Shown here one piece after another: positions 1-64,000 of a DNA stretch of 64,000 nucleotides; position 1 is the first letter of the stretch, and each line of letters starts with the position of its first letter. The stretch is from Pseudomonas hydrolytica. GTDB lineage: Bacteria; Pseudomonadota; Gammaproteobacteria; Pseudomonadales; Pseudomonadaceae. Made by a program: the position numbers and the translations under genes. The notes beneath the pieces are model-generated. The model saw nothing but the letters and a program-made list of their open reading frames with translations. It made no database searches and was not told the DNA's origin. The stretch spans positions 2,418,001 through 2,482,000 of the forward strand of contig NZ_CP099397.1 of the NCBI RefSeq assembly GCF_021495345.1, in the 5' to 3' direction.

Positions 1-811
1 CGCTGGTGTCCTCCTCGAAGGCAAAGGCATCGACCGGATCGGTCTTGGCCCCGTAAGGCAGGCGGGCGAGGAAGCGCGGCATGGTCAGGCCGATGTAGCG
101 GGCATCCTCGGACTCGCGCAGCGAGCGCCAGGCGGCGTATTCGGGGGTGGTGAAGATCTTGGTCAGGTCACGCGGGTTGGACAGCTCCTGCCAGGAGCCC
201 ATGCCCATGACCGTGGGCGATGCCGCCGAAATGAACGGCGCGTGCATGGCCGCGCAGACCTTGGACAGTTCGGTGAGCAGTTCCACGTCCGGCGGCGACT
301 GGTCGAAGTAGTAATCGCCGACCAGACAGCCGTAGGGTTCGCCGCCGAACTGGCCGTATTCCTCTTCGTACATCTTCTTGAAGATCGGGCTCTGGTCCCA
401 GGCGGTGCCCTTGAACTTCTTCAGGGTCTTGTGCAGCTCGCCCTTGGAGATGCTCATCACGCGGATCTTCAGCTGCTCGTCGGTCTCGGTGTTGTTGACC
501 AGGTAGCTCAGCCCGCGCCAGGCGCTCTCCAGTTGCTGGAAGTCCTGATGGTGCATGATCAGGTTGATCTGCTCGGTGAGCTTGGCGTCGATGGCCGCGA
601 TGATCGACTCGATGGACTTGATCGCATCGTTGGAGATCAGGTCGGTCTTTGCCAGCGCATGTTCGGCCAGGGTGCGCACTGCGGTTTCCACCGCCTCGCG
701 GGCGCGCTCGGTCTTGGGTTTGAATTCCTGCAGGAGGAGGGCGGCGAAGTCGCCGCCTTCTGCGGTAGCAGTCCCGGCCTGGGCCTGCTGTTCGGTCATC
801 GTCTCGGCCAT
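1..811 (-). CDS. tssC: TssC, T6SS contractile sheath large subunit (partial, 3' end outside window)
   Basis: The reading frame starts at the ATG at 811 and runs off the left edge, giving about the first 270 residues of a family that is usually near 500 aa. The frame contains family-typical stretches such as QLESAWRGLSYLV and YGCLVGDYYFDQSP. TssC (VipB/HsiC) pairs with TssB to build the cytoplasmic contractile sheath that drives the Hcp tube. The start is supported by an AGAGGA site 8 nt upstream; a second in-frame ATG lies at 799. It follows tssB by 15 nt in the same leftward operon. No frame damage is visible in the part present. Confidence 0.96.
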   Translation of the reverse strand, partial: MAETMTEQQAQAGTATAEGGDFAALLLQEFKPKTERAREAVETAVRTLAEHALAKTDLISNDAIKSIESIIAAIDAKLTEQINLIMHHQDFQQLESAWRGLSYLVNNTETDEQLKIRVMSISKGELHKTLKKFKGTAWDQSPIFKKMYEEEYGQFGGEPYGCLVGDYYFDQSPPDVELLTELSKVCAAMHAPFISAASPTVMGMGSWQELSNPRDLTKIFTTPEYAAWRSLRESEDARYIGLTMPRFLARLPYGAKTDPVDAFAFEEDTS

Positions 812-826
812 GGTCTGCGTCCTCTA

Positions 827-1342
827 TCAGCTCTGCGGCTCGGAATCGGTCGGTTTCGGTGCACTGGCCAGCGCCTGCAGCAGGGCCGGATCCTTGATCG
901 CCTTCATGATCATTTCCTCGGCACCGGTCTTGCCGTCCATGTAGGTCAGGAGGTTGGCCAGCTGGGTGCGGGCTTCGAGCAGTTGATTGAGGGCATCGAC
1001 CTTGCGCGCCACGGCGGCGGGGCTGAAGTCGTCCATGCTCTCGAAGGTGATGTCGAGGCTGAGGTTGCCTTCACCGCTGAGGGTGTTGGGCACGTTGAAG
1101 GCGACGCGCGGTTTCATCGCCTTGAGCCGGGAGTCGAAGTTGTCCACGTCGATCTCCAGGAACTTGCGGTCAGCTACCGCCGGCAGCGGCTCGGCGGGCT
1201 TGCCCGCGAGATCGGCCATCACCCCCATGACGAAGGGCAGCTGGACCTTCTTCTCCGCGCCGTAGAGCTCCACGTCGTACTCGATCTGCACCCGTGGAGC
1301 ACGGTTGCGAGCGATGAATTTCTGGCTGCTGGGGTTGGCCAT
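827..1342 (-). CDS. tssB: TssB, T6SS contractile sheath small subunit
   Basis: 171 aa, the normal length for TssB (VipA/HsiB). It forms heterodimers with TssC that polymerise into the sheath. The N-terminal half has the family pattern RVQIEYDVELYGAEKKVQLP followed by a VMADLAG segment, and the middle has an FLEIDVDNFD stretch before the C-terminal helices that interlock with TssC. The start ATG is preceded by a strong AGGAGG at the usual distance. It lies between tssA (64 nt upstream) and tssC (15 nt downstream), so the three are very likely co-transcribed. Confidence 0.97.
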   Translation of the reverse strand: MANPSSQKFIARNRAPRVQIEYDVELYGAEKKVQLPFVMGVMADLAGKPAEPLPAVADRKFLEIDVDNFDSRLKAMKPRVAFNVPNTLSGEGNLSLDITFESMDDFSPAAVARKVDALNQLLEARTQLANLLTYMDGKTGAEEMIMKAIKDPALLQALASAPKPTDSEPQS

Positions 1343-1405
1343 CTTGTTCCTCCTGCGCTGCGGTTGCGGCTGTAGTGCTGTGAATGGGAAAAGTGCTCAG
1401 CAGAG

Positions 1406-2428
1406 CTATTCGCCCTCCGGTCCCCGGAAGCGTTCGAACTGGGAAAAGCCGTCCGGGATCAGGTTGCGCACGATGGTGGCGAAGTCGGCGTTGACCAGGG
1501 TCTTGGCACGGTTGAGCAGCACCGGAACCGGGCTGGAGGGCTCGTGCCTGGCGTAATAGGCGAGGATGCGGTCGAGCGCCTTGAGCACATCGTCGCGATG
1601 GTTGATCTCGCCGCTCGGGCGCGGCGCCGAGGCACTGACGGCTGCGACTTCGCCTGGCTCGGCGGGCGCAGGCTGCTCGGAGCTGGCCTGCTCGCCGCCT
1701 GCGGCGGGCGCATGCTCGTTGACGATGTGCACGGCGTGGCGCAACAGCTGCTTGATCGCGCCGAGTTCGGCTCCGCGATCGGAGCCCACGCGCTCGTTGA
1801 CTTCGCGCTCGATGCCCTGCAGCGCCGCCTGGGCGGCCGTGATCGCGGCGCGACAGGCCTCGACCTGTTCCGCGTCGCTGTCGCGAAAGGCGCCGCCGAC
1901 CTGCTCGAGGCTCATGCTCTCGCTGGTGAAGCGCTGCAGCCCGCTGGCATTGAGCGCTGCACGCAGGGTGACGGTGCCGAAGGCGCGTGAACGGATCAGC
2001 GGCATGTCCCACAGCAGACGCACCACCGGTTCGGCGCTGATGCCGGCCAGGGCGTTGATGCGGAAGGTGGGGTCGTTGTCGTCGTCGGCGTCCAGCACGG
2101 GGTGAAGGCTGTCCCAGAACTGCTGCAGCAACGCCTGGATCAATTGCAGCGCCTGGGCCAGGCCGGCGACGCCGTCCAGCACGATGCTGCTCTGCAGGTA
2201 GTAATTGGCGATGCGCAGGTCCTTGCTGCGTGCGAACAGTGCTGCGCTCTGCTCACGGACCTGGCGCCAGTCCGGCGGCTCGGCAGGCAATACCGAGTCG
2301 CCCATCTGACGTTCGGGTTGGCCTTGTGCGGTGCGCTCCAGTTCGAGAAAAGCGGCGTCGTATTCGAGGTCATCCCCGCTCGGCGAGTCGGGTGAGATGG
2401 CAGTCAAAAGCTGTTGTACGTCCACCAC
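1406..2428 (-). CDS. tssA: TssA, T6SS sheath-priming/cap protein (TssA1 type)
   Basis: 340 aa with an ImpA_N-type N-terminal domain (about 10-130, including SGDDLEYDAAFLELER) and a shorter C-terminal region. This matches TssA1-type proteins rather than the long VasJ-like type. TssA contacts the baseplate and the distal end of the growing sheath. The start is a GTG at 2428, with a GGAG 10 nt upstream within a leader that can fold into a small ATGGAG loop. An Ala/Pro/Ser-rich linker (about 240-275) joins the domains. It is the first gene of the leftward tssABC unit and diverges from fha, as in P. aeruginosa HSI-I. Confidence 0.94.
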   Translation of the reverse strand: MVDVQQLLTAISPDSPSGDDLEYDAAFLELERTAQGQPERQMGDSVLPAEPPDWRQVREQSAALFARSKDLRIANYYLQSSIVLDGVAGLAQALQLIQALLQQFWDSLHPVLDADDDNDPTFRINALAGISAEPVVRLLWDMPLIRSRAFGTVTLRAALNASGLQRFTSESMSLEQVGGAFRDSDAEQVEACRAAITAAQAALQGIEREVNERVGSDRGAELGAIKQLLRHAVHIVNEHAPAAGGEQASSEQPAPAEPGEVAAVSASAPRPSGEINHRDDVLKALDRILAYYARHEPSSPVPVLLNRAKTLVNADFATIVRNLIPDGFSQFERFRGPEGE

Positions 2429-2561
2429 AATGGGTGATCTCCATATCAGACCTGCCGCAGCAGGTAATGCCTTCAGACCGAACGCTGGACTACATCCGCA
2501 TCCTGCGAATTACGTTCGATACGGCGAGGTGAAACCGACTTCGCCAGCGGTTGGTTAGAGC

Positions 2562-2590
2562 AAGTCTTGGCAGTGTTTTGTTGTTGTCAA
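2562..2590 (-). promoter_or_regulatory. Candidate sigma-70 promoter for tssABC
   Basis: A perfect -35 hexamer TTGACA lies on the minus strand at 2585-2590. The best -10 at 16-17 nt (AAGACT or AGACTT) is poor, so only the -35 is convincing. It would give a leader of about 130 nt before the GTG of tssA. Confidence 0.3.
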
Positions 2591-2735
2591 GAAATTGGCC
2601 ATTTGTCACGACGAAGTGTCGGGCGAAAGAAGATAGGCGACCTGAAAAATTTTATTTAGCTTCTTTTGCTATATATGTAATCGCAAAAAAGCACATTCAA
2701 AGTGTTACTTGTGAACAACACTCTTCGACTTTGCC

Positions 2736-2753
2736 AGACCTATACTCAGGTCT
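2736..2753 (+). promoter_or_regulatory. Dyad AGACCT-N6-AGGTCT overlapping a possible -10 of the fha operon
   Basis: A perfect 6-bp inverted repeat with a 6-nt spacer lies 50 nt before the fha start. The spacer side includes TATACT (2741-2746), a good -10 hexamer, but no good -35 stands 16-18 nt upstream. It may be an operator, or a hairpin in the leader if transcription starts further up. Confidence 0.3.
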
Positions 2754-2803
2754 CTCGTTGGGTAAACGCGAAGTTCAGTCGCGATGATTTGCAAGGAGCT
2801 TGA

Positions 2804-4246
2804 ATGCCACTGCGTCTGACCATCACCAGTTATCACAAGCTGACACCCGGGCAGCGCGCGGAGGTGGAACTCGACCAGGGAGAGCTCAAAATCGGGCGTA
2901 ATCAGGACAATGACTGGGTTCTGCCGGACCCCGAGCGCCTGGTTTCCGGACAACACTGCGTGATCCAGTTTCGCGGTGGCACCTACTATCTGACCGACAC
3001 CAGCACCAATGGCGTGCAACTGGTCAACGCGGGCATCCGGATGCATCGCGGCAACAGCGAACCGCTGCACGATGGCGAGCTGATTCGCCTCGGTGAATAC
3101 GACATTCTGGTGCATCTGAGCAGCGCCAATTTTTCGACAGAAACGCCGGTGATGGCCAATAGCGATCCCTTCACCGGCTTCGATGCGCTCATGAGTCGCC
3201 AGGGCGGCAGCGCTGCGGTTTTCCCCGAACCGGCAGCGCCTTCCACCTTCTCGGTGCAGATGCAGCCCGGCGGTTCGCCACTGGATACCAAACCGGATCT
3301 GTTCGATTTTCTCGCCGCGCCGGCAGTACCGCCGCCCACCTTGCCGGACCATGTGCCGGCCGAGCGTCACGACTTTCGCCCACCGCAGCCGCAACAACCG
3401 CCGCAGGCACCGGCTGCGGATGCCCCAGCCGTGTCGTCGGCCCCGGCCATTCCCGCGGACTGGGACCCGTTCGCCGACTTGGGCATCGCCCCGGCGTCGC
3501 CGCCCGCGCCGCCGCAGCCGATTCCACCAGCCCCGCCGGTGGCAGCGCCTGAGCCCGTGCAAGCCAAGGTGCCCGAGCCCCAGCCTGCAGCGATTGCCGC
3601 CAGTGCCAAGCCGGCCGCGCCGAGCAGCGCCGTCCCGACACCTGCAGCCGCTGTGAACAGTGACGCCCTGGAAGCATTTCTGCGTGGCGCCGGCGTCGAG
3701 CAACTGCGCATCGACCGTGGCGAGGCCCTGGCGCAGATGGAGGCCATCGGCCGCAGCTACCGGCAGATGGTCGAAGGCCTGGTGGACGTGTTGCGTGCCC
3801 GGGCCAGCCTCAAGGGCGAGTTCCGCATGGCGCAGACCATGATCCAGCCGGTGGAAAACAACCCGCTGAAATTCGCGCCGAACGTGGAAGAGGCGCTGCT
3901 GTTGCTGCTGCGCTCGGGCAATCAGGCCTTCATGCCGGCCGACCAGGCCATCGCCGAGAGTTTCGATGACCTGCGTGCCCACCAACTTGCAGTAATGGCG
4001 GGAGTGCAGGCAGCAATAAAACATCTGTTGAAGCGCTTCGAGCCGGCAACGCTGGAGGCGCGCCTGAACAAACCCTCCGGACTTGGCGGCTTGTTGCCCG
4101 GTGCGCGCCAATCCAAGTACTGGGAGTTGTTCACGGAAACCTACGCCAGCATTTCCCGCGAGGCGGAAGATGATTTCCAGGACCTGTTCGGTCGCGAATT
4201 CAGTCGAGCCTACGAAGAGCACAGCGCAAAGTTGCGGAGAAGTTAA
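2804..4246 (+). CDS. fha1: Fha (TagH), FHA-domain scaffold of the T6SS phosphorylation pathway
   Basis: 480 aa. Residues about 1-105 form a forkhead-associated domain with the usual GR (IGRNQDNDWVLPD), SGQH and TNG motifs, which bind phosphothreonine. A long Pro/Ala-rich linker follows (about 170-285). The C-terminal T6SS-specific domain (about 290-470) includes NNPLKFAPNVEEAL. In P. aeruginosa H1-T6SS, Fha1 is phosphorylated by PpkA, dephosphorylated by PppA and promotes assembly. The start is set by an AAGGAG 6 nt before the ATG. It heads the rightward operon that runs to tagQ. Thr345 is a candidate phosphosite (see findings). Confidence 0.95.
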   Translation: MPLRLTITSYHKLTPGQRAEVELDQGELKIGRNQDNDWVLPDPERLVSGQHCVIQFRGGTYYLTDTSTNGVQLVNAGIRMHRGNSEPLHDGELIRLGEYDILVHLSSANFSTETPVMANSDPFTGFDALMSRQGGSAAVFPEPAAPSTFSVQMQPGGSPLDTKPDLFDFLAAPAVPPPTLPDHVPAERHDFRPPQPQQPPQAPAADAPAVSSAPAIPADWDPFADLGIAPASPPAPPQPIPPAPPVAAPEPVQAKVPEPQPAAIAASAKPAAPSSAVPTPAAAVNSDALEAFLRGAGVEQLRIDRGEALAQMEAIGRSYRQMVEGLVDVLRARASLKGEFRMAQTMIQPVENNPLKFAPNVEEALLLLLRSGNQAFMPADQAIAESFDDLRAHQLAVMAGVQAAIKHLLKRFEPATLEARLNKPSGLGGLLPGARQSKYWELFTETYASISREAEDDFQDLFGREFSRAYEEHSAKLRRS

Positions 4247-4320
4247 TAGCCAATACAACCAGGCGGAACAGTTGTTAATTCTGAATTGAAATAATCACAA
4301 GATTCATGAGGACGCCAAAG

Positions 4321-4788
4321 ATGCCAAGGATATTCTGGGGAGTGCTGGCTCTGCTGTTGACTGCCTGCGCTTCGGAACCGCCACCGCCGGCACCTACCGT
4401 CGTGCGTCTGCAACTGCAGGCCACTACCGACCTCAACCCGTCCGGCAGCGGCCAGCCGGCGCCGGTGCGGGTACGCCTGTATGAGCTCAAGAGCGGCGCG
4501 ATATTCAGTCGCGCCGACTATTTCTCCCTGGTCGAGGCAGCCAGTGCCACGCTCGGCAGCGACCTGGTGGAGCAGGACGAACTGCTGATCCAGCCCGGCG
4601 AACAGCTGATTCTCGACCGTACCCTGGACGAGCAGAGCCGCCTGCTCGGCTTCGTGGTCGCCTACCGCGACCTGGATGATTCGGTGTGGCGGCAACTGGT
4701 CAACATCCCGCCGCACCAGACCAGCATCCTCAACGTCAGCCTCAGCGCCCGCGCGATCAGCGCCGTGCCTGCGACACCGGCCAAGTAA
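4321..4788 (+). CDS. tssJ: TssJ, T6SS outer-membrane lipoprotein
   Basis: 155 aa from the ATG at 4321. That start has a GAGGA 8 nt upstream and gives a compact signal peptide ending in the lipobox LLTAC (Cys16). An in-frame ATG at 4306 lacks a clear ribosome site. The mature part has the TssJ beta-sandwich pattern, with VRVRLYELKSG and a conserved FSLVEA stretch. TssJ is acylated, sits in the outer membrane facing the periplasm, and holds the periplasmic domain of TssM in the TssJLM trans-envelope complex. It lies between fha and tssK. Confidence 0.94.
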   Translation: MPRIFWGVLALLLTACASEPPPPAPTVVRLQLQATTDLNPSGSGQPAPVRVRLYELKSGAIFSRADYFSLVEAASATLGSDLVEQDELLIQPGEQLILDRTLDEQSRLLGFVVAYRDLDDSVWRQLVNIPPHQTSILNVSLSARAISAVPATPAK

Positions 4789-4808
4789 GCCGCTCGGGAG
4801 ATTCGCTC

Positions 4809-6143
4809 ATGTCCTGGAATAACCGAGTGGTGTGGTCCGAGGGAATGTTCCTGCGCCCGCAACACCTGCAGCAGCATGATCGCTACCTGGAAACGCTGGT
4901 CGACAGCCGCTGCCGGCCGATGTTCGCTGGCGGCTGGGGCTTCTCCGAACTGCAGCTGGATGCGGCGCTGCTGACCCAGGGCAAGCTGGCCATTCTCAGC
5001 GCCCGTGGCGTGTTGCCCGACGGTACGCCCTTCGACATCCCCGGCGAGGACGTGGCGCCGACGCCGCTGATCGTCGACCCGGAAATGCGCGACAAGCTGA
5101 TCTACCTCGGCCTGCCGCTCAAGCGCGCCGGCACCCGCGACACCGTGGAGGAGGGCGAAGCCCTCGGCGGCGCCCGCTACATCAGCCAGGTGCGCGAGGT
5201 GCGCGACGACAACGCGCCGTTCGAGAGCCGCGCGCCGCTGGCCATCGGCGGCAAGGCCCTGCGCCTGCTCACCGAACGCGATGGCCTCGGCGAGTACGCC
5301 TGCATCGGCGTGGTGCGGGTGGTGGAAAAGCGTGCCGACAACGCCTTGCTGCTCGACGAGAGTTACATCCCGCCGTTGCTGGACGTCGCCGCCTCGCAGC
5401 CGCTGGCGGCCTTTCGCAGCGAACTGCAGGGCCTGCTGCATCAGCGCGGCGAGGTATTGGCGGGCAGGGTGGTGGCCTCCGGTGCCGGCGGCGCCTCGGA
5501 AATCGCCGACTTTCTGCTGCTGCAGCTGGTCAACCGCGCCGAGCCGCTGATCAGCCACCTGGCCCGGCTCAGCCCGCTGCACCCGGAGGCCTTCTACCGC
5601 GAGGCGGTGGCGCTGGCCGGCGAATTCGCCACCTTTTCCAGCAGCGGCAGGCGCCCGGCCGAGTACCCGGCCTACGAGCACGACGACCTGGCGGCCAGCT
5701 TCGCCCCGGTGATCCGCGAGCTGCGCCAGGCATTGTCGATGGTCATCGACAGCCGCGCCACGCCGATTCCCATCGTCGAGAAATCCTACGGGGTGCACGT
5801 GGCCATGCTGGCCGACAAGAACCTGCTGCAGGGCGCCAGCTTCGTCCTGGTGGTGCGCGCCGACGTGCCGGCAGAGAACCTGCGCAGCCTGTTCCCGCAG
5901 CAGGCCAAGGTCGGCTCGGTGGAGCACATTCGCGACCTGGTCAACCTGCAGCTGCCGGGCATCGCGCTGCTGCCGATGCCGGTGGCACCACGGCAGATTC
6001 CCTATCACGCCGGCTCCAGCTACTTCGAGCTGGATCGCGGCAGCGACCATTGGAAGCAGTTGGCCAATTCGGGGGGCTTCGCCTTCCATATCGCTGGCCA
6101 GTTCCCCGGCTTGAACCTGGCCTTCTGGGCCATCCGAGGGTAG
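4809..6143 (+). CDS. tssK: TssK, T6SS baseplate component
   Basis: 444 aa, normal for TssK (VasE/ImpJ). The diagnostic N-terminus is seen: NRVVWSEGMFLRPQHLQQHD. TssK trimers link the baseplate wedges (TssEFG) to the cytoplasmic domains of TssL and TssM. The ATG at 4809 is preceded by GGGAG at 9 nt, 20 nt after tssJ ends. tssL begins 6 nt downstream, which suggests tight co-translation. Confidence 0.96.
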   Translation: MSWNNRVVWSEGMFLRPQHLQQHDRYLETLVDSRCRPMFAGGWGFSELQLDAALLTQGKLAILSARGVLPDGTPFDIPGEDVAPTPLIVDPEMRDKLIYLGLPLKRAGTRDTVEEGEALGGARYISQVREVRDDNAPFESRAPLAIGGKALRLLTERDGLGEYACIGVVRVVEKRADNALLLDESYIPPLLDVAASQPLAAFRSELQGLLHQRGEVLAGRVVASGAGGASEIADFLLLQLVNRAEPLISHLARLSPLHPEAFYREAVALAGEFATFSSSGRRPAEYPAYEHDDLAASFAPVIRELRQALSMVIDSRATPIPIVEKSYGVHVAMLADKNLLQGASFVLVVRADVPAENLRSLFPQQAKVGSVEHIRDLVNLQLPGIALLPMPVAPRQIPYHAGSSYFELDRGSDHWKQLANSGGFAFHIAGQFPGLNLAFWAIRG

Positions 6144-6149
6144 TTCTCC

Positions 6150-7511
6150 ATGCATCCGATCGACGATCCGTTCGGCGGCCCGCCGGGCAACGGTGGTGGT
6201 GGCTCAGGCCCTGGCAACGACCGCACCATGATCATGCCGCGCCCTGGCGGACGGGCGCCTGAGCCGCCGGCCGGCCAGCCCCGCCCCGCGCCTGCAGCCG
6301 GGCCGGCGCCGGCCATGCCTGGCGCGCCCCTGCCCAGCAGCCTGGCCCAGGGCCTCAACCCGCTGGAGCGCGCAGCGGCGCCGCTGCTGGCGCTGCTGAC
6401 GCGTTTGCGCAACACCATTTCCCATCCGATGCCGGCCAGCCTGCGCGCGCAATTGCTGGCCTATCTGCGCCAGTTCGAGGAACAGGCCAAGGGCGCCGGC
6501 GTGCCGCAGGACGAGGTCATGCTCAGCCGCTATGTGCTGTGCACCGCGCTGGACGAGGCGGTGCTCAGCACGCCCTGGGGCAGTGGCAGCGACTGGGGCA
6601 AGCAGAGCCTGCTGATTACCCTGCACAACGAGGCCTGGGGCGGTGAGAAGGTGTTCCAGCTGCTCGAGCACTGCCTGCAGAACGCCCGGCAGAAGCTGAA
6701 CATTCTCGAGCTGCTGTACCTGTGCATGTGCCTGGGTTTCGAGGGGCGCTACCGGGTGATGAACGACGGCCGCAGCCAGCTCGAAGCCCTGCGCGAACGT
6801 ACCGCGGCGACCATCCGCAGCGTCCGTGGCGAGTACGAACGCGGTCTGTCGCCGCGCTGGCGGGGCGTCAGCGCGGTGCGCGATCGCCTGTCGCAGTTCG
6901 TCCCGCCCTGGGTCGGCATCGCCGTATGCCTGGCGCTGCTGCTGCTTCTGCTGTTCGGCCTGCGCCTGAAGCTGGCCAGCGACGCCGAACCGGTGTTCCG
7001 CAATATCCACGCGTTGGGCGAGATCCCGGTGCAGACCATCGACCGGCCGCCGGTACAGCCCAAGCTGATCGAACGCCCGCGTCTGGCACGTTTTCTCGAA
7101 GACGACATCCGCGCCCAGCGCGTCGCCGTGGAGGATGCGGTGGACCGTTCGGTAGTGACCATCCGTGGCGATGAGCTGTTCGCTTCCGGCAGCGCCAGCA
7201 TCTCCGACAACCTGCAGCCGCTGCTGCTGCGCATTGCCGAGGCCATCCGCCAGGTCAAGGGCAACGTGCTGGTCACCGGTCACAGTGACGACCGGCCCAT
7301 CGCCACCTTGCGTTATCCCTCCAACTGGAAGCTGTCGCAGGACCGCGCGCAGCAGGTCATGGACGTCCTGGCCGCGCGCAGCGGCCAGCCGGAACGCTTC
7401 ACCGCCGAAGGGCGCAGCGACACCGAACCGGTGGCCTCCAACGAGAGCGCCGCCGGCCGCGCACGCAACCGCCGGGTGGAGATCACCGTATTCGCGGAGG
7501 GCAACCTGTGA
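6150..7511 (+). CDS. tssL: TssL with C-terminal OmpA-like peptidoglycan-binding domain
   Basis: 453 aa, longer than the minimal TssL because of an added C-terminal OmpA-like domain (about 330-450, with VTGHSDDRPIAT and NRRVEI). The core DotU domain occupies about 60-245 and a single membrane span lies near 253-271 (AVCLALLLLLLFG). TssL is an inner-membrane partner of TssM; the OmpA domain anchors the complex to peptidoglycan. The N-terminus is Gly/Pro-rich and carries NDRTMIMPRPGG, a phosphothreonine-type peptide with Thr26 (see findings). Its last codons overlap the tssM start by 4 nt. Confidence 0.96.
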   Translation: MHPIDDPFGGPPGNGGGGSGPGNDRTMIMPRPGGRAPEPPAGQPRPAPAAGPAPAMPGAPLPSSLAQGLNPLERAAAPLLALLTRLRNTISHPMPASLRAQLLAYLRQFEEQAKGAGVPQDEVMLSRYVLCTALDEAVLSTPWGSGSDWGKQSLLITLHNEAWGGEKVFQLLEHCLQNARQKLNILELLYLCMCLGFEGRYRVMNDGRSQLEALRERTAATIRSVRGEYERGLSPRWRGVSAVRDRLSQFVPPWVGIAVCLALLLLLLFGLRLKLASDAEPVFRNIHALGEIPVQTIDRPPVQPKLIERPRLARFLEDDIRAQRVAVEDAVDRSVVTIRGDELFASGSASISDNLQPLLLRIAEAIRQVKGNVLVTGHSDDRPIATLRYPSNWKLSQDRAQQVMDVLAARSGQPERFTAEGRSDTEPVASNESAAGRARNRRVEITVFAEGNL

Positions 7512-10500
7512 AGGCCTTCTTCAATTTCTGTGTGCGCTGGCTGGTGCCTATTCTCGGTCTGACCGCGCTGAGCCTGGTGATCTGGTTCGTCGGCCCGCTG
7601 ATCGCCATCGGCGGCTTCGAGCCGCTGGCCTCGGCGACGGTGCGCTGGATTCTGATCGCGCTGCTGTTCCTGACCTGGATCGGCTTTCGCGTCCTGCGCC
7701 TGATCCAGGCGCGGCGCAACGCCGCCAAGGTCATGCAGGGGCTGGTGGCGGTGGCGCCGGATGCCGCCAGCGTGGCCACCGCCGAGGAGCTGGCGACCCT
7801 CAAGCAGCGCATGGACGAAGCCCTGCAACTGCTGAAGAAGGCCAAGCTCGGCGGCCAGGAGCGGCGCAACCTCTACGAGCTGCCCTGGTACGTGATCATC
7901 GGTCCGCCCGGTTCGGGCAAGACCACCGCGCTGGTCAACTCCGGGCTCAACTTCCCCCTGGCCGAGCATATGGGCGGCGGCGCCATCCGTGGCGTCGGCG
8001 GCACGCGCAACTGCGACTGGTGGTTCACCGACGAGGCCGTGCTGCTGGATACCGCCGGCCGCTACACCACCCAGGACAGCCACGCCGAGGTGGATAAGGC
8101 CGCCTGGCTGGGCTTTCTCGACCTGCTCAAGAACCAGCGCAAGCGCCGCCCCATCGACGGCGCGTTCATCGCCATCAGCCTGTCCGATCTGCTGCTGGGC
8201 AGCGAGAGCGAGCGCGCCGCCCATGCCCGTTCCATCCGTGCTCGGGTGCAGGAGCTCTACGCCCAGCTCGGCGTGCGTTTCCCGATCTACGTGATGCTGA
8301 CCAAGTTCGACCTGGTGCCCGGCTTCATGGAGTTCTTCGACGACCTCAGCAAGGAGGAGCGCGGCCAGGTCTGGGGTACCACCTTCCCCCTGGACGACGG
8401 CAAGAGCGGAGAAGGGCCGCTGGCTGGCTTCAAGCAGGAGTTCGCCGCGCTCGAGGAGCGCCTGACCCAACGCCTGGTGGAGCGTCTGCAGCAGGAGCGC
8501 GACCCCAACCGGCGTGACCTGATCTACGGCTTCCCGCAGCAATTCGCCGCGCTGCGCGACAACCTCGCCAGCTTTCTCGACGGCGTGTTCAAACCCAATC
8601 CCTACGAGGAGCGGGTGCTGCTGCGCGGCGTCTATTTCACCAGTGGCACTCAGGAAGGCAGCCCTATCGACCGCCTGATCGGTGCCATGGCGCAGAGCAT
8701 GAACCTCGATCGCCAGCACCTGGCGCGGCAGACCGGCACCGGGCGCAGCTACTTCATCGAGCGGCTGTTTCGCGAGGTGGCCTTCGGCGAGCGCGGCCTG
8801 GTCGGCGCCAACCCCAAGGTGGAACGCCGGCGCAAGTGGATCACCCGCGGCGCCCTGGCCGCTTCGGTGCTGCTGTTCGTCGCGGTCGCCAGCGTCTGGC
8901 TGGTCAGCTACAACGCCAACCAAGCCTATATCGCCGAGGTCGACGCGCGGGTGGCGCCGCTCAAGGGTCAGCTGGAGGCCCTGAGCCCGGCGCAGCGCGA
9001 GGTGCTGGCGGTGCTGCCGCTGCTCAACGCCATTCGCCACGTGGCGGACAACCCGCCGTCCTGGGCCGCCGGCTTCGGCCTGTACCAGGGCGACATGCTC
9101 GGCGCCGAAGCCGGCAGCGTCTATCGCAAGCTACTGATCGCAGTGATGGCGCCGCGGCTGCTGACCCGCATCGAGGAACAGCTGCGCAGCGGCGGCAATT
9201 CCGACTTCCTCTACGAGGGGCTCAAGGCCTATCTGATGCTGGCCAGCGCCGACCAGTACGATGCGGACTTCATCAAGGCCTGGATCAACCTGGACTGGGA
9301 CCAGAGCCTGCCGCGCGATCTGGCGCCGGATCAGCGCCTGGCCCTCGGCGAGCACCTCGATGCGCTGTTCGCGCGCAAGCCGCCACCGGCGCGGCTGGAC
9401 GAGAACCTGATCGAGGACCTGCGTCGTCAGCTGCAGCAGATGTCGGTGGCGCAGCGCGTGTACAACCGGGTCAAGCGACAGAAGCTGCCTGACGGTCTGC
9501 CGGACTTTCGCATCAGCGAAGCGGCCGGGCGCGACGCCGCCCTGGTGTTCACCCGCAAGAGCGGCAAGCCGCTGAACGATCCACTGAGCGGCTTCTACAC
9601 CTACCGCGGCTATCGCCAGGTATTCATGGTCGCCAGCCTCAGCCAGTCCGGCGCGCTGGCCGAGGAGCAGTGGGTGCTGGGCCGACCGCTGGCGGACAAC
9701 CAGGACGCCGCCAGCCTGGCCCTGGAGGTACGCAACCTGTACTTCCAGGACTTTCTCGGCCAGTGGGAAAGCCTGCTCGGCGATATCGATTTCGTCGCCA
9801 TCACCAGCGTGGCCCAGGCGGCCGACGTGATGCGCGTGCTCTCCGGGCCCAATTCGCCGCTCAAGCAGCTGCTCGAGGCGGTGGCGCGGGAAACCGACCT
9901 GCAGCAGGAAGACCGCCTGCTCGCCGACAAGCTCAAGGCCGCCGACGGCACGGTGGACAAGCTCAAGCAGCAACTCGGCTCGCTGGTCGGCCAGGGGGGG
10001 CAGAACCAGCCGCAGGCCGCGCCACAGGTGGACCCGATCACCGCCCGCTTCAACGAGCTGAACAGCCTGGTGCGCAAGCCCGAGGGTAGCAACAGTGCGC
10101 CCATCGACGACCTGCTGGCCCAGTTCAACGAACTCTACGTGCAGCTCAGCGCCATGAGCGGCGCCAGTGGCGACGCCTTGCTCGGCGAGGCGAAGAATCA
10201 GGCCGTGGCCTCGGCGCAGCGGGTCAAGCTGGCCGGCGAACGCCAGCCGCCGCTGGTGCAGAACCTGGTCAACTCGGTGGTTAGCGCCACCACCAACAGC
10301 ATGATGGGCGGCATCCGCAGCCAGCTCAACGCCGCCTGGGTGGCCGAGGTGGTCAACGTCTACCGCCAGTCGCTGGCCGGCCGCTATCCGCTGGACAGTG
10401 GCAGCACGCGTGACGCCACGCTGGAGGACTTCGGCAACTTCTTCGGCGTCGGCGGGGTGATGGACAACTACTTCCGCAAGTACCTGCAGCCCTACGTCGA

Positions 10501-11023
10501 CACCTCGGCAACCACCTGGCGCTGGCAGCCGGGGGCGGCCGAGCGCTTGGGGATAGGCAGCGGCGTGCTGCAGACCTTCCAGCGCGCGGCGGCGATCCGC
10601 GATGCCTTCTTCCGCTCCGGCGGCACCCAGCCCACGGTGCGCTTCGAGCTCAAACCGGTGGCGATGGACGCGGCGATCAGCCAGTTCATCCTCGATCTGG
10701 ACGGCCAGCAGATGACCTACGACCACGGTCCCAGCCGGCCGGTGGCGATGCAGTGGCCGAGCCCCAACAGCCTGGGGGTGGTGCGCCTGTCGATCACCCC
10801 GCCGACCAGCGCCGGGCGTTCCGGCCTGACCCTGGACGGCCCCTGGGCCTGGTTCCGTCTGCTCGAGCAATCCGACCTGACCCCCGGCGCCTCGCCGGAC
10901 CGCTTCACCCTGCGCCTGCGCGTGGACAACGCCAGCGTGGCCTGCGAACTGCGCGCCAGCAGCGCCTTCAATCCCTTCCGTGGCCGTGTGCTGAGCGGCT
11001 TCAGCTTGCCGGAGCGGTTATGA
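7508..11023 (+). CDS. tssM: TssM (IcmF-like), T6SS inner-membrane protein
   Basis: 1171 aa, full IcmF/TssM length. Two spans lie near residues 11-29 and 44-61. A cytoplasmic NTPase-like domain follows with a Walker A, GPPGSGKTT (about 132-140), and a DTAGRY motif. A third span sits near 447-465, and the rest is periplasmic. TssM forms the channel scaffold with TssJ and TssL. The intact Walker A suggests nucleotide binding. It overlaps tssL by 4 nt at the front and tagF by 4 nt (ATGA) at the end. Confidence 0.97.
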   Translation: MKAFFNFCVRWLVPILGLTALSLVIWFVGPLIAIGGFEPLASATVRWILIALLFLTWIGFRVLRLIQARRNAAKVMQGLVAVAPDAASVATAEELATLKQRMDEALQLLKKAKLGGQERRNLYELPWYVIIGPPGSGKTTALVNSGLNFPLAEHMGGGAIRGVGGTRNCDWWFTDEAVLLDTAGRYTTQDSHAEVDKAAWLGFLDLLKNQRKRRPIDGAFIAISLSDLLLGSESERAAHARSIRARVQELYAQLGVRFPIYVMLTKFDLVPGFMEFFDDLSKEERGQVWGTTFPLDDGKSGEGPLAGFKQEFAALEERLTQRLVERLQQERDPNRRDLIYGFPQQFAALRDNLASFLDGVFKPNPYEERVLLRGVYFTSGTQEGSPIDRLIGAMAQSMNLDRQHLARQTGTGRSYFIERLFREVAFGERGLVGANPKVERRRKWITRGALAASVLLFVAVASVWLVSYNANQAYIAEVDARVAPLKGQLEALSPAQREVLAVLPLLNAIRHVADNPPSWAAGFGLYQGDMLGAEAGSVYRKLLIAVMAPRLLTRIEEQLRSGGNSDFLYEGLKAYLMLASADQYDADFIKAWINLDWDQSLPRDLAPDQRLALGEHLDALFARKPPPARLDENLIEDLRRQLQQMSVAQRVYNRVKRQKLPDGLPDFRISEAAGRDAALVFTRKSGKPLNDPLSGFYTYRGYRQVFMVASLSQSGALAEEQWVLGRPLADNQDAASLALEVRNLYFQDFLGQWESLLGDIDFVAITSVAQAADVMRVLSGPNSPLKQLLEAVARETDLQQEDRLLADKLKAADGTVDKLKQQLGSLVGQGGQNQPQAAPQVDPITARFNELNSLVRKPEGSNSAPIDDLLAQFNELYVQLSAMSGASGDALLGEAKNQAVASAQRVKLAGERQPPLVQNLVNSVVSATTNSMMGGIRSQLNAAWVAEVVNVYRQSLAGRYPLDSGSTRDATLEDFGNFFGVGGVMDNYFRKYLQPYVDTSATTWRWQPGAAERLGIGSGVLQTFQRAAAIRDAFFRSGGTQPTVRFELKPVAMDAAISQFILDLDGQQMTYDHGPSRPVAMQWPSPNSLGVVRLSITPPTSAGRSGLTLDGPWAWFRLLEQSDLTPGASPDRFTLRLRVDNASVACELRASSAFNPFRGRVLSGFSLPERL

Positions 11024-11709
11024 CGGTGGGCTTCTACGGCAAGCTGGCGAGCCGCGGCGACTTCATCCATCGCGGCCTGCCCAGCGCCTTCATCGAATCC
11101 TGGGATGCCTGGCTGGCCACGGGCATCGCCACCAGCCAGCAGGAGCTTGGCCCGGCCTGGCTCGATGCCTATCTGGTCAGCCCGCTGTGGCGCTTCGCCC
11201 TGGCGCCGGGCCTGGTGAGCAGCGAAGCGGTCACCGGGGTGATGATGCCCAGCGTCGACCGGGTCGGCCGTTACTTCCCGCTGACCATCGCCTGCCTGCT
11301 GGACGCCGATGCCGACCTGGGCTCGCTGCTCGGCGGCCCGGACGCCTGGTACGAGCAGGCTGAGGCGTTGTTGCTGTCGACGCTGGAGGAAGGCAGCGAA
11401 TGCGAGGCCTTCGAGGCCGCGGTGGCCGCCCTTGGCGATCCGCCTTGCAGCCGGCGCAGGCCGCGCACGCCAGGCTTTCGGCAGATGCATTTCGGTGTCG
11501 CCAGCCCGGCCGAGCGCCTGGCCGTGCTGGCTCAGCTCACCTGTGAAGGCGCCAGTCTGTGGTGGGGGCGCGGCTCGGAGCATGTCGCCGCCGGCCTGCT
11601 GTGCTGCGCCGGGATGCCGGCAGCGCAGGCGTTCAGTGGCCTGTTGCTGGGAGCGGATGTATCGCCGGCTCCCAGCCTGGCCGCGCAGTTGCAGAGCGAG
11701 AGCCGATGA
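11020..11709 (+). CDS. tagF: TagF, post-translational repressor of the T6SS
   Basis: 229 aa, the size of a stand-alone TagF. It shows the family N-terminus VGFYGKLASRGDFI and the central RVGRYFPLTIAC. In P. aeruginosa TagF1 holds the H1-T6SS off independently of PpkA, by acting on Fha1. The start is the ATG overlapping the tssM stop (ATGA), with GGAG just upstream. It is not fused to PppA here, unlike in some alphaproteobacteria; pppA follows with an overlap. Confidence 0.93.
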   Translation: MTVGFYGKLASRGDFIHRGLPSAFIESWDAWLATGIATSQQELGPAWLDAYLVSPLWRFALAPGLVSSEAVTGVMMPSVDRVGRYFPLTIACLLDADADLGSLLGGPDAWYEQAEALLLSTLEEGSECEAFEAAVAALGDPPCSRRRPRTPGFRQMHFGVASPAERLAVLAQLTCEGASLWWGRGSEHVAAGLLCCAGMPAAQAFSGLLLGADVSPAPSLAAQLQSESR

Positions 11710-12437
11710 TGAACGCAGCCGCAGTGGAGCAGTACCAGTCCGCCAGCCACAGCCATGTCGGCATGGTCCGCCAGGTCAACGAGGACGCCTGCCTGGACGC
11801 CCAGGAGATCGGCCTGTGGGCGGTGGCCGACGGCATGGGCGGGCATGCCGCAGGGGATTTCGTCAGCAGCCTGATCGTCGACAGCCTGCGCCGGGTGATG
11901 CCCACGCAGCAGCTCGATGACTACGTGCAGGCATTGCGCGACTGCGTCGACGAGGTCAATCGTACGGTGCGCGAAGAGGCGCAGCGCCGTGGCGTGAGCA
12001 TGATGGGCAGCACCCTGGTGCTGCTGGTGGCGCGCGGCGAGCAGGCCGTCTGTCTGTGGGCCGGCGACAGCCGCCTGTACCGCCTGCGCGACGGCGTGCT
12101 GCAGGCCATCAGTCACGATCACAGCTACGTGCAGGAGCTGATCGACAGCAGCGTGCTCAGTGAAGCCGAGGCGCGCGAGCACCCCATGGGCAATATCGTC
12201 ACCCGCGCGGTCGGCGCCCAGGAGCGCCTGGAGCTGGCCGAGGTGCAGCTGCAGGTGCTGCCCGGCGACTGCTTCCTGCTGTGCAGCGACGGCCTCACCC
12301 GTACCGTCGAGGAGCACGAACTGCAGGACGTGCTCGGCCACGTCGCGCCCTACGAGATGGTGCGCAGCCTGGTGCATCTGGGCCTGACCCGCGGGGCGCC
12401 GGACAACATCACCGCCATAGTCGTCAAAGCCTATTGA
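11706..12437 (+). CDS. pppA: PppA, PP2C-type Ser/Thr phosphatase
   Basis: 243 aa with the PP2C metal-binding and catalytic motifs in order: VRQVNEDACL, ADGMGGHAAGD, GSTLVLLV, AGDSRLYRL, LLCSDGLT and DNITAIVV. It removes the phosphate that PpkA puts on Fha (and possibly TssL), resetting the secretion apparatus. The start ATG at 11706 overlaps the tagF stop; a second ATG follows directly at 11709. ppkA starts 15 nt downstream, so kinase and phosphatase should be made together. Confidence 0.95.
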   Translation: MMNAAAVEQYQSASHSHVGMVRQVNEDACLDAQEIGLWAVADGMGGHAAGDFVSSLIVDSLRRVMPTQQLDDYVQALRDCVDEVNRTVREEAQRRGVSMMGSTLVLLVARGEQAVCLWAGDSRLYRLRDGVLQAISHDHSYVQELIDSSVLSEAEAREHPMGNIVTRAVGAQERLELAEVQLQVLPGDCFLLCSDGLTRTVEEHELQDVLGHVAPYEMVRSLVHLGLTRGAPDNITAIVVKAY

Positions 12438-12452
12438 AGGACGCAGTAACCC

Positions 12453-15400
12453 ATGGATATCGAAATACCGGGGTACGAGATCGAGCGCGAGCTGGGCGAC
12501 GGCGCCATGGCCGTGGTCTACCTGGCCACCCAGCGCTCGCTGGAGCGCAAGGTGGCGCTCAAGGTGATGGCCGCGGCGCTGGCTGCCGATCCCAGCTTCT
12601 GCGAGCGCTTCCTGCGCGAGGGCAAGACCCTGGCGCGGCTGTCCCATCCCAATACCGTGACCATCCACGACATCGGCAATGTCGGCAGCCATTACTACAT
12701 GGCCATGGAGTACCTGCCCAACGGCACGCTGAAGGAGCGCATCGCCGCCGGGCTGAGCGCGGAGCAGGGTATCCAGTACCTGCGCCAGATCGCCTCGGCG
12801 CTCGGCTATGCCCATGCCCAGGGCCTGGTGCACCGCGACGTCAAACCGGCCAACATCCTGTTCCGCGCCGACGGCACCGCGGTGCTGTCGGACTTCGGCA
12901 TCGCCAAGTCGCTGGAAGACCGTACCCAGTTCACCCAGGCCGGCTTCGCCGTCGGCACCCCCAGTTACATGAGCCCGGAGCAGGCGCGCGGCCAACAGGT
13001 CGACGGGCGTACCGACCTCTATGCCCTGGGCGTGGTGCTCTACGAGATTCTCACCGGTCAGCTGCCCTACGTCGGCGCCGATTCGCTGTCCACCGCGCTG
13101 GCCCACCTCACCCAGCCACTGCCCGAGCTGCCGATTGCCCAGGGGCGCTACCAGCCCATCCTCAGCCGCCTGCTGGCCAAGGATCCGGCCGATCGTTTCC
13201 CCGATGCCGCGGCGCTGATCAAGGCGCTGGACGAACTGGCCGCCAGCCCGCCCCCCGCAGCAACCGGCGGCGACAGCGAAGCCACCCAGTTCCGCCCGCT
13301 GGGCCTGCCGGACGCGCCGGCGCAGCGCTCCATGCCGACCGACCTCGGCGGCCTGCAGGCGGTTTCGGTAAGCATGCCATCGGCGCAGAGCGAGGCACCG
13401 CGTTCAACCGAGGAGCATCCCACCCGCGTCCCGCCCGCCAAACCTGCGGTGCAAGCCGCACCTTCGCGCAGCCCGATGCTGGCGATAGCGGCATTGGCGC
13501 TGGTCGGCCTGCTGGTGCTGGCCGGCGGTGGCTACTGGTTGTTCAGCGGTTCGCCCAAACCGCCGTCACCCGAGCAGGCGCAGAGCGACCCACCGGCGGA
13601 CGATGCGAAGCCGCCGGTGGTAAGCGAAGGCACGCCCGGCGCCCTGGCCACCGACGGCGGCGAGCGCCCGCTGCTGATGCCGGGCAAGAAGACACTGTTC
13701 CAGCGCGTGCTGAGCAAGCCCGATGCACGTCTGGCCAGCGAACCCGGTCAGGCCGCACAGGGGCGCGAGCTGCCGGCCTTTTCGGTGCTGTATGTCTACC
13801 GCCGTGAAGAGCAGGCCGGGCGCACCTGGCTGCAGGTGGGCGCCTCCAGCGATGGCACGCGCGACGGCTGGCTGGCGGCGGATCAGGCCAGCGACTGGAA
13901 ACAGAGCCTGGTGCTCAAGTTCACCGAGCGCTCCGGGCGCTCGCCGGTGATGTTCCTCGACAGCCGCAGCACCCTGGAGCAGTACCTGGCCGACCCGGCC
14001 ACGGCCCGCACGGCGCTGCACCAGGCCCGCTACGAGACGGCGCCGCCGGAGGTGATTGCGCTGGAGCCGGCCGCCAACGCCATCCCGCAGGAGCAGTTCT
14101 ACCTGCTGCCGATCTTCGATTCGGCCGAAAGCTACGACGCCGGCGGCGCGCCGGTGCAACTGCTCAACGTGGCCTCCATCGACCCGGGCGACGCCGAAAA
14201 GGTGATCGGCGACGGCAGCCAGCGCTACCAGCACGACAAGTTCCGCACCGGCATCGTGCTGGTGGTCGATACCTCGGTGTCCATGCAGCCCTACATCGAC
14301 CGCGTGGTGCGAGTGGTGGACGAGCTGCACAAGCAGATCGCCAGCCGCGGTGATCTGGACAACGTCAGCTTCGGTCTGGTGGGCTTTCGCAGCAACGTCG
14401 ACAAGACGCCGGGGCTGGAGTACGTCACCCGCACCCTGGTGACCCTGGAAGAGGGCAGCGACCCGCAGCGTTTCGTCGACCTGGCGCGCCAGGTCAAGGC
14501 CACCAGCGTCTCCAGCCACGCTTTCAACGAGGATGCCTTCGCCGGCGTGATGGAGGCCGTGGAAGGCATGGACTGGACGCCCTACAGCGGCCGGCTGATC
14601 CTGCTGGTCACCGATGCCGGGGCGCTGCGCAAGAACGACCCGCTGAGCCGCACGCAGATGAACGAGGCCGAGGTGCGCGAGGCGGCGCTGCGCAAGCAGA
14701 TCAAGATCTACGCGCTGCACCTGCGTACGCCCATCGGCCGCGACAACCACGGTTTCGCCGAACAGCAGTACCGCAGCCTGACCGCCGACGCCAACCCGCT
14801 GATCGGCGACCTGTACATCCCGGTGGCCGACGGCGAGGTGGAAAAGTTCGGGCAGACGGTCAAGGAGATCGGGATGATCTTCGCCGAACTGGTCAATCAG
14901 GTGGCCAACAACCAGGTCCAGGCGCCGTCCGAACATCAGTCCACGCGCAGCATCGCGGCCAAGAGCAATGCCATCGGCTATGCCATGCAGATGGACTTTC
15001 TCGGCCGCCGCTCGGCCACCCAGGCACCGCAGCTGGTCACTGCCTGGACCGCCGACCACGACCTGACCAACCCCTCGCTGCCGGCCTTCCAGGTCTGCGT
15101 GCTACTGACCAAGTTGCAGCTCAACGACCTGCAGCAGTCGCTCAAGCTGATCGTCGACGCGGCGCGGCGTACCCAGTCCTCGCCCAAGGACTTCTTCCAG
15201 GAAATCGCCAGCGCCAGCGCCTACATGAGCCGCGACCCCAGCGGCCTGAGTCAGGGCCGCAACCTGGCCGAGTCCGGCATCCTCGGCGAGTACCTGGAAG
15301 GGCTGCCGTACCGCAGCAAGTCGCTGAACATGACCCAGGAGCTGTGGCTGTCGCTCAGCGTCGCCGAACAGCAGGACTACATCGACGAGCTGGAATCGAA

Positions 15401-15509
15401 GATCCGCCTGTATGAAACCTTCCACAACGACATCGGCCACTGGGTGCGCTTTGGCGATGCACAACCGGGCGACGCGCTGTACCGCGTGCCGCTGGCGACG
15501 CTGCCCTGA
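12453..15509 (+). CDS. ppkA: PpkA, transmembrane Ser/Thr kinase with periplasmic VWA domain
   Basis: 1018 aa. Residues about 7-265 form a Hanks-type kinase with a glycine loop ([12 protein letters not shown]), Lys37, HRDVKPAN (Asp129) and DFG (Asp147), all intact. A Pro/Ala-rich linker leads to one membrane span (about 346-367). The periplasmic part holds an SH3-like segment (about 410-500) and a von Willebrand A domain from about 597 with the metal site DTSVS. In P. aeruginosa, dimerisation of PpkA on TagQRST signalling leads to Fha1 phosphorylation. It is followed by tagT with a 1-nt overlap. Confidence 0.96.
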
Positions 15510-16213
15510 TGCTGCGCCTGCGCGATATCGGCAAGAGCCGACCGGGTTACCGCCTGCAGGTGCCGCGCCTGGACCTGCGCCCGGGGCAGCGCCTGGCACT
15601 GGTCGGGCCCAGCGGCAGCGGCAAGAGCACCTTGCTCGACCTGCTGGCCCTGGTACTCAGCCCCGACCCCGGCGGCGCCCTGGAATTCACCCGCGACGGG
15701 CAGACCCGCGATATCGCCGCGCTGTGGCGGCACGATCGTCAGGATCAGCTGGCCGAGTTGCGCAGCCGGCTGATGGGCTACGTGCTGCAGACCGGCGGGC
15801 TGCTGGGTTTTCTCGACGTGCGCGACAATATCGGCCTGTCGCGCGCCTTGCTCGGCATGCCCGACGACGTCACCGTGCAGCGCCTGGCCGAGCGCCTGGA
15901 AATCGCCGACCAGCTGGACAAGCTGCCGGCCGCGCTGTCGGTGGGCCAGCGGCAGCGCGTCAGCATCGCCCGCGCCCTGGCCCACGGCCCGGCCCTGGTG
16001 CTGGCCGACGAACCCACCGCATCGCTCGACCCGCTCAATGCCGAGCGGGTCATGCAGCTACTGGTGGAGCGCGCGCAGGAGCAGGGCGCCTGCATCCTCA
16101 TCGCCACCCATGACGAAGCGCTGGCCCGGCGCGTCGGGCTGCAGCCGTTGCGCCTGGCGGTGGAGCGCGGCGAGCAGGGCGGCGTGCTGGCGACCCTGCA
16201 GGAGGCCGGCTGA
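15509..16213 (+). CDS. tagT: TagT, ABC-transporter ATPase of the TagQRST sensor
   Basis: 234 aa ABC ATPase of the LolD/MacB kind. Walker A is GPSGSGKST (residues 33-41), the signature is LSVGQRQRV (about 142-150) and Walker B is LVLADEPTAS (about 163-172). With the permease TagS it forms a LolCDE-like inner-membrane complex that acts upstream of PpkA in the H1-T6SS threonine phosphorylation pathway. It overlaps ppkA and tagS by 1 nt each. Position next to tagS, tagR and tagQ makes the assignment firm. Confidence 0.94.
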   Translation: MLRLRDIGKSRPGYRLQVPRLDLRPGQRLALVGPSGSGKSTLLDLLALVLSPDPGGALEFTRDGQTRDIAALWRHDRQDQLAELRSRLMGYVLQTGGLLGFLDVRDNIGLSRALLGMPDDVTVQRLAERLEIADQLDKLPAALSVGQRQRVSIARALAHGPALVLADEPTASLDPLNAERVMQLLVERAQEQGACILIATHDEALARRVGLQPLRLAVERGEQGGVLATLQEAG

Positions 16214-17406
16214 TGCGCCTGCGCCTGATGGGCCAACTGGCCTGGCACGACTACCGCCGCGAAGGGCGACTGTCGGCCTGCGCGATATTGGCGCTGGTGG
16301 CGGTGCTGGCCCCCCTGCTGGTGCTGTTCGGTCTCAAGTTCGGCCTGATCAGCACCCTGACCGAACGCCTGGAGCGCGACCCCGGCATCCGCGAGGTGAT
16401 CCCGCTGGGCGGCGGGCGCTTCGGCAACGAGGCCATCGCCGAGTTGCGCGCCCGCCAGGACGTGGCCTTCGTCATCCCGCGCACGCGGCAGATCGCCGCC
16501 ACGGCCGAGCTGTCCAGCGACAGCGGGCGGGTGACGGTGGAAATGATCCCCACCGCACCGGGCGATCCCCTGTTGCCGCAGCTGGATCAGCCCCTGGCGC
16601 TGGATGCCGTGGTGCTCAGCCAGCGCGCGGCGGAAAAGCTCGGCGTGATCGCCGGGGACCAGCTGCAGGCCGCCTTCGGCCGTCAGGTAAGCGGGCGCAG
16701 CGAGTTTCAGCGCACCGGCCTGCGCGTACAGGCGGTGCTGCCGCTCAGCGCCTTCGCCCGCGACGCGCTGTTCGCCGACCTGCGCCTGCTGGAGGCTGCC
16801 GAAGACTACCGCGACGGTCTGGCCGTCAGCGCATTCGGCTGGCCCGGGCAAGAGTCCACTGCGGTCGGGCGGATCTACCCGAGCTTTCGCCTGTACGCCG
16901 CCGACCTCGACAGCGTCGAAGTGCTGCGCCGCCACTTCGCCGGGCGCAACCTCGAAGTCGCAACCCAGGCCGAAACCATCGCCCAGGTGCGCTCGCTCAG
17001 CCGCAACCTGACCCTGGTGTTCTGGATCATCGCCTGCCTGGCGCTGGGCGGCGCCTTCGCGGCCATGACCGCCAGCGCACTGGCCGCGGTCGAGCGCAAG
17101 CGCCGCGCGCTGTCGGTGTTGCGCCTGCTGGGCTTCTCGTCCTCTGCGCTGGTCGCCTTCGTGGTGTTGCAGGCGCTCTATACCGGACTGTTCAGCACGC
17201 TGCTGGCCTGGGCGCTGTATGCCGGCGCGGAGTTCGGCCTGAACCAGCTGTTCCAGCACAGCCCCGGCGAGTACGCCTGCCGCCTGCTGGCCGGACATTA
17301 CCTACTGGCCCTGCTGGTCACCCTGTTGTGCAGCAGCCTGGCGGCCGCCTCGGGCGGCTGGCGGGCTGCACGAATCGAAGCTTCGGAAGGATTGCGCGAT
17401 GTCTAG
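16213..17406 (+). CDS. tagS: TagS, FtsX/LolC-like permease of the TagQRST sensor
   Basis: 397 aa with one N-terminal span (about 20-45), a periplasmic domain of about 200 residues and three C-terminal spans (near 270-290, 310-335 and 355-380). This is the four-span layout of MacB/LolC permeases. The cytoplasmic coupling stretch VERKRRALSVLRLLGF precedes the third span. It pairs with TagT. The last 8 nt overlap the start of tagR. Confidence 0.92.
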   Translation: MRLRLMGQLAWHDYRREGRLSACAILALVAVLAPLLVLFGLKFGLISTLTERLERDPGIREVIPLGGGRFGNEAIAELRARQDVAFVIPRTRQIAATAELSSDSGRVTVEMIPTAPGDPLLPQLDQPLALDAVVLSQRAAEKLGVIAGDQLQAAFGRQVSGRSEFQRTGLRVQAVLPLSAFARDALFADLRLLEAAEDYRDGLAVSAFGWPGQESTAVGRIYPSFRLYAADLDSVEVLRRHFAGRNLEVATQAETIAQVRSLSRNLTLVFWIIACLALGGAFAAMTASALAAVERKRRALSVLRLLGFSSSALVAFVVLQALYTGLFSTLLAWALYAGAEFGLNQLFQHSPGEYACRLLAGHYLLALLVTLLCSSLAAASGGWRAARIEASEGLRDV

Positions 17407-19204
17407 AGGTCACTGGGCCCTGCTGTTGCCCGCATTGTTGGTGCTCGGCTGCTCCGAGGGGGAACAGGCCAAGCCGGTCGCCGCCCAGGCTCAGGCGGCG
17501 GAGGAGGCCGCGCCGCAGGAAGCGCCGCCAACCCCAAGCCCGCAGCCAAGCGCCGCGGCGCAGGCACCGGGCACCCCGCAAAACTACAACCCGAAACCGC
17601 TGGAGGACGATGTCGCCCTGCCGCTGCCCTGCGGCGGCGAGATGGTCTTTCGGCATGTCTATATCCTTGCTCGCGGCACGCTGGACGACCGCGAGATCAG
17701 CCTCGGCTACCCGTTCAATGAGGGCGATCCGGGCTATCAGCAATCCTTCATTTCCGGCTACCGCCGCGACTTCATCAACGGCCAGTTCGTCGTCGAGGAT
17801 CTGCCCGAGGACTGGCGCAGCCGCATCGCGCCGACCCTGCCGATCCGCCAGGACGACGAGCTGCTCAAGCCCATGCTGTATTTCGTCGGCAAGTACGAGG
17901 TGACCGAGCGCCAGTACCAGCAGGTGATGGATCAGGCGCCGGCGCTGGCCGGCGCTGGCGAGGAGGTGTGCACGCCGGTGGCCGGCGGGGTGATGGCGCG
18001 CCGGCCCAAGGTCAATCTGTCGCGCTTCGAGGCCGAGCGCTTCGCCGCGGTGTACAGCGCCTGGCTGCTGCGGCATCACCGCGAGCGGCTGCCGATCAGC
18101 GGCCGCGGCAGCAACCCGGAAGACGGCGGCGTCGGTTTCGTGCGCCTGCCCACCGAAGTGGAATGGGAATTCGCCGCCCGCGGCGGGCATGCGGTGAGTC
18201 GCCAGGAGCTGGAGGGCAGGCTGTTTCCGCGGCGCGAGGAGGGCGTCGAAGGCGACGGCCCGCTGGCCGACTGGGCGGTGTTCACCCAGGTCGCCGGCGG
18301 CACGGGGCAGGGCGCACGGCTGCTGCCGGTGGGCAGCAGAAAGCCCAACCCACTGGGCCTGCACGACGTGATCGGCAACGCCGCGGAAATGGTTCACGAC
18401 CCCTTCCAGATGGTGCATGCGGGCCGCCGCCAGGGCACCTACGGCGGTTTCGTGGTCAAGGGCGGCAACTACCTGGAAGGGGAAATGACCCTGTTCACCG
18501 GCATGCGTCGCGAGTACCCCTCGTTCGCCGCCGATGGCAGCGAACAGCGCAACGAGACCACCGGTTTTCGCGTCGCCCTGGGCGCGCTGTCGGCGCCGCG
18601 CTCGCGCTATCAGGAGCTGTTCGAACAATGGCAGCGCGAGGGGCGCCTGGCCGGCCTGACCGACGAGATCGAGGCGGCCGACGACCCGACCCTGCTGCTC
18701 GACAGCATCATCGCCGGCAGTGACGACCCCGAGCTGCAGGCGCGCCTGGCGCTGATCAACGAGGAGCTCAAGCGCAACGTTTCGCTGATCGCCCAGCAGC
18801 GTCAAGAGGCGGCGGCCAACCTGATCCAGTCCGCCGCGCTGGTGGCCGAAACGGTCAACAACTACAACATCCGCCTGACCAACCTGCAGAACAGCCTGAA
18901 CCAGGCGCGCCAGGCCAAGGACCAGACCGCGGTGAAACTCTACGAGTCGGCCATCGCCAATGGCCGCAGTGCGCTGGACGGCGCGGTGAGCATCTACATC
19001 GACAACCTGGCCACCGGCACGCGCTACAGCGATGCGGTGATCCAGGCGCAGTTTCAGCGCACCCGGCAGGAGCTGGAACGCCAGCCCGTGCTGGGTAAGA
19101 GCCTGGTGAAACGGGCTACGCTGTTTGTGAAGCACGTAGGCGAATATCGCCAGCAACGCAGGGCCGATCCGGCAGCCATTCTCAAGGAGCTGCTGGCACC
19201 CTGA
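17399..19204 (+). CDS. tagR: TagR, formylglycine-generating-enzyme-like periplasmic activator
   Basis: 601 aa. An N-terminal signal ends in LLVLGC, which fits a lipobox (Cys18), followed by an Ala/Pro-rich stretch. A sulfatase-modifying-factor (FGE-sulfatase) fold spans about 155-395, with FVGKYEVTERQYQQVM, RLPTEVEWEFAARGG and the typical GNAAEMVHD and TGFRVAL ends. A helical tail covers about 400-601. In P. aeruginosa TagR promotes PpkA activation from the periplasm; the FGE fold probably serves as a binding module. Whether this copy is truly acylated needs experiment. Confidence 0.92.
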   Translation: MSRGHWALLLPALLVLGCSEGEQAKPVAAQAQAAEEAAPQEAPPTPSPQPSAAAQAPGTPQNYNPKPLEDDVALPLPCGGEMVFRHVYILARGTLDDREISLGYPFNEGDPGYQQSFISGYRRDFINGQFVVEDLPEDWRSRIAPTLPIRQDDELLKPMLYFVGKYEVTERQYQQVMDQAPALAGAGEEVCTPVAGGVMARRPKVNLSRFEAERFAAVYSAWLLRHHRERLPISGRGSNPEDGGVGFVRLPTEVEWEFAARGGHAVSRQELEGRLFPRREEGVEGDGPLADWAVFTQVAGGTGQGARLLPVGSRKPNPLGLHDVIGNAAEMVHDPFQMVHAGRRQGTYGGFVVKGGNYLEGEMTLFTGMRREYPSFAADGSEQRNETTGFRVALGALSAPRSRYQELFEQWQREGRLAGLTDEIEAADDPTLLLDSIIAGSDDPELQARLALINEELKRNVSLIAQQRQEAAANLIQSAALVAETVNNYNIRLTNLQNSLNQARQAKDQTAVKLYESAIANGRSALDGAVSIYIDNLATGTRYSDAVIQAQFQRTRQELERQPVLGKSLVKRATLFVKHVGEYRQQRRADPAAILKELLAP

Positions 19205-19290
19205 AGCAGGAGAGCCGGGCCGCGGGTGAGGGCGCCGTACGCCCCGGCCGGCAGGATGGAATCAGACAACTCAAGCATGAGGCCAATACC

Positions 19291-20187
19291 ATGGAATACC
19301 CGCAGATCCGCTTCATACGCTCCTCGCTGATGTTCGCCGGAGCCTTCTCCATCCTCTTGCTGGGAGGCTGCGCCAGTGTCGGTGGTGGCGTCAGCTCCAA
19401 GGTGGCCAAGACCACCCAGGCCAACTACTACCCGGCCTGTTACGAGCCGGTCAATCACCTGCGCGCTTCCGATGCGGCCATGCAGAAATCGGTGACCACC
19501 GGCGCCGTCACCGGCGGCCTGCTCGGCGGCCTGGCCGGTGCCCTGAGCGGTGGCGACAATGCCGGGCGCAACGCGCTGATCGGTGCGGCGGCCGGCGCCC
19601 TGGTCGGCGGGGCGGCTGGCTACTACACCGAGCGGCAACGGCAGATCAGCGACGATCGCCAGCGCATCGCCTCCTACGGCAGCGACTTCGAGCGCAGCAC
19701 CATGGACCTGGATCGCAGCATCGTCCACGCCAAGGCGGCGCAGGACTGCTATCAGCGCGAGTTCGAGAACCTGCGCGCGGCCCACCGCAACAAGACCATG
19801 AGCGACAGCGAAGGGCGCAATCGCTTCGCCGAAATACTCAGCGGCCTGAAGGAAACCAACGCCCTGCTGGCGGCTGCCGACGGCCGCACCGGCGAGGACA
19901 TCAACACCTACACCCAGGCCTACGAGAAGGACCTGCAGCAGGTCGGTCTGGAACGCCAGCAGGTGGCGGTGGCCGCCAAGGTGGAAAGCGCGCCGGCCAG
20001 CAAGCCGGCACCGGCGGCCAAACCGGTGCCGCAGGAAGCGGTGGTGACCGAGCAGAAGATCCAGAAGGCCAGCGCCAAGCGCAGCGAGGCGCAGCAGGTC
20101 AGCAGCCGCGGCACCGGCATCATCAGCAGTGCCTGCAACAACCCGGACCTGGGCGACTGGGCGCCGGATCCCTGCACCAGCGTCTGA
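19291..20187 (+). CDS. tagQ: TagQ, outer-membrane lipoprotein of the TagQRST sensor
   Basis: 298 aa. The signal peptide ends in LLLGGC, a lipobox. A glycine-zipper segment (about 68-112: GGLLGGLAGALSGG and GAAAGALVGGAAG) is followed by a helical region and an Ala/Pro/Lys-rich C-terminal part. TagQ is the outer-membrane lipoprotein needed to place TagR at the membrane in the P. aeruginosa H1 system. The start has GAGG 8 nt upstream. It is the last recognisable gene of the operon, 86 nt after tagR, and a hairpin follows 26 nt after its stop. Confidence 0.9.
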   Translation: MEYPQIRFIRSSLMFAGAFSILLLGGCASVGGGVSSKVAKTTQANYYPACYEPVNHLRASDAAMQKSVTTGAVTGGLLGGLAGALSGGDNAGRNALIGAAAGALVGGAAGYYTERQRQISDDRQRIASYGSDFERSTMDLDRSIVHAKAAQDCYQREFENLRAAHRNKTMSDSEGRNRFAEILSGLKETNALLAAADGRTGEDINTYTQAYEKDLQQVGLERQQVAVAAKVESAPASKPAPAAKPVPQEAVVTEQKIQKASAKRSEAQQVSSRGTGIISSACNNPDLGDWAPDPCTSV

Positions 20188-20212
20188 GGCAAGCGCCCGG
20201 GCATTGGCCGGC

Positions 20213-20235
20213 TCCCTCTCTCGCCGGGAGAGGGA
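20213..20235 (+). terminator. Hairpin after tagQ (possible terminator, no T-tract)
   Basis: A perfect 8-bp stem TCCCTCTC / GAGAGGGA with a 7-nt loop stands 26 nt after the tagQ stop. There is no run of T after it, so it may instead be an RNA 3'-end stabiliser or one of the CCCTCTC-type repeats common in pseudomonads. Confidence 0.35.
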
Positions 20236-20301
20236 AGCTGACATGCCCAGGCGCTCATTACCGCTCGTCAGCAGCCCTCCGAACACCCCCGCAAATAGGC
20301 T

Positions 20302-20330
20302 GAACATCCGCTGCTGGCGCTTTCTCCAAA
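20302..20330 (+). promoter_or_regulatory. ECF/AlgU-like promoter before the broken KGG gene
   Basis: GAACAT, 17 nt, TCCAAA, with AAATAGGCT just upstream. It ends 45 nt before the ATG at 20375. Part of the recurring GAAC-N16-18-TC set. Confidence 0.45.
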
Positions 20331-20374
20331 TCAGAGCAGGGCAATGTTGCCTGGCCAGTCGAGGAGACCGCGAC

Positions 20375-20538
20375 ATGAACCATAACCCCGGAAATCTCGC
20401 CAATGATCGTCAGAAGGCCTCGGAGGCCGGCAAGAAGGGCGGGCGCAGCAGCGGGGCAGCTTCGCCAACGACCGTCAGAAAGCGACCGAAGCCGGACGCA
20501 AGGGTGGCCGAAACAGCCACGGCGGTGGCCGCACCTGA
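20375..20538 (+). pseudogene. KGG-repeat stress protein gene broken by a one-base deletion
   Basis: From the ATG (GAGGAG upstream) the frame encodes NPGNLANDRQKASEAGKKGG, a con-10/GsiB-type KGG repeat. At the GGGG run around 20452-20455 the frame is lost. Adding one G restores a second repeat (FANDRQKATEAGRKGG), an NSHGG tail and a TGA at 20536-20538. The restored protein closely matches the intact paralogue at 22552-22722. As read, the frame continues to 20629 with unrelated sequence. It is either a true recent pseudogene, a phase-variable tract or a sequencing error in a homopolymer. Intact members are small, hydrophilic, stress-induced proteins. Confidence 0.8.
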
Positions 20539-20627
20539 ACGTACCGAGGTGACGGGATGCCGCTGGCAGGCCTCCCGGGCGCGCTCGCGAGGGCCTCTAC
20601 GGGAAGGCGCGGGCGGCGAAATACCTT

Positions 20628-20656
20628 GAACCCGCGAAGCGGCGAGCGAGTCAGGT
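20628..20656 (+). promoter_or_regulatory. ECF/AlgU-like promoter before galU
   Basis: GAACCC, 17 nt, TCAGGT, ending 34 nt before the galU ATG. It is followed by the GTACCAA/TTGGTAC hairpin in the short leader. Confidence 0.45.
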
Positions 20657-20660
20657 TCTA

Positions 20661-20683
20661 GTACCAACCCACTCATTTGGTAC
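20661..20683 (+). promoter_or_regulatory. Inverted repeat GTACCAA-N9-TTGGTAC in the galU leader
   Basis: A perfect 7-bp dyad ends 7 nt before the galU start codon and covers the place where a ribosome site should be. No clear Shine-Dalgarno is seen outside it, so the structure could limit translation or be an operator. Confidence 0.4.
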
Positions 20684-20690
20684 GAGCCTC

Positions 20691-21554
20691 ATGATCACGA
20701 AATGCTTATTCCCCGCTGCGGGTTACGGTACCCGCTTTCTTCCCGCTACCAAGTCGATGCCCAAGGAAATGCTACCGGTGGTCGACACGCCGCTGATCCA
20801 GTACGGCGTCGAGGAAGCGCTCGAGGCCGGCCTTACCCAGATCGCCATCGTCACCGGGCGCGGCAAGCGCTCGCTGGAAGACCACTTCGACATCAGCTAC
20901 GAACTCGAGCACGAGATTTCCAATACCAGCAAGGAAAAATCCCTCATCGGCATTCGCCATCTGATCGAAACCTGCACCTTTTCCTATACCCGCCAGGTGG
21001 AGATGAAGGGCCTCGGCCATGCCATCCTCACCGGTCGCCCGCTGATCGGCGACGAGGCCTTTGCCGTGGTGCTGGCCGACGACCTGTGCCTTAACGTCGA
21101 CGGCGACGGCGTGCTGAGCCAGATGGTCAAGCTCTACGAGCAGTTCCGCTGCTCCATCGTGGCGATCGAGGAAGTGCCCATGGACGAGGTGTCGCGCTAC
21201 GGCGTGATCGCCGGCGAAGCGCTGCGCGAGGACATCTTTCGCGTCGAGCGCATGGTGGAAAAACCGAACCCCGAAGACGCACCGTCCAACCTGGCGATCA
21301 TCGGTCGCTACATTCTCACCCCCGACATCTTCGAACTGATCGAGCAGACCGAGCCGGGCAAGAGCGGCGAGATCCAGATCACCGACGCGCTGATGAAGCA
21401 GGCCCAGCAGGGCTGCGTGCTGGCCTACAAGTTCAAGGGCCAACGCTTCGACTGCGGTTCGGCCGAGGGCTACGTGCAGGCCACCAACTTCTGCTTCGAG
21501 AATCGCCACAAGACTCACCCCGTGATCGCCAGCCCACGCCTGCAGGCGGTGTAG
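20691..21554 (+). CDS. galU: UTP-glucose-1-phosphate uridylyltransferase
   Basis: 287 aa. The N-terminal nucleotide-binding motif AAGYGTRFLPATK and later VVLADDLC, IGRYILTP and GEIQITDAL are typical of bacterial GalU. It makes UDP-glucose from UTP and glucose-1-phosphate, a donor for exopolysaccharide and lipopolysaccharide and a branch point from the glucan pool made by the genes further right. The SDR gene follows after 28 nt and is probably in the same transcript. Its place in a stress island and its poor ribosome site suggest it may be a second, regulated copy; I cannot see the rest of the genome to confirm that. Confidence 0.93.
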   Translation: MITKCLFPAAGYGTRFLPATKSMPKEMLPVVDTPLIQYGVEEALEAGLTQIAIVTGRGKRSLEDHFDISYELEHEISNTSKEKSLIGIRHLIETCTFSYTRQVEMKGLGHAILTGRPLIGDEAFAVVLADDLCLNVDGDGVLSQMVKLYEQFRCSIVAIEEVPMDEVSRYGVIAGEALREDIFRVERMVEKPNPEDAPSNLAIIGRYILTPDIFELIEQTEPGKSGEIQITDALMKQAQQGCVLAYKFKGQRFDCGSAEGYVQATNFCFENRHKTHPVIASPRLQAV

Positions 21555-21582
21555 CGCATCAACCATCAGCGGAGAAGCGCAG

Positions 21583-22437
21583 ATGAACGACAAGACATTG
21601 CCCGCGCAGCATCAGGATCGACAACCCGGTCTCGAGCACGCCATGCATCCCGAACCCGTGTACCTGTCCGATAGCTACCGCGCCGCCGACAAGCTCGCCG
21701 GCAAGGTGGCGATCATCACCGGCGGCGACAGCGGCATCGGCCGCGCCGTCGCCGTGCATTACGCCCTGGAAGGGGCCAAGGTCGCGCTGGTCTATCTCGA
21801 CGAGAACGAAGACGCGCAAAAGACCGTGGACGAGGTGACCCGCCATGGCAGCGAGGCGATCGCCCTGGCCGGCGACGTGGGCGACGCAGGCTTCTGCCAG
21901 TGCGTCGTCGATGCGGTGATCGCCAAGTGGGGACGCCTCGACATCCTGATCAACAACGCCGGCGAGCAGCATCCCAAGGAAGACCTGCTGGAGCTGGAGG
22001 AGGCGGATTGGGAGCGTACCTTTCGCACCAACATCCTGGCCATGTTCCAGCTCACCAAGGTGGCGCTCAGGCACCTGCAATCGGGCGCCAGCATCATCAA
22101 CACCAGCTCGGTCACGGCCTACAAGGGCAACCCCATGCTGCTCGACTACTCCTCGACCAAGGGCGCGATCACCTCGTTCACCCGCTCCCTGGCGATCAAC
22201 CTGGCGCCGCGCGGCATCAGGGTCAACGGCGTGGCACCAGGGCCGATCTGGACACCCTTGATCCCGTCCACCTTCAGCGCCGACAAGGTCGCCGAGTTCG
22301 GCGCCGACACCCCGCTGGGGCGCCCTGGGCAGCCCTCGGAAGTGGCCCCGGCCTATGTCTACCTGGCCAGCAACGACGCCTCCTACATGACCGGGCAGAT
22401 GCTCCACGTCAACGGCGGCAGCGTGGTCAATGGTTGA
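21583..22437 (+). CDS. NAD(P)-dependent short-chain dehydrogenase (YghA-like)
   Basis: 284 aa. A classical SDR with the cofactor motif TGGDSGIGR (46-54), NNAGEQHP (about 124-131) and the catalytic Ser plus Tyr189 and Lys193 (YSSTK). The roughly 40-residue N-terminal extension and the EQHPKED stretch match the YghA/YhxC-like subgroup found with stress proteins. The substrate is unknown. The start has GGAGAAG upstream. It follows galU closely, and its stop is 114 nt before the intact KGG gene. Confidence 0.88.
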   Translation: MNDKTLPAQHQDRQPGLEHAMHPEPVYLSDSYRAADKLAGKVAIITGGDSGIGRAVAVHYALEGAKVALVYLDENEDAQKTVDEVTRHGSEAIALAGDVGDAGFCQCVVDAVIAKWGRLDILINNAGEQHPKEDLLELEEADWERTFRTNILAMFQLTKVALRHLQSGASIINTSSVTAYKGNPMLLDYSSTKGAITSFTRSLAINLAPRGIRVNGVAPGPIWTPLIPSTFSADKVAEFGADTPLGRPGQPSEVAPAYVYLASNDASYMTGQMLHVNGGSVVNG

Positions 22438-22472
22438 GTGCGCAGGCAGTCGGGAACGATGAAAAATACCCT

Positions 22473-22502
22473 GAACGACTCGACGCCTGATCTGCCTCAA
22501 TT
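22473..22502 (+). promoter_or_regulatory. ECF/AlgU-like promoter before the intact KGG gene
   Basis: GAACGA, 18 nt, TCAATT, preceded by GAAAAATACCCT. It ends 49 nt before the ATG at 22552. Confidence 0.45.
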
Positions 22503-22551
22503 TATGTGAAGGCAATAACGCCTCGCGAACAACTATCAGGAGGTACCAGCA

Positions 22552-22722
22552 ATGGCTACCAGCAAGAATCCGGGTAACTTCGCAAACGATCGTGAAAAGG
22601 CATCGGAAGCCGGCCGCAAGGGCGGCCACAACAGCGGCGGCAACTTTGCCAATGACCGCGAAAGAGCGTCCGAGGCAGGGCGCAAGGGTGGCCAGAACAG
22701 CCACGGCGGTCGTAACTCGTGA
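22552..22722 (+). CDS. KGG-repeat stress protein (con-10/GsiB/YciG-like)
   Basis: 56 aa made of two tandem KGG repeats: NFANDREKASEAGRKGG and NFANDRERASEAGRKGG, ending in an NSHGG tail. Such small glycine-rich hydrophilic proteins are induced by general stress, desiccation or stationary phase in many bacteria; the mechanism is not settled. The start has an excellent AGGAGG 9 nt upstream. It has its own ECF-like promoter and is followed at once by a strong terminator, so it is a single-gene unit. The paralogue at 20375 is frameshifted. Confidence 0.9.
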   Translation: MATSKNPGNFANDREKASEAGRKGGHNSGGNFANDRERASEAGRKGGQNSHGGRNS

Positions 22723-22728
22723 CCGCTT

Positions 22729-22759
22729 CGTCAGGGCCCGCTTCTAGCGGGCCCTGACG
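22729..22759 (+). terminator. Rho-independent terminator after the KGG gene
   Basis: A perfect 13-bp GC-rich stem (CGTCAGGGCCCGC / GCGGGCCCTGACG) with the loop TTCTA begins 7 nt after the KGG stop. Only a short TT follows. Confidence 0.75.
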
Positions 22760-22800
22760 TTCCAGCCTGCGTGATTACAAGACCTGAGGAGTGCATGACG

Positions 22801-23268
22801 ATGAACGCCATCGAACTGCTGAAGAAGGACCATGAAACCGTCAAGGAGCTGCTGAGCCGGCTCGAGGAAACCACCGAGCGCGCGGTGCAGACGCGCAAGA
22901 AACTGATCAGCAAGATCGAGCAGGAACTGAAGATTCATACCGCGCTGGAAGAGCAGATTTTCTATCCCGCGTTCCGCCAGGCCGGCAGCAAGGACGATGC
23001 GGTGCTGGCCATCGAGGCGAAGGAAGAACACCGCGCCGTCGAGGCGCTGGTGCTGCCGGACATCAAGCAGACCTCGCCCTCGACCCTGGAGTTCGCCGGC
23101 CGCGTCAAGGTGCTCAAGGAGCTGCTCGAGCACCATATCGAGGAAGAGGAAAACGACATGTTCCCGCAGGCCAGAAAGCTCCTCGGCAAGCGCGAACTGG
23201 AGGACCTCGGCCAGGCCATGGAAACCCTGCGCAAATCGCTCAAGCAGGGCGAGGCCAAGGCAGCCTGA
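22801..23268 (+). CDS. Hemerythrin HHE cation-binding protein
   Basis: 155 aa from the ATG at 22801, which stands 9 nt after GAGGAG; an ATG at 22795 is too close to that site. It is a four-helix HHE protein with a likely diiron set at His11, His46, Glu50, His77, His111/112 and Glu116 (motifs KKDHETVK, IHTALEEQ, EEHRAVEA, HHIEEEEND). Such proteins bind O2 or NO or store iron and are often stress-linked. It is followed by a terminator shared with the convergent methyltransferase gene. I found no clear promoter between the upstream terminator and this gene. Confidence 0.9.
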   Translation: MNAIELLKKDHETVKELLSRLEETTERAVQTRKKLISKIEQELKIHTALEEQIFYPAFRQAGSKDDAVLAIEAKEEHRAVEALVLPDIKQTSPSTLEFAGRVKVLKELLEHHIEEEENDMFPQARKLLGKRELEDLGQAMETLRKSLKQGEAKAA

Positions 23269-23281
23269 TCCTCACCAGGCG

Positions 23282-23304
23282 GGTGCCTGCGCGCGGCAGG
23301 CACC
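23282..23304. terminator. Bidirectional hairpin between convergent genes
   Basis: A perfect 9-bp stem GGTGCCTGC / GCAGGCACC with the loop GCGCG, 13 nt past the hemerythrin stop and just past the stop of the convergent methyltransferase gene. Confidence 0.6.
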
Positions 23305-23310
23305 TGCTGC

Positions 23311-24279
23311 TCAACGCTGTCGCGCCTGCGGCTGATAGGTCAGGCGCAGCGCCACGCAGGCGATACGATCGGCCTGCGCATAGGCCGGGTGCTGCAACTC
23401 CTCGCCGAACACGTCCGGATCGATTTCCTCGTAGCTCCAGTCCCAGCCGGTGTCGCCCAGCGACAGGCGGATGGCGTTGAGGAAGGGATCCTCGCCGTCG
23501 AAGATGGCCACGCCGGTATACAGCAGCAGCGTGCCGCCAGGGGCCAGACGTTCCATGGCCGTATCGAAGATCGCCAGCGACAGACCCGCACCGTGCTTGC
23601 CGCCGCCATGGCGATAGGTGCGTTGCTGCGGGTCGAGCATGTAGGGCGGGTTGGCGATGATCAGATCGAAGTAGCCGTCCACATCCCTGAGCAGATCGCT
23701 CTTGCTCACCTCCAGATTGAAGATGCCGGCCAGCCGCGCGTTCACCGCGGTCATGGCCAGCGCTCGTTCGTTGATGTCCAGGGCCAGCACCTGCGCCCCC
23801 GGACGCAGCTGCGCCGCGGTGATGGCGCCGGGCCCCGCGCCGCAGCCGATATCGGCGATGCGCCGCAGCGGCTGGTGGCAGTGCGTGAGGTGCTCGCGCA
23901 GCAGACGGGTGAAGCGATAGGTATCCGGACCGAAGAACACCGCATCGGCCTCCTCGGTGGGAAAGCGCGAATGGGCATACAGGCCGCCGTCGAGGGTCGA
24001 CCAGCGCACCCGGCTGCGCCATTGCCCGTCCTGCCCCTGCAGCACCTGCGCTTCGTCCATGGCTTCGATGATCTCGGGTTCCAGCAGCCCATCGGCGAAC
24101 GGGCGGCTCCAGCCGAAGACGTCGCGCAGATCGCGTGCCTGCTCGTTGCCGGGGCGGCCATTGACCCGTTGGTGGGTCGCCGGCGTCGGCGTGATGAAGT
24201 GATAACCGCGTGCCCGCAGTAGCGTGCCCAGACGCAGCAGGGCGAGGGTGGCGGGCGAAGCGAAATCCGGCTGATGCAT
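23311..24279 (-). CDS. Class I SAM-dependent methyltransferase with NPPY motif
   Basis: 322 aa. Residues about 138-260 form a Rossmann methyltransferase with motif I IADIGCGAGPGA and the catalytic NPPY (210-213). NPPY is typical of HemK/PrmC, RsmC and other N-methyltransferases acting on amide or base nitrogens. An N-terminal domain of about 130 residues precedes it. The substrate is unknown. It starts 14 nt after the stop of the diiron oxidase-like gene, so the two are very likely one operon. Confidence 0.85.
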   Translation of the reverse strand: MHQPDFASPATLALLRLGTLLRARGYHFITPTPATHQRVNGRPGNEQARDLRDVFGWSRPFADGLLEPEIIEAMDEAQVLQGQDGQWRSRVRWSTLDGGLYAHSRFPTEEADAVFFGPDTYRFTRLLREHLTHCHQPLRRIADIGCGAGPGAITAAQLRPGAQVLALDINERALAMTAVNARLAGIFNLEVSKSDLLRDVDGYFDLIIANPPYMLDPQQRTYRHGGGKHGAGLSLAIFDTAMERLAPGGTLLLYTGVAIFDGEDPFLNAIRLSLGDTGWDWSYEEIDPDVFGEELQHPAYAQADRIACVALRLTYQPQARQR

Positions 24280-24293
24280 GGGTGTCTCCAGAG

Positions 24294-25694
24294 TCAGTGA
24301 GCCTGCTGCAAGAGCGCGGCGAAGCTGCGCGTGGCCGCCAGGCCGGCCGCAGAGGCATGGTGCGCCGGAGCCAGCAGTTCGATCAGGCGACGTTCGCGGC
24401 CGGCTGGATCGAGACCTGCCAGCTGCGCCTGCAGCTCGCGCCGTTCGCGGTCCAGTTCGCCGCCCTGGGTCGCGGCGCCGGGCAGGTGTGAGACCTGGGC
24501 AGGGCGCCGCGGGCGGAAGGGGTTGGTCTGCTCGTCCTGGCTCCAGTCGCCGGCGATCCAGTCGTGCAGCAATTGCTTTTCGTAGGGACTGAACACGCCG
24601 AACATCGCCGCGCCTTCACCCTGCACCAGACGCCAGAAGCGGCTGTTGGCCGGATCCCTGTCGCGCCTGATCCAGCCATGCTGCTGCAGGGCGTCGAGAA
24701 AGCCGGCCACATCGCCTTCGGCGCCGAGCCATTCGTTGACCGTGCGCCCGCCGATACGGCAGTAATCGGAATGCACCTGGCTGGCCACGCTGCGCTTGCG
24801 CTCCAGCATCGCCAGCAGCTCGTGCTGTAGGTCGAAGGCTTCGATCACCGCCGTCGAGCCCGTGCCCAGCTCGCCGAGGCGATAGCCGTTTCGCACGCGC
24901 TGGTAGAACGCCTCGGCGTCGCCGACGACAGGCAGATTGTCCAGCACGCACTGCACGGCCTTGGCGGCATGGCCGGTGGCGCTGTTGTCGATGGTCACGT
25001 GCAGCTGGAAATAGTAGGGATCGATGCCCAGCTCGTTGAGCTCGAAACTGCTGATCAGCAGGTGCAGGGGCGGCTGTTCGTAACCCAGGTTGTAGCCGAT
25101 GATTTCCGGCAGATAACGCTCGCACGCCAGGCCCAGGGCCAGCTGGATCGCTCCCTGGCGATAGAGTCCGTCGTCCAGCGCCTCGAGGTCGTCGCAGCCC
25201 TGGGTATGCAGCAGCCGGCGATACAGCAGCACGTGGTTCTGCGCCGGCACGCCGTCGCCCAGCTCTTCCAGGTAGGTACGCACCAGTGCGTGCATGCGCG
25301 CGTCGCGCCAGTGCGGCAGCGTGCCGTAGAGCCAGGCGCCATCGACAAGCTTGGTCGGCGCCACCGCGCGCAGAAAGTGCAGGGCATGGGAGCGATGCGG
25401 AAAGTAGCGCCGCTCGGCACCGGCGCGCCGGCTCGCCAGGTAGGCCGCGTACTGTTCGGTCACCGCCTGCGCATGCTGCCGGGACCACTGCGTCAGTTCC
25501 TCTACGCGGGACGGCAGCTCGCAGGGCAGCTCGCGGGCCTGCTCCAGGCATTGCTCGAGAAACTCCAGCGCCAGGGCATGGCCCGGCACGGGTTCGTCCA
25601 GCAGCTGGCGATAGGTGCGTTGCCAGGTGCCTTGCCGGGGCGGTGGCGCAATGGGGGTGGCGGAGGTGCTGTCGACGAAGCTGGCGATCGACAT
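24294..25694 (-). CDS. Iron-containing redox enzyme, heme-oxygenase-like diiron (HDO) family
   Basis: 466 aa. The central helical domain (about 135-250) carries candidate metal ligands in HDO order: Glu143/144 and His154 (YLEELGDGV..NHVLLYRR), Glu197/Glu206 (PEIIGYNLGYE), then His232, Asp236 and His242 (LHVTIDNSATGHA). HDO proteins use a labile diiron site for oxygen-dependent N-oxygenation, desaturation or C-C cleavage, often in small natural-product pathways. The domain is extended at both ends (about 100 and 200 residues), which is larger than single-domain HDOs. GAGGAG precedes the start. It diverges from the YbdK-like gene. Confidence 0.82.
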   Translation of the reverse strand: MSIASFVDSTSATPIAPPPRQGTWQRTYRQLLDEPVPGHALALEFLEQCLEQARELPCELPSRVEELTQWSRQHAQAVTEQYAAYLASRRAGAERRYFPHRSHALHFLRAVAPTKLVDGAWLYGTLPHWRDARMHALVRTYLEELGDGVPAQNHVLLYRRLLHTQGCDDLEALDDGLYRQGAIQLALGLACERYLPEIIGYNLGYEQPPLHLLISSFELNELGIDPYYFQLHVTIDNSATGHAAKAVQCVLDNLPVVGDAEAFYQRVRNGYRLGELGTGSTAVIEAFDLQHELLAMLERKRSVASQVHSDYCRIGGRTVNEWLGAEGDVAGFLDALQQHGWIRRDRDPANSRFWRLVQGEGAAMFGVFSPYEKQLLHDWIAGDWSQDEQTNPFRPRRPAQVSHLPGAATQGGELDRERRELQAQLAGLDPAGRERRLIELLAPAHHASAAGLAATRSFAALLQQAH

Positions 25695-25795
25695 GAAAGG
25701 GTTCTCCTCGAACGGGCCTTGTTCTGTTTAGGAGGGCGCCGCCGGGACAAGATTCCACCTAATTTGCCGGTGCCTGCCGCTTCGTCCGAGAGGTT

Positions 25796-25824
25796 GAACC
25801 CTCACGCCCCGACGCCGCTCAACA
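25796..25824 (+). promoter_or_regulatory. ECF/AlgU-like promoter before the YbdK-like gene
   Basis: GAACCC, 17 nt, TCAACA, ending 25 nt before the ATG at 25850. Confidence 0.45.
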
Positions 25825-25849
25825 GCAGCAAAGGCGGAGTGGACGGGAC

Positions 25850-26986
25850 ATGACACAGAGCACTTTCGGCATCGAGGAAGAGTACTTTCTCACCGACCTG
25901 ACCAGCCGCCAGGTGGCCAGGCGCAACGTGGAGGCCTTCGCCACGGCCTGTCAGTACGAGCTCGGCGAGCGGGTGACGCGGGAGATGTTCGCCGCCCAGT
26001 TCGAAGTGGTCACCCCGGTGCTGCACAGCCTCACGGATGCCCGTCAGTGCCTGGAAGGTGCACGCCGCACCCTGGCGCGCCTGGCCAGGGAATTCGACTG
26101 CGGCGTGCTCGCCGCCGGCACCCATCCACTGGGCCAGTGGCGGCGCGTGCGGGCCACCGACATGCCGCGCTACCGAGCGATTTTCGATGATTACCGCATG
26201 GTCGCCAGCCGCAGCGTGCTGGCCGGGCTGCACGTGCATGTCGGCGTGGCCGAGGGCGTGGACCGTATCCGCCTGATGAACCGGCTGACGCCCTGGCTGC
26301 CGCTGCTGCTGGGCCTGAGTGCATCCTCGCCGTTCTGGAGCGGCCGCCCCTCCGGGCTGATGAGCTATCGCCAGGCGGTGTGCGACGAGTGGCCGCGCAT
26401 GGGCATCCCCGATCATTTCGCCGACGAGGCCGAGTACCAGCGCTACGTGCAGGTGATGACCGACACCGGTTGCATCCGCTCGGCGGCCAACCTGTGGTGG
26501 AACATCCGCCCCTCGCTGCGCTATCCGACGCTGGAGCTGCGCATCGCCGATGCCTGCCCGCGGCTGGACGATGCGCTGTGCCTCGCCGGGCTGTTTCGCG
26601 CCATGGTCGAGCATGTGCAGCTCACCCCGCATCACGCCTGGTGCGATGACCCGCTGATCCGCGTGCTCACCCTGGAAAACCGCTGGCGTGCCAAGCGCCA
26701 GGGCCTGCGCGGGCTGTTCATCGAACCGGCCAGCCAGCGTCTGCTGACCTTCGCCACCTGGCTGGAGGAGGTGCTCGAGCGCATCGCCATCCAGGTGCCC
26801 GCGAGCGACCGCTGGATACTGGAGCATGCGCGCCACCTGGCGCTGCATGGCGGCAGCGCCGAGGCACAGCTGGCCGAATACCGCGGCGCCCGCGCCAACG
26901 GCCTGGAACATGGCGAAGCGCTGCACCAGGTGGTCGACAGCCTGATGGCGCAAACCGAACTGCATCCGTCGCAACAATTAGCCTGA
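25850..26986 (+). CDS. YbdK-family carboxylate-amine ligase (glutamate-cysteine ligase type 2)
   Basis: 378 aa, normal length for the GCS2/YbdK family. Motifs include FGIEEEYFLT at the N-terminus, GTHPLGQW, LHVHVGV, FWSGRPSGLMSYRQ and WWNIRPSLRYPTLELRIAD. Members join a carboxylate to an amine using ATP; E. coli YbdK has weak glutamate-cysteine ligase activity, and the true substrate is usually unknown. The start is the ATG at 25850, downstream of an ECF-like promoter. It diverges from the HDO/methyltransferase pair, and the next gene starts 57 nt further on. Confidence 0.9.
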   Translation: MTQSTFGIEEEYFLTDLTSRQVARRNVEAFATACQYELGERVTREMFAAQFEVVTPVLHSLTDARQCLEGARRTLARLAREFDCGVLAAGTHPLGQWRRVRATDMPRYRAIFDDYRMVASRSVLAGLHVHVGVAEGVDRIRLMNRLTPWLPLLLGLSASSPFWSGRPSGLMSYRQAVCDEWPRMGIPDHFADEAEYQRYVQVMTDTGCIRSAANLWWNIRPSLRYPTLELRIADACPRLDDALCLAGLFRAMVEHVQLTPHHAWCDDPLIRVLTLENRWRAKRQGLRGLFIEPASQRLLTFATWLEEVLERIAIQVPASDRWILEHARHLALHGGSAEAQLAEYRGARANGLEHGEALHQVVDSLMAQTELHPSQQLA

Positions 26987-27012
26987 ACGTCCGCCCGAGA
27001 CCGATTTCGGAA
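26985..27012 (+). promoter_or_regulatory. ECF/AlgU-like promoter before the alcohol dehydrogenase
   Basis: GAACGT, 16 nt, TCGGAA; the -35 overlaps the stop codon of the upstream ligase gene and the -10 ends 31 nt before the ATG. The -10 is identical to that before glgE. Confidence 0.4.
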
Positions 27013-27043
27013 TAGGGACATGCCCTGTTCCAGGAGAAAGCTC

Positions 27044-28210
27044 ATGCGTGCATTGACCTACCATGGCAGCCACGACGTCCGCGTCGATCAGGTCGACGAT
27101 CCCAGCATCGAACAGCCCGACGACATCATCCTGCGTGTCACCGCTACCGCCATCTGCGGCTCCGACCTGCACCTGTATCGCGGCAAGATTCCCCAGGTCA
27201 AACAGGGCGACATCTTCGGCCATGAGTTCATGGGCGTGGTGGAGGAGGCCGGTCCCGCGGTGACCGCGGTACGCAAGGGCGACCGGGTGATCGTGCCGTT
27301 CGTGATCGCCTGCGGCAGCTGCTTCTTCTGCCAGCTGGACCTGCACGCCGCGTGCGAAACCACCAACCCCGGGCGCGGCGCCATCCTCAACAAGAAGCAG
27401 ATTCCTTCGGGCGCCGCACTGTTCGGCTACAGCCACCTGTATGGCGGCGTGCCGGGTGGCCAGGCCGAGCTGGTGCGCGTGCCCAAGGCCAATGCCGGCC
27501 CGTTCAAGGTGCCCGACGAGCTGGACGACGAGCAGGTGCTGTTTCTTACCGACATCCTGCCCACCGGTTACCAGGCGGCGATCAACGCCGGCATCAAGCC
27601 CGGCAGCAGCGTGGCCATCTACGGCGCCGGGCCGGTAGGGCTGATGAGCGCGGCCTGCGCGCGTATGCTCGGCGCCGAGCAGATCTTCATGGTCGATCAC
27701 CATGACTACCGCCTGCAGTACGCCCAGCAGACCTACGGCGTGGTGCCGATCAACTTCGACGTGGTCGACGACCCGGCCGCCGCGATCATCGAGCAGACCG
27801 CGGGCCACCGCGGTGTGGATGCGGTGATCGATGCGGTGGGCTTCGAAGCCAAGGGCAGCCTGACGGAAACCGTGCTCACCGCCCTCAAGCTGGAGGCCAG
27901 CAGCGGCGTGGCCTTGCGTCAGTGCATCGCCGCCGTGAGGCGCGGCGGTACGATCAGCGTTCCCGGCGTCTATGCCGGCTTCATCCACGGCTTTCTGTTC
28001 GGCGATGCCTTCGACAAGGGCCTGACCTTCAAGATGGGCCAGACCCACGTGCACCCGCTCTTGCCGACATTGCTGCAGCACGTGCTCGAAGGCGAGCTGC
28101 GCCCGGAAATCATCATCAGCCATCGCCTGCCTCTCGCTGAAGCGGCCGAGGGCTACCGCATCTTCGAATCGCGCAAGGAAGAGTGCCGCAAGGTGATCCT
28201 GCGCCCATGA
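27044..28210 (+). CDS. Zinc-dependent alcohol dehydrogenase (formaldehyde dehydrogenase-like)
   Basis: 388 aa from the ATG at 27044, chosen for the AGGAGA 6 nt upstream; an upstream in-frame ATG at 27020 lacks one. It is a medium-chain dehydrogenase with catalytic zinc motifs ([18 protein letters not shown]), a structural zinc cluster C-x2-C-x2-C-x7-C ([15 protein letters not shown]) and the NAD-binding loop YGAGPVGLM. This subgroup resembles glutathione-independent formaldehyde dehydrogenases; the physiological substrate is not evident. A second member lies at 46862-48130. Confidence 0.88.
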
Positions 28211-28229
28211 GCCGCTGGCCCGATTGTCT

Positions 28230-28259
28230 GAACCTTTGCCAGGGGGGCGCGCTTCTAAA
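28230..28259 (+). promoter_or_regulatory. ECF/AlgU-like promoter before the small membrane-protein gene
   Basis: GAACCT followed after 17 nt by TTCTAA, or after 18 nt by TCTAAA. It ends about 52 nt before the ATG at 28311. Confidence 0.4.
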
Positions 28260-28310
28260 TCTCATCGGAGCCGCAAAGGCCCGTTATTCATCCTGACAGG
28301 AGGAACTGCC

Positions 28311-28673
28311 ATGTCACTCAGCCACAATGTCCAACGCCTGGAACGTGCCATCTCGCTCGCCACCGGCGCCACCGCCGTGGTCACCGGCCTTTGCCAGGGC
28401 GGTTCGAGAGGGGTACTCAAGGCGCTGGGCGGCGCTGCCCTGCTGCAGCGCGGCTTCACCGGGCACTGCGTGGTCAAGGGGATGATCAGCGATCCCAAGA
28501 CCGAACTCGAAGGCCTGCGCCAGTGCGTGGCCGACCTGCGCGCCGCCTTGCCGCGGCTGCAGAAGGAACTGGAGGCCGTGCAGCAGCGCCAGACCGCGCC
28601 CGGAGCACGAGAGGCACGGCTGGACAACGCCGTGGAAGAAACCTTTCCCGCCAGCGACCCGATCTCGCCCTGA
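28311..28673 (+). CDS. Small YgaP-TM/DUF2892-like protein with a C-terminal FPASDP tail
   Basis: 120 aa from the ATG at 28311, which has AGGAGG upstream. The first 65 residues resemble DUF2892 (YgaP transmembrane) proteins: N-x-x-x-x-E-R at the start, a weakly hydrophobic GATAVVTG stretch, GALLLQRG-like text and GHC. A coiled-coil-like Leu/Glu/Gln region follows (about 65-95). The protein ends in LDNAVEETFPASDPISP, a tail I recall from several unrelated small bacterial proteins, of unknown role. It probably forms an operon with the acidic protein 61 nt downstream. Confidence 0.75.
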   Translation: MSLSHNVQRLERAISLATGATAVVTGLCQGGSRGVLKALGGAALLQRGFTGHCVVKGMISDPKTELEGLRQCVADLRAALPRLQKELEAVQQRQTAPGAREARLDNAVEETFPASDPISP

Positions 28674-28734
28674 ACCAGGCTCGTCGCGATGGCGCGCTGG
28701 CGCCGTCGCCACACCGCAATTGGAGGAGGCAGCG

Positions 28735-29169
28735 ATGAAAGACCGCACACCCGGCCCCAGGCCGCAGCAATTGCCGGAAGACGCTCTGGACTTCGAGGCT
28801 GACGAAGAGAGCAGCATCCTCGGCGATGTACCGGCGCAACCAAGCGAGCGCCCCGCACACAGCGCGCAGGATCAGCCCGGCCTGACCGGCGGCGCGACGC
28901 TCAGCGAAAGCGCACACGAGGACAACGTCAGTCTCGACGACCTCAGCCCGGATACCCTGATCGACGACAGCGGCGCCCGTTCGCCTTTCGAGCGCGGCGA
29001 GGATCGCCCGCTGGATGAGGAGCTCAGCATCGTCGACGAAACCGACATAGGCGGTGGCGCCGGCCTCGACGAAGCCGAGCTGGCGCGTTCGGCGCCGCTC
29101 GACGGTGAGCCCTGGACCGACGAGGTGGTGCCCGGCGAAAACGGACGCAAGGGCGGCACCCGCCACTAG
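28735..29169 (+). CDS. Conserved acidic low-complexity protein, unknown function
   Basis: 144 aa, very rich in Asp, Glu, Gly and Ser with no hydrophobic core pattern and no domain I can name. It contains repeated DD and SLDDLSPDTLIDD-type segments, a GGAGLDEAELAR stretch and a C-terminal NGRKGG that echoes the KGG motif. Similar Pseudomonas proteins carry automatic names such as HPr-related or serine kinase/phosphatase, which nothing in this sequence supports. The start ATG at 28735 follows GGAGGAGG. Probably co-transcribed with the preceding gene and intrinsically disordered. Confidence 0.75.
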   Translation: MKDRTPGPRPQQLPEDALDFEADEESSILGDVPAQPSERPAHSAQDQPGLTGGATLSESAHEDNVSLDDLSPDTLIDDSGARSPFERGEDRPLDEELSIVDETDIGGGAGLDEAELARSAPLDGEPWTDEVVPGENGRKGGTRH

Positions 29170-29175
29170 GCAAGA

Positions 29176-29218
29176 ACGGCGCCTGCCCGATGCCGCAGCG
29201 TATCGGCGCGGGCGCCGT
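29176..29218. terminator. Hairpin between convergent genes
   Basis: Outer arms ACGGCGCC / GGCGCCGT pair perfectly over 8 bp, and inner CCGAT / ATCGG can extend the structure. It lies 6 nt after the acidic-protein stop, before a convergent gene. There is no T-tract. Confidence 0.4.
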
Positions 29219-29282
29219 GGAGAGACGCATTCATTCGGGCCAGACGCGCCTGGCCGCGGATGAAGGCATCCTTGCATCGTGA

Positions 29283-29660
29283 TCACTGCTTCTTGCGCAG
29301 CGCTTCCACCAGCTCCTGCTTGCGCATGCGCGAACGGCCGGACAGGTCGCGTTTGCGCGCCAGATCCATCAGCTCGTCACGGGTCATCGACTCCAGCTGC
29401 TGCCCGGCGCGGGGCACGCCCTGGCGCGTCTTGGCCGCGCGCTGGGCGGACGATTCGCGGGCCTGCTGCTTGGCGCCGGCGCTGGTCTTGCGGCCCGAGC
29501 CTCCGGCCTTCTCGCCGCCACCGGACTGCTTGTTGACCGTGGCCCAGGCGCGCGCCTCGGCCTTCTCCTCGGGTACGCCGCGAGCCTTGTAGCTGTCCTC
29601 GATGTGCTCGGCCTTGCGCTTCTGTTTTTCCGTGTACTTGGCTTTGCTGCCTCGGGGCAT
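29283..29660 (-). CDS. Basic protein with C-terminal Rho-N/SAP-like motif
   Basis: 125 aa, very basic. The N-terminal part (KYTEKQKRKAEHIEDSYK, then GVPEEKAEARAWATVNK) is a conserved module that databases often label plasmid stabilization protein. A Gly/Ala/Lys-rich linker leads to a C-terminal helix-loop-helix (about 88-123) with MTRDELMDLARKRDLSGRS and KQELVEAL, the pattern of Rho N-terminal or SAP nucleic-acid binding domains. A chromosome-bound or RNA-bound stress protein is plausible. It diverges from the mgtC-like gene and has its own candidate promoter. Confidence 0.8.
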   Translation of the reverse strand: MPRGSKAKYTEKQKRKAEHIEDSYKARGVPEEKAEARAWATVNKQSGGGEKAGGSGRKTSAGAKQQARESSAQRAAKTRQGVPRAGQQLESMTRDELMDLARKRDLSGRSRMRKQELVEALRKKQ

Positions 29661-29712
29661 GAGGGTTCTCCCGGTTGGTCATGCGGCGGAATTGCCGCAC
29701 GACACCTATCGG

Positions 29713-29740
29713 GAATGAATGCGCATGGCCGGTTTGGTTC
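29713..29740 (-). promoter_or_regulatory. ECF/AlgU-like promoter before the Rho-N/SAP-like gene
   Basis: On the minus strand GAACCA, 16 nt, TCATTC. The -10 is 52 nt before the ATG. One of the weaker members of the set. Confidence 0.3.
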
Positions 29741-29775
29741 CCCGTTTCGGATGATCGGAGCTGCATCGATCAGCC

Positions 29776-29804
29776 GAACCTCTTCGCCGTTTCGCGGCTC
29801 AGAA
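29776..29804 (+). promoter_or_regulatory. ECF/AlgU-like promoter before the mgtC-like gene
   Basis: GAACCT, 17 nt, TCAGAA, ending 25 nt before the ATG at 29830. Confidence 0.45.
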
Positions 29805-29829
29805 GGAAAGAATCGAGGATCTAACGCAG

Positions 29830-30354
29830 ATGGACGTATTCGAGCGCATTCTCATGACCCTGGTGGAGGAGTTCTCCGATCTCGCCCAAGTGGAACACAT
29901 TACCCGCGCCACGCTGCGCCTGGTCCTGGCCATGTTCCTCGGCGGGCTGCTCGGCTATGAGCGCGAGGTCATGGGCAAGGCGGCCGGTCTGCGCACGCAC
30001 ATGCTGGTGTGCCTGGGGGCGGCGATCTTCGTCATGGCGCTGGAGCAGGACGGCGCCGAAGCCGACGCCATGAGCCGGGTGATCCAGGGCATCGCGGCCG
30101 GTGTCGGTTTTCTCGGCGCCGGCACCATCCTCAAGGGGCAGAACATCTCCGACGTCAAGGGCCTGACCACTGCGGCCGGCCTGTGGGCCTCGGCTGCCAT
30201 CGGCGTGGCGGTCGGTCTTGGCCGCGAGGCCACTGCCGTTCTGTCCACGCTGATCGTGCTGGTGGTGCTGCACCTCATGCCGCTGATGGTCGAACCGGGT
30301 ACCAGGAACCGGCCGGATGACCAGGCCGAAGAGGAACCTGACGACAGGCGATAG
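29830..30354 (+). CDS. MgtC/SapB-family membrane protein
   Basis: 174 aa with about four membrane spans (near 34-45, 62-78, 92-110, 120-155). The MgtC family N-terminal signature is clear: RLVLAMFLGGLLGYERE and GLRTHMLVCLGAA, followed by VGFLGAGTILK and GLTTAAGLWASAAIG. It lacks the C-terminal ACT-like domain of virulence MgtC, like the short YhiD/SapB group. Function in these short forms is not established; magnesium or acid adaptation is often proposed. A single gene under its own candidate promoter. Confidence 0.9.
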   Translation: MDVFERILMTLVEEFSDLAQVEHITRATLRLVLAMFLGGLLGYEREVMGKAAGLRTHMLVCLGAAIFVMALEQDGAEADAMSRVIQGIAAGVGFLGAGTILKGQNISDVKGLTTAAGLWASAAIGVAVGLGREATAVLSTLIVLVVLHLMPLMVEPGTRNRPDDQAEEEPDDRR

Positions 30355-30378
30355 CCCATCGCCCCGGTAAAACTGCCT

Positions 30379-30407
30379 GAACTTTTCCGCCTCCGGCTGC
30401 CTCGGAA
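30379..30407 (+). promoter_or_regulatory. ECF/AlgU-like promoter before the glgE-treS-glgB operon
   Basis: GAACTT (the AlgU -35 consensus), 17 nt, TCGGAA, preceded by TAAAACTGCCT. It lies about 80 nt before the glgE ATG and is one of the best matches in the window. Confidence 0.5.
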
Positions 30408-30486
30408 TTTTTAGAGCCAGCCTGCGCTGCGCTCGTTTTTTTCATACCCCACGAAGCGTCTGCCAGGCGTGAAGGAGCCAGGAACC

Positions 30487-32469
30487 ATGCTGCCCCCGCA
30501 CTCCGTCGAGCAATCCCTTGCAATAGCCCTGAAGGAGCCCCGACTGGCACTGGAGGCGGTACAGCCGGTGGTCGAGCAGGGACGGTTCGCCGCCAAATGC
30601 CTGTGCGGACGTCCGCTGGTCGTCAGTGCCGTGATCTTCAGCGACGGCCATGACCAGTTGGCCGCCGACCTGCTCTGGCGCAGCGCCGATCAGGCCAGCT
30701 GGCAACGCGTGGCGATGCAGCCACTGGGCAACGATCACTGGTCCGCCACCCTGCAGATCGACGAGCAGGGCCGCGCCGAGTTCGCCATCGAAGCCTGGCT
30801 GGATGTCTATGCCAGCTTTCGTCAGGAACTGGTGAAGAAGCTCGGCGCCGGCGTGCCGGTCGATCTCGAACTGCAGGAGGGCGCACAGCTGGTACGCCGC
30901 ATCTGCGCCCAGGCTCCGGAGCACCTGCGTGGCGAAGTGGCTGCGCTGGTCGAGCGCGTGGAAGCCGCGCAATCGCAGGAAGAGCGTGAGGCGGTGCTGA
31001 TCGATCCTTCGGTCAACGAGCTGATGCGCCGCGCCGAGTACCGTCCGCACCTGCTGCGCAGCCGCAACTACCCCCTGGATGTGGAGCGCCGCCTGGCCGA
31101 GTTCGCCAGCTGGTACGAGCTGTTCCCGCGCTCCCTGGGCGAGGATGGCCGTCACGGCACCTTCGCCGACGTCGAGAAGCGCATTCCCGAGATCGCCCGG
31201 ATGGGCTTCGACGTGCTGTATTTCCCGCCCATCCACCCCATCGGTCGCACCCATCGCAAGGGGCCGAACAACAGCCTGAAAGCCGGCCCGGACGACCCCG
31301 GCAGCCCTTACGCCATCGGCAGCGAGGAGGGTGGCCACGAGGCCCTGCACCCGCAGCTGGGCAGCCGTGAGGACTTCTGCCAGATGGTCGAGGTGGCGCG
31401 CCAGCATGGCCTGGAAGTGGCGCTGGATTTCGCCGTGCAGTGCTCGCCCGACCATCCCTGGCTCAAGCAGCACCCCGGCTGGTTCAGCTGGCGACCCGAC
31501 GGCAGCATCCGTCACGCCGAGAACCCGCCGAAGAAGTACGAGGACATCGTCAACGTCGAGTTCTACGCCGAGGCGGCCATGCCCGATCTGTGGCTGGCCC
31601 TGCGCGACGTGGTGCTGGGCTGGGTAGCGCTGGGCGTGACCCTGTTTCGGGTGGACAACCCGCACACCAAACCCATGCCGTTCTGGGAATGGCTGATCGC
31701 CGATGTGCGCGCTCGGCACCCGGAAGTGATCTTCCTCTCCGAGGCCTTTACCCGCCCGGCGATGATGGCGCGCCTGGGCAAGCTGGGCTTCAGCCAGAGC
31801 TACACCTACTTCACCTGGCGCAACACCAAGGCCGAGCTGCAGACCTACTTCACCGAGCTGAACCAGCCGCCATGGCGCGACTGCTACCGGCCGAACTTCT
31901 TCGTCAACACGCCGGACATCAACCCCTATTTCCTGCAGCGCTGCGGCCGCCCCGGTTTTCTCATCCGCGCCGCGCTGGCCACCATGGGCTCGGGGCTGTG
32001 GGGCATGTACTCAGGCTTCGAGCTGTGCGAGGCCGACCCGGTGCCGGGCAAGGAGGAGTACTTCGACTCGGAGAAGTACCAGCTGCGCCCGCGCGACTAC
32101 CACGCCCCCGGCAACATCAACGCCGAGATCGCCCGGCTCAACCAGATCCGCCGCGAGAATCCCGCGCTGCAGACCCACCTGGGCTTCCAGGCCTACACGG
32201 TGTGGAACGACAACATCCTGTACTTCGGCAAGCGCACCGAGGACCGCAGCAACTTCATCCTGGTGGCCATCAGCCTCGATCCCTTCGCAGCCCAGGAGGC
32301 GCACTTCGAGCTGCCGCTGTGGGAGCTGGGCCTGCCTGACGACGCCGACCTGCACGGCGAAGACCTGATGAACGGCCACCGCTGGACCTGGCACGGCAAG
32401 GTGCAGTGGATGCGTATCGAACCCTGGCATCTGCCGTTCGGCATCTGGCGCATCCAGGCCGGCAACTGA
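30487..32469 (+). CDS. glgE: GlgE, alpha-1,4-glucan:maltose-1-phosphate maltosyltransferase
   Basis: 660 aa from the ATG at 30487, with AAGGAG 9 nt upstream; a GTG at 30469 is less likely. A GH13_3 enzyme with an N-terminal sandwich domain (1-about 190), a barrel with FPPIHPIGRTHRKG, the nucleophile Asp390 (FRVDNPHTKP) and acid/base Glu419 (FLSEAFTRP), and a C-terminal sheet. It transfers maltosyl units from maltose-1-phosphate to the end of alpha-glucan. The adjoining treS/maltokinase supplies maltose-1-phosphate and glgB adds branches, so the operon is a complete GlgE pathway. Confidence 0.96.
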   Translation: MLPPHSVEQSLAIALKEPRLALEAVQPVVEQGRFAAKCLCGRPLVVSAVIFSDGHDQLAADLLWRSADQASWQRVAMQPLGNDHWSATLQIDEQGRAEFAIEAWLDVYASFRQELVKKLGAGVPVDLELQEGAQLVRRICAQAPEHLRGEVAALVERVEAAQSQEEREAVLIDPSVNELMRRAEYRPHLLRSRNYPLDVERRLAEFASWYELFPRSLGEDGRHGTFADVEKRIPEIARMGFDVLYFPPIHPIGRTHRKGPNNSLKAGPDDPGSPYAIGSEEGGHEALHPQLGSREDFCQMVEVARQHGLEVALDFAVQCSPDHPWLKQHPGWFSWRPDGSIRHAENPPKKYEDIVNVEFYAEAAMPDLWLALRDVVLGWVALGVTLFRVDNPHTKPMPFWEWLIADVRARHPEVIFLSEAFTRPAMMARLGKLGFSQSYTYFTWRNTKAELQTYFTELNQPPWRDCYRPNFFVNTPDINPYFLQRCGRPGFLIRAALATMGSGLWGMYSGFELCEADPVPGKEEYFDSEKYQLRPRDYHAPGNINAEIARLNQIRRENPALQTHLGFQAYTVWNDNILYFGKRTEDRSNFILVAISLDPFAAQEAHFELPLWELGLPDDADLHGEDLMNGHRWTWHGKVQWMRIEPWHLPFGIWRIQAGN

Positions 32470-32486
32470 CAAGGAGGACGCCCGAC

Positions 32487-35785
<3,299 letters not shown>

Positions 35786-35789
<4 letters not shown>

Positions 35790-37942
35790 GTGACGAACGA
35801 GTGATGCGTCTGTGCCGGGCCGAGGAGGGCGATCCGTTCGGTTTCCTCGGCCCGCATGCGCAGGGCGACGGCACGCTGGTGCGCGTATGGCTGCCCGGCG
35901 CCGATGCCGTGGAGCTGATCGATCCCGAAGGCAGGCTGCTGGGCGAGATGCAGCGCCGTCACGCCGACGGCCTGTTCGAGCTCGAGCTGGAGCAGCCCAG
36001 CGCCTATCGCCTGCGCATCCACTGGCCCGGCAGCGTGCAGGAGGTGGAAGACCCCTACGCCTTCGGCCCGATTCTCGGCGAGCTGGATCTGTACCTGTTC
36101 GCCGAAGGCAACCACCGCGAGCTGTGGCGTTGTCTCGGTGCGCGCCCCTGCGAACACGAGGGCGTACCCGGCGTGAGCTTCGCGGTGTGGGCGCCCAATG
36201 CCCGGCGGGTGTCGGTGGTGGGCGACTTCAACAGCTGGGACGGTCGTCGCCACCCAATGCGCCTGCGCTACCCGGCCGGGGTGTGGGAGCTGTTCATTCC
36301 GCGCCTGGCCGCTGGCGAGCGCTACAAGTACGAAATCCTCGGCCAGCACGGCCTGCTGCCGCACAAGGCCGATCCGCTGGCCCAAGCCACCGAGGCGCCG
36401 CCGGCGACCGCCTCGCGCGTACCGCGCGGCGAAGCCTTCGCCTGGCAGGACGAGCACTGGATGAACGACCGCGCGCAGCGCCATCGGCCCGAGGCGCCGC
36501 TGGCCATCTACGAGCTGCATGCCGCCTCCTGGCAGTGGCACGATGAGCGCACGCCAAGCTGGGACGAGCTGGCCGATCGGCTGATTCCCTACGTGCAGAA
36601 CCTGGGGTTCACCCATATCGAGCTGATGCCGATCATGGAGCACCCCTTCGGCGGTTCCTGGGGCTATCAGCCGCTGTCGCTGTTCGCGCCCACCGCGCGC
36701 CTGGGCGAGCCGGAGCGCTTCGCCGCCTTCGTCGACCGCTGCCACCGCGCCGGCCTCGGCGTGATCCTCGACTGGGTGCCGGGACACTTTCCCAACGACG
36801 CCCACGGTCTGGCCGAGTTCGACGGTACCGCACTGTACGAATACGCCCATCCCTTCGAGGGCTACCACCCGGACTGGAATACCTGCATCCACAACCTCGG
36901 CCGCAGCGAGGTGCACGGCTTCATGCTGGCCAGTGCGCTGTACTGGCTGCGCGAATACCACGTCGACGGCCTGCGCGTCGACGCCGTGGCCTCGATGCTG
37001 TATCGCGACTACTCGCGCGAGGAAGGGCAGTGGATCCCCAACCGCCATGGCGGGCGCGAGAACCTGGAGGCCATCGAGTTCCTCCAGCACCTCAACGAGG
37101 TGGTGCGCAGCGAGGTACCGGGGGCGCTGGTGATCGCCGAGGAGTCCACCGCCTGGCCCGGCGTCAGCCGGCCAGTGAACGAAGGTGGCCTGGGTTTCAG
37201 CCACAAGTGGAACATGGGCTGGATGAACGACACCCTGCGCTACTTCCAGACCGACCCGCTGTACCGCCGCCATCACCACCAGCAGATCACCTTCGGCCTG
37301 CACTACGCCTTCTCAGAACGCTACATCCTGCCCATCTCCCACGACGAGGTGGTGCACGGCAAGCGCTCGCTGATCGGGCGCATGCCGGGCGATCGCTGGC
37401 AGCAGTTCGCCAACCTGCGTCTGTTCCTCGCCCTGATGTGGACACACCCTGGCAAGAAGCTGCTGTTCATGGGCTGCGAGTTCGGCCAGTGGCGCGAATG
37501 GAACCACGACCAGCAGCTGGACTGGTACCTGCTGCAATATCCCGAGCATGGCGCGGTACAGGCGCTGCTGGGCGAGCTCAATCGGCTGTATCGCGAGGAA
37601 GTCGCGCTGCACCAGTGGGACGAGCGCCCGGAGGGCTTTCAGTGGCTGATCGGCGACGATGCGCACAACAGCGTGTTCGCCTGGCTACGCCATGGCGAGG
37701 GTGGGCAACCGCTGCTGGTGGTACACAACTGCACGCCGCAGGTGCGCCACGATTATCGGGTGGGGGTGCCGCGCGCCGGCGCCTGGCAGGTGCTGCTCAA
37801 TACCGACGAGGGCCGCTGGTGCGGCTCCGGGGCGGGGAGCCAGGGCACGGTGCACAGCGATGCGGTGGCCAACCATGGCCTGCACGATTCGCTCAACCTG
37901 CAGCTGCCGCCGCTGGCTACCCTGGTGCTGCGCCCCGTGTAG
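35786..37942 (+). CDS. glgB: GlgB, 1,4-alpha-glucan branching enzyme
   Basis: 718 aa if translation begins at the TTG at 35786, which overlaps the treS stop (TTGA) and has GGAG 9 nt upstream. The next candidates are GTG 35801 and ATG 35804, so the N-terminus is uncertain by a few residues. It has two N-terminal carbohydrate-binding sandwich domains, a GH13_9 barrel with Asp399 ([11 protein letters not shown]), Glu452 (VIAEEST) and Asp520 (SHDEVVHG), and a C-terminal sheet. It makes alpha-1,6 branches in the glucan built by GlgE. Confidence 0.95.
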
Positions 37943-37980
37943 AGGGGCACCGCGTGCGGTTGCATGCTTGGACGTGTCAC

Positions 37981-38051
37981 GGTGCGCGCGGCGCACCCTA
38001 CGGGCAAGCAACGCGCGGCACCTCGAGTGAGTAGGGTGCGCCATGCGCACC
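37981..38051. repeat. REP-like inverted repeat between glgB and the CBS gene
   Basis: Arms GGTGCGCGCGGCGCACCCTAC (37981-38001) and GTAGGGTGCGCCATGCGCAC (from 38031) are reverse complements apart from two central bases, and each arm is itself partly palindromic. A 29-nt spacer separates them. It lies between convergent genes and may act as a two-way terminator. I recall similar GTAGGGTGCGC elements scattered in pseudomonad genomes. Confidence 0.65.
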
Positions 38052-38085
38052 AGCCGCATGTGCGGTTGGTGCGCATCCCTTGGCA

Positions 38086-38499
38086 TCAATGGGCGCTGGA
38101 CACTCCGCGCAGGACGGTATCGTTGGCCTGGCGGCTATGCCCGGAGGCGATGTTGCCCAGCGACACCACGCCCACCAGGCGCTTCTCGCGGTTGAGCACC
38201 GGCAGGCGGCGCACCTGCAGGTCCGCCATGTTGGCGGCGACGTGGTCGACGTCCTCGTCGTCGAAGCAGTAGCGCACGTTGCTGCTCATCACCTGACGCA
38301 CCGGCGTATTGCCGTCCAGGCCGGCGGCCACGGCGCGGATGGCGATGTCGCGGTCGGTGACCATGCCGATCAGGCGATCGCCCTCGTTGATCAGCAGCGC
38401 GCCACTGTCGATGTCGGCCATCAGGGTCGCGGCCTCGCGGATGCTGCGCTCGGGTTCGAGGGTGCGGACGTTGCGGGTCATGATCTTGCTGATTTTCAT
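38086..38499 (-). CDS. CBS-domain protein
   Basis: 137 aa consisting of two CBS motifs (about 5-65 and 72-128), with ALLINEGDRLIGMVTDRDIA and RRLPVLNREKRLVGVVSLG. CBS pairs bind adenosine nucleotides and act as energy or ionic-strength sensors; stand-alone forms are common stress proteins of unknown target. The start has AGGAGAG upstream. It is the last gene of a leftward series (40847 to 38086) and ends at the REP-like element. Confidence 0.9.
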   Translation of the reverse strand: MKISKIMTRNVRTLEPERSIREAATLMADIDSGALLINEGDRLIGMVTDRDIAIRAVAAGLDGNTPVRQVMSSNVRYCFDDEDVDHVAANMADLQVRRLPVLNREKRLVGVVSLGNIASGHSRQANDTVLRGVSSAH

Positions 38500-38564
38500 C
38501 GTTGCTCTCCTTTTGCGGATAAGGGCCGCAGGCCCATGGTTTGCGACTGGCCGAATGCGCCAGT

Positions 38565-39335
38565 TCAGGAGTAGCGCACCAGCTGGTGCGGGTAGTTGCC
38601 GACGCGCGAACCCACCACCATTTCACTGACCCAGTCGATCAGGATGCGGGTGTAGGCCTGCTGGTGACGGTCGTCGCTGAGCCCGTGATCGGCGCCGGCG
38701 AGAATGCGGTGGGTGAGCGAGTGGGCCTTGTCGAAGGCCGCGCGGTAGCTCATCAGAGTGGCGTGCGGCACGAAGTCGTCATGCTCGGACTCCACCAGCA
38801 GCACGTCGCCGTGAAAGTCCGCGCAGGCAGCCAGGGCCAGGTTGTCCTGCGGCCGCCACGGCTGCTGCCGGTACTGGGCCAGGCGTGCCTTGTCGAGCTG
38901 ACGCTTGGGCAGGTGCCACTGCTCGTCCCAGTACAGCGCGGGCACGCGCAGTGCCATCCAGCGCACCTTGCGCTGCGCGCTGAGCAGGGTGGTCAGGTAG
39001 CCGCCATAACTGCTGCCGATGACGGCGATACAGTCGCTGTCGACGGCGGGGTGGGCGACCAGGCGGTCGTAGGCGGCGAGGATGTCGCTCAGGTTGTGTT
39101 CGCGGGTAACCCGGCCCTGCGCCCCGATGTCGCGCTCGTGGCCACGCAGATCGAAGGTCAGGCACACGCAACCCAGCCCGGCGATGCCGCGTGCACGCGC
39201 CAGGTCGCGCTGCTGGCTGCCGCCCCAGCCGTGCACGAACAGCACGCCGGGCACCTGGCTGGCCGGGGAAACCAGGGTGCCGGCGATGCTCTCGTCGGCC
39301 ACCTGGATGTCGATGCTTTCGCTATGCACGCTCAT
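38565..39335 (-). CDS. Alpha/beta hydrolase (dienelactone hydrolase/peptidase-like)
   Basis: 256 aa alpha/beta hydrolase. The nucleophile elbow is GSSYGG (Ser109), the acid is Asp186 or Asp187 (ESEHDDFVPH) and the base is His217 (GADHGLS); the oxyanion region is VHGWGG. No signal peptide is seen, so it is cytoplasmic. The substrate is unknown. It overlaps the DUF3182 gene by 14 nt, so the two proteins are probably made together. Confidence 0.87.
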   Translation of the reverse strand: MSVHSESIDIQVADESIAGTLVSPASQVPGVLFVHGWGGSQQRDLARARGIAGLGCVCLTFDLRGHERDIGAQGRVTREHNLSDILAAYDRLVAHPAVDSDCIAVIGSSYGGYLTTLLSAQRKVRWMALRVPALYWDEQWHLPKRQLDKARLAQYRQQPWRPQDNLALAACADFHGDVLLVESEHDDFVPHATLMSYRAAFDKAHSLTHRILAGADHGLSDDRHQQAYTRILIDWVSEMVVGSRVGNYPHQLVRYS

Positions 39336-40419
39336 GCTCAGTAACCCTGACGTACTTGCTGATCAAGCCGAGCCCGTCCTCATCGCCCTGGTACAGACAG
39401 ATCGCCCCCGGCGGTGGCGGCACGTCGCCGTACAGTTCGTGGGTCGAGGCCTGCAGGCTTTGCAGGTCCGGCTGCTCGATGAAGGCCTCCAGCGCGAAGA
39501 TCTCCGCGGCGCTCGCACCACCCACGCGCCAGGACTGTTCCAGCACGCCGCAGCGCGCGCGGCCGACGGTGTTCAGGCCCTGGGCCACGTCATAGTTGCG
39601 CCGCGAGGCGCGAACGGTGGGGTAGGCCTCGAACACCGCCAGCTCGAAGATGCGCGCCTGCTGCACGGCCAGACGCACGGCGCGCGGCAGGTCGAGCGTC
39701 ATCAGTGCCAGGTATTCGCCTCGTACCAGGGTCAGCTCGGAGCCGCCGTAGACCTGGCAACCGCTGTTGTCCGAGGTCAGCTGCTGGATGCCGTAGTAGC
39801 TGAGCGTGACGCCGGCCACGCGAATCTGGCCGACGCTGTAGGTATAGGGCTCCTGCAGGTCCTCTTCGAGCACCAGGCCCAGCTCGCGTATCCGCTGCGG
39901 GTCGATGTCGGCCAGCGCCGCATCCAGCTCGCTGGCCGTACGCAGCACCTGCTGGCCGCGTCCGCCGCAGCCCTCGACCGGCTTGAGGCGCACCGGTCCA
40001 TCGCGCAGAAGGCGCCGGCCGGCTTCCCGTGCATCGTCCAGATCGAAGGCGGTGAAGCCGGGCAGGGTGATGCTTTCGATCTGCCGGGCGAAACGCCGTG
40101 ACCAGCCCTGCGGCACGTAGCGGGGCGAGTCGAGGGTCGGGTGATTGATGGCCTTGGTGGCCTGGAAGGCATGTTCGACCTGACCACCGAAGAAATCCTG
40201 CGGCCCTTCGATGCCCAGCGCCGTCACGTCGCCGACCAGGGTGTCCGAAGGCAGGAAGTAGTACTTGCCCTGGCCGTGCACGCCCGGCTGACTGGGGCCG
40301 AGAAAGGGGCAGCCGAGCAGCGCCGCCAGCTTCTCGCCGAGCAGACGCTGGACGCTGCGTTCATGGGCCGTGGAGTGAGCATCGCTGGGCAACAGCAGCA
40401 GACCGTCAAACCCCATCAT
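39322..40419 (-). CDS. DUF3182-family protein with ATP-grasp-like motif
   Basis: 365 aa from the ATG at 40419, which overlaps the stop of the upstream secreted protein (ATGA). It matches what I know of DUF3182. The segment RLKPVEGCGGRGQ (144-156) looks like the ATP-grasp lysine plus glycine-rich loop, and GLVLEEDL (181-188) with later Asp/Glu-rich strands could complete an ATP-grasp site. If so it would join an acid to an amine or similar using ATP; that is inference. The frame extends far upstream without a stop, but the upstream part is a shadow of the next gene. Confidence 0.8.
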   Translation of the reverse strand: MMGFDGLLLLPSDAHSTAHERSVQRLLGEKLAALLGCPFLGPSQPGVHGQGKYYFLPSDTLVGDVTALGIEGPQDFFGGQVEHAFQATKAINHPTLDSPRYVPQGWSRRFARQIESITLPGFTAFDLDDAREAGRRLLRDGPVRLKPVEGCGGRGQQVLRTASELDAALADIDPQRIRELGLVLEEDLQEPYTYSVGQIRVAGVTLSYYGIQQLTSDNSGCQVYGGSELTLVRGEYLALMTLDLPRAVRLAVQQARIFELAVFEAYPTVRASRRNYDVAQGLNTVGRARCGVLEQSWRVGGASAAEIFALEAFIEQPDLQSLQASTHELYGDVPPPPGAICLYQGDEDGLGLISKYVRVTEHERA

Positions 40420-40847
40420 TGCGGATCCCGCCAGGTACCGCCGCTGCTTTCGCAGTCGATGCGTACCTGCCTGAGATCGCCGGCGCGGTAGTAGTGGGTG
40501 ATCACCTTGGCGTCGTTGGGTACGGCCGGGCGCGGTTTGCCCTGGTCGTCGTCGCCGGCGCGGTAGTTGGCCAGCGTCGCCTGGGTCAGCGCGGCTTCGC
40601 AGCTGCCGATCTTGTCTGCCGCGCAACTGGCAACCTTCTGTTGCTCGCGGCGGATCATGTCGGTGCTTTCGTTGCTGCACGACCAGTCGATGGCACCTTC
40701 GTCCATCCCGGTGAATTCGTAGCACAGTTCCTGTTCCACCTCGGCGATGGCTTCGCTGGAGGCACTCGAAGTGACGTAGCAGGCCTCGGCCCACACCTGG
40801 CCGGCGCTCAGGCAGCCTAGCAGGAGAATCGAAACGGCGGCTCGCAT
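40416..40847 (-). CDS. Small secreted Cys-rich protein, unknown function
   Basis: 143 aa from the ATG at 40847, preferred over the in-frame ATG at 40874 because GAGGAA lies 7 nt upstream and the protein then begins with a clean signal peptide (AAVSILLLGCLSAGQVWA). The mature part has six Cys, suggesting disulfide bonds in the periplasm, and is otherwise hydrophilic with no motif I recognise. The Cys in LLLGC at the signal does not fit a lipobox well because the peptide continues to VWA. First gene of the leftward operon that includes DUF3182. Confidence 0.78.
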   Translation of the reverse strand: MRAAVSILLLGCLSAGQVWAEACYVTSSASSEAIAEVEQELCYEFTGMDEGAIDWSCSNESTDMIRREQQKVASCAADKIGSCEAALTQATLANYRAGDDDQGKPRPAVPNDAKVITHYYRAGDLRQVRIDCESSGGTWRDPQ

Positions 40848-40877
40848 GAAGCATTCCTCAGCATTGGCATTCATGGG

Positions 40878-40906
40878 TTGTGAGCCGCCCCCGAGGGGGT
40901 AAGTTC
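40878..40906 (-). promoter_or_regulatory. ECF/AlgU-like promoter for the secreted-protein/DUF3182 operon
   Basis: On the minus strand GAACTT, 17 nt, TCACAA, preceded by CCAAAACCCT. Its -35 is the left arm of the 13-bp inverted repeat. Confidence 0.5.
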
Positions 40907-40947
40907 AGGGTTTTGGATAAGTGGAAAGGGCAGAAAAACCCTGAACT
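40902..40947. promoter_or_regulatory. Perfect 13-bp inverted repeat holding divergent GAACT elements
   Basis: AGTTCAGGGTTTT (40902-40914) and AAAACCCTGAACT (40935-40947) are exact reverse complements, 20 nt apart. Each arm reads outward as AAAACCCTGAACT, the same text as the -35 region of other promoters in this island. The rightward copy (GAACTC, 17 nt, CACAAA) would serve glgP but has a poor -10. Confidence 0.6.
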
Positions 40948-41037
40948 CGACGGCGTTCCTGCGGCCACAAACTAGAAAGCCGAACGCTCGTTTCGGTGTC
41001 TCACCACTGCGCCGCGCGGCTGCGCGAAGGACAGGCC

Positions 41038-43509
41038 ATGAACGACTCCCAACTGGATACCGACAGCCCCGTCGAACACTTCAAGGCGCTGATTTTGTAC
41101 AAACTGCGCTATGCCGTGGGCAAGGACCCGGCCAACGCCTACGAGCACGACTGGTTCGAAGCCCTGGCGCTGGCCACCCGCGATCAGCTGATCGATCACT
41201 GGGAGGAGTCCTCCACGCAGGTCGATCGCCAGGCCGCCAAGCGCGTCTATTACCTCTCGCTGGAATTTCTCATCGGCCGCCTGCTGATCGACAACCTGAG
41301 CAACCTCGGCCTGCTCGACATCGCACGCCAGGCGATGAGCGAACTGGGCGTGGAGCTCGAGCGCCTGCGTGAGATCGAGCCCGACGCTGCGCTGGGCAAC
41401 GGCGGCCTCGGTCGCCTGGCCGCCTGCTTCATGGAAAGCATGGCGACCCTGCGCCTGGCGGCCCACGGTTACGGCATCCGCTACGAGCACGGGCTGTTCC
41501 GTCAGGCGATCATCGACGGCTGGCAGGCCGAGCAGACCGAGACCTGGCTGGACTTCGGCAACCCCTGGGAATTCGAGCGCCCCGAAGTGGCCTACCGCGT
41601 CGGCTTCGGTGGCGGGGTGACCAATCACGAGCTGGACGACGGCAGCAGTCGTCAGGTCTGGCAGCCGCTGGAAACGGTGCGCGCCATCGCCTACGACACG
41701 CCGGTGGTGGGCTGGCGTGGCGCCGCGGTGAATACCCTGCGGCTGTGGCGTGCCCGCGCGGAGGAAAACCTGCAGCTGGACCGCTTCAATGCCGGCGACC
41801 ACTTTGGCGCCGTGGCTGGCGAGGTACGCGCCGAGAGCATCTCCCAGGTGCTGTACCCGGCGGACGACACCGAGGCCGGCCAGGAGCTGCGTCTGCGCCA
41901 GGAATACTTTTTGGTGTCCGCCTCGCTGCAGGACCTGCTGGACCGCCACATGCGCCTGCACGGTGATCTGCAGAGCCTGCCCGACAAGGTGGCCATCCAG
42001 CTCAACGATACCCACCCGGCCATCGCCGTGGTGGAGATGATGCGCCTGCTGGTGGACGAGCACCGCCTGCCCTGGGAGCAGGCGTGGAGCCTGACGGTGG
42101 CCTCGACGGCCTATACCAATCACACCCTGCTGCCGGAAGCCCTGGAATCCTGGCCGGTGGCGCTGATGGAGCGTCTGCTGCCGCGCCACCTGCAGATCAT
42201 CTACCTGCTCAACGCCGAACATATCGACGCCCTGCGCGCCAAGGACATCCACGATTTCCAGCTGCTGCGCTCCGTGTCCCTGATCGAGGAGGATCACGGG
42301 CGCCGGGTGCGCATGGGCAATCTGGCGTTTCTCGGCGCGCACAGCATCAACGGCGTGTCGGCCCTGCACACGCGGCTGATGCGCGACACGGTGTTTCGCG
42401 ACCTGCACCGGCTGTACCCGAACCGCGTCAATAACAAGACCAACGGCGTGACCTTCCGCCGGTGGCTGTTCCAGGTCAACCCGGGGCTGACCCACCTGCT
42501 GGTGGACACCCTCGGCGAGGCCGTGCTGGAGGAACCGGAAACCGCCCTGGCGCAGCTGGAGCCCTATGCCGAGCGCAAGGCCTTCCGCGAGGAATACGCG
42601 CTGTGCCGCCAGCGCAACAAGGAAGCACTGGCCGAGCGGGTGCGCCTGCTGCTCGGGATCAACCTGGACACCTCGGCGATCTTCGACGTGCACGTCAAGC
42701 GCATCCACGAGTACAAGCGTCAGCTGCTCAACCTGCTGCATACCGTGGCGCTGTACCAGGCCATCCGCAACGATCCCACCACCGAGTGGGTGCCGCGGGT
42801 GAAGATCTTCGCCGGCAAGGCCGCCGCCAGCTACTGGCAGGCCAAGCTGATCATCAAGCTGGCCAACGACATCAGCCGCACCATCAACGGCGATCCGACC
42901 GTGCACGGCCTGCTCAAGCTGGTCTTCATCCCCAACTACAACGTCAGCCTGGCGGAAACCATCATCCCGGCCGCCGACCTTTCCGAGCAGATTTCCACCG
43001 CCGGCATGGAGGCATCGGGCACCAGCAACATGAAGTTCGCGCTCAATGGCGCGCTGACCATCGGCACCCTGGATGGCGCCAACGTGGAAATGGCCGAGCA
43101 GGTGGGCGAGCAGAACATGTTCATCTTCGGCATGACCGCCCAGCAGGTCGAGGCGCGTCGGCGCCTGGCACTGGACATGAGCGATGTGGTGGCCGATTCC
43201 GAACGTCTGCAGGCCGCGCTGGGCGCGATTCGCGATGGCGTGTTCTCGCCGGACGATCCGAGTCGTTACGTGGATTTGGTCGATGGCCTGCTGTACCACG
43301 ACCGCTTCATGGTCTGCGCCGACTTCGAGGCCTACTGGACCGCGCAGCGCCAGGTCGACAAACGCTGGCTGAAGCCCAACGACTGGTGGCGCTCGGCCGT
43401 GTTCAACACGGCGCGCATGGGCTGGTTCTCTTCGGACCGTACCATCAGCGAGTACGCGCGGGACATCTGGCAGGTACCGCTGCCCCCGCGCACGCCTCCG
43501 CAGCAGTGA
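41038..43509 (+). CDS. glgP: GlgP, glycogen/alpha-glucan phosphorylase
   Basis: 823 aa from the ATG at 41038 (AAGGA upstream; an in-frame ATG at 40996 is unlikely). A GT35 phosphorylase with GNGGLGRLAACFMES near the N-terminus and the pyridoxal-phosphate lysine region EASGTSNMKFALNG near the C-terminus, with the arginine-containing phosphate site of the family. It releases glucose-1-phosphate from alpha-glucan ends, feeding GalU or glycolysis. It stands alone between two leftward operons, with the palindromic promoter region upstream. Confidence 0.96.
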   Translation: MNDSQLDTDSPVEHFKALILYKLRYAVGKDPANAYEHDWFEALALATRDQLIDHWEESSTQVDRQAAKRVYYLSLEFLIGRLLIDNLSNLGLLDIARQAMSELGVELERLREIEPDAALGNGGLGRLAACFMESMATLRLAAHGYGIRYEHGLFRQAIIDGWQAEQTETWLDFGNPWEFERPEVAYRVGFGGGVTNHELDDGSSRQVWQPLETVRAIAYDTPVVGWRGAAVNTLRLWRARAEENLQLDRFNAGDHFGAVAGEVRAESISQVLYPADDTEAGQELRLRQEYFLVSASLQDLLDRHMRLHGDLQSLPDKVAIQLNDTHPAIAVVEMMRLLVDEHRLPWEQAWSLTVASTAYTNHTLLPEALESWPVALMERLLPRHLQIIYLLNAEHIDALRAKDIHDFQLLRSVSLIEEDHGRRVRMGNLAFLGAHSINGVSALHTRLMRDTVFRDLHRLYPNRVNNKTNGVTFRRWLFQVNPGLTHLLVDTLGEAVLEEPETALAQLEPYAERKAFREEYALCRQRNKEALAERVRLLLGINLDTSAIFDVHVKRIHEYKRQLLNLLHTVALYQAIRNDPTTEWVPRVKIFAGKAAASYWQAKLIIKLANDISRTINGDPTVHGLLKLVFIPNYNVSLAETIIPAADLSEQISTAGMEASGTSNMKFALNGALTIGTLDGANVEMAEQVGEQNMFIFGMTAQQVEARRRLALDMSDVVADSERLQAALGAIRDGVFSPDDPSRYVDLVDGLLYHDRFMVCADFEAYWTAQRQVDKRWLKPNDWWRSAVFNTARMGWFSSDRTISEYARDIWQVPLPPRTPPQQ

Positions 43510-43515
43510 GGCGCC

Positions 43516-43737
43516 TCAGCGCTGCACGCGGTGCGCCGGGGTGGGGGCGCCTTTCTTCGGATGCAGGATGCGCGTGACCTGCACGTCGGTGAACTCATCC
43601 GGCCATTCGAAGGTGTGCAGCGCGCTGAGGTAGCAGCGCGCCTGATCCGGCGTGAGCTCCTCGCGGTCGGATTCGACCTCGACGCTGTGCGGTTGGTTGT
43701 TGAGGATGTAGCTGATCAGATGCAGGGGCTTGGCCAT
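43516..43737 (-). CDS. Small conserved hypothetical protein
   Basis: 73 aa from the ATG at 43737, which has GGAG 8 nt upstream (GGAGTCACGAC-ATG). The longer frame from 43773 lacks a site and would overlap the candidate promoter. It is hydrophilic, with SYILNNQPHSVEVESDREEL and ALHTFEWPDEF stretches; no domain recognised. It converges on glgP with 6 nt between stops. Confidence 0.72.
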   Translation of the reverse strand: MAKPLHLISYILNNQPHSVEVESDREELTPDQARCYLSALHTFEWPDEFTDVQVTRILHPKKGAPTPAHRVQR

Positions 43738-43770
43738 GTCGTGACTCCGGTTTTGCAGGGTGGATGGGAA

Positions 43771-43800
43771 CATAGACCCGCGCCCTGCTAGGGGGAGTTC
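43771..43800 (-). promoter_or_regulatory. ECF/AlgU-like promoter before the 73-aa protein gene
   Basis: On the minus strand GAACTC, 18 nt, TCTATG, preceded by GAAAAGACT. The -10 is 34 nt before the ATG at 43737. Confidence 0.4.
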
Positions 43801-43868
43801 AGTCTTTTCGTCGGGTGGCGTGTTTGCGTCCAGCGCCTGCGCGACTCACGCCGCGCAGGCCGCTGGCC

Positions 43869-44849
43869 TCAGGTCTTGCTGGGCACGCTTTCGGCCGTGT
43901 CGTTGCCCTGCTTGCGCAGCGTGCGCGCGCGCTTTTCCAGCACCAGGTAGGTGACGCTGGCCAGCAGCAGCGGCAACAGGTAGTAGAGCACCCGGTAGGC
44001 GAGCAGGGCGGCGATGATGCTGGCCTGGCCGTACTGATGCTGCAGCAGGGTGAGGAACACCGCCTCGAGCACGCCAAGACCGGCCGGGATGTGCGCCACC
44101 ACGGCGGCCATGCAGCTGATCAACAGCACGCCGAGCACCGAGGTATAGGTGGCACCTTCCGGCAGCAGCCAGTAGATCAGCGCCGCCATCAGCGCCCAGT
44201 TGCTCGCCCCCAGGCATATCTGCGTCAGCGCCATGCCCAGCGAGGGCAGGGTGATGCCGCGCTCGCGCCAGTGCCAGACGCGCTGGCGCGAGAAGGCGCA
44301 GATGCCGACATAGGCGCTGACGATGCCGAGCAGGGCGAAGCCCACCAGCTGCAGACCGGTCACACCCAGGCCCCAGCTCTCCGGCAACTGCACCTGGCGC
44401 AGGGCGAAGATCACCCCGGCCAGCGCCATGTACCCGGTCCAGTTGGTCAACAGGCCCAGGCTGAGAATGCGCGTCACCGTCGAGGCGCTGAGGCCCAGGC
44501 GCATGTACAGGCGATAGCGCATGGCCACGCCGCCGATCCAGGTGGTGAAGTTCAGGTTGAAGGCGTAGCACACCATCGCCACCGGCATCACCTGACGGGT
44601 CGGCAGATGGTGGCGGCTGTAGCGCCGCGCCAGCAGGTCGTAGCAGCTGAACACCACGTAGCTGGCCAGTACCAGGGCCGCGCCTACCAGCAGGGTCTGC
44701 GCGCTGTAGTCACGCAATGCCTGGCGCACTTCGCCCCAGTCGAGGTTGCGCGCCAGCATGTACAGCAGTGCCGGCACCGCCAGCACGAAAAACAGCGTAA
44801 GCAGGCGTTTTCCCCAGCGCATCCAGGGCTTGTTCTGAGCGCCGTTCAT
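43869..44849 (-). CDS. ybhN: YbhN-like polytopic membrane protein (UPF0104/LPG synthase TM family)
   Basis: 326 aa with about eight predicted spans (first near 17-32, last near 285-305). It carries family features such as NFTTWIGGVAMRYRLY and AAVVAHIPAGLGVLEAVF. The family resembles the flippase half of MprF lysyl-phosphatidylglycerol synthases. Its start overlaps the clsB stop by 4 nt, giving the order ybhP-clsB-ybhN seen in E. coli. A role in phospholipid movement is a family-level guess. Confidence 0.88.
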   Translation of the reverse strand: MNGAQNKPWMRWGKRLLTLFFVLAVPALLYMLARNLDWGEVRQALRDYSAQTLLVGAALVLASYVVFSCYDLLARRYSRHHLPTRQVMPVAMVCYAFNLNFTTWIGGVAMRYRLYMRLGLSASTVTRILSLGLLTNWTGYMALAGVIFALRQVQLPESWGLGVTGLQLVGFALLGIVSAYVGICAFSRQRVWHWRERGITLPSLGMALTQICLGASNWALMAALIYWLLPEGATYTSVLGVLLISCMAAVVAHIPAGLGVLEAVFLTLLQHQYGQASIIAALLAYRVLYYLLPLLLASVTYLVLEKRARTLRKQGNDTAESVPSKT

Positions 44850-46048
44850 CCAGTCTTTTCCTCTTCATAGCAGCAGCTCTTGTCTGCCGGATCGAGTGGT
44901 TTGAGATTCTTGCGGTGGGCCGGCAGCCAGCCGGCGATGGCCGGGAAGCGGCGCAGGAAGTGGAAGCACAGGAACACCACGGGCGCGCGCCACCAGTAGC
45001 CGCGCACCACGCGTTCCAGGGCGATGCGCTGGCAATGCTCGGCCGACAGCTGCTGCAGGTGGTCGTGCAGCAGCTGGTTGAAGGCGCGGTCACGGATGAC
45101 CAGGTTGGCCTCGAGGTTCAGCGCCAGGCTCAGCGGGTCGAGGTTGCTCGAACCCACCGTGACCCATTCCTCGTCCACCAGCGCCACCTTGCCGTGCAGC
45201 GGGCGCTGGCAGTATTCGTAGATCACCACGCCCTCGCGCAGCAGGTAGTTGTAGAGCAGGCGCGAGAATGCCTGGACCCAGCGCATGTCCGGCTGGCCCT
45301 GCAGGATCAGGGTCACCTTCACCCCGCGGCGGGAGGCGTTGCGCAGTGCGCGCAGCACTCGATAGCCCGGGAAGAAATAGGCGTTGGCGATCACCAGGCG
45401 CTGCCGGGCCGCCTCGAATGCCGCCAGGTGCGCGTCTTCGATGTCGGTGGTGTGGCGTTCGTTGTCGCGCTCGAGCAGCATCACCCGCATGTCGCCGACC
45501 GGCGCGCGCGAAGGTTGCGCCGGGCTCGGTTCGCTCAGCGCGGGGCGCAGGAACCGCAGCATGGCCGAATGCAGATCCGCCACCACCGGGCCGCGCACTT
45601 CCACGGCATAGTCCTGCTTGGCCATCTCGCCGAAGTCGCCCAGGTGATCGGCCGAGTAGTTGATGCCGCCGACGAAGGCCAGGTTGCCGTCGATCACCAC
45701 CAGCTTGCGGTGCAGCCGGCGGAACAGGTTGGTGCGCACGCCCAGGCGCTTGGGACTGGGGTCGAAGACATGGACCCTGACGCCTTCGCGGGTCAGCGCC
45801 GAAACGTACTCGCGGCCGAGGTCGGCGGTACCGTAGCCGTCCACGGCGATCACCACCCGCACGCCGCGCCGCGCCGCCTCGATCAGCACCTCCTGCAACT
45901 CCAGGCCGACCTTGTCCTCGCGGATGATGAAGGTCTCCAGCAGCACCTCGACGCGAGCCTCGCGAATGCAGGCGAACACCCGCGGGTAGTAGTCCTCGCC
46001 ATTGATCAGCAGTTCCAGCTGATTGCCGTCACGCCATATGCCACTCAT
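44846..46048 (-). CDS. clsB: ClsB-type cardiolipin synthase (phospholipase D superfamily)
   Basis: 400 aa with two HKD motifs: [16 protein letters not shown] (His113) and [18 protein letters not shown] (His285). It lacks N-terminal membrane spans, as ClsB (YbhO) does, unlike ClsA. It condenses phosphatidyl groups to make cardiolipin at the inner membrane, relevant to osmotic and stationary-phase stress. The ATG at 46048 overlaps the ybhP stop by 4 nt. Confidence 0.93.
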
Positions 46049-46833
46049 AGATGGATCTCCGCAGCCAGCGGGGCATGGTCGGACAGGTGCGACCAGGGTC
46101 GGGTCGAAAGCACCTGCGGCTTGTGCGCGGTGGCGTTGCGCACGTAGATGCGGTCCAGCCGCAGCAACGGACAGCGCGCGGGGAAGCTTCTCGCCGGTTT
46201 GCCATGATGGTGCTTGAACACCTCTGTCAGCGCATGCGGGGCGAGCTGGTCGTCGGCGCGCTGGCGCCAGTCGTTGAAATCGCCGGCCACTATCGCCGGC
46301 GCTGCCGGGTCGAGGGTCGCCAGCAGGTCCAGCAGCAGGCCGAGCTGCTGTCGCCGATGCCGCTCGCGCAGGCCGAGGTGCACGCAGATCGCATGCACTT
46401 CGGCGTGTCCCGGCACGTCCAGGCGGCAGTGCAGCAGACCACGCTGCTCGGTGCCGCTGACCGTGACGTCGAGGTTGTGATACTCGAGGATGGGAAAGCG
46501 CGAGAGCAGGGCGTTGCCATGATCGCCGGCCGGGTAGACCGCATTGCGCCCATAGGCGAACTGCGGCCACATGCTGTCGGCGAGAAACTCGTATTGCGGC
46601 ACGCTGGGCCAGTCCTGAAAGCGCTTGGCATGCATGGCATGGCTGCCCAGCACCTCCTGCAGGAACACCAGATCGGCACCGGTGGCCTGCACCGCGCTGC
46701 GCAGCTCCGGCAGGATGAAGCGCCGGTTGAGCGCAGTGAAGCCCTTGTGCGTGTTGATGGTCAGCACCTCCAGGCGCTTGACCGGGGTGACGCGATCGAT
46801 GATCACCTCGGGATTGGGGATGGTGGTATTCAC
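46045..46833 (-). CDS. ybhP: YbhP-like endonuclease/exonuclease/phosphatase-family protein
   Basis: 262 aa EEP-fold protein with INTHKGF at the start, VFLQEV (metal-binding Glu), [23 protein letters not shown] and the closing [11 protein letters not shown] (catalytic Asp-His). These match Mg-dependent phosphodiesterases or phosphatases; the substrate of YbhP proteins is unknown, though linkage to clsB suggests a lipid or lipid-derived phosphate. It follows the alcohol dehydrogenase gene by 28 nt in the same direction. Confidence 0.9.
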
Positions 46834-46861
46834 GGTTGCAGTGCACCTCGTCGGGCCGCGC

Positions 46862-48130
46862 TCACAGGCGACCCGGTTTCTTCGAACGGGATTCTTTCAG
46901 CGGGTCGGCTTCGGCGATGGCGCGGTCGAGGATCGGGCCGCCGTCCACGCGCTCCTCGCTGCCGTTGACGGCGTCGTTGCGGGCCGGGCGCAGCTGCACC
47001 TTGATCCACCCGCTGTCGCGGCGGTCGAACGCCTTGAAGGCTTCGATGGCATCGCTCATCGGCTTGACCTGGGTGAGGATCTTCGCCGGATCGATGCGCC
47101 CGGCCTGGACCATCTCGATCAGCTCGGGGATGTAGCGGCGGTGGTTGCAGTTGCCCATGTTGACGGTGAGGTTCTTGTTCATCGCCTGACCGATGGGAAA
47201 CTCGCGCGCCTGATGCGGATAGACGCCGACGATGGCCAGGGTGCCGGCCTTGGCCAGGGCATCCACGGCCCACTGCAGGGCCTGCTCGGGCGCATCGCCG
47301 GGCTGCCACTGGGCGTTCTCGCCGTTACCCGGCGCGTGGCCATGGGCGGGGCACTGGGCGTCGACGCCGACGGCATCGATGGCGCGGTCGACGCCGATGC
47401 CGTTGGTCAGCCGGCGCAGGGTGTCGACCGGGTCTTCACGGTCGAAATGGATCACCTCGGCGCCCTGACGGCGCGCCATGTCCAGGCGGTCGTCGAGGTG
47501 GTCGATGGCGAACACCCGCGCCGCGCCGAGCAACTTGGCACTGGCGATGGCGAACTGGCCCACCGGGCCGCAGCCGAACACCGCCACGGTGTCGCCGCTG
47601 CTGACTTCCGCCAGCTTGGCGCCGAAGTAACCGGTGGGAAAGATGTCCGACAGCAGGATGGCCTGATCGTCGCTGATCTCGCTGGGCAGCTTGACCAGGC
47701 CGATATTGGCGAAGGGGATACGCGCCAGTTCCGCCTGCAGGCCGTCGAAGGCGCCGGTGATCTCCGGGCCGCCGTAGAAGGAGGTGCCGGCCTCCTTGCC
47801 GTTGGGGTTGGCCTCGTCGCATTGCGCGTAGTAACCGGCGCGGCAGTAGGCGCAGTTGCCGCAGGCGATGGTGGAGGGCACCACGACGCGGTCACCGATG
47901 CTCAGGTTGCGCACGTCGCTGCCCAGCGCCTCGACGATGCCGACCGCCTCGTGGCCGAGGATGGTGCCCTTGCGCATGCCGCCGACCGTGCCGCGGACGA
48001 AGTGCAGATCGGTGCCGCAGATGGCCGATGCGGTGATGCGGATCACCGCATCGGTGCTGGCCTGCACCTGAGGCTCGGGCACTTCGTCGAGACGGATGTC
48101 GCCGATATCGTGGAAAACCACTGCTTTCAT
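46862..48130 (-). CDS. Zinc-dependent alcohol dehydrogenase with basic C-terminal tail
   Basis: 422 aa from the ATG at 48130 (GGGAG upstream). A medium-chain dehydrogenase with [22 protein letters not shown], a structural zinc site [15 protein letters not shown] and the NAD loop FGCGPVG. A loop rich in His, Pro and Asn (about 275-300) and a charged C-terminal tail of about 35 residues (ending [11 protein letters not shown]) lengthen it relative to the 388-aa paralogue at 27044. Possible formaldehyde or other aldehyde/alcohol oxidation; substrate not known. Likely first gene of the operon with ybhP, clsB and ybhN. Confidence 0.87.
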
Positions 48131-48428
48131 GACTGTCTCCCGTGACCGACCGAAGCCGGTGTTGGTGAATTTCGGCTGATGCCCAGATACTGGCTGCAAG
48201 CCAGCACCCATGCGGCATACGCGACGGGTCGTGTTCAGGGCCTATGAGTTTTCGAGTGAGCGGGCGAGAGCTGGGTTCAGGTTATTTTCCCCAGCCGTGC
48301 CCACCGGCGAGTGGCTCGCCAGGCAATTCGCAGCCGCGAGGGGAGGGATCGCGGCCCGGGCAGGCTGCCCTGCCGGTCCGCGGAGCGCCTGGAATTGCGC
48401 CGGCAAGCGACGCAACTCCAAGCCTTTT
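48131..48428 (-). other. Gene-free stretch between glgX and the alcohol dehydrogenase
   Basis: 298 bp. It holds the candidate promoter at 48250-48278 and two small 6-bp hairpins, GGCGAG-TGG-CTCGCC (48306-48320) and GGCAGG-CTGC-CCTGCC (48359-48374), which may end the glgX transcript but lack T-tracts. I see no coding sequence. Confidence 0.6.
48250..48278 (-). promoter_or_regulatory. ECF/AlgU-like promoter before the alcohol dehydrogenase-ybhP-clsB-ybhN operon
   Basis: On the minus strand GAACCC, 17 nt, TCGAAA, preceded by GGAAAATAACCT. It leaves a leader of about 115 nt. Confidence 0.45.
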
Positions 48429-50543
<2,115 letters not shown>

Positions 50544-50553
50544 AGGGATGACC

Positions 50554-50823
50554 TCAGAGTTTCGGAGTTTTCGGAGTACTGCTGCGCGGCGCACGGGGCT
50601 TCTTCAGCAGTGCCGGCTGCTCGGCCTCGCTCAGCGGCACGGTCTTGGGCTTGCTGATGCGTTTCGGCTTGGCCGCCGGCTGGGGCTGGGCGGCGGCTTC
50701 GGCCTCCGCTTCGGCCAGCTTGCAGGCCATCTGCCAGTGACGCTCGTGCTGACCCTGGGGGCGGCCTTCGGATTCCCAGATCTGGAAGGCGAACTCGCGG
50801 ATGCGCTGTTCATCGGTTTTCAT
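50554..50823 (-). CDS. DUF2934 small protein
   Basis: 89 aa. The N-terminal half is the DUF2934 motif (RIREFAFQIWESEGRP...HWQMACKLAEAEA), and the rest is a Lys/Pro/Ala-rich basic tail. Function is unknown; such genes recur in glg/tre clusters. It sits between treY (16 nt) and glgX (10 nt), which argues for a role tied to glucan or trehalose turnover, or a regulatory protein made with them. Confidence 0.88.
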   Translation of the reverse strand: MKTDEQRIREFAFQIWESEGRPQGQHERHWQMACKLAEAEAEAAAQPQPAAKPKRISKPKTVPLSEAEQPALLKKPRAPRSSTPKTPKL

Positions 50824-50839
50824 GGCGTAGCTCCTTGGA

Positions 50840-53584
50840 TCACGAGGTAAGACGAATCAGGTTGACGGGAAACTCGGCCAGCACGGCGGACAGCCGCAGG
50901 CCCTGGGGAGATGCAGCGGAGCAAGGAGCGAGCAGGCCACTCGCCTGACCGATGGCCAGCTCTTCGGGCAGCACCACGCGGGTGTCGCCCCAGCGCTGCG
51001 GCGGCACGTGCGGCACGGGGTGATCGGCGAGCAGACCGGCGCTCAGGCGCGGGGCGACCACCAGCAGATGCTGGTCGCCATGGCTGCGCAGAAACGCCAC
51101 TACTTGGGCGGCGTGCTCGCCCTCGACCGCCAGCGGGCGGTATTGGCCCTGGGCGAACAGCGCCGGTTCGGCGGCGCGCAGAGCCAGCACGCGCTGAATC
51201 AGCCACTGCTTGATGCGTCCGTCCTGCCAGCTCGCCAGCTTGTCGGCAGGCGTGTCACCGGCTTCCAGCGCGGCCTGACGCGCCTGGTAATCCACCGGGC
51301 GGCGGTTGTCCGGGTCGACCAGGCTGAAATCCCAGAACTCGCACCCCTGGTAGAGATCGGGCACGCCGGGCGCGGTCAGGCGCAGCAGGCATTGCACCAG
51401 GCCGTTGAGCGCACCGGCGGGGGCGATGGCGTCGACGGTGGCAGCCAGCTCGCTGCGCAGGGCCAGGCCGGCGGGCTCGGCGAGCAGGCGGCGCAGAAAA
51501 TCCGCGCAGGCCGTTTCGTAATCGTCGTTCGGCGCGCTCCAGGCGGTGTTGAGCTTGGCCTCGCGCAGGGCCTTGCGTTGCCAGTCGAGCAAGCGCTGCA
51601 GGTACTGCTGCAGGCCGGCGTCATCCCCGGCCTGCAGGCCCAGCGGCCAGCTGCCGATCAGGGCCTGGTAGAGGATGGCCTGCTCGCCGCCATCCGGCGC
51701 CTGCGGCAGGCTGTCGGAGTGCAGCGGTTGCGCCAGTTGCCGCCAGTTGCGCACCAGCTCGGCATACCAGGCCGCTCGCTCGCTGAGCACTGCCAGGCGC
51801 GCGCGGCAGTCCTCGCCGCGCTTGTGGTCGTGCGTGGCGGTGGCCAGCAGGTTGTACGGGTGCTGGGCGGCCCGTGCGCGGCAGGCCTGGTGGAACTGCT
51901 CGACACTGGCGCTGAAATGCTCGGCATCGAAGCCCACGTCGTAGCGCGACAGCAGCACGCCGGCGCGGTACAGCGCGGTGTCCTCCACGGCCTTGGCTGC
52001 CACCGGCGAGGTCAGCTGCTGGAAGCGGGTGAGGGCCAGGGCCCGCAGGCGCCGGGCGCGACCGGGCGGTTGCGCGCGCAGGCAGGCGCCGCCGAGCCAG
52101 TCGTCGAGATGCTGCAACAGCGGCCAGTCCGCCTCGGCCAGGGTCTGTTTCGCACCCTCCAGAGCCTGCTGGAAGAACTGCCGATCCTGCGGCGAGCGCC
52201 CGCAGGCCTGGGCATAGGTGCGATACACCGGAAAGTGCACGATCAGCTCGCGCAAGGCCCGACGAATCGCGCCCAGGGTCAGGTCGCGGGTGGCGATGTC
52301 ATGCCGGGCGACCTGCAGCAGGCGCTGGGCGACTTCCTCCAGATCACCGGCCAGCGAGCTGTCGAGTACCAGGCGCCGCGCCTGCTGTACCTCTTCGTCG
52401 AAGGCGGTGGGGCGGCCGCTCATTTCGCCCCACAGGGCGCCAAGCACCGGCTCGCCATGGGGATCGTGCTGCAGCAGGGAAACCTGGTTCATGAACTCGT
52501 AACCGGTGGTGCCGGCCACCGGCCAGCTCGCCGGCAGCTGCTCACCGTGGCCGAGGATCTTCTCCACGAACAGCGGCAGCGTCGCACCGCCACGCAGCCG
52601 GGCGATGCGGCGGCGCAGGCGGCTGCAATAGGCGCGCGGGTTGGCCAGGCCGTCGATGTGATCGATGCGCAGCCCATCGACCAGGCCGCGCTCGACCAGC
52701 TCGAAAACCTTGGCATGGGTCTGCTCGAACACATCGGCGCGCTCCACGCGCAGGGCGCCCAGCTCGTTGATGTCGAAGAAGCGCCGCCAGTTGATGTCGT
52801 CGGCGGCGGTGCGCCAGCTGGCGACGCGGTAATGCTGGCGTTCGAGCAGCCGGTGCAGGCGCTGCTGGCCGGCCTCGTCGCCCTGCTGGAAGGGTGCGAG
52901 CAGCTGCTGCGCCTGCTCGGCATGGCGGCTCAGTTCGGCGCACAGGCTCTCGGCCTGGCCGCGCGCTTGCGGGCCATCGCCGAGACGCGCGAAGCGCCGG
53001 CCCAGCTCACGCAGCGCAGGGTCTTCCGCGCCGCGCAGAATCTCGTCGTAGCTCGCCGGGGTCAGCGGCAGGCGATGCTCGAAATGCTGGGCGTGGAACC
53101 GCCCGCGGCGCGCATCGAAGGCCAGCTGCAGGGTGCCCTCGCGCAGGGCTTCGCCGTAATCGCTGCGCAGGAAGGGCACCAGCAGCTGGCCGCTGAGCAG
53201 CGGATCATGGGATTGCCACTGGATATCGAAGAAGGCGGCGTAGGGACTGGCGCGGCCCCATTCGAGCACGTCCAGCCACCAGGGGTTGCCTTCGCCGCCG
53301 ACCGCCATGTGGTTGGGCACGATATCCAGTATCAGTCCCATGCCGCGCGCATGCAGGGCATCGGCCAGCTGCACCAGCGCGGCTTCGCCGCCGAGCTCGG
53401 GGTTGACCTGGCTCGGATCGATCACGTCGTAGCCGTGCATCGAGCCGGGACGGGCGGTGAGCACCGGCGAGGCGTACAGGTGGCTGATGCCCAGCTGCGC
53501 CATGTAGGGCACCAGGGCCGTGGCGTCGTGCAGGGTGAAGCCTTTGTGCAGTTGCAGGCGCAAGGTCGCGCGCAGATCACTCAT
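50840..53584 (-). CDS. treY: TreY, malto-oligosyltrehalose synthase
   Basis: 914 aa from the ATG at 53584; the frame stays open upstream only as a shadow of malQ. A GH13_26 enzyme starting TLRLQLHKGFTLHDA, with LDIVPNHMA, the nucleophile region DGLRIDHIDGLANP, VEKILGHGEQLP and the late TAPGVPDLYQGCEFWDFSLVDPDNRR. It turns the reducing end of a linear glucan into a trehalose unit, which TreZ then releases. It overlaps the malQ stop by 8 nt. Confidence 0.95.
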   Translation of the reverse strand: MSDLRATLRLQLHKGFTLHDATALVPYMAQLGISHLYASPVLTARPGSMHGYDVIDPSQVNPELGGEAALVQLADALHARGMGLILDIVPNHMAVGGEGNPWWLDVLEWGRASPYAAFFDIQWQSHDPLLSGQLLVPFLRSDYGEALREGTLQLAFDARRGRFHAQHFEHRLPLTPASYDEILRGAEDPALRELGRRFARLGDGPQARGQAESLCAELSRHAEQAQQLLAPFQQGDEAGQQRLHRLLERQHYRVASWRTAADDINWRRFFDINELGALRVERADVFEQTHAKVFELVERGLVDGLRIDHIDGLANPRAYCSRLRRRIARLRGGATLPLFVEKILGHGEQLPASWPVAGTTGYEFMNQVSLLQHDPHGEPVLGALWGEMSGRPTAFDEEVQQARRLVLDSSLAGDLEEVAQRLLQVARHDIATRDLTLGAIRRALRELIVHFPVYRTYAQACGRSPQDRQFFQQALEGAKQTLAEADWPLLQHLDDWLGGACLRAQPPGRARRLRALALTRFQQLTSPVAAKAVEDTALYRAGVLLSRYDVGFDAEHFSASVEQFHQACRARAAQHPYNLLATATHDHKRGEDCRARLAVLSERAAWYAELVRNWRQLAQPLHSDSLPQAPDGGEQAILYQALIGSWPLGLQAGDDAGLQQYLQRLLDWQRKALREAKLNTAWSAPNDDYETACADFLRRLLAEPAGLALRSELAATVDAIAPAGALNGLVQCLLRLTAPGVPDLYQGCEFWDFSLVDPDNRRPVDYQARQAALEAGDTPADKLASWQDGRIKQWLIQRVLALRAAEPALFAQGQYRPLAVEGEHAAQVVAFLRSHGDQHLLVVAPRLSAGLLADHPVPHVPPQRWGDTRVVLPEELAIGQASGLLAPCSAASPQGLRLSAVLAEFPVNLIRLTS

Positions 53585-55631
53585 CGCCTGCCTCCCGGCG
53601 TGCCGTATCCAGACAGGCCAGACGGCGGCGGGTCGCCGGCTGTTCCAGCAGTTCGTTGGCCGCCAGCGGGTAGCACCGTCGCCAGTTGGGGTGCAGGTCG
53701 CCGGGGCCGGGCAGGTTGGGCTGCTGCTCCAGCGCGCAGGCGTCTTCCAGCGGCAGCAGGGCGAGCGCCGAGGGCGTGCTGCCGATGTAGTCGATGCAGG
53801 CCTGCAGGCAGGCGTCATCATCGGTGCCGCCGAGCGGGCCGCGCTGTTCCAGCGCCTGCAGCAGCGCCACCCGTTCGCCGGCACGCTCGGCATGGTCCTG
53901 CTCCAGGCTCTGCTCATCGGCGTGCCCGGCGCGCACCCGCCATTCGATGTCGTGGCCGGCGAACCAGCCCTTGATGGTCGGCAGATCGTGCGTGGTGGTG
54001 GTCGCCAGGGCATTGCGCGACCACTGTGCCGGTGGGATGAAGCGCCCGTCCTGCTGTTCGAACAGCAGCACGCGGGTGCCGAGTATGTTGCGCGCCGCCA
54101 GTTTCTCGCGCAGCCCGTCGGGGACGGTGCCCAGGTCCTCGCCTATGACCAGGGCGCGGTGGCGGTGCGACTCCAGCGCCAACAGGCGCAGCAGGTCATC
54201 CAGCGGATAGCGCAGGTAGGCGCCGTGCTGCGCCTCGCCGCCCTGCGGGATCACCCACAGGCGCTGCAGCCCCATCACGTGGTCGATGCGGATACCGCCG
54301 GCGTGCGCCAGATTGGCCTGCAGCATTTCGATGTAGGCGCGAAAGCCGTGCCGTTGCAGCCCCTGCGGCGAGAACGCGGCGACGCCCCAGTTCTGCCCCT
54401 GGCGATTGATGATGTCCGGCGGCGCACCGACGGTGACCGAAGGCAGCAGTTCGTCCTGGCGTGACCAGGCCTGGCTGCCCGCGCAATCGGCGCCCACGGC
54501 CAGATCGGCGATCAGGCCGATGCCCATGCCCGCACCGCTGGCCGTGGCCTGGGCGCATTCCAGGCCATGGGCGATCAGCCACTGGGCGAAGGCGTGAAAC
54601 CTCAGCGTATCGGCCTGTTCCGCGGCGAAGCGGGTGACGGCGCCCTGGAGCGGGCTGCGCAGTTCCTGCGGCCAGCTGCGCCAGTCGCCGCTGGCCCCTT
54701 CGCGCAGGCGCTGCGCATGAATGGCCTCGAAACAGCAATGCTGCTGCAGGGCGTCGCCGCCTGCCGCGCGGAAGGCCTCGAAATCGGCGAGCAGATCGCC
54801 AGGCGCCTGGCAAAAGTCCTGATACAGCTGCCACAGCAGGCGCTGCCGCGTCTTGGCCACGGCGGGCCAGTCGATTAGCTCCAAGTGTTCCAGACGCTGC
54901 ATTTCCTCCTGCAGACCGGCCGCCTGAATGGCGCGCTGCACCCGTTCTTCGCCCAGGCGGTCGGCAGGCGCCGCATGCAGGGGGTTGAAGAACAGACGAC
55001 TGGACGGCGAGTAGGGGCCGAAACGCTCGGTGTCGGCAGCGAACAGCGCGTGCACCGGGCTCAGTGCCAAGGCATCGGCGCCCTGGTTGGCGGCATGTCG
55101 CAGCAGCTCGGCCACTGCCTGGGTGTCGCCGACGCCGCCATCGCCTGGGCGGCGCAGCCCGTAAAGCTGTGCGGTGAGCCCCCAGATGCGCGGTTTGCCG
55201 CACAGCTGCGACACCGACAGGCACGCCGCCGGGGTGACCGCCAGCGCGTGACGGGTATCGCGGATCTCCAGCTGGTAATAGCCGGGCTGCGGCTGGGCCG
55301 GCAGGCGGGCGTCGGCGTCGAGGCGGCCGCTGAAGACCTGGCCCTGTTCGTCGATCAGCCGGTAGGGGCTGTCGGCCGGGTAGAGCGCCAGGGGCAGGGG
55401 CTGACCCTGATCCTGTAGCAACAGGGCATCGGGCGAGGGTATGTGTTGCTGCTGCGTCAGCATCGCCAGGCTCGAACGTATCTGTTCGGGGCTCTGCGCC
55501 GGGTAGCCCAGCGCTTCCAGCAGGGCGCGCTGCGCCTCCGGAGTAACGGCTTGCGGCCGGCCGTGGGCATCCGTCCAGTCGATGTACAGACCGGCCGCCT
55601 CGGCCAGTTCGGCCAATAGCGTATCGCTCAT
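53577..55631 (-). CDS. malQ: MalQ, 4-alpha-glucanotransferase
   Basis: 684 aa GH77 amylomaltase with an N-terminal extension (about 1-150) and the catalytic set IRIDHVMGLQRLWVIP (nucleophile Asp), VIGEDLGTVPDG (acid/base Glu) and TTTHDLPTIKGW (transition-state Asp). It shuffles glucan chains, lengthening short maltodextrins left by TreYZ and GlgX. Its ATG overlaps the treZ stop by 4 nt, and its end overlaps treY. Confidence 0.95.
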   Translation of the reverse strand: MSDTLLAELAEAAGLYIDWTDAHGRPQAVTPEAQRALLEALGYPAQSPEQIRSSLAMLTQQQHIPSPDALLLQDQGQPLPLALYPADSPYRLIDEQGQVFSGRLDADARLPAQPQPGYYQLEIRDTRHALAVTPAACLSVSQLCGKPRIWGLTAQLYGLRRPGDGGVGDTQAVAELLRHAANQGADALALSPVHALFAADTERFGPYSPSSRLFFNPLHAAPADRLGEERVQRAIQAAGLQEEMQRLEHLELIDWPAVAKTRQRLLWQLYQDFCQAPGDLLADFEAFRAAGGDALQQHCCFEAIHAQRLREGASGDWRSWPQELRSPLQGAVTRFAAEQADTLRFHAFAQWLIAHGLECAQATASGAGMGIGLIADLAVGADCAGSQAWSRQDELLPSVTVGAPPDIINRQGQNWGVAAFSPQGLQRHGFRAYIEMLQANLAHAGGIRIDHVMGLQRLWVIPQGGEAQHGAYLRYPLDDLLRLLALESHRHRALVIGEDLGTVPDGLREKLAARNILGTRVLLFEQQDGRFIPPAQWSRNALATTTTHDLPTIKGWFAGHDIEWRVRAGHADEQSLEQDHAERAGERVALLQALEQRGPLGGTDDDACLQACIDYIGSTPSALALLPLEDACALEQQPNLPGPGDLHPNWRRCYPLAANELLEQPATRRRLACLDTARREAGDE

Positions 55632-57382
55632 TGCACGGGCTCCAGGGTGACCAGGACACTGCGCGCCGGCAGTTGCTCCTGACGTAGGTCGGCATCCTCG
55701 ATGCGGTAGGTGTACAGCCGCTCGGCCTGCGCGCTCGGGGCCGGCAGATGCACCGCGCCCGCGCCCAGGTTCAGCGCGATGCTCAGCGTCGGCCCGTTGC
55801 CGAGCCGCCAGCGCGCCAGCACGGCCGCGTCGCCCAGTACCTCTGCGCCGAGGCTGCGTGCCTCCTGCAGACCCGGCTGCAGACGCGTGCGGCGCACCTG
55901 CAGCAGACCGCGGTAGAAGGCCAGCCAGTCGCGCTGCTGCGGCTCCAGCGCCGGTGCCAGATCCGGCTGCGAACGCAGGAAGCTGGCCAACGCGTTGGGA
56001 TCGGCGATGGTCTCGCGGCTATGGGCGTCGCTGAAGCGGGAGAATTCGGCGAACTCGTTGCGCCGGCCCTCGCGCACCGCATTGGCCAGCTCGTCGTGAT
56101 AGTCGGTGAAGAACAGGAACGGCCTCGTGCAGCCCCATTCCTCGCCCATGAACAGCAGCGGCACCATGGGGCAGAGCAGCAGCAGCACGGTGGCCGCCTT
56201 CAGCGCATCGGGCTCGGCCAGCAGCGCCAGGCGTTCGCCGAAGGCGCGGTTGCCGACCTGGTCGTGGTTCTGCAGAAACAGCACGAAGGCATGCGGCGGC
56301 AGGTCGGCGCTGGGCTCGCCACGCGGGCGGCCGTGGCGATTGGCCTGGCCCTGATAGACGAAACCCTGCTCCAGACAGGTGGCCAGCTTGCGCGTCGGCG
56401 CCTGGGCGTAGTCGGCGTAGTAGCTCTCGTCCTCGCCGGTGAGCAGCACGTGCAGGGTGTTGTGGCCGTCGTCGTTCCACTGCGCATCGAAACCGTCGCG
56501 CAGCAGATGCGCGGCGTTGTTCTCGTTCTCCAGCACCAGGTGCACGTGGCGCTGCGCCGGTACCGCGGCGCGCACGCGCGAGGCCAGCTCGCGGAGAAAG
56601 CCGTCGTCGTCGATGGCGTGTACCGCGTCCAGACGCAGGCCATCGATGCGATAGTCGAGCAGCCACATCAGGGCGTTCTCGCAGAAGAAATCGCGTACCT
56701 GCGGCCGGCCGAAATCGATGGCAGCGCCCCAGGGCGTGGCACGCTCCTCGTGGAAGAACTGGCGGGCGTACAGCCCCAGGTAATTGCCGTCCGGGCCGAA
56801 GTGGTTGTAGACCACGTCGACGAAGACCATCAGGCCGAAGGCGTGGGCGCTATCGACCAGGCGCCTGAGTTCATCCGGCGTGCCGTAGCAGCTCGCCGGC
56901 GCGAAGGGCAGCACCCCGTCGTAACCCCAGTTGCGCCGGCCGGAAAAGGCGGCGAGCGGCATCAGCTGCAGCGCCGTGACGCCCAGGTCGACCAGGTGCG
57001 GCAGATGCTCCTCGACCTGCTGGAAGCCCCCGAACAGGCCGACGTGCAGCTCGTAGATCACCGCCTCGTGCCAGGGCCGGCCGTGCCAGTCGCAATGGCG
57101 CCATTCATAGCGCTGCGGGTCCACCACCTGGCTGAAACCGTGCACATCGTCCACCTGCCGTCGCGAGGCAGGGTCCGGCACCGTCCATTGTTCGTCGATC
57201 AGGTAGCGGTAACTGGCTTCCGCTGGGCAATCGAGCAGCAGCACGAACCAGCCGTCGTCCTGGGGCGTCAGCCGGTGCTGACTGCCGTCCAGCAGTTGCA
57301 GGTCCACGCGCCGGCAACTGGGCGCCCAGAGTGCGAAACGTGTACGTCCATCGGCCATCGGCCGGGCGCCATGGCTGTACAT
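55628..57382 (-). CDS. treZ: TreZ, malto-oligosyltrehalose trehalohydrolase
   Basis: 584 aa from the ATG at 57382. A GH13_10 enzyme with an N-terminal sandwich domain (FALWAPSCRRVDL), the nucleophile in DGLRLDAVHAIDD, the acid in LVLENENNAAHLL and QNHDQVGNR. It cuts free trehalose from the end made by TreY. Its first base overlaps the last base of the glgA stop codon (TGATG). The frame remains open to 59302 upstream, but that part is an antiphase shadow of glgA. Confidence 0.95.
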   Translation of the reverse strand: MYSHGARPMADGRTRFALWAPSCRRVDLQLLDGSQHRLTPQDDGWFVLLLDCPAEASYRYLIDEQWTVPDPASRRQVDDVHGFSQVVDPQRYEWRHCDWHGRPWHEAVIYELHVGLFGGFQQVEEHLPHLVDLGVTALQLMPLAAFSGRRNWGYDGVLPFAPASCYGTPDELRRLVDSAHAFGLMVFVDVVYNHFGPDGNYLGLYARQFFHEERATPWGAAIDFGRPQVRDFFCENALMWLLDYRIDGLRLDAVHAIDDDGFLRELASRVRAAVPAQRHVHLVLENENNAAHLLRDGFDAQWNDDGHNTLHVLLTGEDESYYADYAQAPTRKLATCLEQGFVYQGQANRHGRPRGEPSADLPPHAFVLFLQNHDQVGNRAFGERLALLAEPDALKAATVLLLLCPMVPLLFMGEEWGCTRPFLFFTDYHDELANAVREGRRNEFAEFSRFSDAHSRETIADPNALASFLRSQPDLAPALEPQQRDWLAFYRGLLQVRRTRLQPGLQEARSLGAEVLGDAAVLARWRLGNGPTLSIALNLGAGAVHLPAPSAQAERLYTYRIEDADLRQEQLPARSVLVTLEPVQ

Positions 57383-58908
57383 CAGCGCTGCTCCCTCCTG
57401 GCGCTGCTTCGTGCCAGCAGGCGCTGATACAGGCGGTCGTAGGGGCGTACCGATTGCCGCCAGTACAGCGGCGCGTGCATGGCGTGGCAGCGCATGGCGT
57501 CGAAAAGCTCGCGGTGGCGATACACCTGCAGGGCCCGGTCGATGGCGGCTCGATAGCTGGCGGCATCCGGTTCGTCGAAGAGAAAGCCGCTGACGCCATC
57601 CTCGATGGTGTCGGCCAGCCCGCCGGTGCGCCGGGCAATCGGCAGCGAGGCGAAGCGCTGGGCGTAGATCTGGCTCAGCCCGCAGGGCTCGAAACGCGAC
57701 GGCATGAGCAGGAAGTCGCTGGCCGCGTACAGACGCCGCGCATCGGTCTCGTTGAAGCCGATGTGCACGCCGATGCGTCCCGGATAGCGCTGCGCCAGTT
57801 GCGCCATGGCCGCCTCCAGAGCCGGTTCGCCGCGACCGATGGCACCGATGCGGCCGCCCTGGGCGACGATGTGCTCGGCCACCTCCAAGGTCAGGTCGAT
57901 GCCTTTCTGCTGCACCAGACGGGAAATCACCGCGAACAGCGGCCCCTCGGCCTCCAGGCCCAGCCATTGCTCGACATAGGCGGCGTTGGCGCGCTTGCCT
58001 TCCCACTGGCGCGGGGCGAAGCCCTGCAGCAGGTGCGGGTCGGTTTCCGGGTTCCAGCTTTCGTCGATGCCGTTGACGATGCCGCTGAGCTGCCCTGCGG
58101 CCACCTTGGCCTGCAGCATGCCCTCGAGCCCGCAGCCGAACGCGGGGGTGGTGATCTCCTGGGCATAGGTGCGGCTCACCGTGGTGACGTGATGGGCATA
58201 CGAGATACCGGCCTTGAGAAACGACAGGCGGCCGTGGAACTCCATGCCGTCGATGCCGCAGGCCTCCTCGGGGATCGCCAGCTCGCTGCTGCAGGCCATG
58301 TCGCACAGGCCCTGGTAGGCCAGGTTGTGAATGGTCAGCAGGGCCGGTGCCGTGGCGCCACGCCAGGCCATGTAGGCCGGCGCCATGGAAGCGGGCCAGT
58401 CGTTGGCGTGCACCAGGTCCGGACGCCACTGGATGCCGGCGTCGCCGGTGGCGATTTCCGCCGCGGCCAGCCCCAGGCGGGCGAAACGGATGTGGTTGTC
58501 GGGCCAGTCCTGGCTCTGCGCATCGCCATAGGGTGTGCCGTCGCGTTCGTAGAGCACGGGGTTGAGCAGCACATAGACGATCAGGCCATCGGCCAGATCC
58601 ATGCGTCCGATGCGGCACGGCGGCAACGCCGCCAGCCCGCGGACATGGCCGACGATGCGGATCGGCCAACCGCTTTCCACCACCTGGCGATAGCCGGGGA
58701 TCAGCAGGCGGATATCGTGTTGCGGTGCCAGCGCCCGCGGCAGTGCGGCGGACACGTCGCCGAGACCACCGCATTTGATCAGGTCGCTGAATTCGGAAGT
58801 GACGAAGAGCACCCGCTTGCGCTGCGGGTGGTGGCTGCCCATGTGCAAGGGAGGCTGAATGTCCGCCGGAAGCTTGGCGTTTGGGTTGATAGCTGCAGCG
58901 GTTCCCAT
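57382..58908 (-). CDS. glgA: GlgA, glycogen/starch synthase (GT5)
   Basis: 508 aa from the ATG at 58908 (GGAG 8 nt upstream); longer in-frame starts have no support. The N-terminal donor loop appears as IKCGGLGDVSAALPRAL (K-x-G-G-L pattern), and the C-terminal domain has SRFEPCGLSQIYAQRF and RRTGGLADTIEDG. Bacterial GlgA normally uses ADP-glucose; no glgC lies in this window, so the donor source is open. First gene of the leftward operon that continues with treZ, malQ, treY, DUF2934 and glgX. Confidence 0.95.
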   Translation of the reverse strand: MGTAAAINPNAKLPADIQPPLHMGSHHPQRKRVLFVTSEFSDLIKCGGLGDVSAALPRALAPQHDIRLLIPGYRQVVESGWPIRIVGHVRGLAALPPCRIGRMDLADGLIVYVLLNPVLYERDGTPYGDAQSQDWPDNHIRFARLGLAAAEIATGDAGIQWRPDLVHANDWPASMAPAYMAWRGATAPALLTIHNLAYQGLCDMACSSELAIPEEACGIDGMEFHGRLSFLKAGISYAHHVTTVSRTYAQEITTPAFGCGLEGMLQAKVAAGQLSGIVNGIDESWNPETDPHLLQGFAPRQWEGKRANAAYVEQWLGLEAEGPLFAVISRLVQQKGIDLTLEVAEHIVAQGGRIGAIGRGEPALEAAMAQLAQRYPGRIGVHIGFNETDARRLYAASDFLLMPSRFEPCGLSQIYAQRFASLPIARRTGGLADTIEDGVSGFLFDEPDAASYRAAIDRALQVYRHRELFDAMRCHAMHAPLYWRQSVRPYDRLYQRLLARSSARREQR

Positions 58909-59030
58909 GTCTATCTCCAATGTTCGAGTACACCTGAGGGCATCCCGGGCAAAACGCCACGGGCGGGTAGGAGAGCGGAGTCGCAACATGTGGCTCGAAG
59001 CCTTGGCTATCCATCGCCCCCATACTCTTT

Positions 59031-59059
59031 TGCTGACGGGGCGAAAGCGGCAAAGGTTC
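59031..59059 (-). promoter_or_regulatory. ECF/AlgU-like promoter for the glgA operon
   Basis: On the minus strand GAACCT, 17 nt, TCAGCA, preceded by CAAAAAAAGGTC. It leaves a leader of about 120 nt before glgA. Confidence 0.45.
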
Positions 59060-59096
59060 GACCTTTTTTTGTCTGACAAGCGCAGCGGAAAAGGTT

Positions 59097-59125
59097 GAAC
59101 TTTGCCCGCCCCGACAGCTTCCACA
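59097..59125 (+). promoter_or_regulatory. ECF/AlgU-like promoter before the CinA-like gene
   Basis: GAACTT, 17 nt, TCCACA, preceded by GGAAAAGGTT. It ends 34 nt before the ATG at 59160 and diverges from the glgA promoter 38 nt away. Confidence 0.45.
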
Positions 59126-59159
59126 GAGCGGTAGCCAACAAGCCCGGAGGTTGTGGCAG

Positions 59160-59642
59160 ATGGACAGCGTCGAGCAGATCGTCAACTTTCTGAACAAGTA
59201 CAAACTGCGCCTGAGTACGGCGGAATCCTGCACGGCAGGACTGATCGCCTCGCTGGTGGCCGATATTCCCGGCAGCGGCCAGGTGCTCGACTGCGGTTTC
59301 ATCGTCTATTCACCCGAGGCCAAGCAGCAGTGCCTGGGCGTCAGCGCCGAGACCATCGAGCGCTTCGGCCTCACCAGTGAGGAGGTCGCGCAGGAAATGG
59401 CCCTTGGCGCGCTGACCCGCAGCGGCGCGGATATCGCCCTGGCCAACACCGGGCTGGCCGAGGCCGACGACGAGATGGACGGCGTGCAGTGCATCGCCTG
59501 CGCGATCCGCCTCGATCAGCACCAGGGCATCGTCAGCGAGACGGTGCAGTTCAGCGGCGATCGCAACGAGGTACGCCGCGCCGCCGCCAGCTACGCGCTG
59601 CTGCAGCTGCCCTATTACTACGAGCGCCTGCGCGCGGTCTGA
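59160..59642 (+). CDS. CinA C-terminal-domain protein (NMN amidohydrolase, PncC-like)
   Basis: 160 aa from the ATG at 59160, 9 nt after GGAGG. It is a single CinA C-terminal domain with LSTAESCTAGLIASLV at the N-terminus (the active-site Ser region of PncC), PGSGQVLDCGFIVYS and ALGALTRSGADIALANTGLA. PncC-type enzymes deamidate nicotinamide mononucleotide in NAD recycling. The usual conserved SG-x-AGP text reads ANTGLAE here, a departure worth testing for activity. It diverges from glgA and converges on the mscS gene. Confidence 0.85.
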   Translation: MDSVEQIVNFLNKYKLRLSTAESCTAGLIASLVADIPGSGQVLDCGFIVYSPEAKQQCLGVSAETIERFGLTSEEVAQEMALGALTRSGADIALANTGLAEADDEMDGVQCIACAIRLDQHQGIVSETVQFSGDRNEVRRAAASYALLQLPYYYERLRAV

Positions 59643-59651
59643 GAGCGCCGG

Positions 59652-60782
59652 CTATACCGGCGGCTGGCGCTGCGCATCGGCAGTGGGGGTGTTGCGCGGC
59701 GCCGCGTCTTCACTGCCGTGCAGGTTGGCGCGCAGTCGTGGCAGGTGATCGGGATAGCGGTTGCTGATGAAGGTGATCAGGTTCTCGCGGATGTAGCAGC
59801 GCAGGTCCCAGTTGCGCGAGGAGTCCGGCGAGCTGACCAGCACCCGCAGCTGGATGGCGCGGTCGCTGGTGTCCACCACCTGCAGCACGTTGACGCGCTC
59901 GTCCCACAGGTGTCGCGCCTCCTGACACAGGCGCGTCAGCTCCTGGCGCAGCGGCTCGAGCGGGGTGGCGTAATCCACCCAGAAGAACACCGAACCGGTG
60001 ATCGAGCTGGTCTGCCGCGTCCAGTTCTGAAAGGGGTTCTCGATGAACCACTGCAGGGGCACCACCAGCCGGCGATCGTCCCAGATGCGCACCACCACGT
60101 AGCTGCCGGTGATCTCTTCGATGCGCCCCCATTCGTTTTCGACGATCACCACGTCGTCCAGGCGGATCGGCTGGGTCAGGGCGATCTGCAGACCGGCGAT
60201 CAGGTTGCCCAGCACCGGCTTGGCGGCAAAGCCCACGGCCAGACCGGCGAGGCCGGCCGACGCCAGCAGACTGGTGCCGAACTGGCGCGCCGCGGGGAAG
60301 GTCATGAGCATGGTGGAGAAGCCGAAGATCACCACGAACACGCTGAGGATGCGCACCAGCACGCGGGTCTGCGTCTGGATGCGCCGCGCCTGCAGGTTGT
60401 CGGCCGTGTCCACCGGGTTGTACAGCACGACGATGCGCTGAACCGCCCCGACCGCGCGCAGGCCGAGCCAGGTAAATACGCCGATGGTGACCAGCGCCGC
60501 CAGGCGTCTGGCCTCGCCGATCAGCGCCATATTGTCCGGGGCGGCGTTGAGTACCAGTTGCATGGCCAGCAGCGGCAACAACCAGCGCAGCGGGTCACGC
60601 GTGCTTTGCAGCAGCACATGAGCAAAGGGCAGGGCACCGCTGAAGCGCGCCAGCAGGCGCAACAGGGTGCCGAAGAACAGGCTGGCCAGAGCAGCCGCGA
60701 TCACGGCGACGAGCAGGGTTCTCAACTCTGGCCAGGGCACGAAGGCGAGCCAGTCACCGTTCAATGCGGTTTCCGTGGGCAT
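59652..60782 (-). CDS. MscS-family mechanosensitive channel
   Basis: 376 aa. Several N-terminal spans (near 22-42, 65-82, 95-112, 145-165) lead to the pore helix region LLASAGLAGLAVGFAAKPVLGN, then the MscS beta domain (LTQPIRLDDVVIVENEWGRIEEI) and a C-terminal alpha/beta part. It is a larger relative of MscS that releases solutes on sudden osmotic downshift, which suits a locus for trehalose. It lies 35 nt after the DUF4142 gene in the same direction. Confidence 0.9.
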   Translation of the reverse strand: MPTETALNGDWLAFVPWPELRTLLVAVIAAALASLFFGTLLRLLARFSGALPFAHVLLQSTRDPLRWLLPLLAMQLVLNAAPDNMALIGEARRLAALVTIGVFTWLGLRAVGAVQRIVVLYNPVDTADNLQARRIQTQTRVLVRILSVFVVIFGFSTMLMTFPAARQFGTSLLASAGLAGLAVGFAAKPVLGNLIAGLQIALTQPIRLDDVVIVENEWGRIEEITGSYVVVRIWDDRRLVVPLQWFIENPFQNWTRQTSSITGSVFFWVDYATPLEPLRQELTRLCQEARHLWDERVNVLQVVDTSDRAIQLRVLVSSPDSSRNWDLRCYIRENLITFISNRYPDHLPRLRANLHGSEDAAPRNTPTADAQRQPPV

Positions 60783-60817
60783 CTGCAGTCATGCTCTCCG
60801 GGGTGCGCGTGCCTGGA

Positions 60818-61342
60818 TCAGTTCTCCGGCAGTTCGCCGTTGATCTGTTCGGCACGCTGCAGGTGCTGCTCCAGCTTGGGCAGGGTTTCCCGGGCGAAGG
60901 CGGCGATTTCCTCGTCCTTCACGTTCACGCCGCGGCGGAACAGCTCGATGGTCTGGCGGTGGGCCACCACCTGGTTGTTCATGTAGGCCTTGTCGAAGCT
61001 GCCTTCGCCGCGCAGCTTGAGCACCATGGCCTTGGCCTGATTGATCAGCTCGGCATCGTCGGACACGTCCAGGTCCTTGCGCTTGGCCAGCTCGGCCAGC
61101 TCCTGATTGGCCCGACGGTGATCGTCGATCATCATCTGCGCGAAGCCTTTGACCTTCTCGTTGCCGGACTTCTCCAGCGCCAGTTTGGCCGTCTCGATCT
61201 CGGCGACCCCCTTGGCCGACGCCTCCTCGACGAAGTCTTCGGTGCTGATCGAATCAGTCTCGTTGGCAGCCTGAATGGCCGTGACGGCGCACAGGGCGAA
61301 TGCGGCTACAGCCAGCATGGCAAGCGGTTTCAATGGGTTCAT
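60818..61342 (-). CDS. DUF4142 periplasmic protein
   Basis: 174 aa from the ATG at 61342, which has GGAGGAAG upstream and gives a signal peptide (LAMLAVAAFALCAVTAIQA). The mature part is a helical, ferritin-like DUF4142 domain (FVEEASAKGVAEIETAKLAL, then FAQMMIDDHRRANQELAELA, and VAHRQTIELFRRG). These proteins are widespread, stress-linked and unassigned. The long in-frame extension to 61603 has no support. Probably co-transcribed with the mscS-like gene. Confidence 0.87.
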   Translation of the reverse strand: MNPLKPLAMLAVAAFALCAVTAIQAANETDSISTEDFVEEASAKGVAEIETAKLALEKSGNEKVKGFAQMMIDDHRRANQELAELAKRKDLDVSDDAELINQAKAMVLKLRGEGSFDKAYMNNQVVAHRQTIELFRRGVNVKDEEIAAFARETLPKLEQHLQRAEQINGELPEN

Positions 61343-61373
61343 GTTGCTTCCTCCGGTAATGGGCGTGCACTGG

Positions 61374-61402
61374 GGTAGAAGGGCCGGGAAGCGATGAAGT
61401 TC
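61374..61402 (-). promoter_or_regulatory. ECF/AlgU-like promoter before the DUF4142-mscS operon
   Basis: On the minus strand GAACTT, 17 nt, TCTACC, preceded by GGGGAAATTCTTCCT. The -10 is about 31 nt before the ATG at 61342, the best-placed member of the set. Confidence 0.5.
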
Positions 61403-61471
61403 AGGAAGAATTTCCCCGTACCGGCGGCCCCAGCGGCGCAATGCCGTGGCGTGCGCCTGAAAATTCAACTC

Positions 61472-61500
61472 GAACCGAACCCCTGCGGGCTGCCTCATAA
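61472..61500 (+). promoter_or_regulatory. ECF/AlgU-like promoter before katE
   Basis: GAACCG, 17 nt, TCATAA, preceded by GAAAATTCAACTC. It leaves a leader of about 112 nt. Confidence 0.4.
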
Positions 61501-61617
61501 AAAACACCGGGATCGATTCGTGACCGCCCTTGTCAGGCCTCTGAAGCTGGCCGTCGCGCCCCCGGAAATCTGCAGTGCGCGGCGACGCACCGCTCCGATC
61601 CAAGCCAGGAGTAGCCC

Positions 61618-63759
61618 ATGAAGAAGCAATCGAAAGCCGCCGAGAACGGCAGCCAGATGGCCGGTACCGATACCCTCGACCGGGGTAATGGCAATGCCAA
61701 GCTCGATCAACTCGAAGCCTTCCGCGAGGACGCGACGGGGGAGGCGCTGACCACCAATACCGGCACGCGTATCGCCGACAACCAGAACAGCCTGCGCGCG
61801 GGTGAGCGCGGACCGACGCTGATGGAAGATTTCATCATGCGCGAGAAGATCACCCACTTCGATCACGAGCGCATTCCCGAGCGTGTGGTGCATGCCCGCG
61901 GCGCGGCGGCGCACGGCTACTTCGAGGTGACGGATGCGGCCAGCGACCTGACCTGCGCCGCCTTTCTCGGCGAGGTGGGCAAGCGCACTCCGGTATTCGT
62001 GCGCTTTTCCACCGTGCAGGGCCCCAGGGGCTCGGCCGACACCGTGCGCGACGTTCGCGGCTTCGCCGTGAAGTTCTACACCGAGGAAGGCAACTTCGAC
62101 CTGGTGGGCAACAACATGCCGGTGTTCTTCATCCAGGACGCGATCAAGTTCCCCGACTTCGTCCATGCGGTCAAACCCGAGCCGCACAACGAGATACCCA
62201 CCGGCGCCTCGGCCCACGACACCTTCTGGGACTTCGTCTCGCTGACCCCGGAGTCGGCGCACATGGTGCTCTGGACCATGTCCGACCGCGCCATACCCAT
62301 CGCCTACCGCTCGATGCAGGGCTTTGGCGTGCACAGCTTCCGGCTGGTCAATGCGCAGGGGCAGAGCAAGCTGGTGAAGTTTCACTGGCGCCCCAAGGCC
62401 GGCGTCTGCTCGCTGGTCTGGGACGAGGCGCAGAAGCTCGCCGGCAAGGACCCGGACTTCCACCGCCGCGGCCTGTGGGAGGACATCGAGCGGGGCCTCT
62501 ACCCGGAATGGGAGCTGGGCCTGCAGGTGATGAACGAGGAGGACGCGCAGGGCTTCGGCTTCGACCTGCTCGACCCGACCAAGCTGGTGCCCGAGGAGCT
62601 GGTGCCGATCCGCGTGGTCGGGCGCATGGTGCTCAATCGCAACCCGGACAACTTCTTCGCCGAAACCGAACAGGCGGCGTTCCACGTCGGGCACGTGGTG
62701 CCCGGCATCGATTTCAGCAACGACCCGCTGCTGCAGGGCCGTCTGTTCTCCTACACCGACACCCAGCTGCTGCGTCTGGGTGGCCCCAACTTCAACGAAA
62801 TCCCCATCAACCGGCCGCTGTGCCCCTTCCACAACAACCAGCGTGATGCGCCGCATCGCCAGCAGATCAATCGCGGCAGGGCGGCGTACGAGCCCAACTC
62901 CATCGACGGCAACTGGCCGCGCGAGACGCCGCCAGCGCCGACCGGCGGCGGTTACAGTTCCTATCCCGAGCCCGTGCACGGCACCAAGATACGGGTGCGC
63001 TCGCCCAGTTTCGCCGACCACTTTTCCCAGGCGACCCTGTTCTGGCGCAGCATGAGCGCGACCGAGCAACAGCACATCGTCGATGCCTACAGCTTCGAGC
63101 TGTCGAAAGTCGAGCGTCTGTACATCCGCGAGCGGCAGGTCAAGGAAATCCTCGCGCACATCGACCCGCTGCTGGCACTGCGCGTCGCGGAGAACCTGGG
63201 TATCGACCTGGACAGCACTTCGACCCCGAGCATGGAGGGCAAAGCGGAGGTTTCCCCTGCGCTCAGCCAGATGAATCTTCTGCCTGGCGACATTCGCGGG
63301 CGCCGCGTCGCGGTGCTGCTCACGCCCGGCTGCAAGGCCGACGAGGTCGGCAGCCTGAAGAAGATGCTGGAAGGCGCCGGCGCCGTGGCCAAGCTGCTGG
63401 CGCCTTCGGCCGCCGCGCTAAAGGACTCCGACGGCCAGCCCATGCAGCCCGATGGCAGTTTTGCCTCGGAACCTTCGATCACCGTCGACGCCGTGTTCGT
63501 ACCGGGGGGCGAGTACGTGCTCAAGACGCTGCAGGACGACGGCGTTGCCAAGCACTACCTGCTGGAGGCCTACAAGCATCTCAAGCCCGTCGCGCTCAGC
63601 GGCGATGCCGCTCAGCTGGCGGCGATGCTGGGGCTGGAAGAGGACGCCGGGATGCTCTGCGGCGACAGTTTCGACCCGCTGTACATGCGCTTCGAGACCG
63701 CGCTGAAGCAGCACCGCATCTGGGATCGGGAAATGCGCGCCAAGACCATTCCCGCCTGA
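61618..63759 (+). CDS. katE: KatE, large-subunit catalase HPII
   Basis: 713 aa, the large clade 2 form. The distal heme residues His92 ([11 protein letters not shown]) and Asn165 ([11 protein letters not shown]) and the proximal Tyr379 ([10 protein letters not shown]) are present, each 36 positions before the E. coli HPII equivalents as I remember them. The C-terminal flavodoxin/DJ-1-like domain (about 565-713, starting [16 protein letters not shown]) is complete. It removes hydrogen peroxide in stationary or stressed cells. AGGAG precedes the ATG. It stands alone and diverges from the DUF4142-mscS pair. Confidence 0.96.
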
Positions 63760-63770
63760 ACCCGGCGTAG

Positions 63771-63803
63771 CGCCGAGTGGCAGCGTTTGCCTGCTACTCG
63801 GCG
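63771..63803. terminator. Bidirectional hairpin after katE
   Basis: Arms CGCCGAGTGGCAG / CTGCTACTCGGCG pair at 12 of 13 positions with a 7-nt loop, starting 12 nt after the katE stop. The right arm includes the stop codon of the convergent small ORF. Confidence 0.6.
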
Positions 63804-63964
63804 TCGTCCGGCTGCTGCGTCCCCTTCGGGTCGCGGGAGGGCCGCAGCGGCACCCGGCCGTCGAGCAGCGAGCCCGGATCTTCGTTACCTGGATCGTCCC
63901 ACAGGCCTGCATCCGCCGGCGCCTGTCGGTCCTGCTCGGGTTTGCCTTTCTCGTGTTCGGCCAT
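63794..63964 (-). CDS. Small acidic hypothetical protein
   Basis: 56 aa, rich in Asp, Glu, Pro and Gly, ending QPDDAE, with LWDDPGNEDPGSLLDGRVPL in the middle. It has no hydrophobic segment or named domain and is probably disordered. A weak AGGT lies 7 nt before the ATG. Codon choice looks like that of neighbouring genes, and similar short acidic proteins accompany stress genes in this island, so I favour a real gene. Confidence 0.6.
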   Translation of the reverse strand: MAEHEKGKPEQDRQAPADAGLWDDPGNEDPGSLLDGRVPLRPSRDPKGTQQPDDAE

Positions 63965-64000
63965 GGTTCAGACCTGCTCCAGTGAGGGTTCTTCCGCGCA

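Follow-up and report, generated by a model that had tools for sequence, protein, structure and literature searches.

Sites ahead of the stress-gene units

The window, a 64,000-nucleotide stretch of the Pseudomonas hydrolytica genome (contig NZ_CP099397.1), carries a block of Pseudomonas stress genes (the island), with trehalose, glycogen, catalase and KGG-protein genes. Genes were called with a home-made caller that omits short genes, and two features, the KGG gene and the start of galU, were placed by hand. In our own operon reading, a putative promoter with a -35 of the GAACNN type and a -10 starting with TC is present ahead of 18/18 island units, two of which, the haem-oxygenase-like gene and glgP, have off-pattern sites. 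The original prediction, made from the letters alone, had named 16 sites, and all of them (16/16) were found with the -10 hexamers that it gave.

The predicted promoters, given here with strand and leave-one-out matrix score, begin with that of the broken KGG gene (20302..20330, +; GAACAT-N17-TCCAAA; 18.0, scored in the galU upstream region) and that of galU-SDR (20628..20656, +; GAACCC-N17-TCAGGT), which has no score of its own because only the best site per region was scored. They are followed by the sites of the KGG gene-hemerythrin unit (22473..22502, +; GAACGA-N18-TCAATT; 18.5), the YbdK-like (GCS2) gene (25796..25824, +; GAACCC-N17-TCAACA; 19.3) and alcohol dehydrogenase 1 (26985..27012, +; GAACGT-N16-TCGGAA; 17.0), the first bases of the last one overlapping the end of the preceding gene. 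The unit of the haem-oxygenase-like gene and a methyltransferase, absent from the original list, has an off-consensus -35 (25728..25755, -; GAATCT-N16-TCCTAA; 17.5). Further sites precede the 28311-28735 genes (28230..28259, +; GAACCT-N18-TCTAAA; 21.6), the mgtC-like gene (29776..29804, +; GAACCT-N17-TCAGAA; 11.4), the glgE-treS-glgB operon (30379..30407, +; GAACTT-N17-TCGGAA; 25.0) and the Rho_N gene 29660(-), whose site is the weakest listed match (29713..29740, -; GAACCA-N16-TCATTC; 2.6). The secreted protein-DUF3182-hydrolase-CBS unit (40878..40906, -; GAACTT-N17-TCACAA; 19.6) lies next to glgP, which was likewise absent from the original list and has a -10 without the T (40943..40971, +; GAACTC-N17-CACAAA; 18.2 at the N18 register). 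The remaining sites belong to the 73-aa gene (43771..43800, -; GAACTC-N18-TCTATG; 9.5), the alcohol dehydrogenase 2-EEP-cls-like-LPG synthase-like operon (48250..48278, -; GAACCC-N17-TCGAAA; 22.0), glgA-treZ-malQ-treY-DUF2934-glgX (59031..59059, -; GAACCT-N17-TCAGCA; 18.0), the cinA-like gene (59097..59125, +; GAACTT-N17-TCCACA; 12.2), DUF4142-mechanosensitive channel (61374..61402, -; GAACTT-N17-TCTACC; 8.3) and katE (61472..61500, +; GAACCG-N17-TCATAA; 11.3).

Promoters of AlgU (sigma-22, an RpoE-like ECF factor) in Pseudomonas and Azotobacter share with these sites the GAAC core, the 16-17-nt spacing and the -10 starting with TC, and the glgE promoter of the island has the full AlgU consensus -35. 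GAAC (16/16) and TC were fixed by selection in the 16 listed sites. Counted from a six-base -35, their spacer is mostly 17 nt, as had been predicted (N17 in 11/16, N18 in 3/16, N16 in 2/16); 13/16 thus have the 16-17 nt expected for an AlgU-dependent promoter and the other three have 18. Two features fall outside the original selection, namely a T immediately 5' of GAAC (12/16) and an A-rich stretch 5-9 nt upstream, seen in the listed sites as the A-run that had been noted before the -35. The sequence after TC is also A-rich. Unlike the AlgU consensus, reported as GAACTT-N16/17-TCtgA (PMC10651043, available part) or GAACTT-N16/17-TCTNN (PMC7641640, likewise), 12/16 sites have bases other than TT after GAAC, spacers of 17 and even 18 nt are common, and the A-run and the preceding T are additional. 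Since the full GAACTT occurs in only 4/16 and TCT in only 3/16, most island sites miss the strict published consensus.

Enrichment and conservation of the element

The element had been described as GAAC-N16-18-TC, and in this literal form it was not enriched (2/20 island upstream regions against 40/448 others, Fisher p = 0.55) and was dropped. Because the spacer is counted from the six-base -35, the pattern was restated as GAACNN-N16-18-TC, that is, GAAC-N18-20-TC, and so corrected it stands far above chance, occurring in 14/20 island upstream regions against 50/448 others of the genome (p = 4e-9). The comparison with coding and unrelated upstream DNA that had been proposed as a check gave the highest density in the island upstream regions (4.55 per kb, against 0.72 in other upstream DNA); coding DNA had 0.49 per kb within the island and 0.57 elsewhere. 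The shifted spacing N21-23 gave no enrichment (2/20 island against 38/448 other upstream regions, p = 0.52), and N12-14 was slightly raised (5/20 against 43/448, p = 0.04). Although the weight matrix and the extended pattern were derived from the 16 island sites, leave-one-out scoring of the island sites still placed 14/20 island regions at or above 10, against 14/417 others (31 of the 448 control regions had no scorable position); six of these 14 non-island regions come from the 20 kb on either side of the window. In a comparison by 20-kb stretches, with upstream sequences 20 nt longer than in the 14/20 count and a matrix that was not leave-one-out, the island had the pattern in 15/20 regions and a matrix score of 10 in 17/20, and the richest of 38 distant stretches had four and two such regions, respectively. 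Furthermore, below 20.2 kb, where the window holds T6SS genes and no site had been seen ahead of tssA or fha, the five upstream regions examined indeed had none (0/5).

We then compared nine promoters with those of P. yangonensis (L106), where glgP was scored at N17 and the haem-oxygenase-like gene aligned N16 with N17. The -35 GAACNN was identical at 54/54 bases, the -10 at 51/54 and the spacer at 52/125, with 27/27 for the three bases before the -35, 45/54 for the A-run, and 83/180 and 105/180 for the flanks. The conservation of GAAC and TC is partly selected, because the L106 sites were chosen by matrix, but the last two bases of each -35, identical in 18/18, are unselected, as is the spacer. 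Off-consensus GAACNN sites are thus unchanged at every base between the two species, and AlgU regulons would then be underestimated by a matrix that relies only on GAACTT. Among individual sites, that of the KGG gene-hemerythrin unit is kept in L106 except for a -10 change of TC to TG, the haem-oxygenase-like gene has GAATCT-N17-TCCTAA there, the glgP site recurs in L106 and L107, and the Rho_N site has counterparts in L106 and in L107, reading GAACCT in the latter. The mgtC-like gene has an orthologous site in L106, L107 and L108; it stands outside the nine-promoter count because another match outscored its L106 site by 0.2, and its promoter, looked at separately, is likewise conserved in L106. 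The outscoring match is Rho_N promoter DNA read on the opposite strand.

A first scan of named genomes, using DUF3182, found no relative. With a GlgE alignment the best 80 of 593 loci were kept, so the following counts are valid for these closest 80 loci only. A scored site (matrix score over 4), mostly TGAACTT-N16/17-TCGGA, lies upstream of glgE in 70/80; among these 70, GAACTT occurs in 67 (one too few, because L108 was scored by a better GAACGG match and not by its GAACTT...TCGGA site), the preceding T in 69 and TCGGA in 61, and the spacer is 17 nt in 56 and 16 nt in 14, hence 16-17 nt in 70/70. No scored site was found upstream of glgE in 10/80 (L111, L112, L113, L114, L118, L122, L131, L135, L145 and L182), of which L113, L114 and L131 nonetheless hold the bare pattern. 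The latter occurs in 73/80 upstream stretches, 15/80 first coding stretches and 0/80 second coding stretches; its high antisense count (34/80) arises at least partly because GAAC...GTTCGGA gives GAAC...TC on the other strand.

The sigma factor reading the island promoters

These data argue, with a probability of about 0.8 in our estimate, that the island is an AlgU (RpoE-like) regulon of about 18 transcription units, each with its own AlgU-type promoter. AlgU is the best inference for the reader, since its gene product (L096) is the sole RpoE equivalog (321.8 bits against a cut-off of 236, the only one passing among nine ECF-type sigma proteins tested), GAACTT-N16-TC sites lie within 400 nt upstream of its own gene (two) and rpoH (one), and Azotobacter AlgU controls homologues of island genes. 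By eye, mucA- and mucB-like genes follow algU. The original prediction that one envelope-stress sigma factor controls the island therefore stands in part: the promoter class is well supported by the GAAC/TC core, the diverging spacer of constrained length, the gene-by-gene footprints and the glgE loci, but control by a single sigma factor is not, given that homologues in P. fluorescens are RpoS-dependent in the available data of PMC6372562.

This kind of regulon is already known, since the available part of PMC10651043 reports that an A. vinelandii algU mutant lacks GlgB (glgE operon), TreZ, hemerythrin, Zn-ADH and glycogen phosphorylase, with MalQ and GlgX down to 0.1; unlike in the island, these homologues are scattered over several places, and the table in that source gives a promoter, among these proteins, for GlgB only. 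AlgU dependence can also be indirect, as in P. syringae, where many AlgU-regulated genes are described as without AlgU binding at their promoters (PMC9436044, in part). After ethanol, P. aeruginosa produces trehalose through AlgU and (p)ppGpp (Harty 2019, cited in the available text of PMC8084333), and in the same species the reporter activity of PA2146 (KGG) showed no rise with salt in the data seen from PMC9262955. In a genome taken as that of A. vinelandii, four AlgU-dependent units lacking a published prediction could be scored, and GAACCC sites were detected in 2/4: the CBS-ADH pair reached 13.4, which exceeds the 99% control quantile (11.8), and hemerythrin, weaker, reached 8.3, slightly less than the 95% quantile (8.5). 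The other two units, glgA-treZ and the CsbD-like gene, had no site. Of the 116 control regions, four scored at least 10. The glgP gene of that genome, missed by the gene caller, is outside the scored set. In P. aeruginosa, we take the stress region that includes PA2146 and the operons of glgE and glgA to be PA2133-PA2192, presumably with much the same gene set as the island.

That corresponding region is under RpoS control, which speaks for RpoS as the direct reader of the island, the GAAC/TC pairs being secondary or incidental. Indeed, seven genes have their expression reduced 3- to 5-fold relative to the wild type in an rpoS mutant of P. fluorescens (glgE 0.25, treS 0.30, glgB 0.21, glgP 0.19, treY 0.23, glgX 0.30, katE 0.19; PMC6372562, available part). 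However, the RpoS-like -10 CTAYACT occurs in 0/20 island upstream regions against 7/448 others and in 1/80 glgE upstream regions, where shuffles gave 2.2 on average, and the variant CYATACT in 1/20 (cinA) against 8/448. The conflict is thereby sharpened, with RpoS-dependent homologues in P. fluorescens and yet no enrichment of the searched RpoS -10 ahead of the island genes. Direct reading by RpoS, which would leave the conserved GAACTT-N16/17-TCGGA unexplained, thus appears quite improbable, and the RpoS dependence may be indirect. Sigma-70-like and RpoN-like patterns showed no enrichment in the island upstream regions.

Reading of the island form by a different ECF sigma factor, be it SigX or one not yet characterised, is unlikely, even though this form differs from the algU and rpoH promoters of the same genome (A-run, T before GAAC, N17 against N16), 9/13 extended genome matches are local, and the SigX consensus is described as not precisely defined in the available part of PMC7641640. 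None of the 13 other candidate sigma genes (0/13) carries a site of the GAACTT type in the 400 nt upstream of it, no ECF-type protein tested other than L096 exceeds the RpoE cut-off, and the operon of the AlgU-dependent A. vinelandii GlgB (PMC10651043, in part) has a site of exactly the island class. An activator binding site in place of a promoter could account for the joint conservation of the A-run and CCTGAAC, like an operator half, but two gene-oriented blocks 16-18 nt apart, with a free spacer and the second starting with TC, have promoter geometry, making an activator site very unlikely. As for a short pattern picked by eye, the literal form was indeed not enriched and single sites such as that of Rho_N are weak; the enrichment over 448 upstream regions and coding DNA, the leave-one-out scores and the species footprints nevertheless refute chance, which we consider negligible.

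Predicted output and extent of the regulon

Envelope, osmotic or drying stress leads to degradation of the MucA anti-sigma factor, which frees AlgU. In the island, such stress would thus release AlgU, which with core RNA polymerase would start transcription of all units from a -35 of (C)TGAAC plus two loosely conserved bases, a sequence-free spacer of 16-18 nt and a -10 starting with TC, the A-rich stretch probably contacting the alpha subunits. The joint output would be trehalose/alpha-glucan, catalase, KGG proteins, hemerythrin and other protective proteins. Since the same kind of start signal precedes nearly every gene group, the block is probably turned on as a whole, and since off-consensus -35 and -10 letters are kept per unit between species, promoter strength is probably set gene by gene. 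What was a loose stress-gene cluster can thereby be described as one predicted regulon whose promoters are placed to the base. The EcfG/PhyR general stress response of Alphaproteobacteria is similar in using one ECF factor, a comparable gene set and a GGAAC -35, but differs in its GTT-like -10, sigma family and partner-switch control.

The algU and rpoH sites use N16 and show neither the A-run nor a T in front of GAAC; the island form therefore differs from a plain housekeeping AlgU promoter. We tentatively suggest that the A-run, CTGAACNN and the 17-nt spacer could define a separate AlgU class dependent on alpha-subunit contact or a co-activator, for which (p)ppGpp/DksA or a so far unnamed protein are speculative candidates. 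If so, the island would be one switch that can be operated separately from the envelope-repair core (algU, rpoH), most of it would escape published matrices based on GAACTT, and some Azotobacter AlgU-dependent genes without a predicted promoter could be explained.

Genome-wide, GAACTT-N16-18-TC had 269 matches (the first places only being listed) against 384 for the reversed pattern, so the short pattern alone is uninformative. The full consensus GAACTT-N16-17-TCTGA had two matches, one of them the rpoH site, against one for the reversed control, and CTGAACNN-N16-18-TCNNA had 70 against 39, with 6/70 inside the island. The extended form had 13 matches, nine of them within 55 kb, in the island or just right of the window, five of these nine being among the sites used to build the pattern; of the eight matches not so used, four are found in the 12 kb to the right of the window. 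One of these four, at 2483781, has no called gene directly downstream. The island continues about 12 kb beyond the right end of the window, where the blind matrix also had hits ahead of KGG, DUF2383 and FAD/Rieske genes. It further picked the gene of a BamE-domain lipoprotein, taken for OsmE.

Probable promoter element in the stress island

The 16 sites of the original prediction, which had placed a GAAC-N16-18-TC element ahead of nearly every transcription unit of the island (window 20302..61500), were all present in the window. As literally spelled, the pattern occurred in only 2/20 island upstream regions versus 40/448 others, whereas once the spacer was started after the six-base -35 (GAACNN-N16-18-TC), it was found in 14/20 versus 50/448 upstream regions elsewhere in the genome (Fisher, 4e-9), a single contig of 5.29 Mb with the window at 2418001-2482000. 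The control regions came from forty 20-kb stretches (0.8 Mb, including two that flank the window) and from the remaining window sequence; a script was used for gene calling. Against coding DNA, one of the controls proposed with the prediction, island upstream DNA gave 4.55 matches per kb versus 0.49-0.57. A shifted spacing of N12-14 was also slightly raised (5/20 island versus 43/448 other regions, p = 0.04). With its spacing corrected, the shared sequence element is confirmed.

The likeness extends beyond the core, with A at 7 nt upstream of GAAC in 13 of the 16 sites and at 5 nt in 12, and T immediately before GAAC in 12. When a weight matrix built from these sites was applied leave-one-out, a score of at least 10 was reached by 14/20 island regions versus 14/417 others, and the matrix added two sites that had not been listed, at the haem-oxygenase-like gene and glgP. 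Because of their intergenic gaps, we read the site-less upstream regions (hemerythrin, 28735 and CBS) as operon-internal, and all 18 units therefore have a site, the weakest being that of Rho_N.

Pfam supports the island proteins as a galU-type nucleotidyl transferase, SDR, hemerythrin, GCS2/YbdK, two zinc-type alcohol dehydrogenases, Rho_N, MgtC, GlgE, TreS-maltokinase, DUF3182, CBS, phosphorylase, DUF2934, CinA, a mechanosensitive channel, DUF4142 and catalase, and the glgA operon as encoding MalQ-type and starch-synthase-type enzymes. The names KGG, treZ, glgX and cls-like come from the original prediction, from reading by eye or from similarity, with no Pfam call on the window protein. One KGG-repeat gene (window 20375-20540) loses its frame part-way, as judged by eye, with a promoter-type site still in front; an intact KGG gene lies at window 22552.

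Conservation in relatives

Among the best 80 of 593 in the GlgE scan, P. yangonensis (89%) and P. chengduensis (87%) have the closest named glgE genes, which probably places the organism in the P. mendocina/oleovorans group. Across nine promoters of P. yangonensis, the -35 hexamer was identical at 54/54 bases, the three preceding bases at 27/27 and the -10 at 51/54, and only 52/125 spacer positions and 83/180 and 105/180 flanking positions were alike. The off-consensus letters are therefore held gene by gene. The mgtC promoter, outside this count, is likewise kept.

Furthermore, 70 of these 80 glgE loci have a scored upstream site, with GAACTT in 67, the preceding T in 69, TCGGA in 61, and a spacer of 17 nt in 56 and 16 nt in 14; eight compared spacer positions were just 37% alike pairwise. 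In the other ten (L111, L112, L113, L114, L118, L122, L131, L135, L145 and L182), no scored AlgU-type site was found within 400 nt upstream of glgE, which may be under other control there. These ten include Halopseudomonas and Halomonadaceae records.

Probable sigma factor

Among nine ECF-type sigma proteins of the genome that were tested, only the AlgU-like L096 passed the RpoE equivalog cut-off, and its gene is followed by mucA- and mucB-like genes (by eye). GAACTT-N16-TC occurred twice upstream of L096 and once upstream of rpoH, and at none of the other 13 candidate sigma genes within 400 nt upstream. According to passages of PMC10651043, the AlgU consensus is GAACTT-N16/17-TCtgA, and in A. 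vinelandii GlgB, MalQ, TreZ, GlgX, Zn-ADH, hemerythrin and glycogen phosphorylase are AlgU-dependent, with GAACTT-N17-TCggA at the GlgB operon. In the genome that we took as A. vinelandii, the published glgB and osmC promoter strings were located, a CBS-ADH pair stood behind a GAACCC site with an A-run and hemerythrin behind a weaker GAACCC site; no site was found upstream of glgA-treZ or the CsbD-like gene. Two of four glgP homologues (Azotobacter-type; L202 and L203) showed one in-frame TGA in translated search.

The AlgU-type sites, the sigma-gene evidence and the Azotobacter precedent thus partly support the proposal that one envelope-stress sigma factor controls the island. Against it, most sites are off consensus, with the full GAACTT in 4/16 and a TCT -10 in 3/16, and the sites of algU and rpoH themselves differ from the island form in lacking the A-run and the T before GAAC and in their N16 spacer. 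RpoS dependence is reported from P. fluorescens, where glgE, treS, glgB, glgP, treY, glgX and katE fell to 0.19-0.30 of wild type in an rpoS mutant, as excerpted from PMC6372562. The RpoS -10 CTAYACT, however, occurred in 0/20 island and 1/80 glgE upstream regions (best 80 of 593), with no enrichment, and our guess is that the RpoS effect on the glgE and katE homologues is indirect. The A-run would fit an UP-element role, by analogy with the A/T-rich UP element that rescued ECF promoters of GC-rich genomes in E. coli (parts of PMC3817407), a precedent rather than proof here.

Regulons of this type are already known; the completeness across one island and the preserved off-consensus promoter form are new. 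In a literature search confined largely to open-access papers and to main texts, nothing was found in print that places the entire island under AlgU.

Extent of the predicted regulon

Genome-wide, AAANNNNYTGAAC-N18-20-TC gave 13 matches, against 4 for the reversed control, and nine of the 13 fall within 2,438,293-2,493,272. In the stretch to the right of the window (L072, 2482001-2502000), four upstream regions scored at least 10 by the matrix (7553-, 8613+, 11022- and 11340+), ahead of a KGG gene, a divergent FAD/Rieske oxidoreductase gene, a DUF2383 gene and one more gene, and the island therefore extends about 12 kb beyond the window. Two DUF2383 genes, the oxidoreductase, the KGG protein and a DUF892 protein, whose gene scored 9.5, lie at 7.1-12.3 kb of this stretch.

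About 18 kb to the left of the window, moderate sites (13.6 and 15.3) precede divergent galE-like and glycosyltransferase-like genes, so named by eye (L071, 1385(-) and 1664(+)). Outside the island, island-type sites were also seen at a PQQ glucose dehydrogenase gene (L088, 5129(+), 15.8) and a BamE-domain lipoprotein gene, OsmE-like by eye (L064, 7743(+), 16.2), both of which are candidates for further regulon members on the basis of their upstream sequence.
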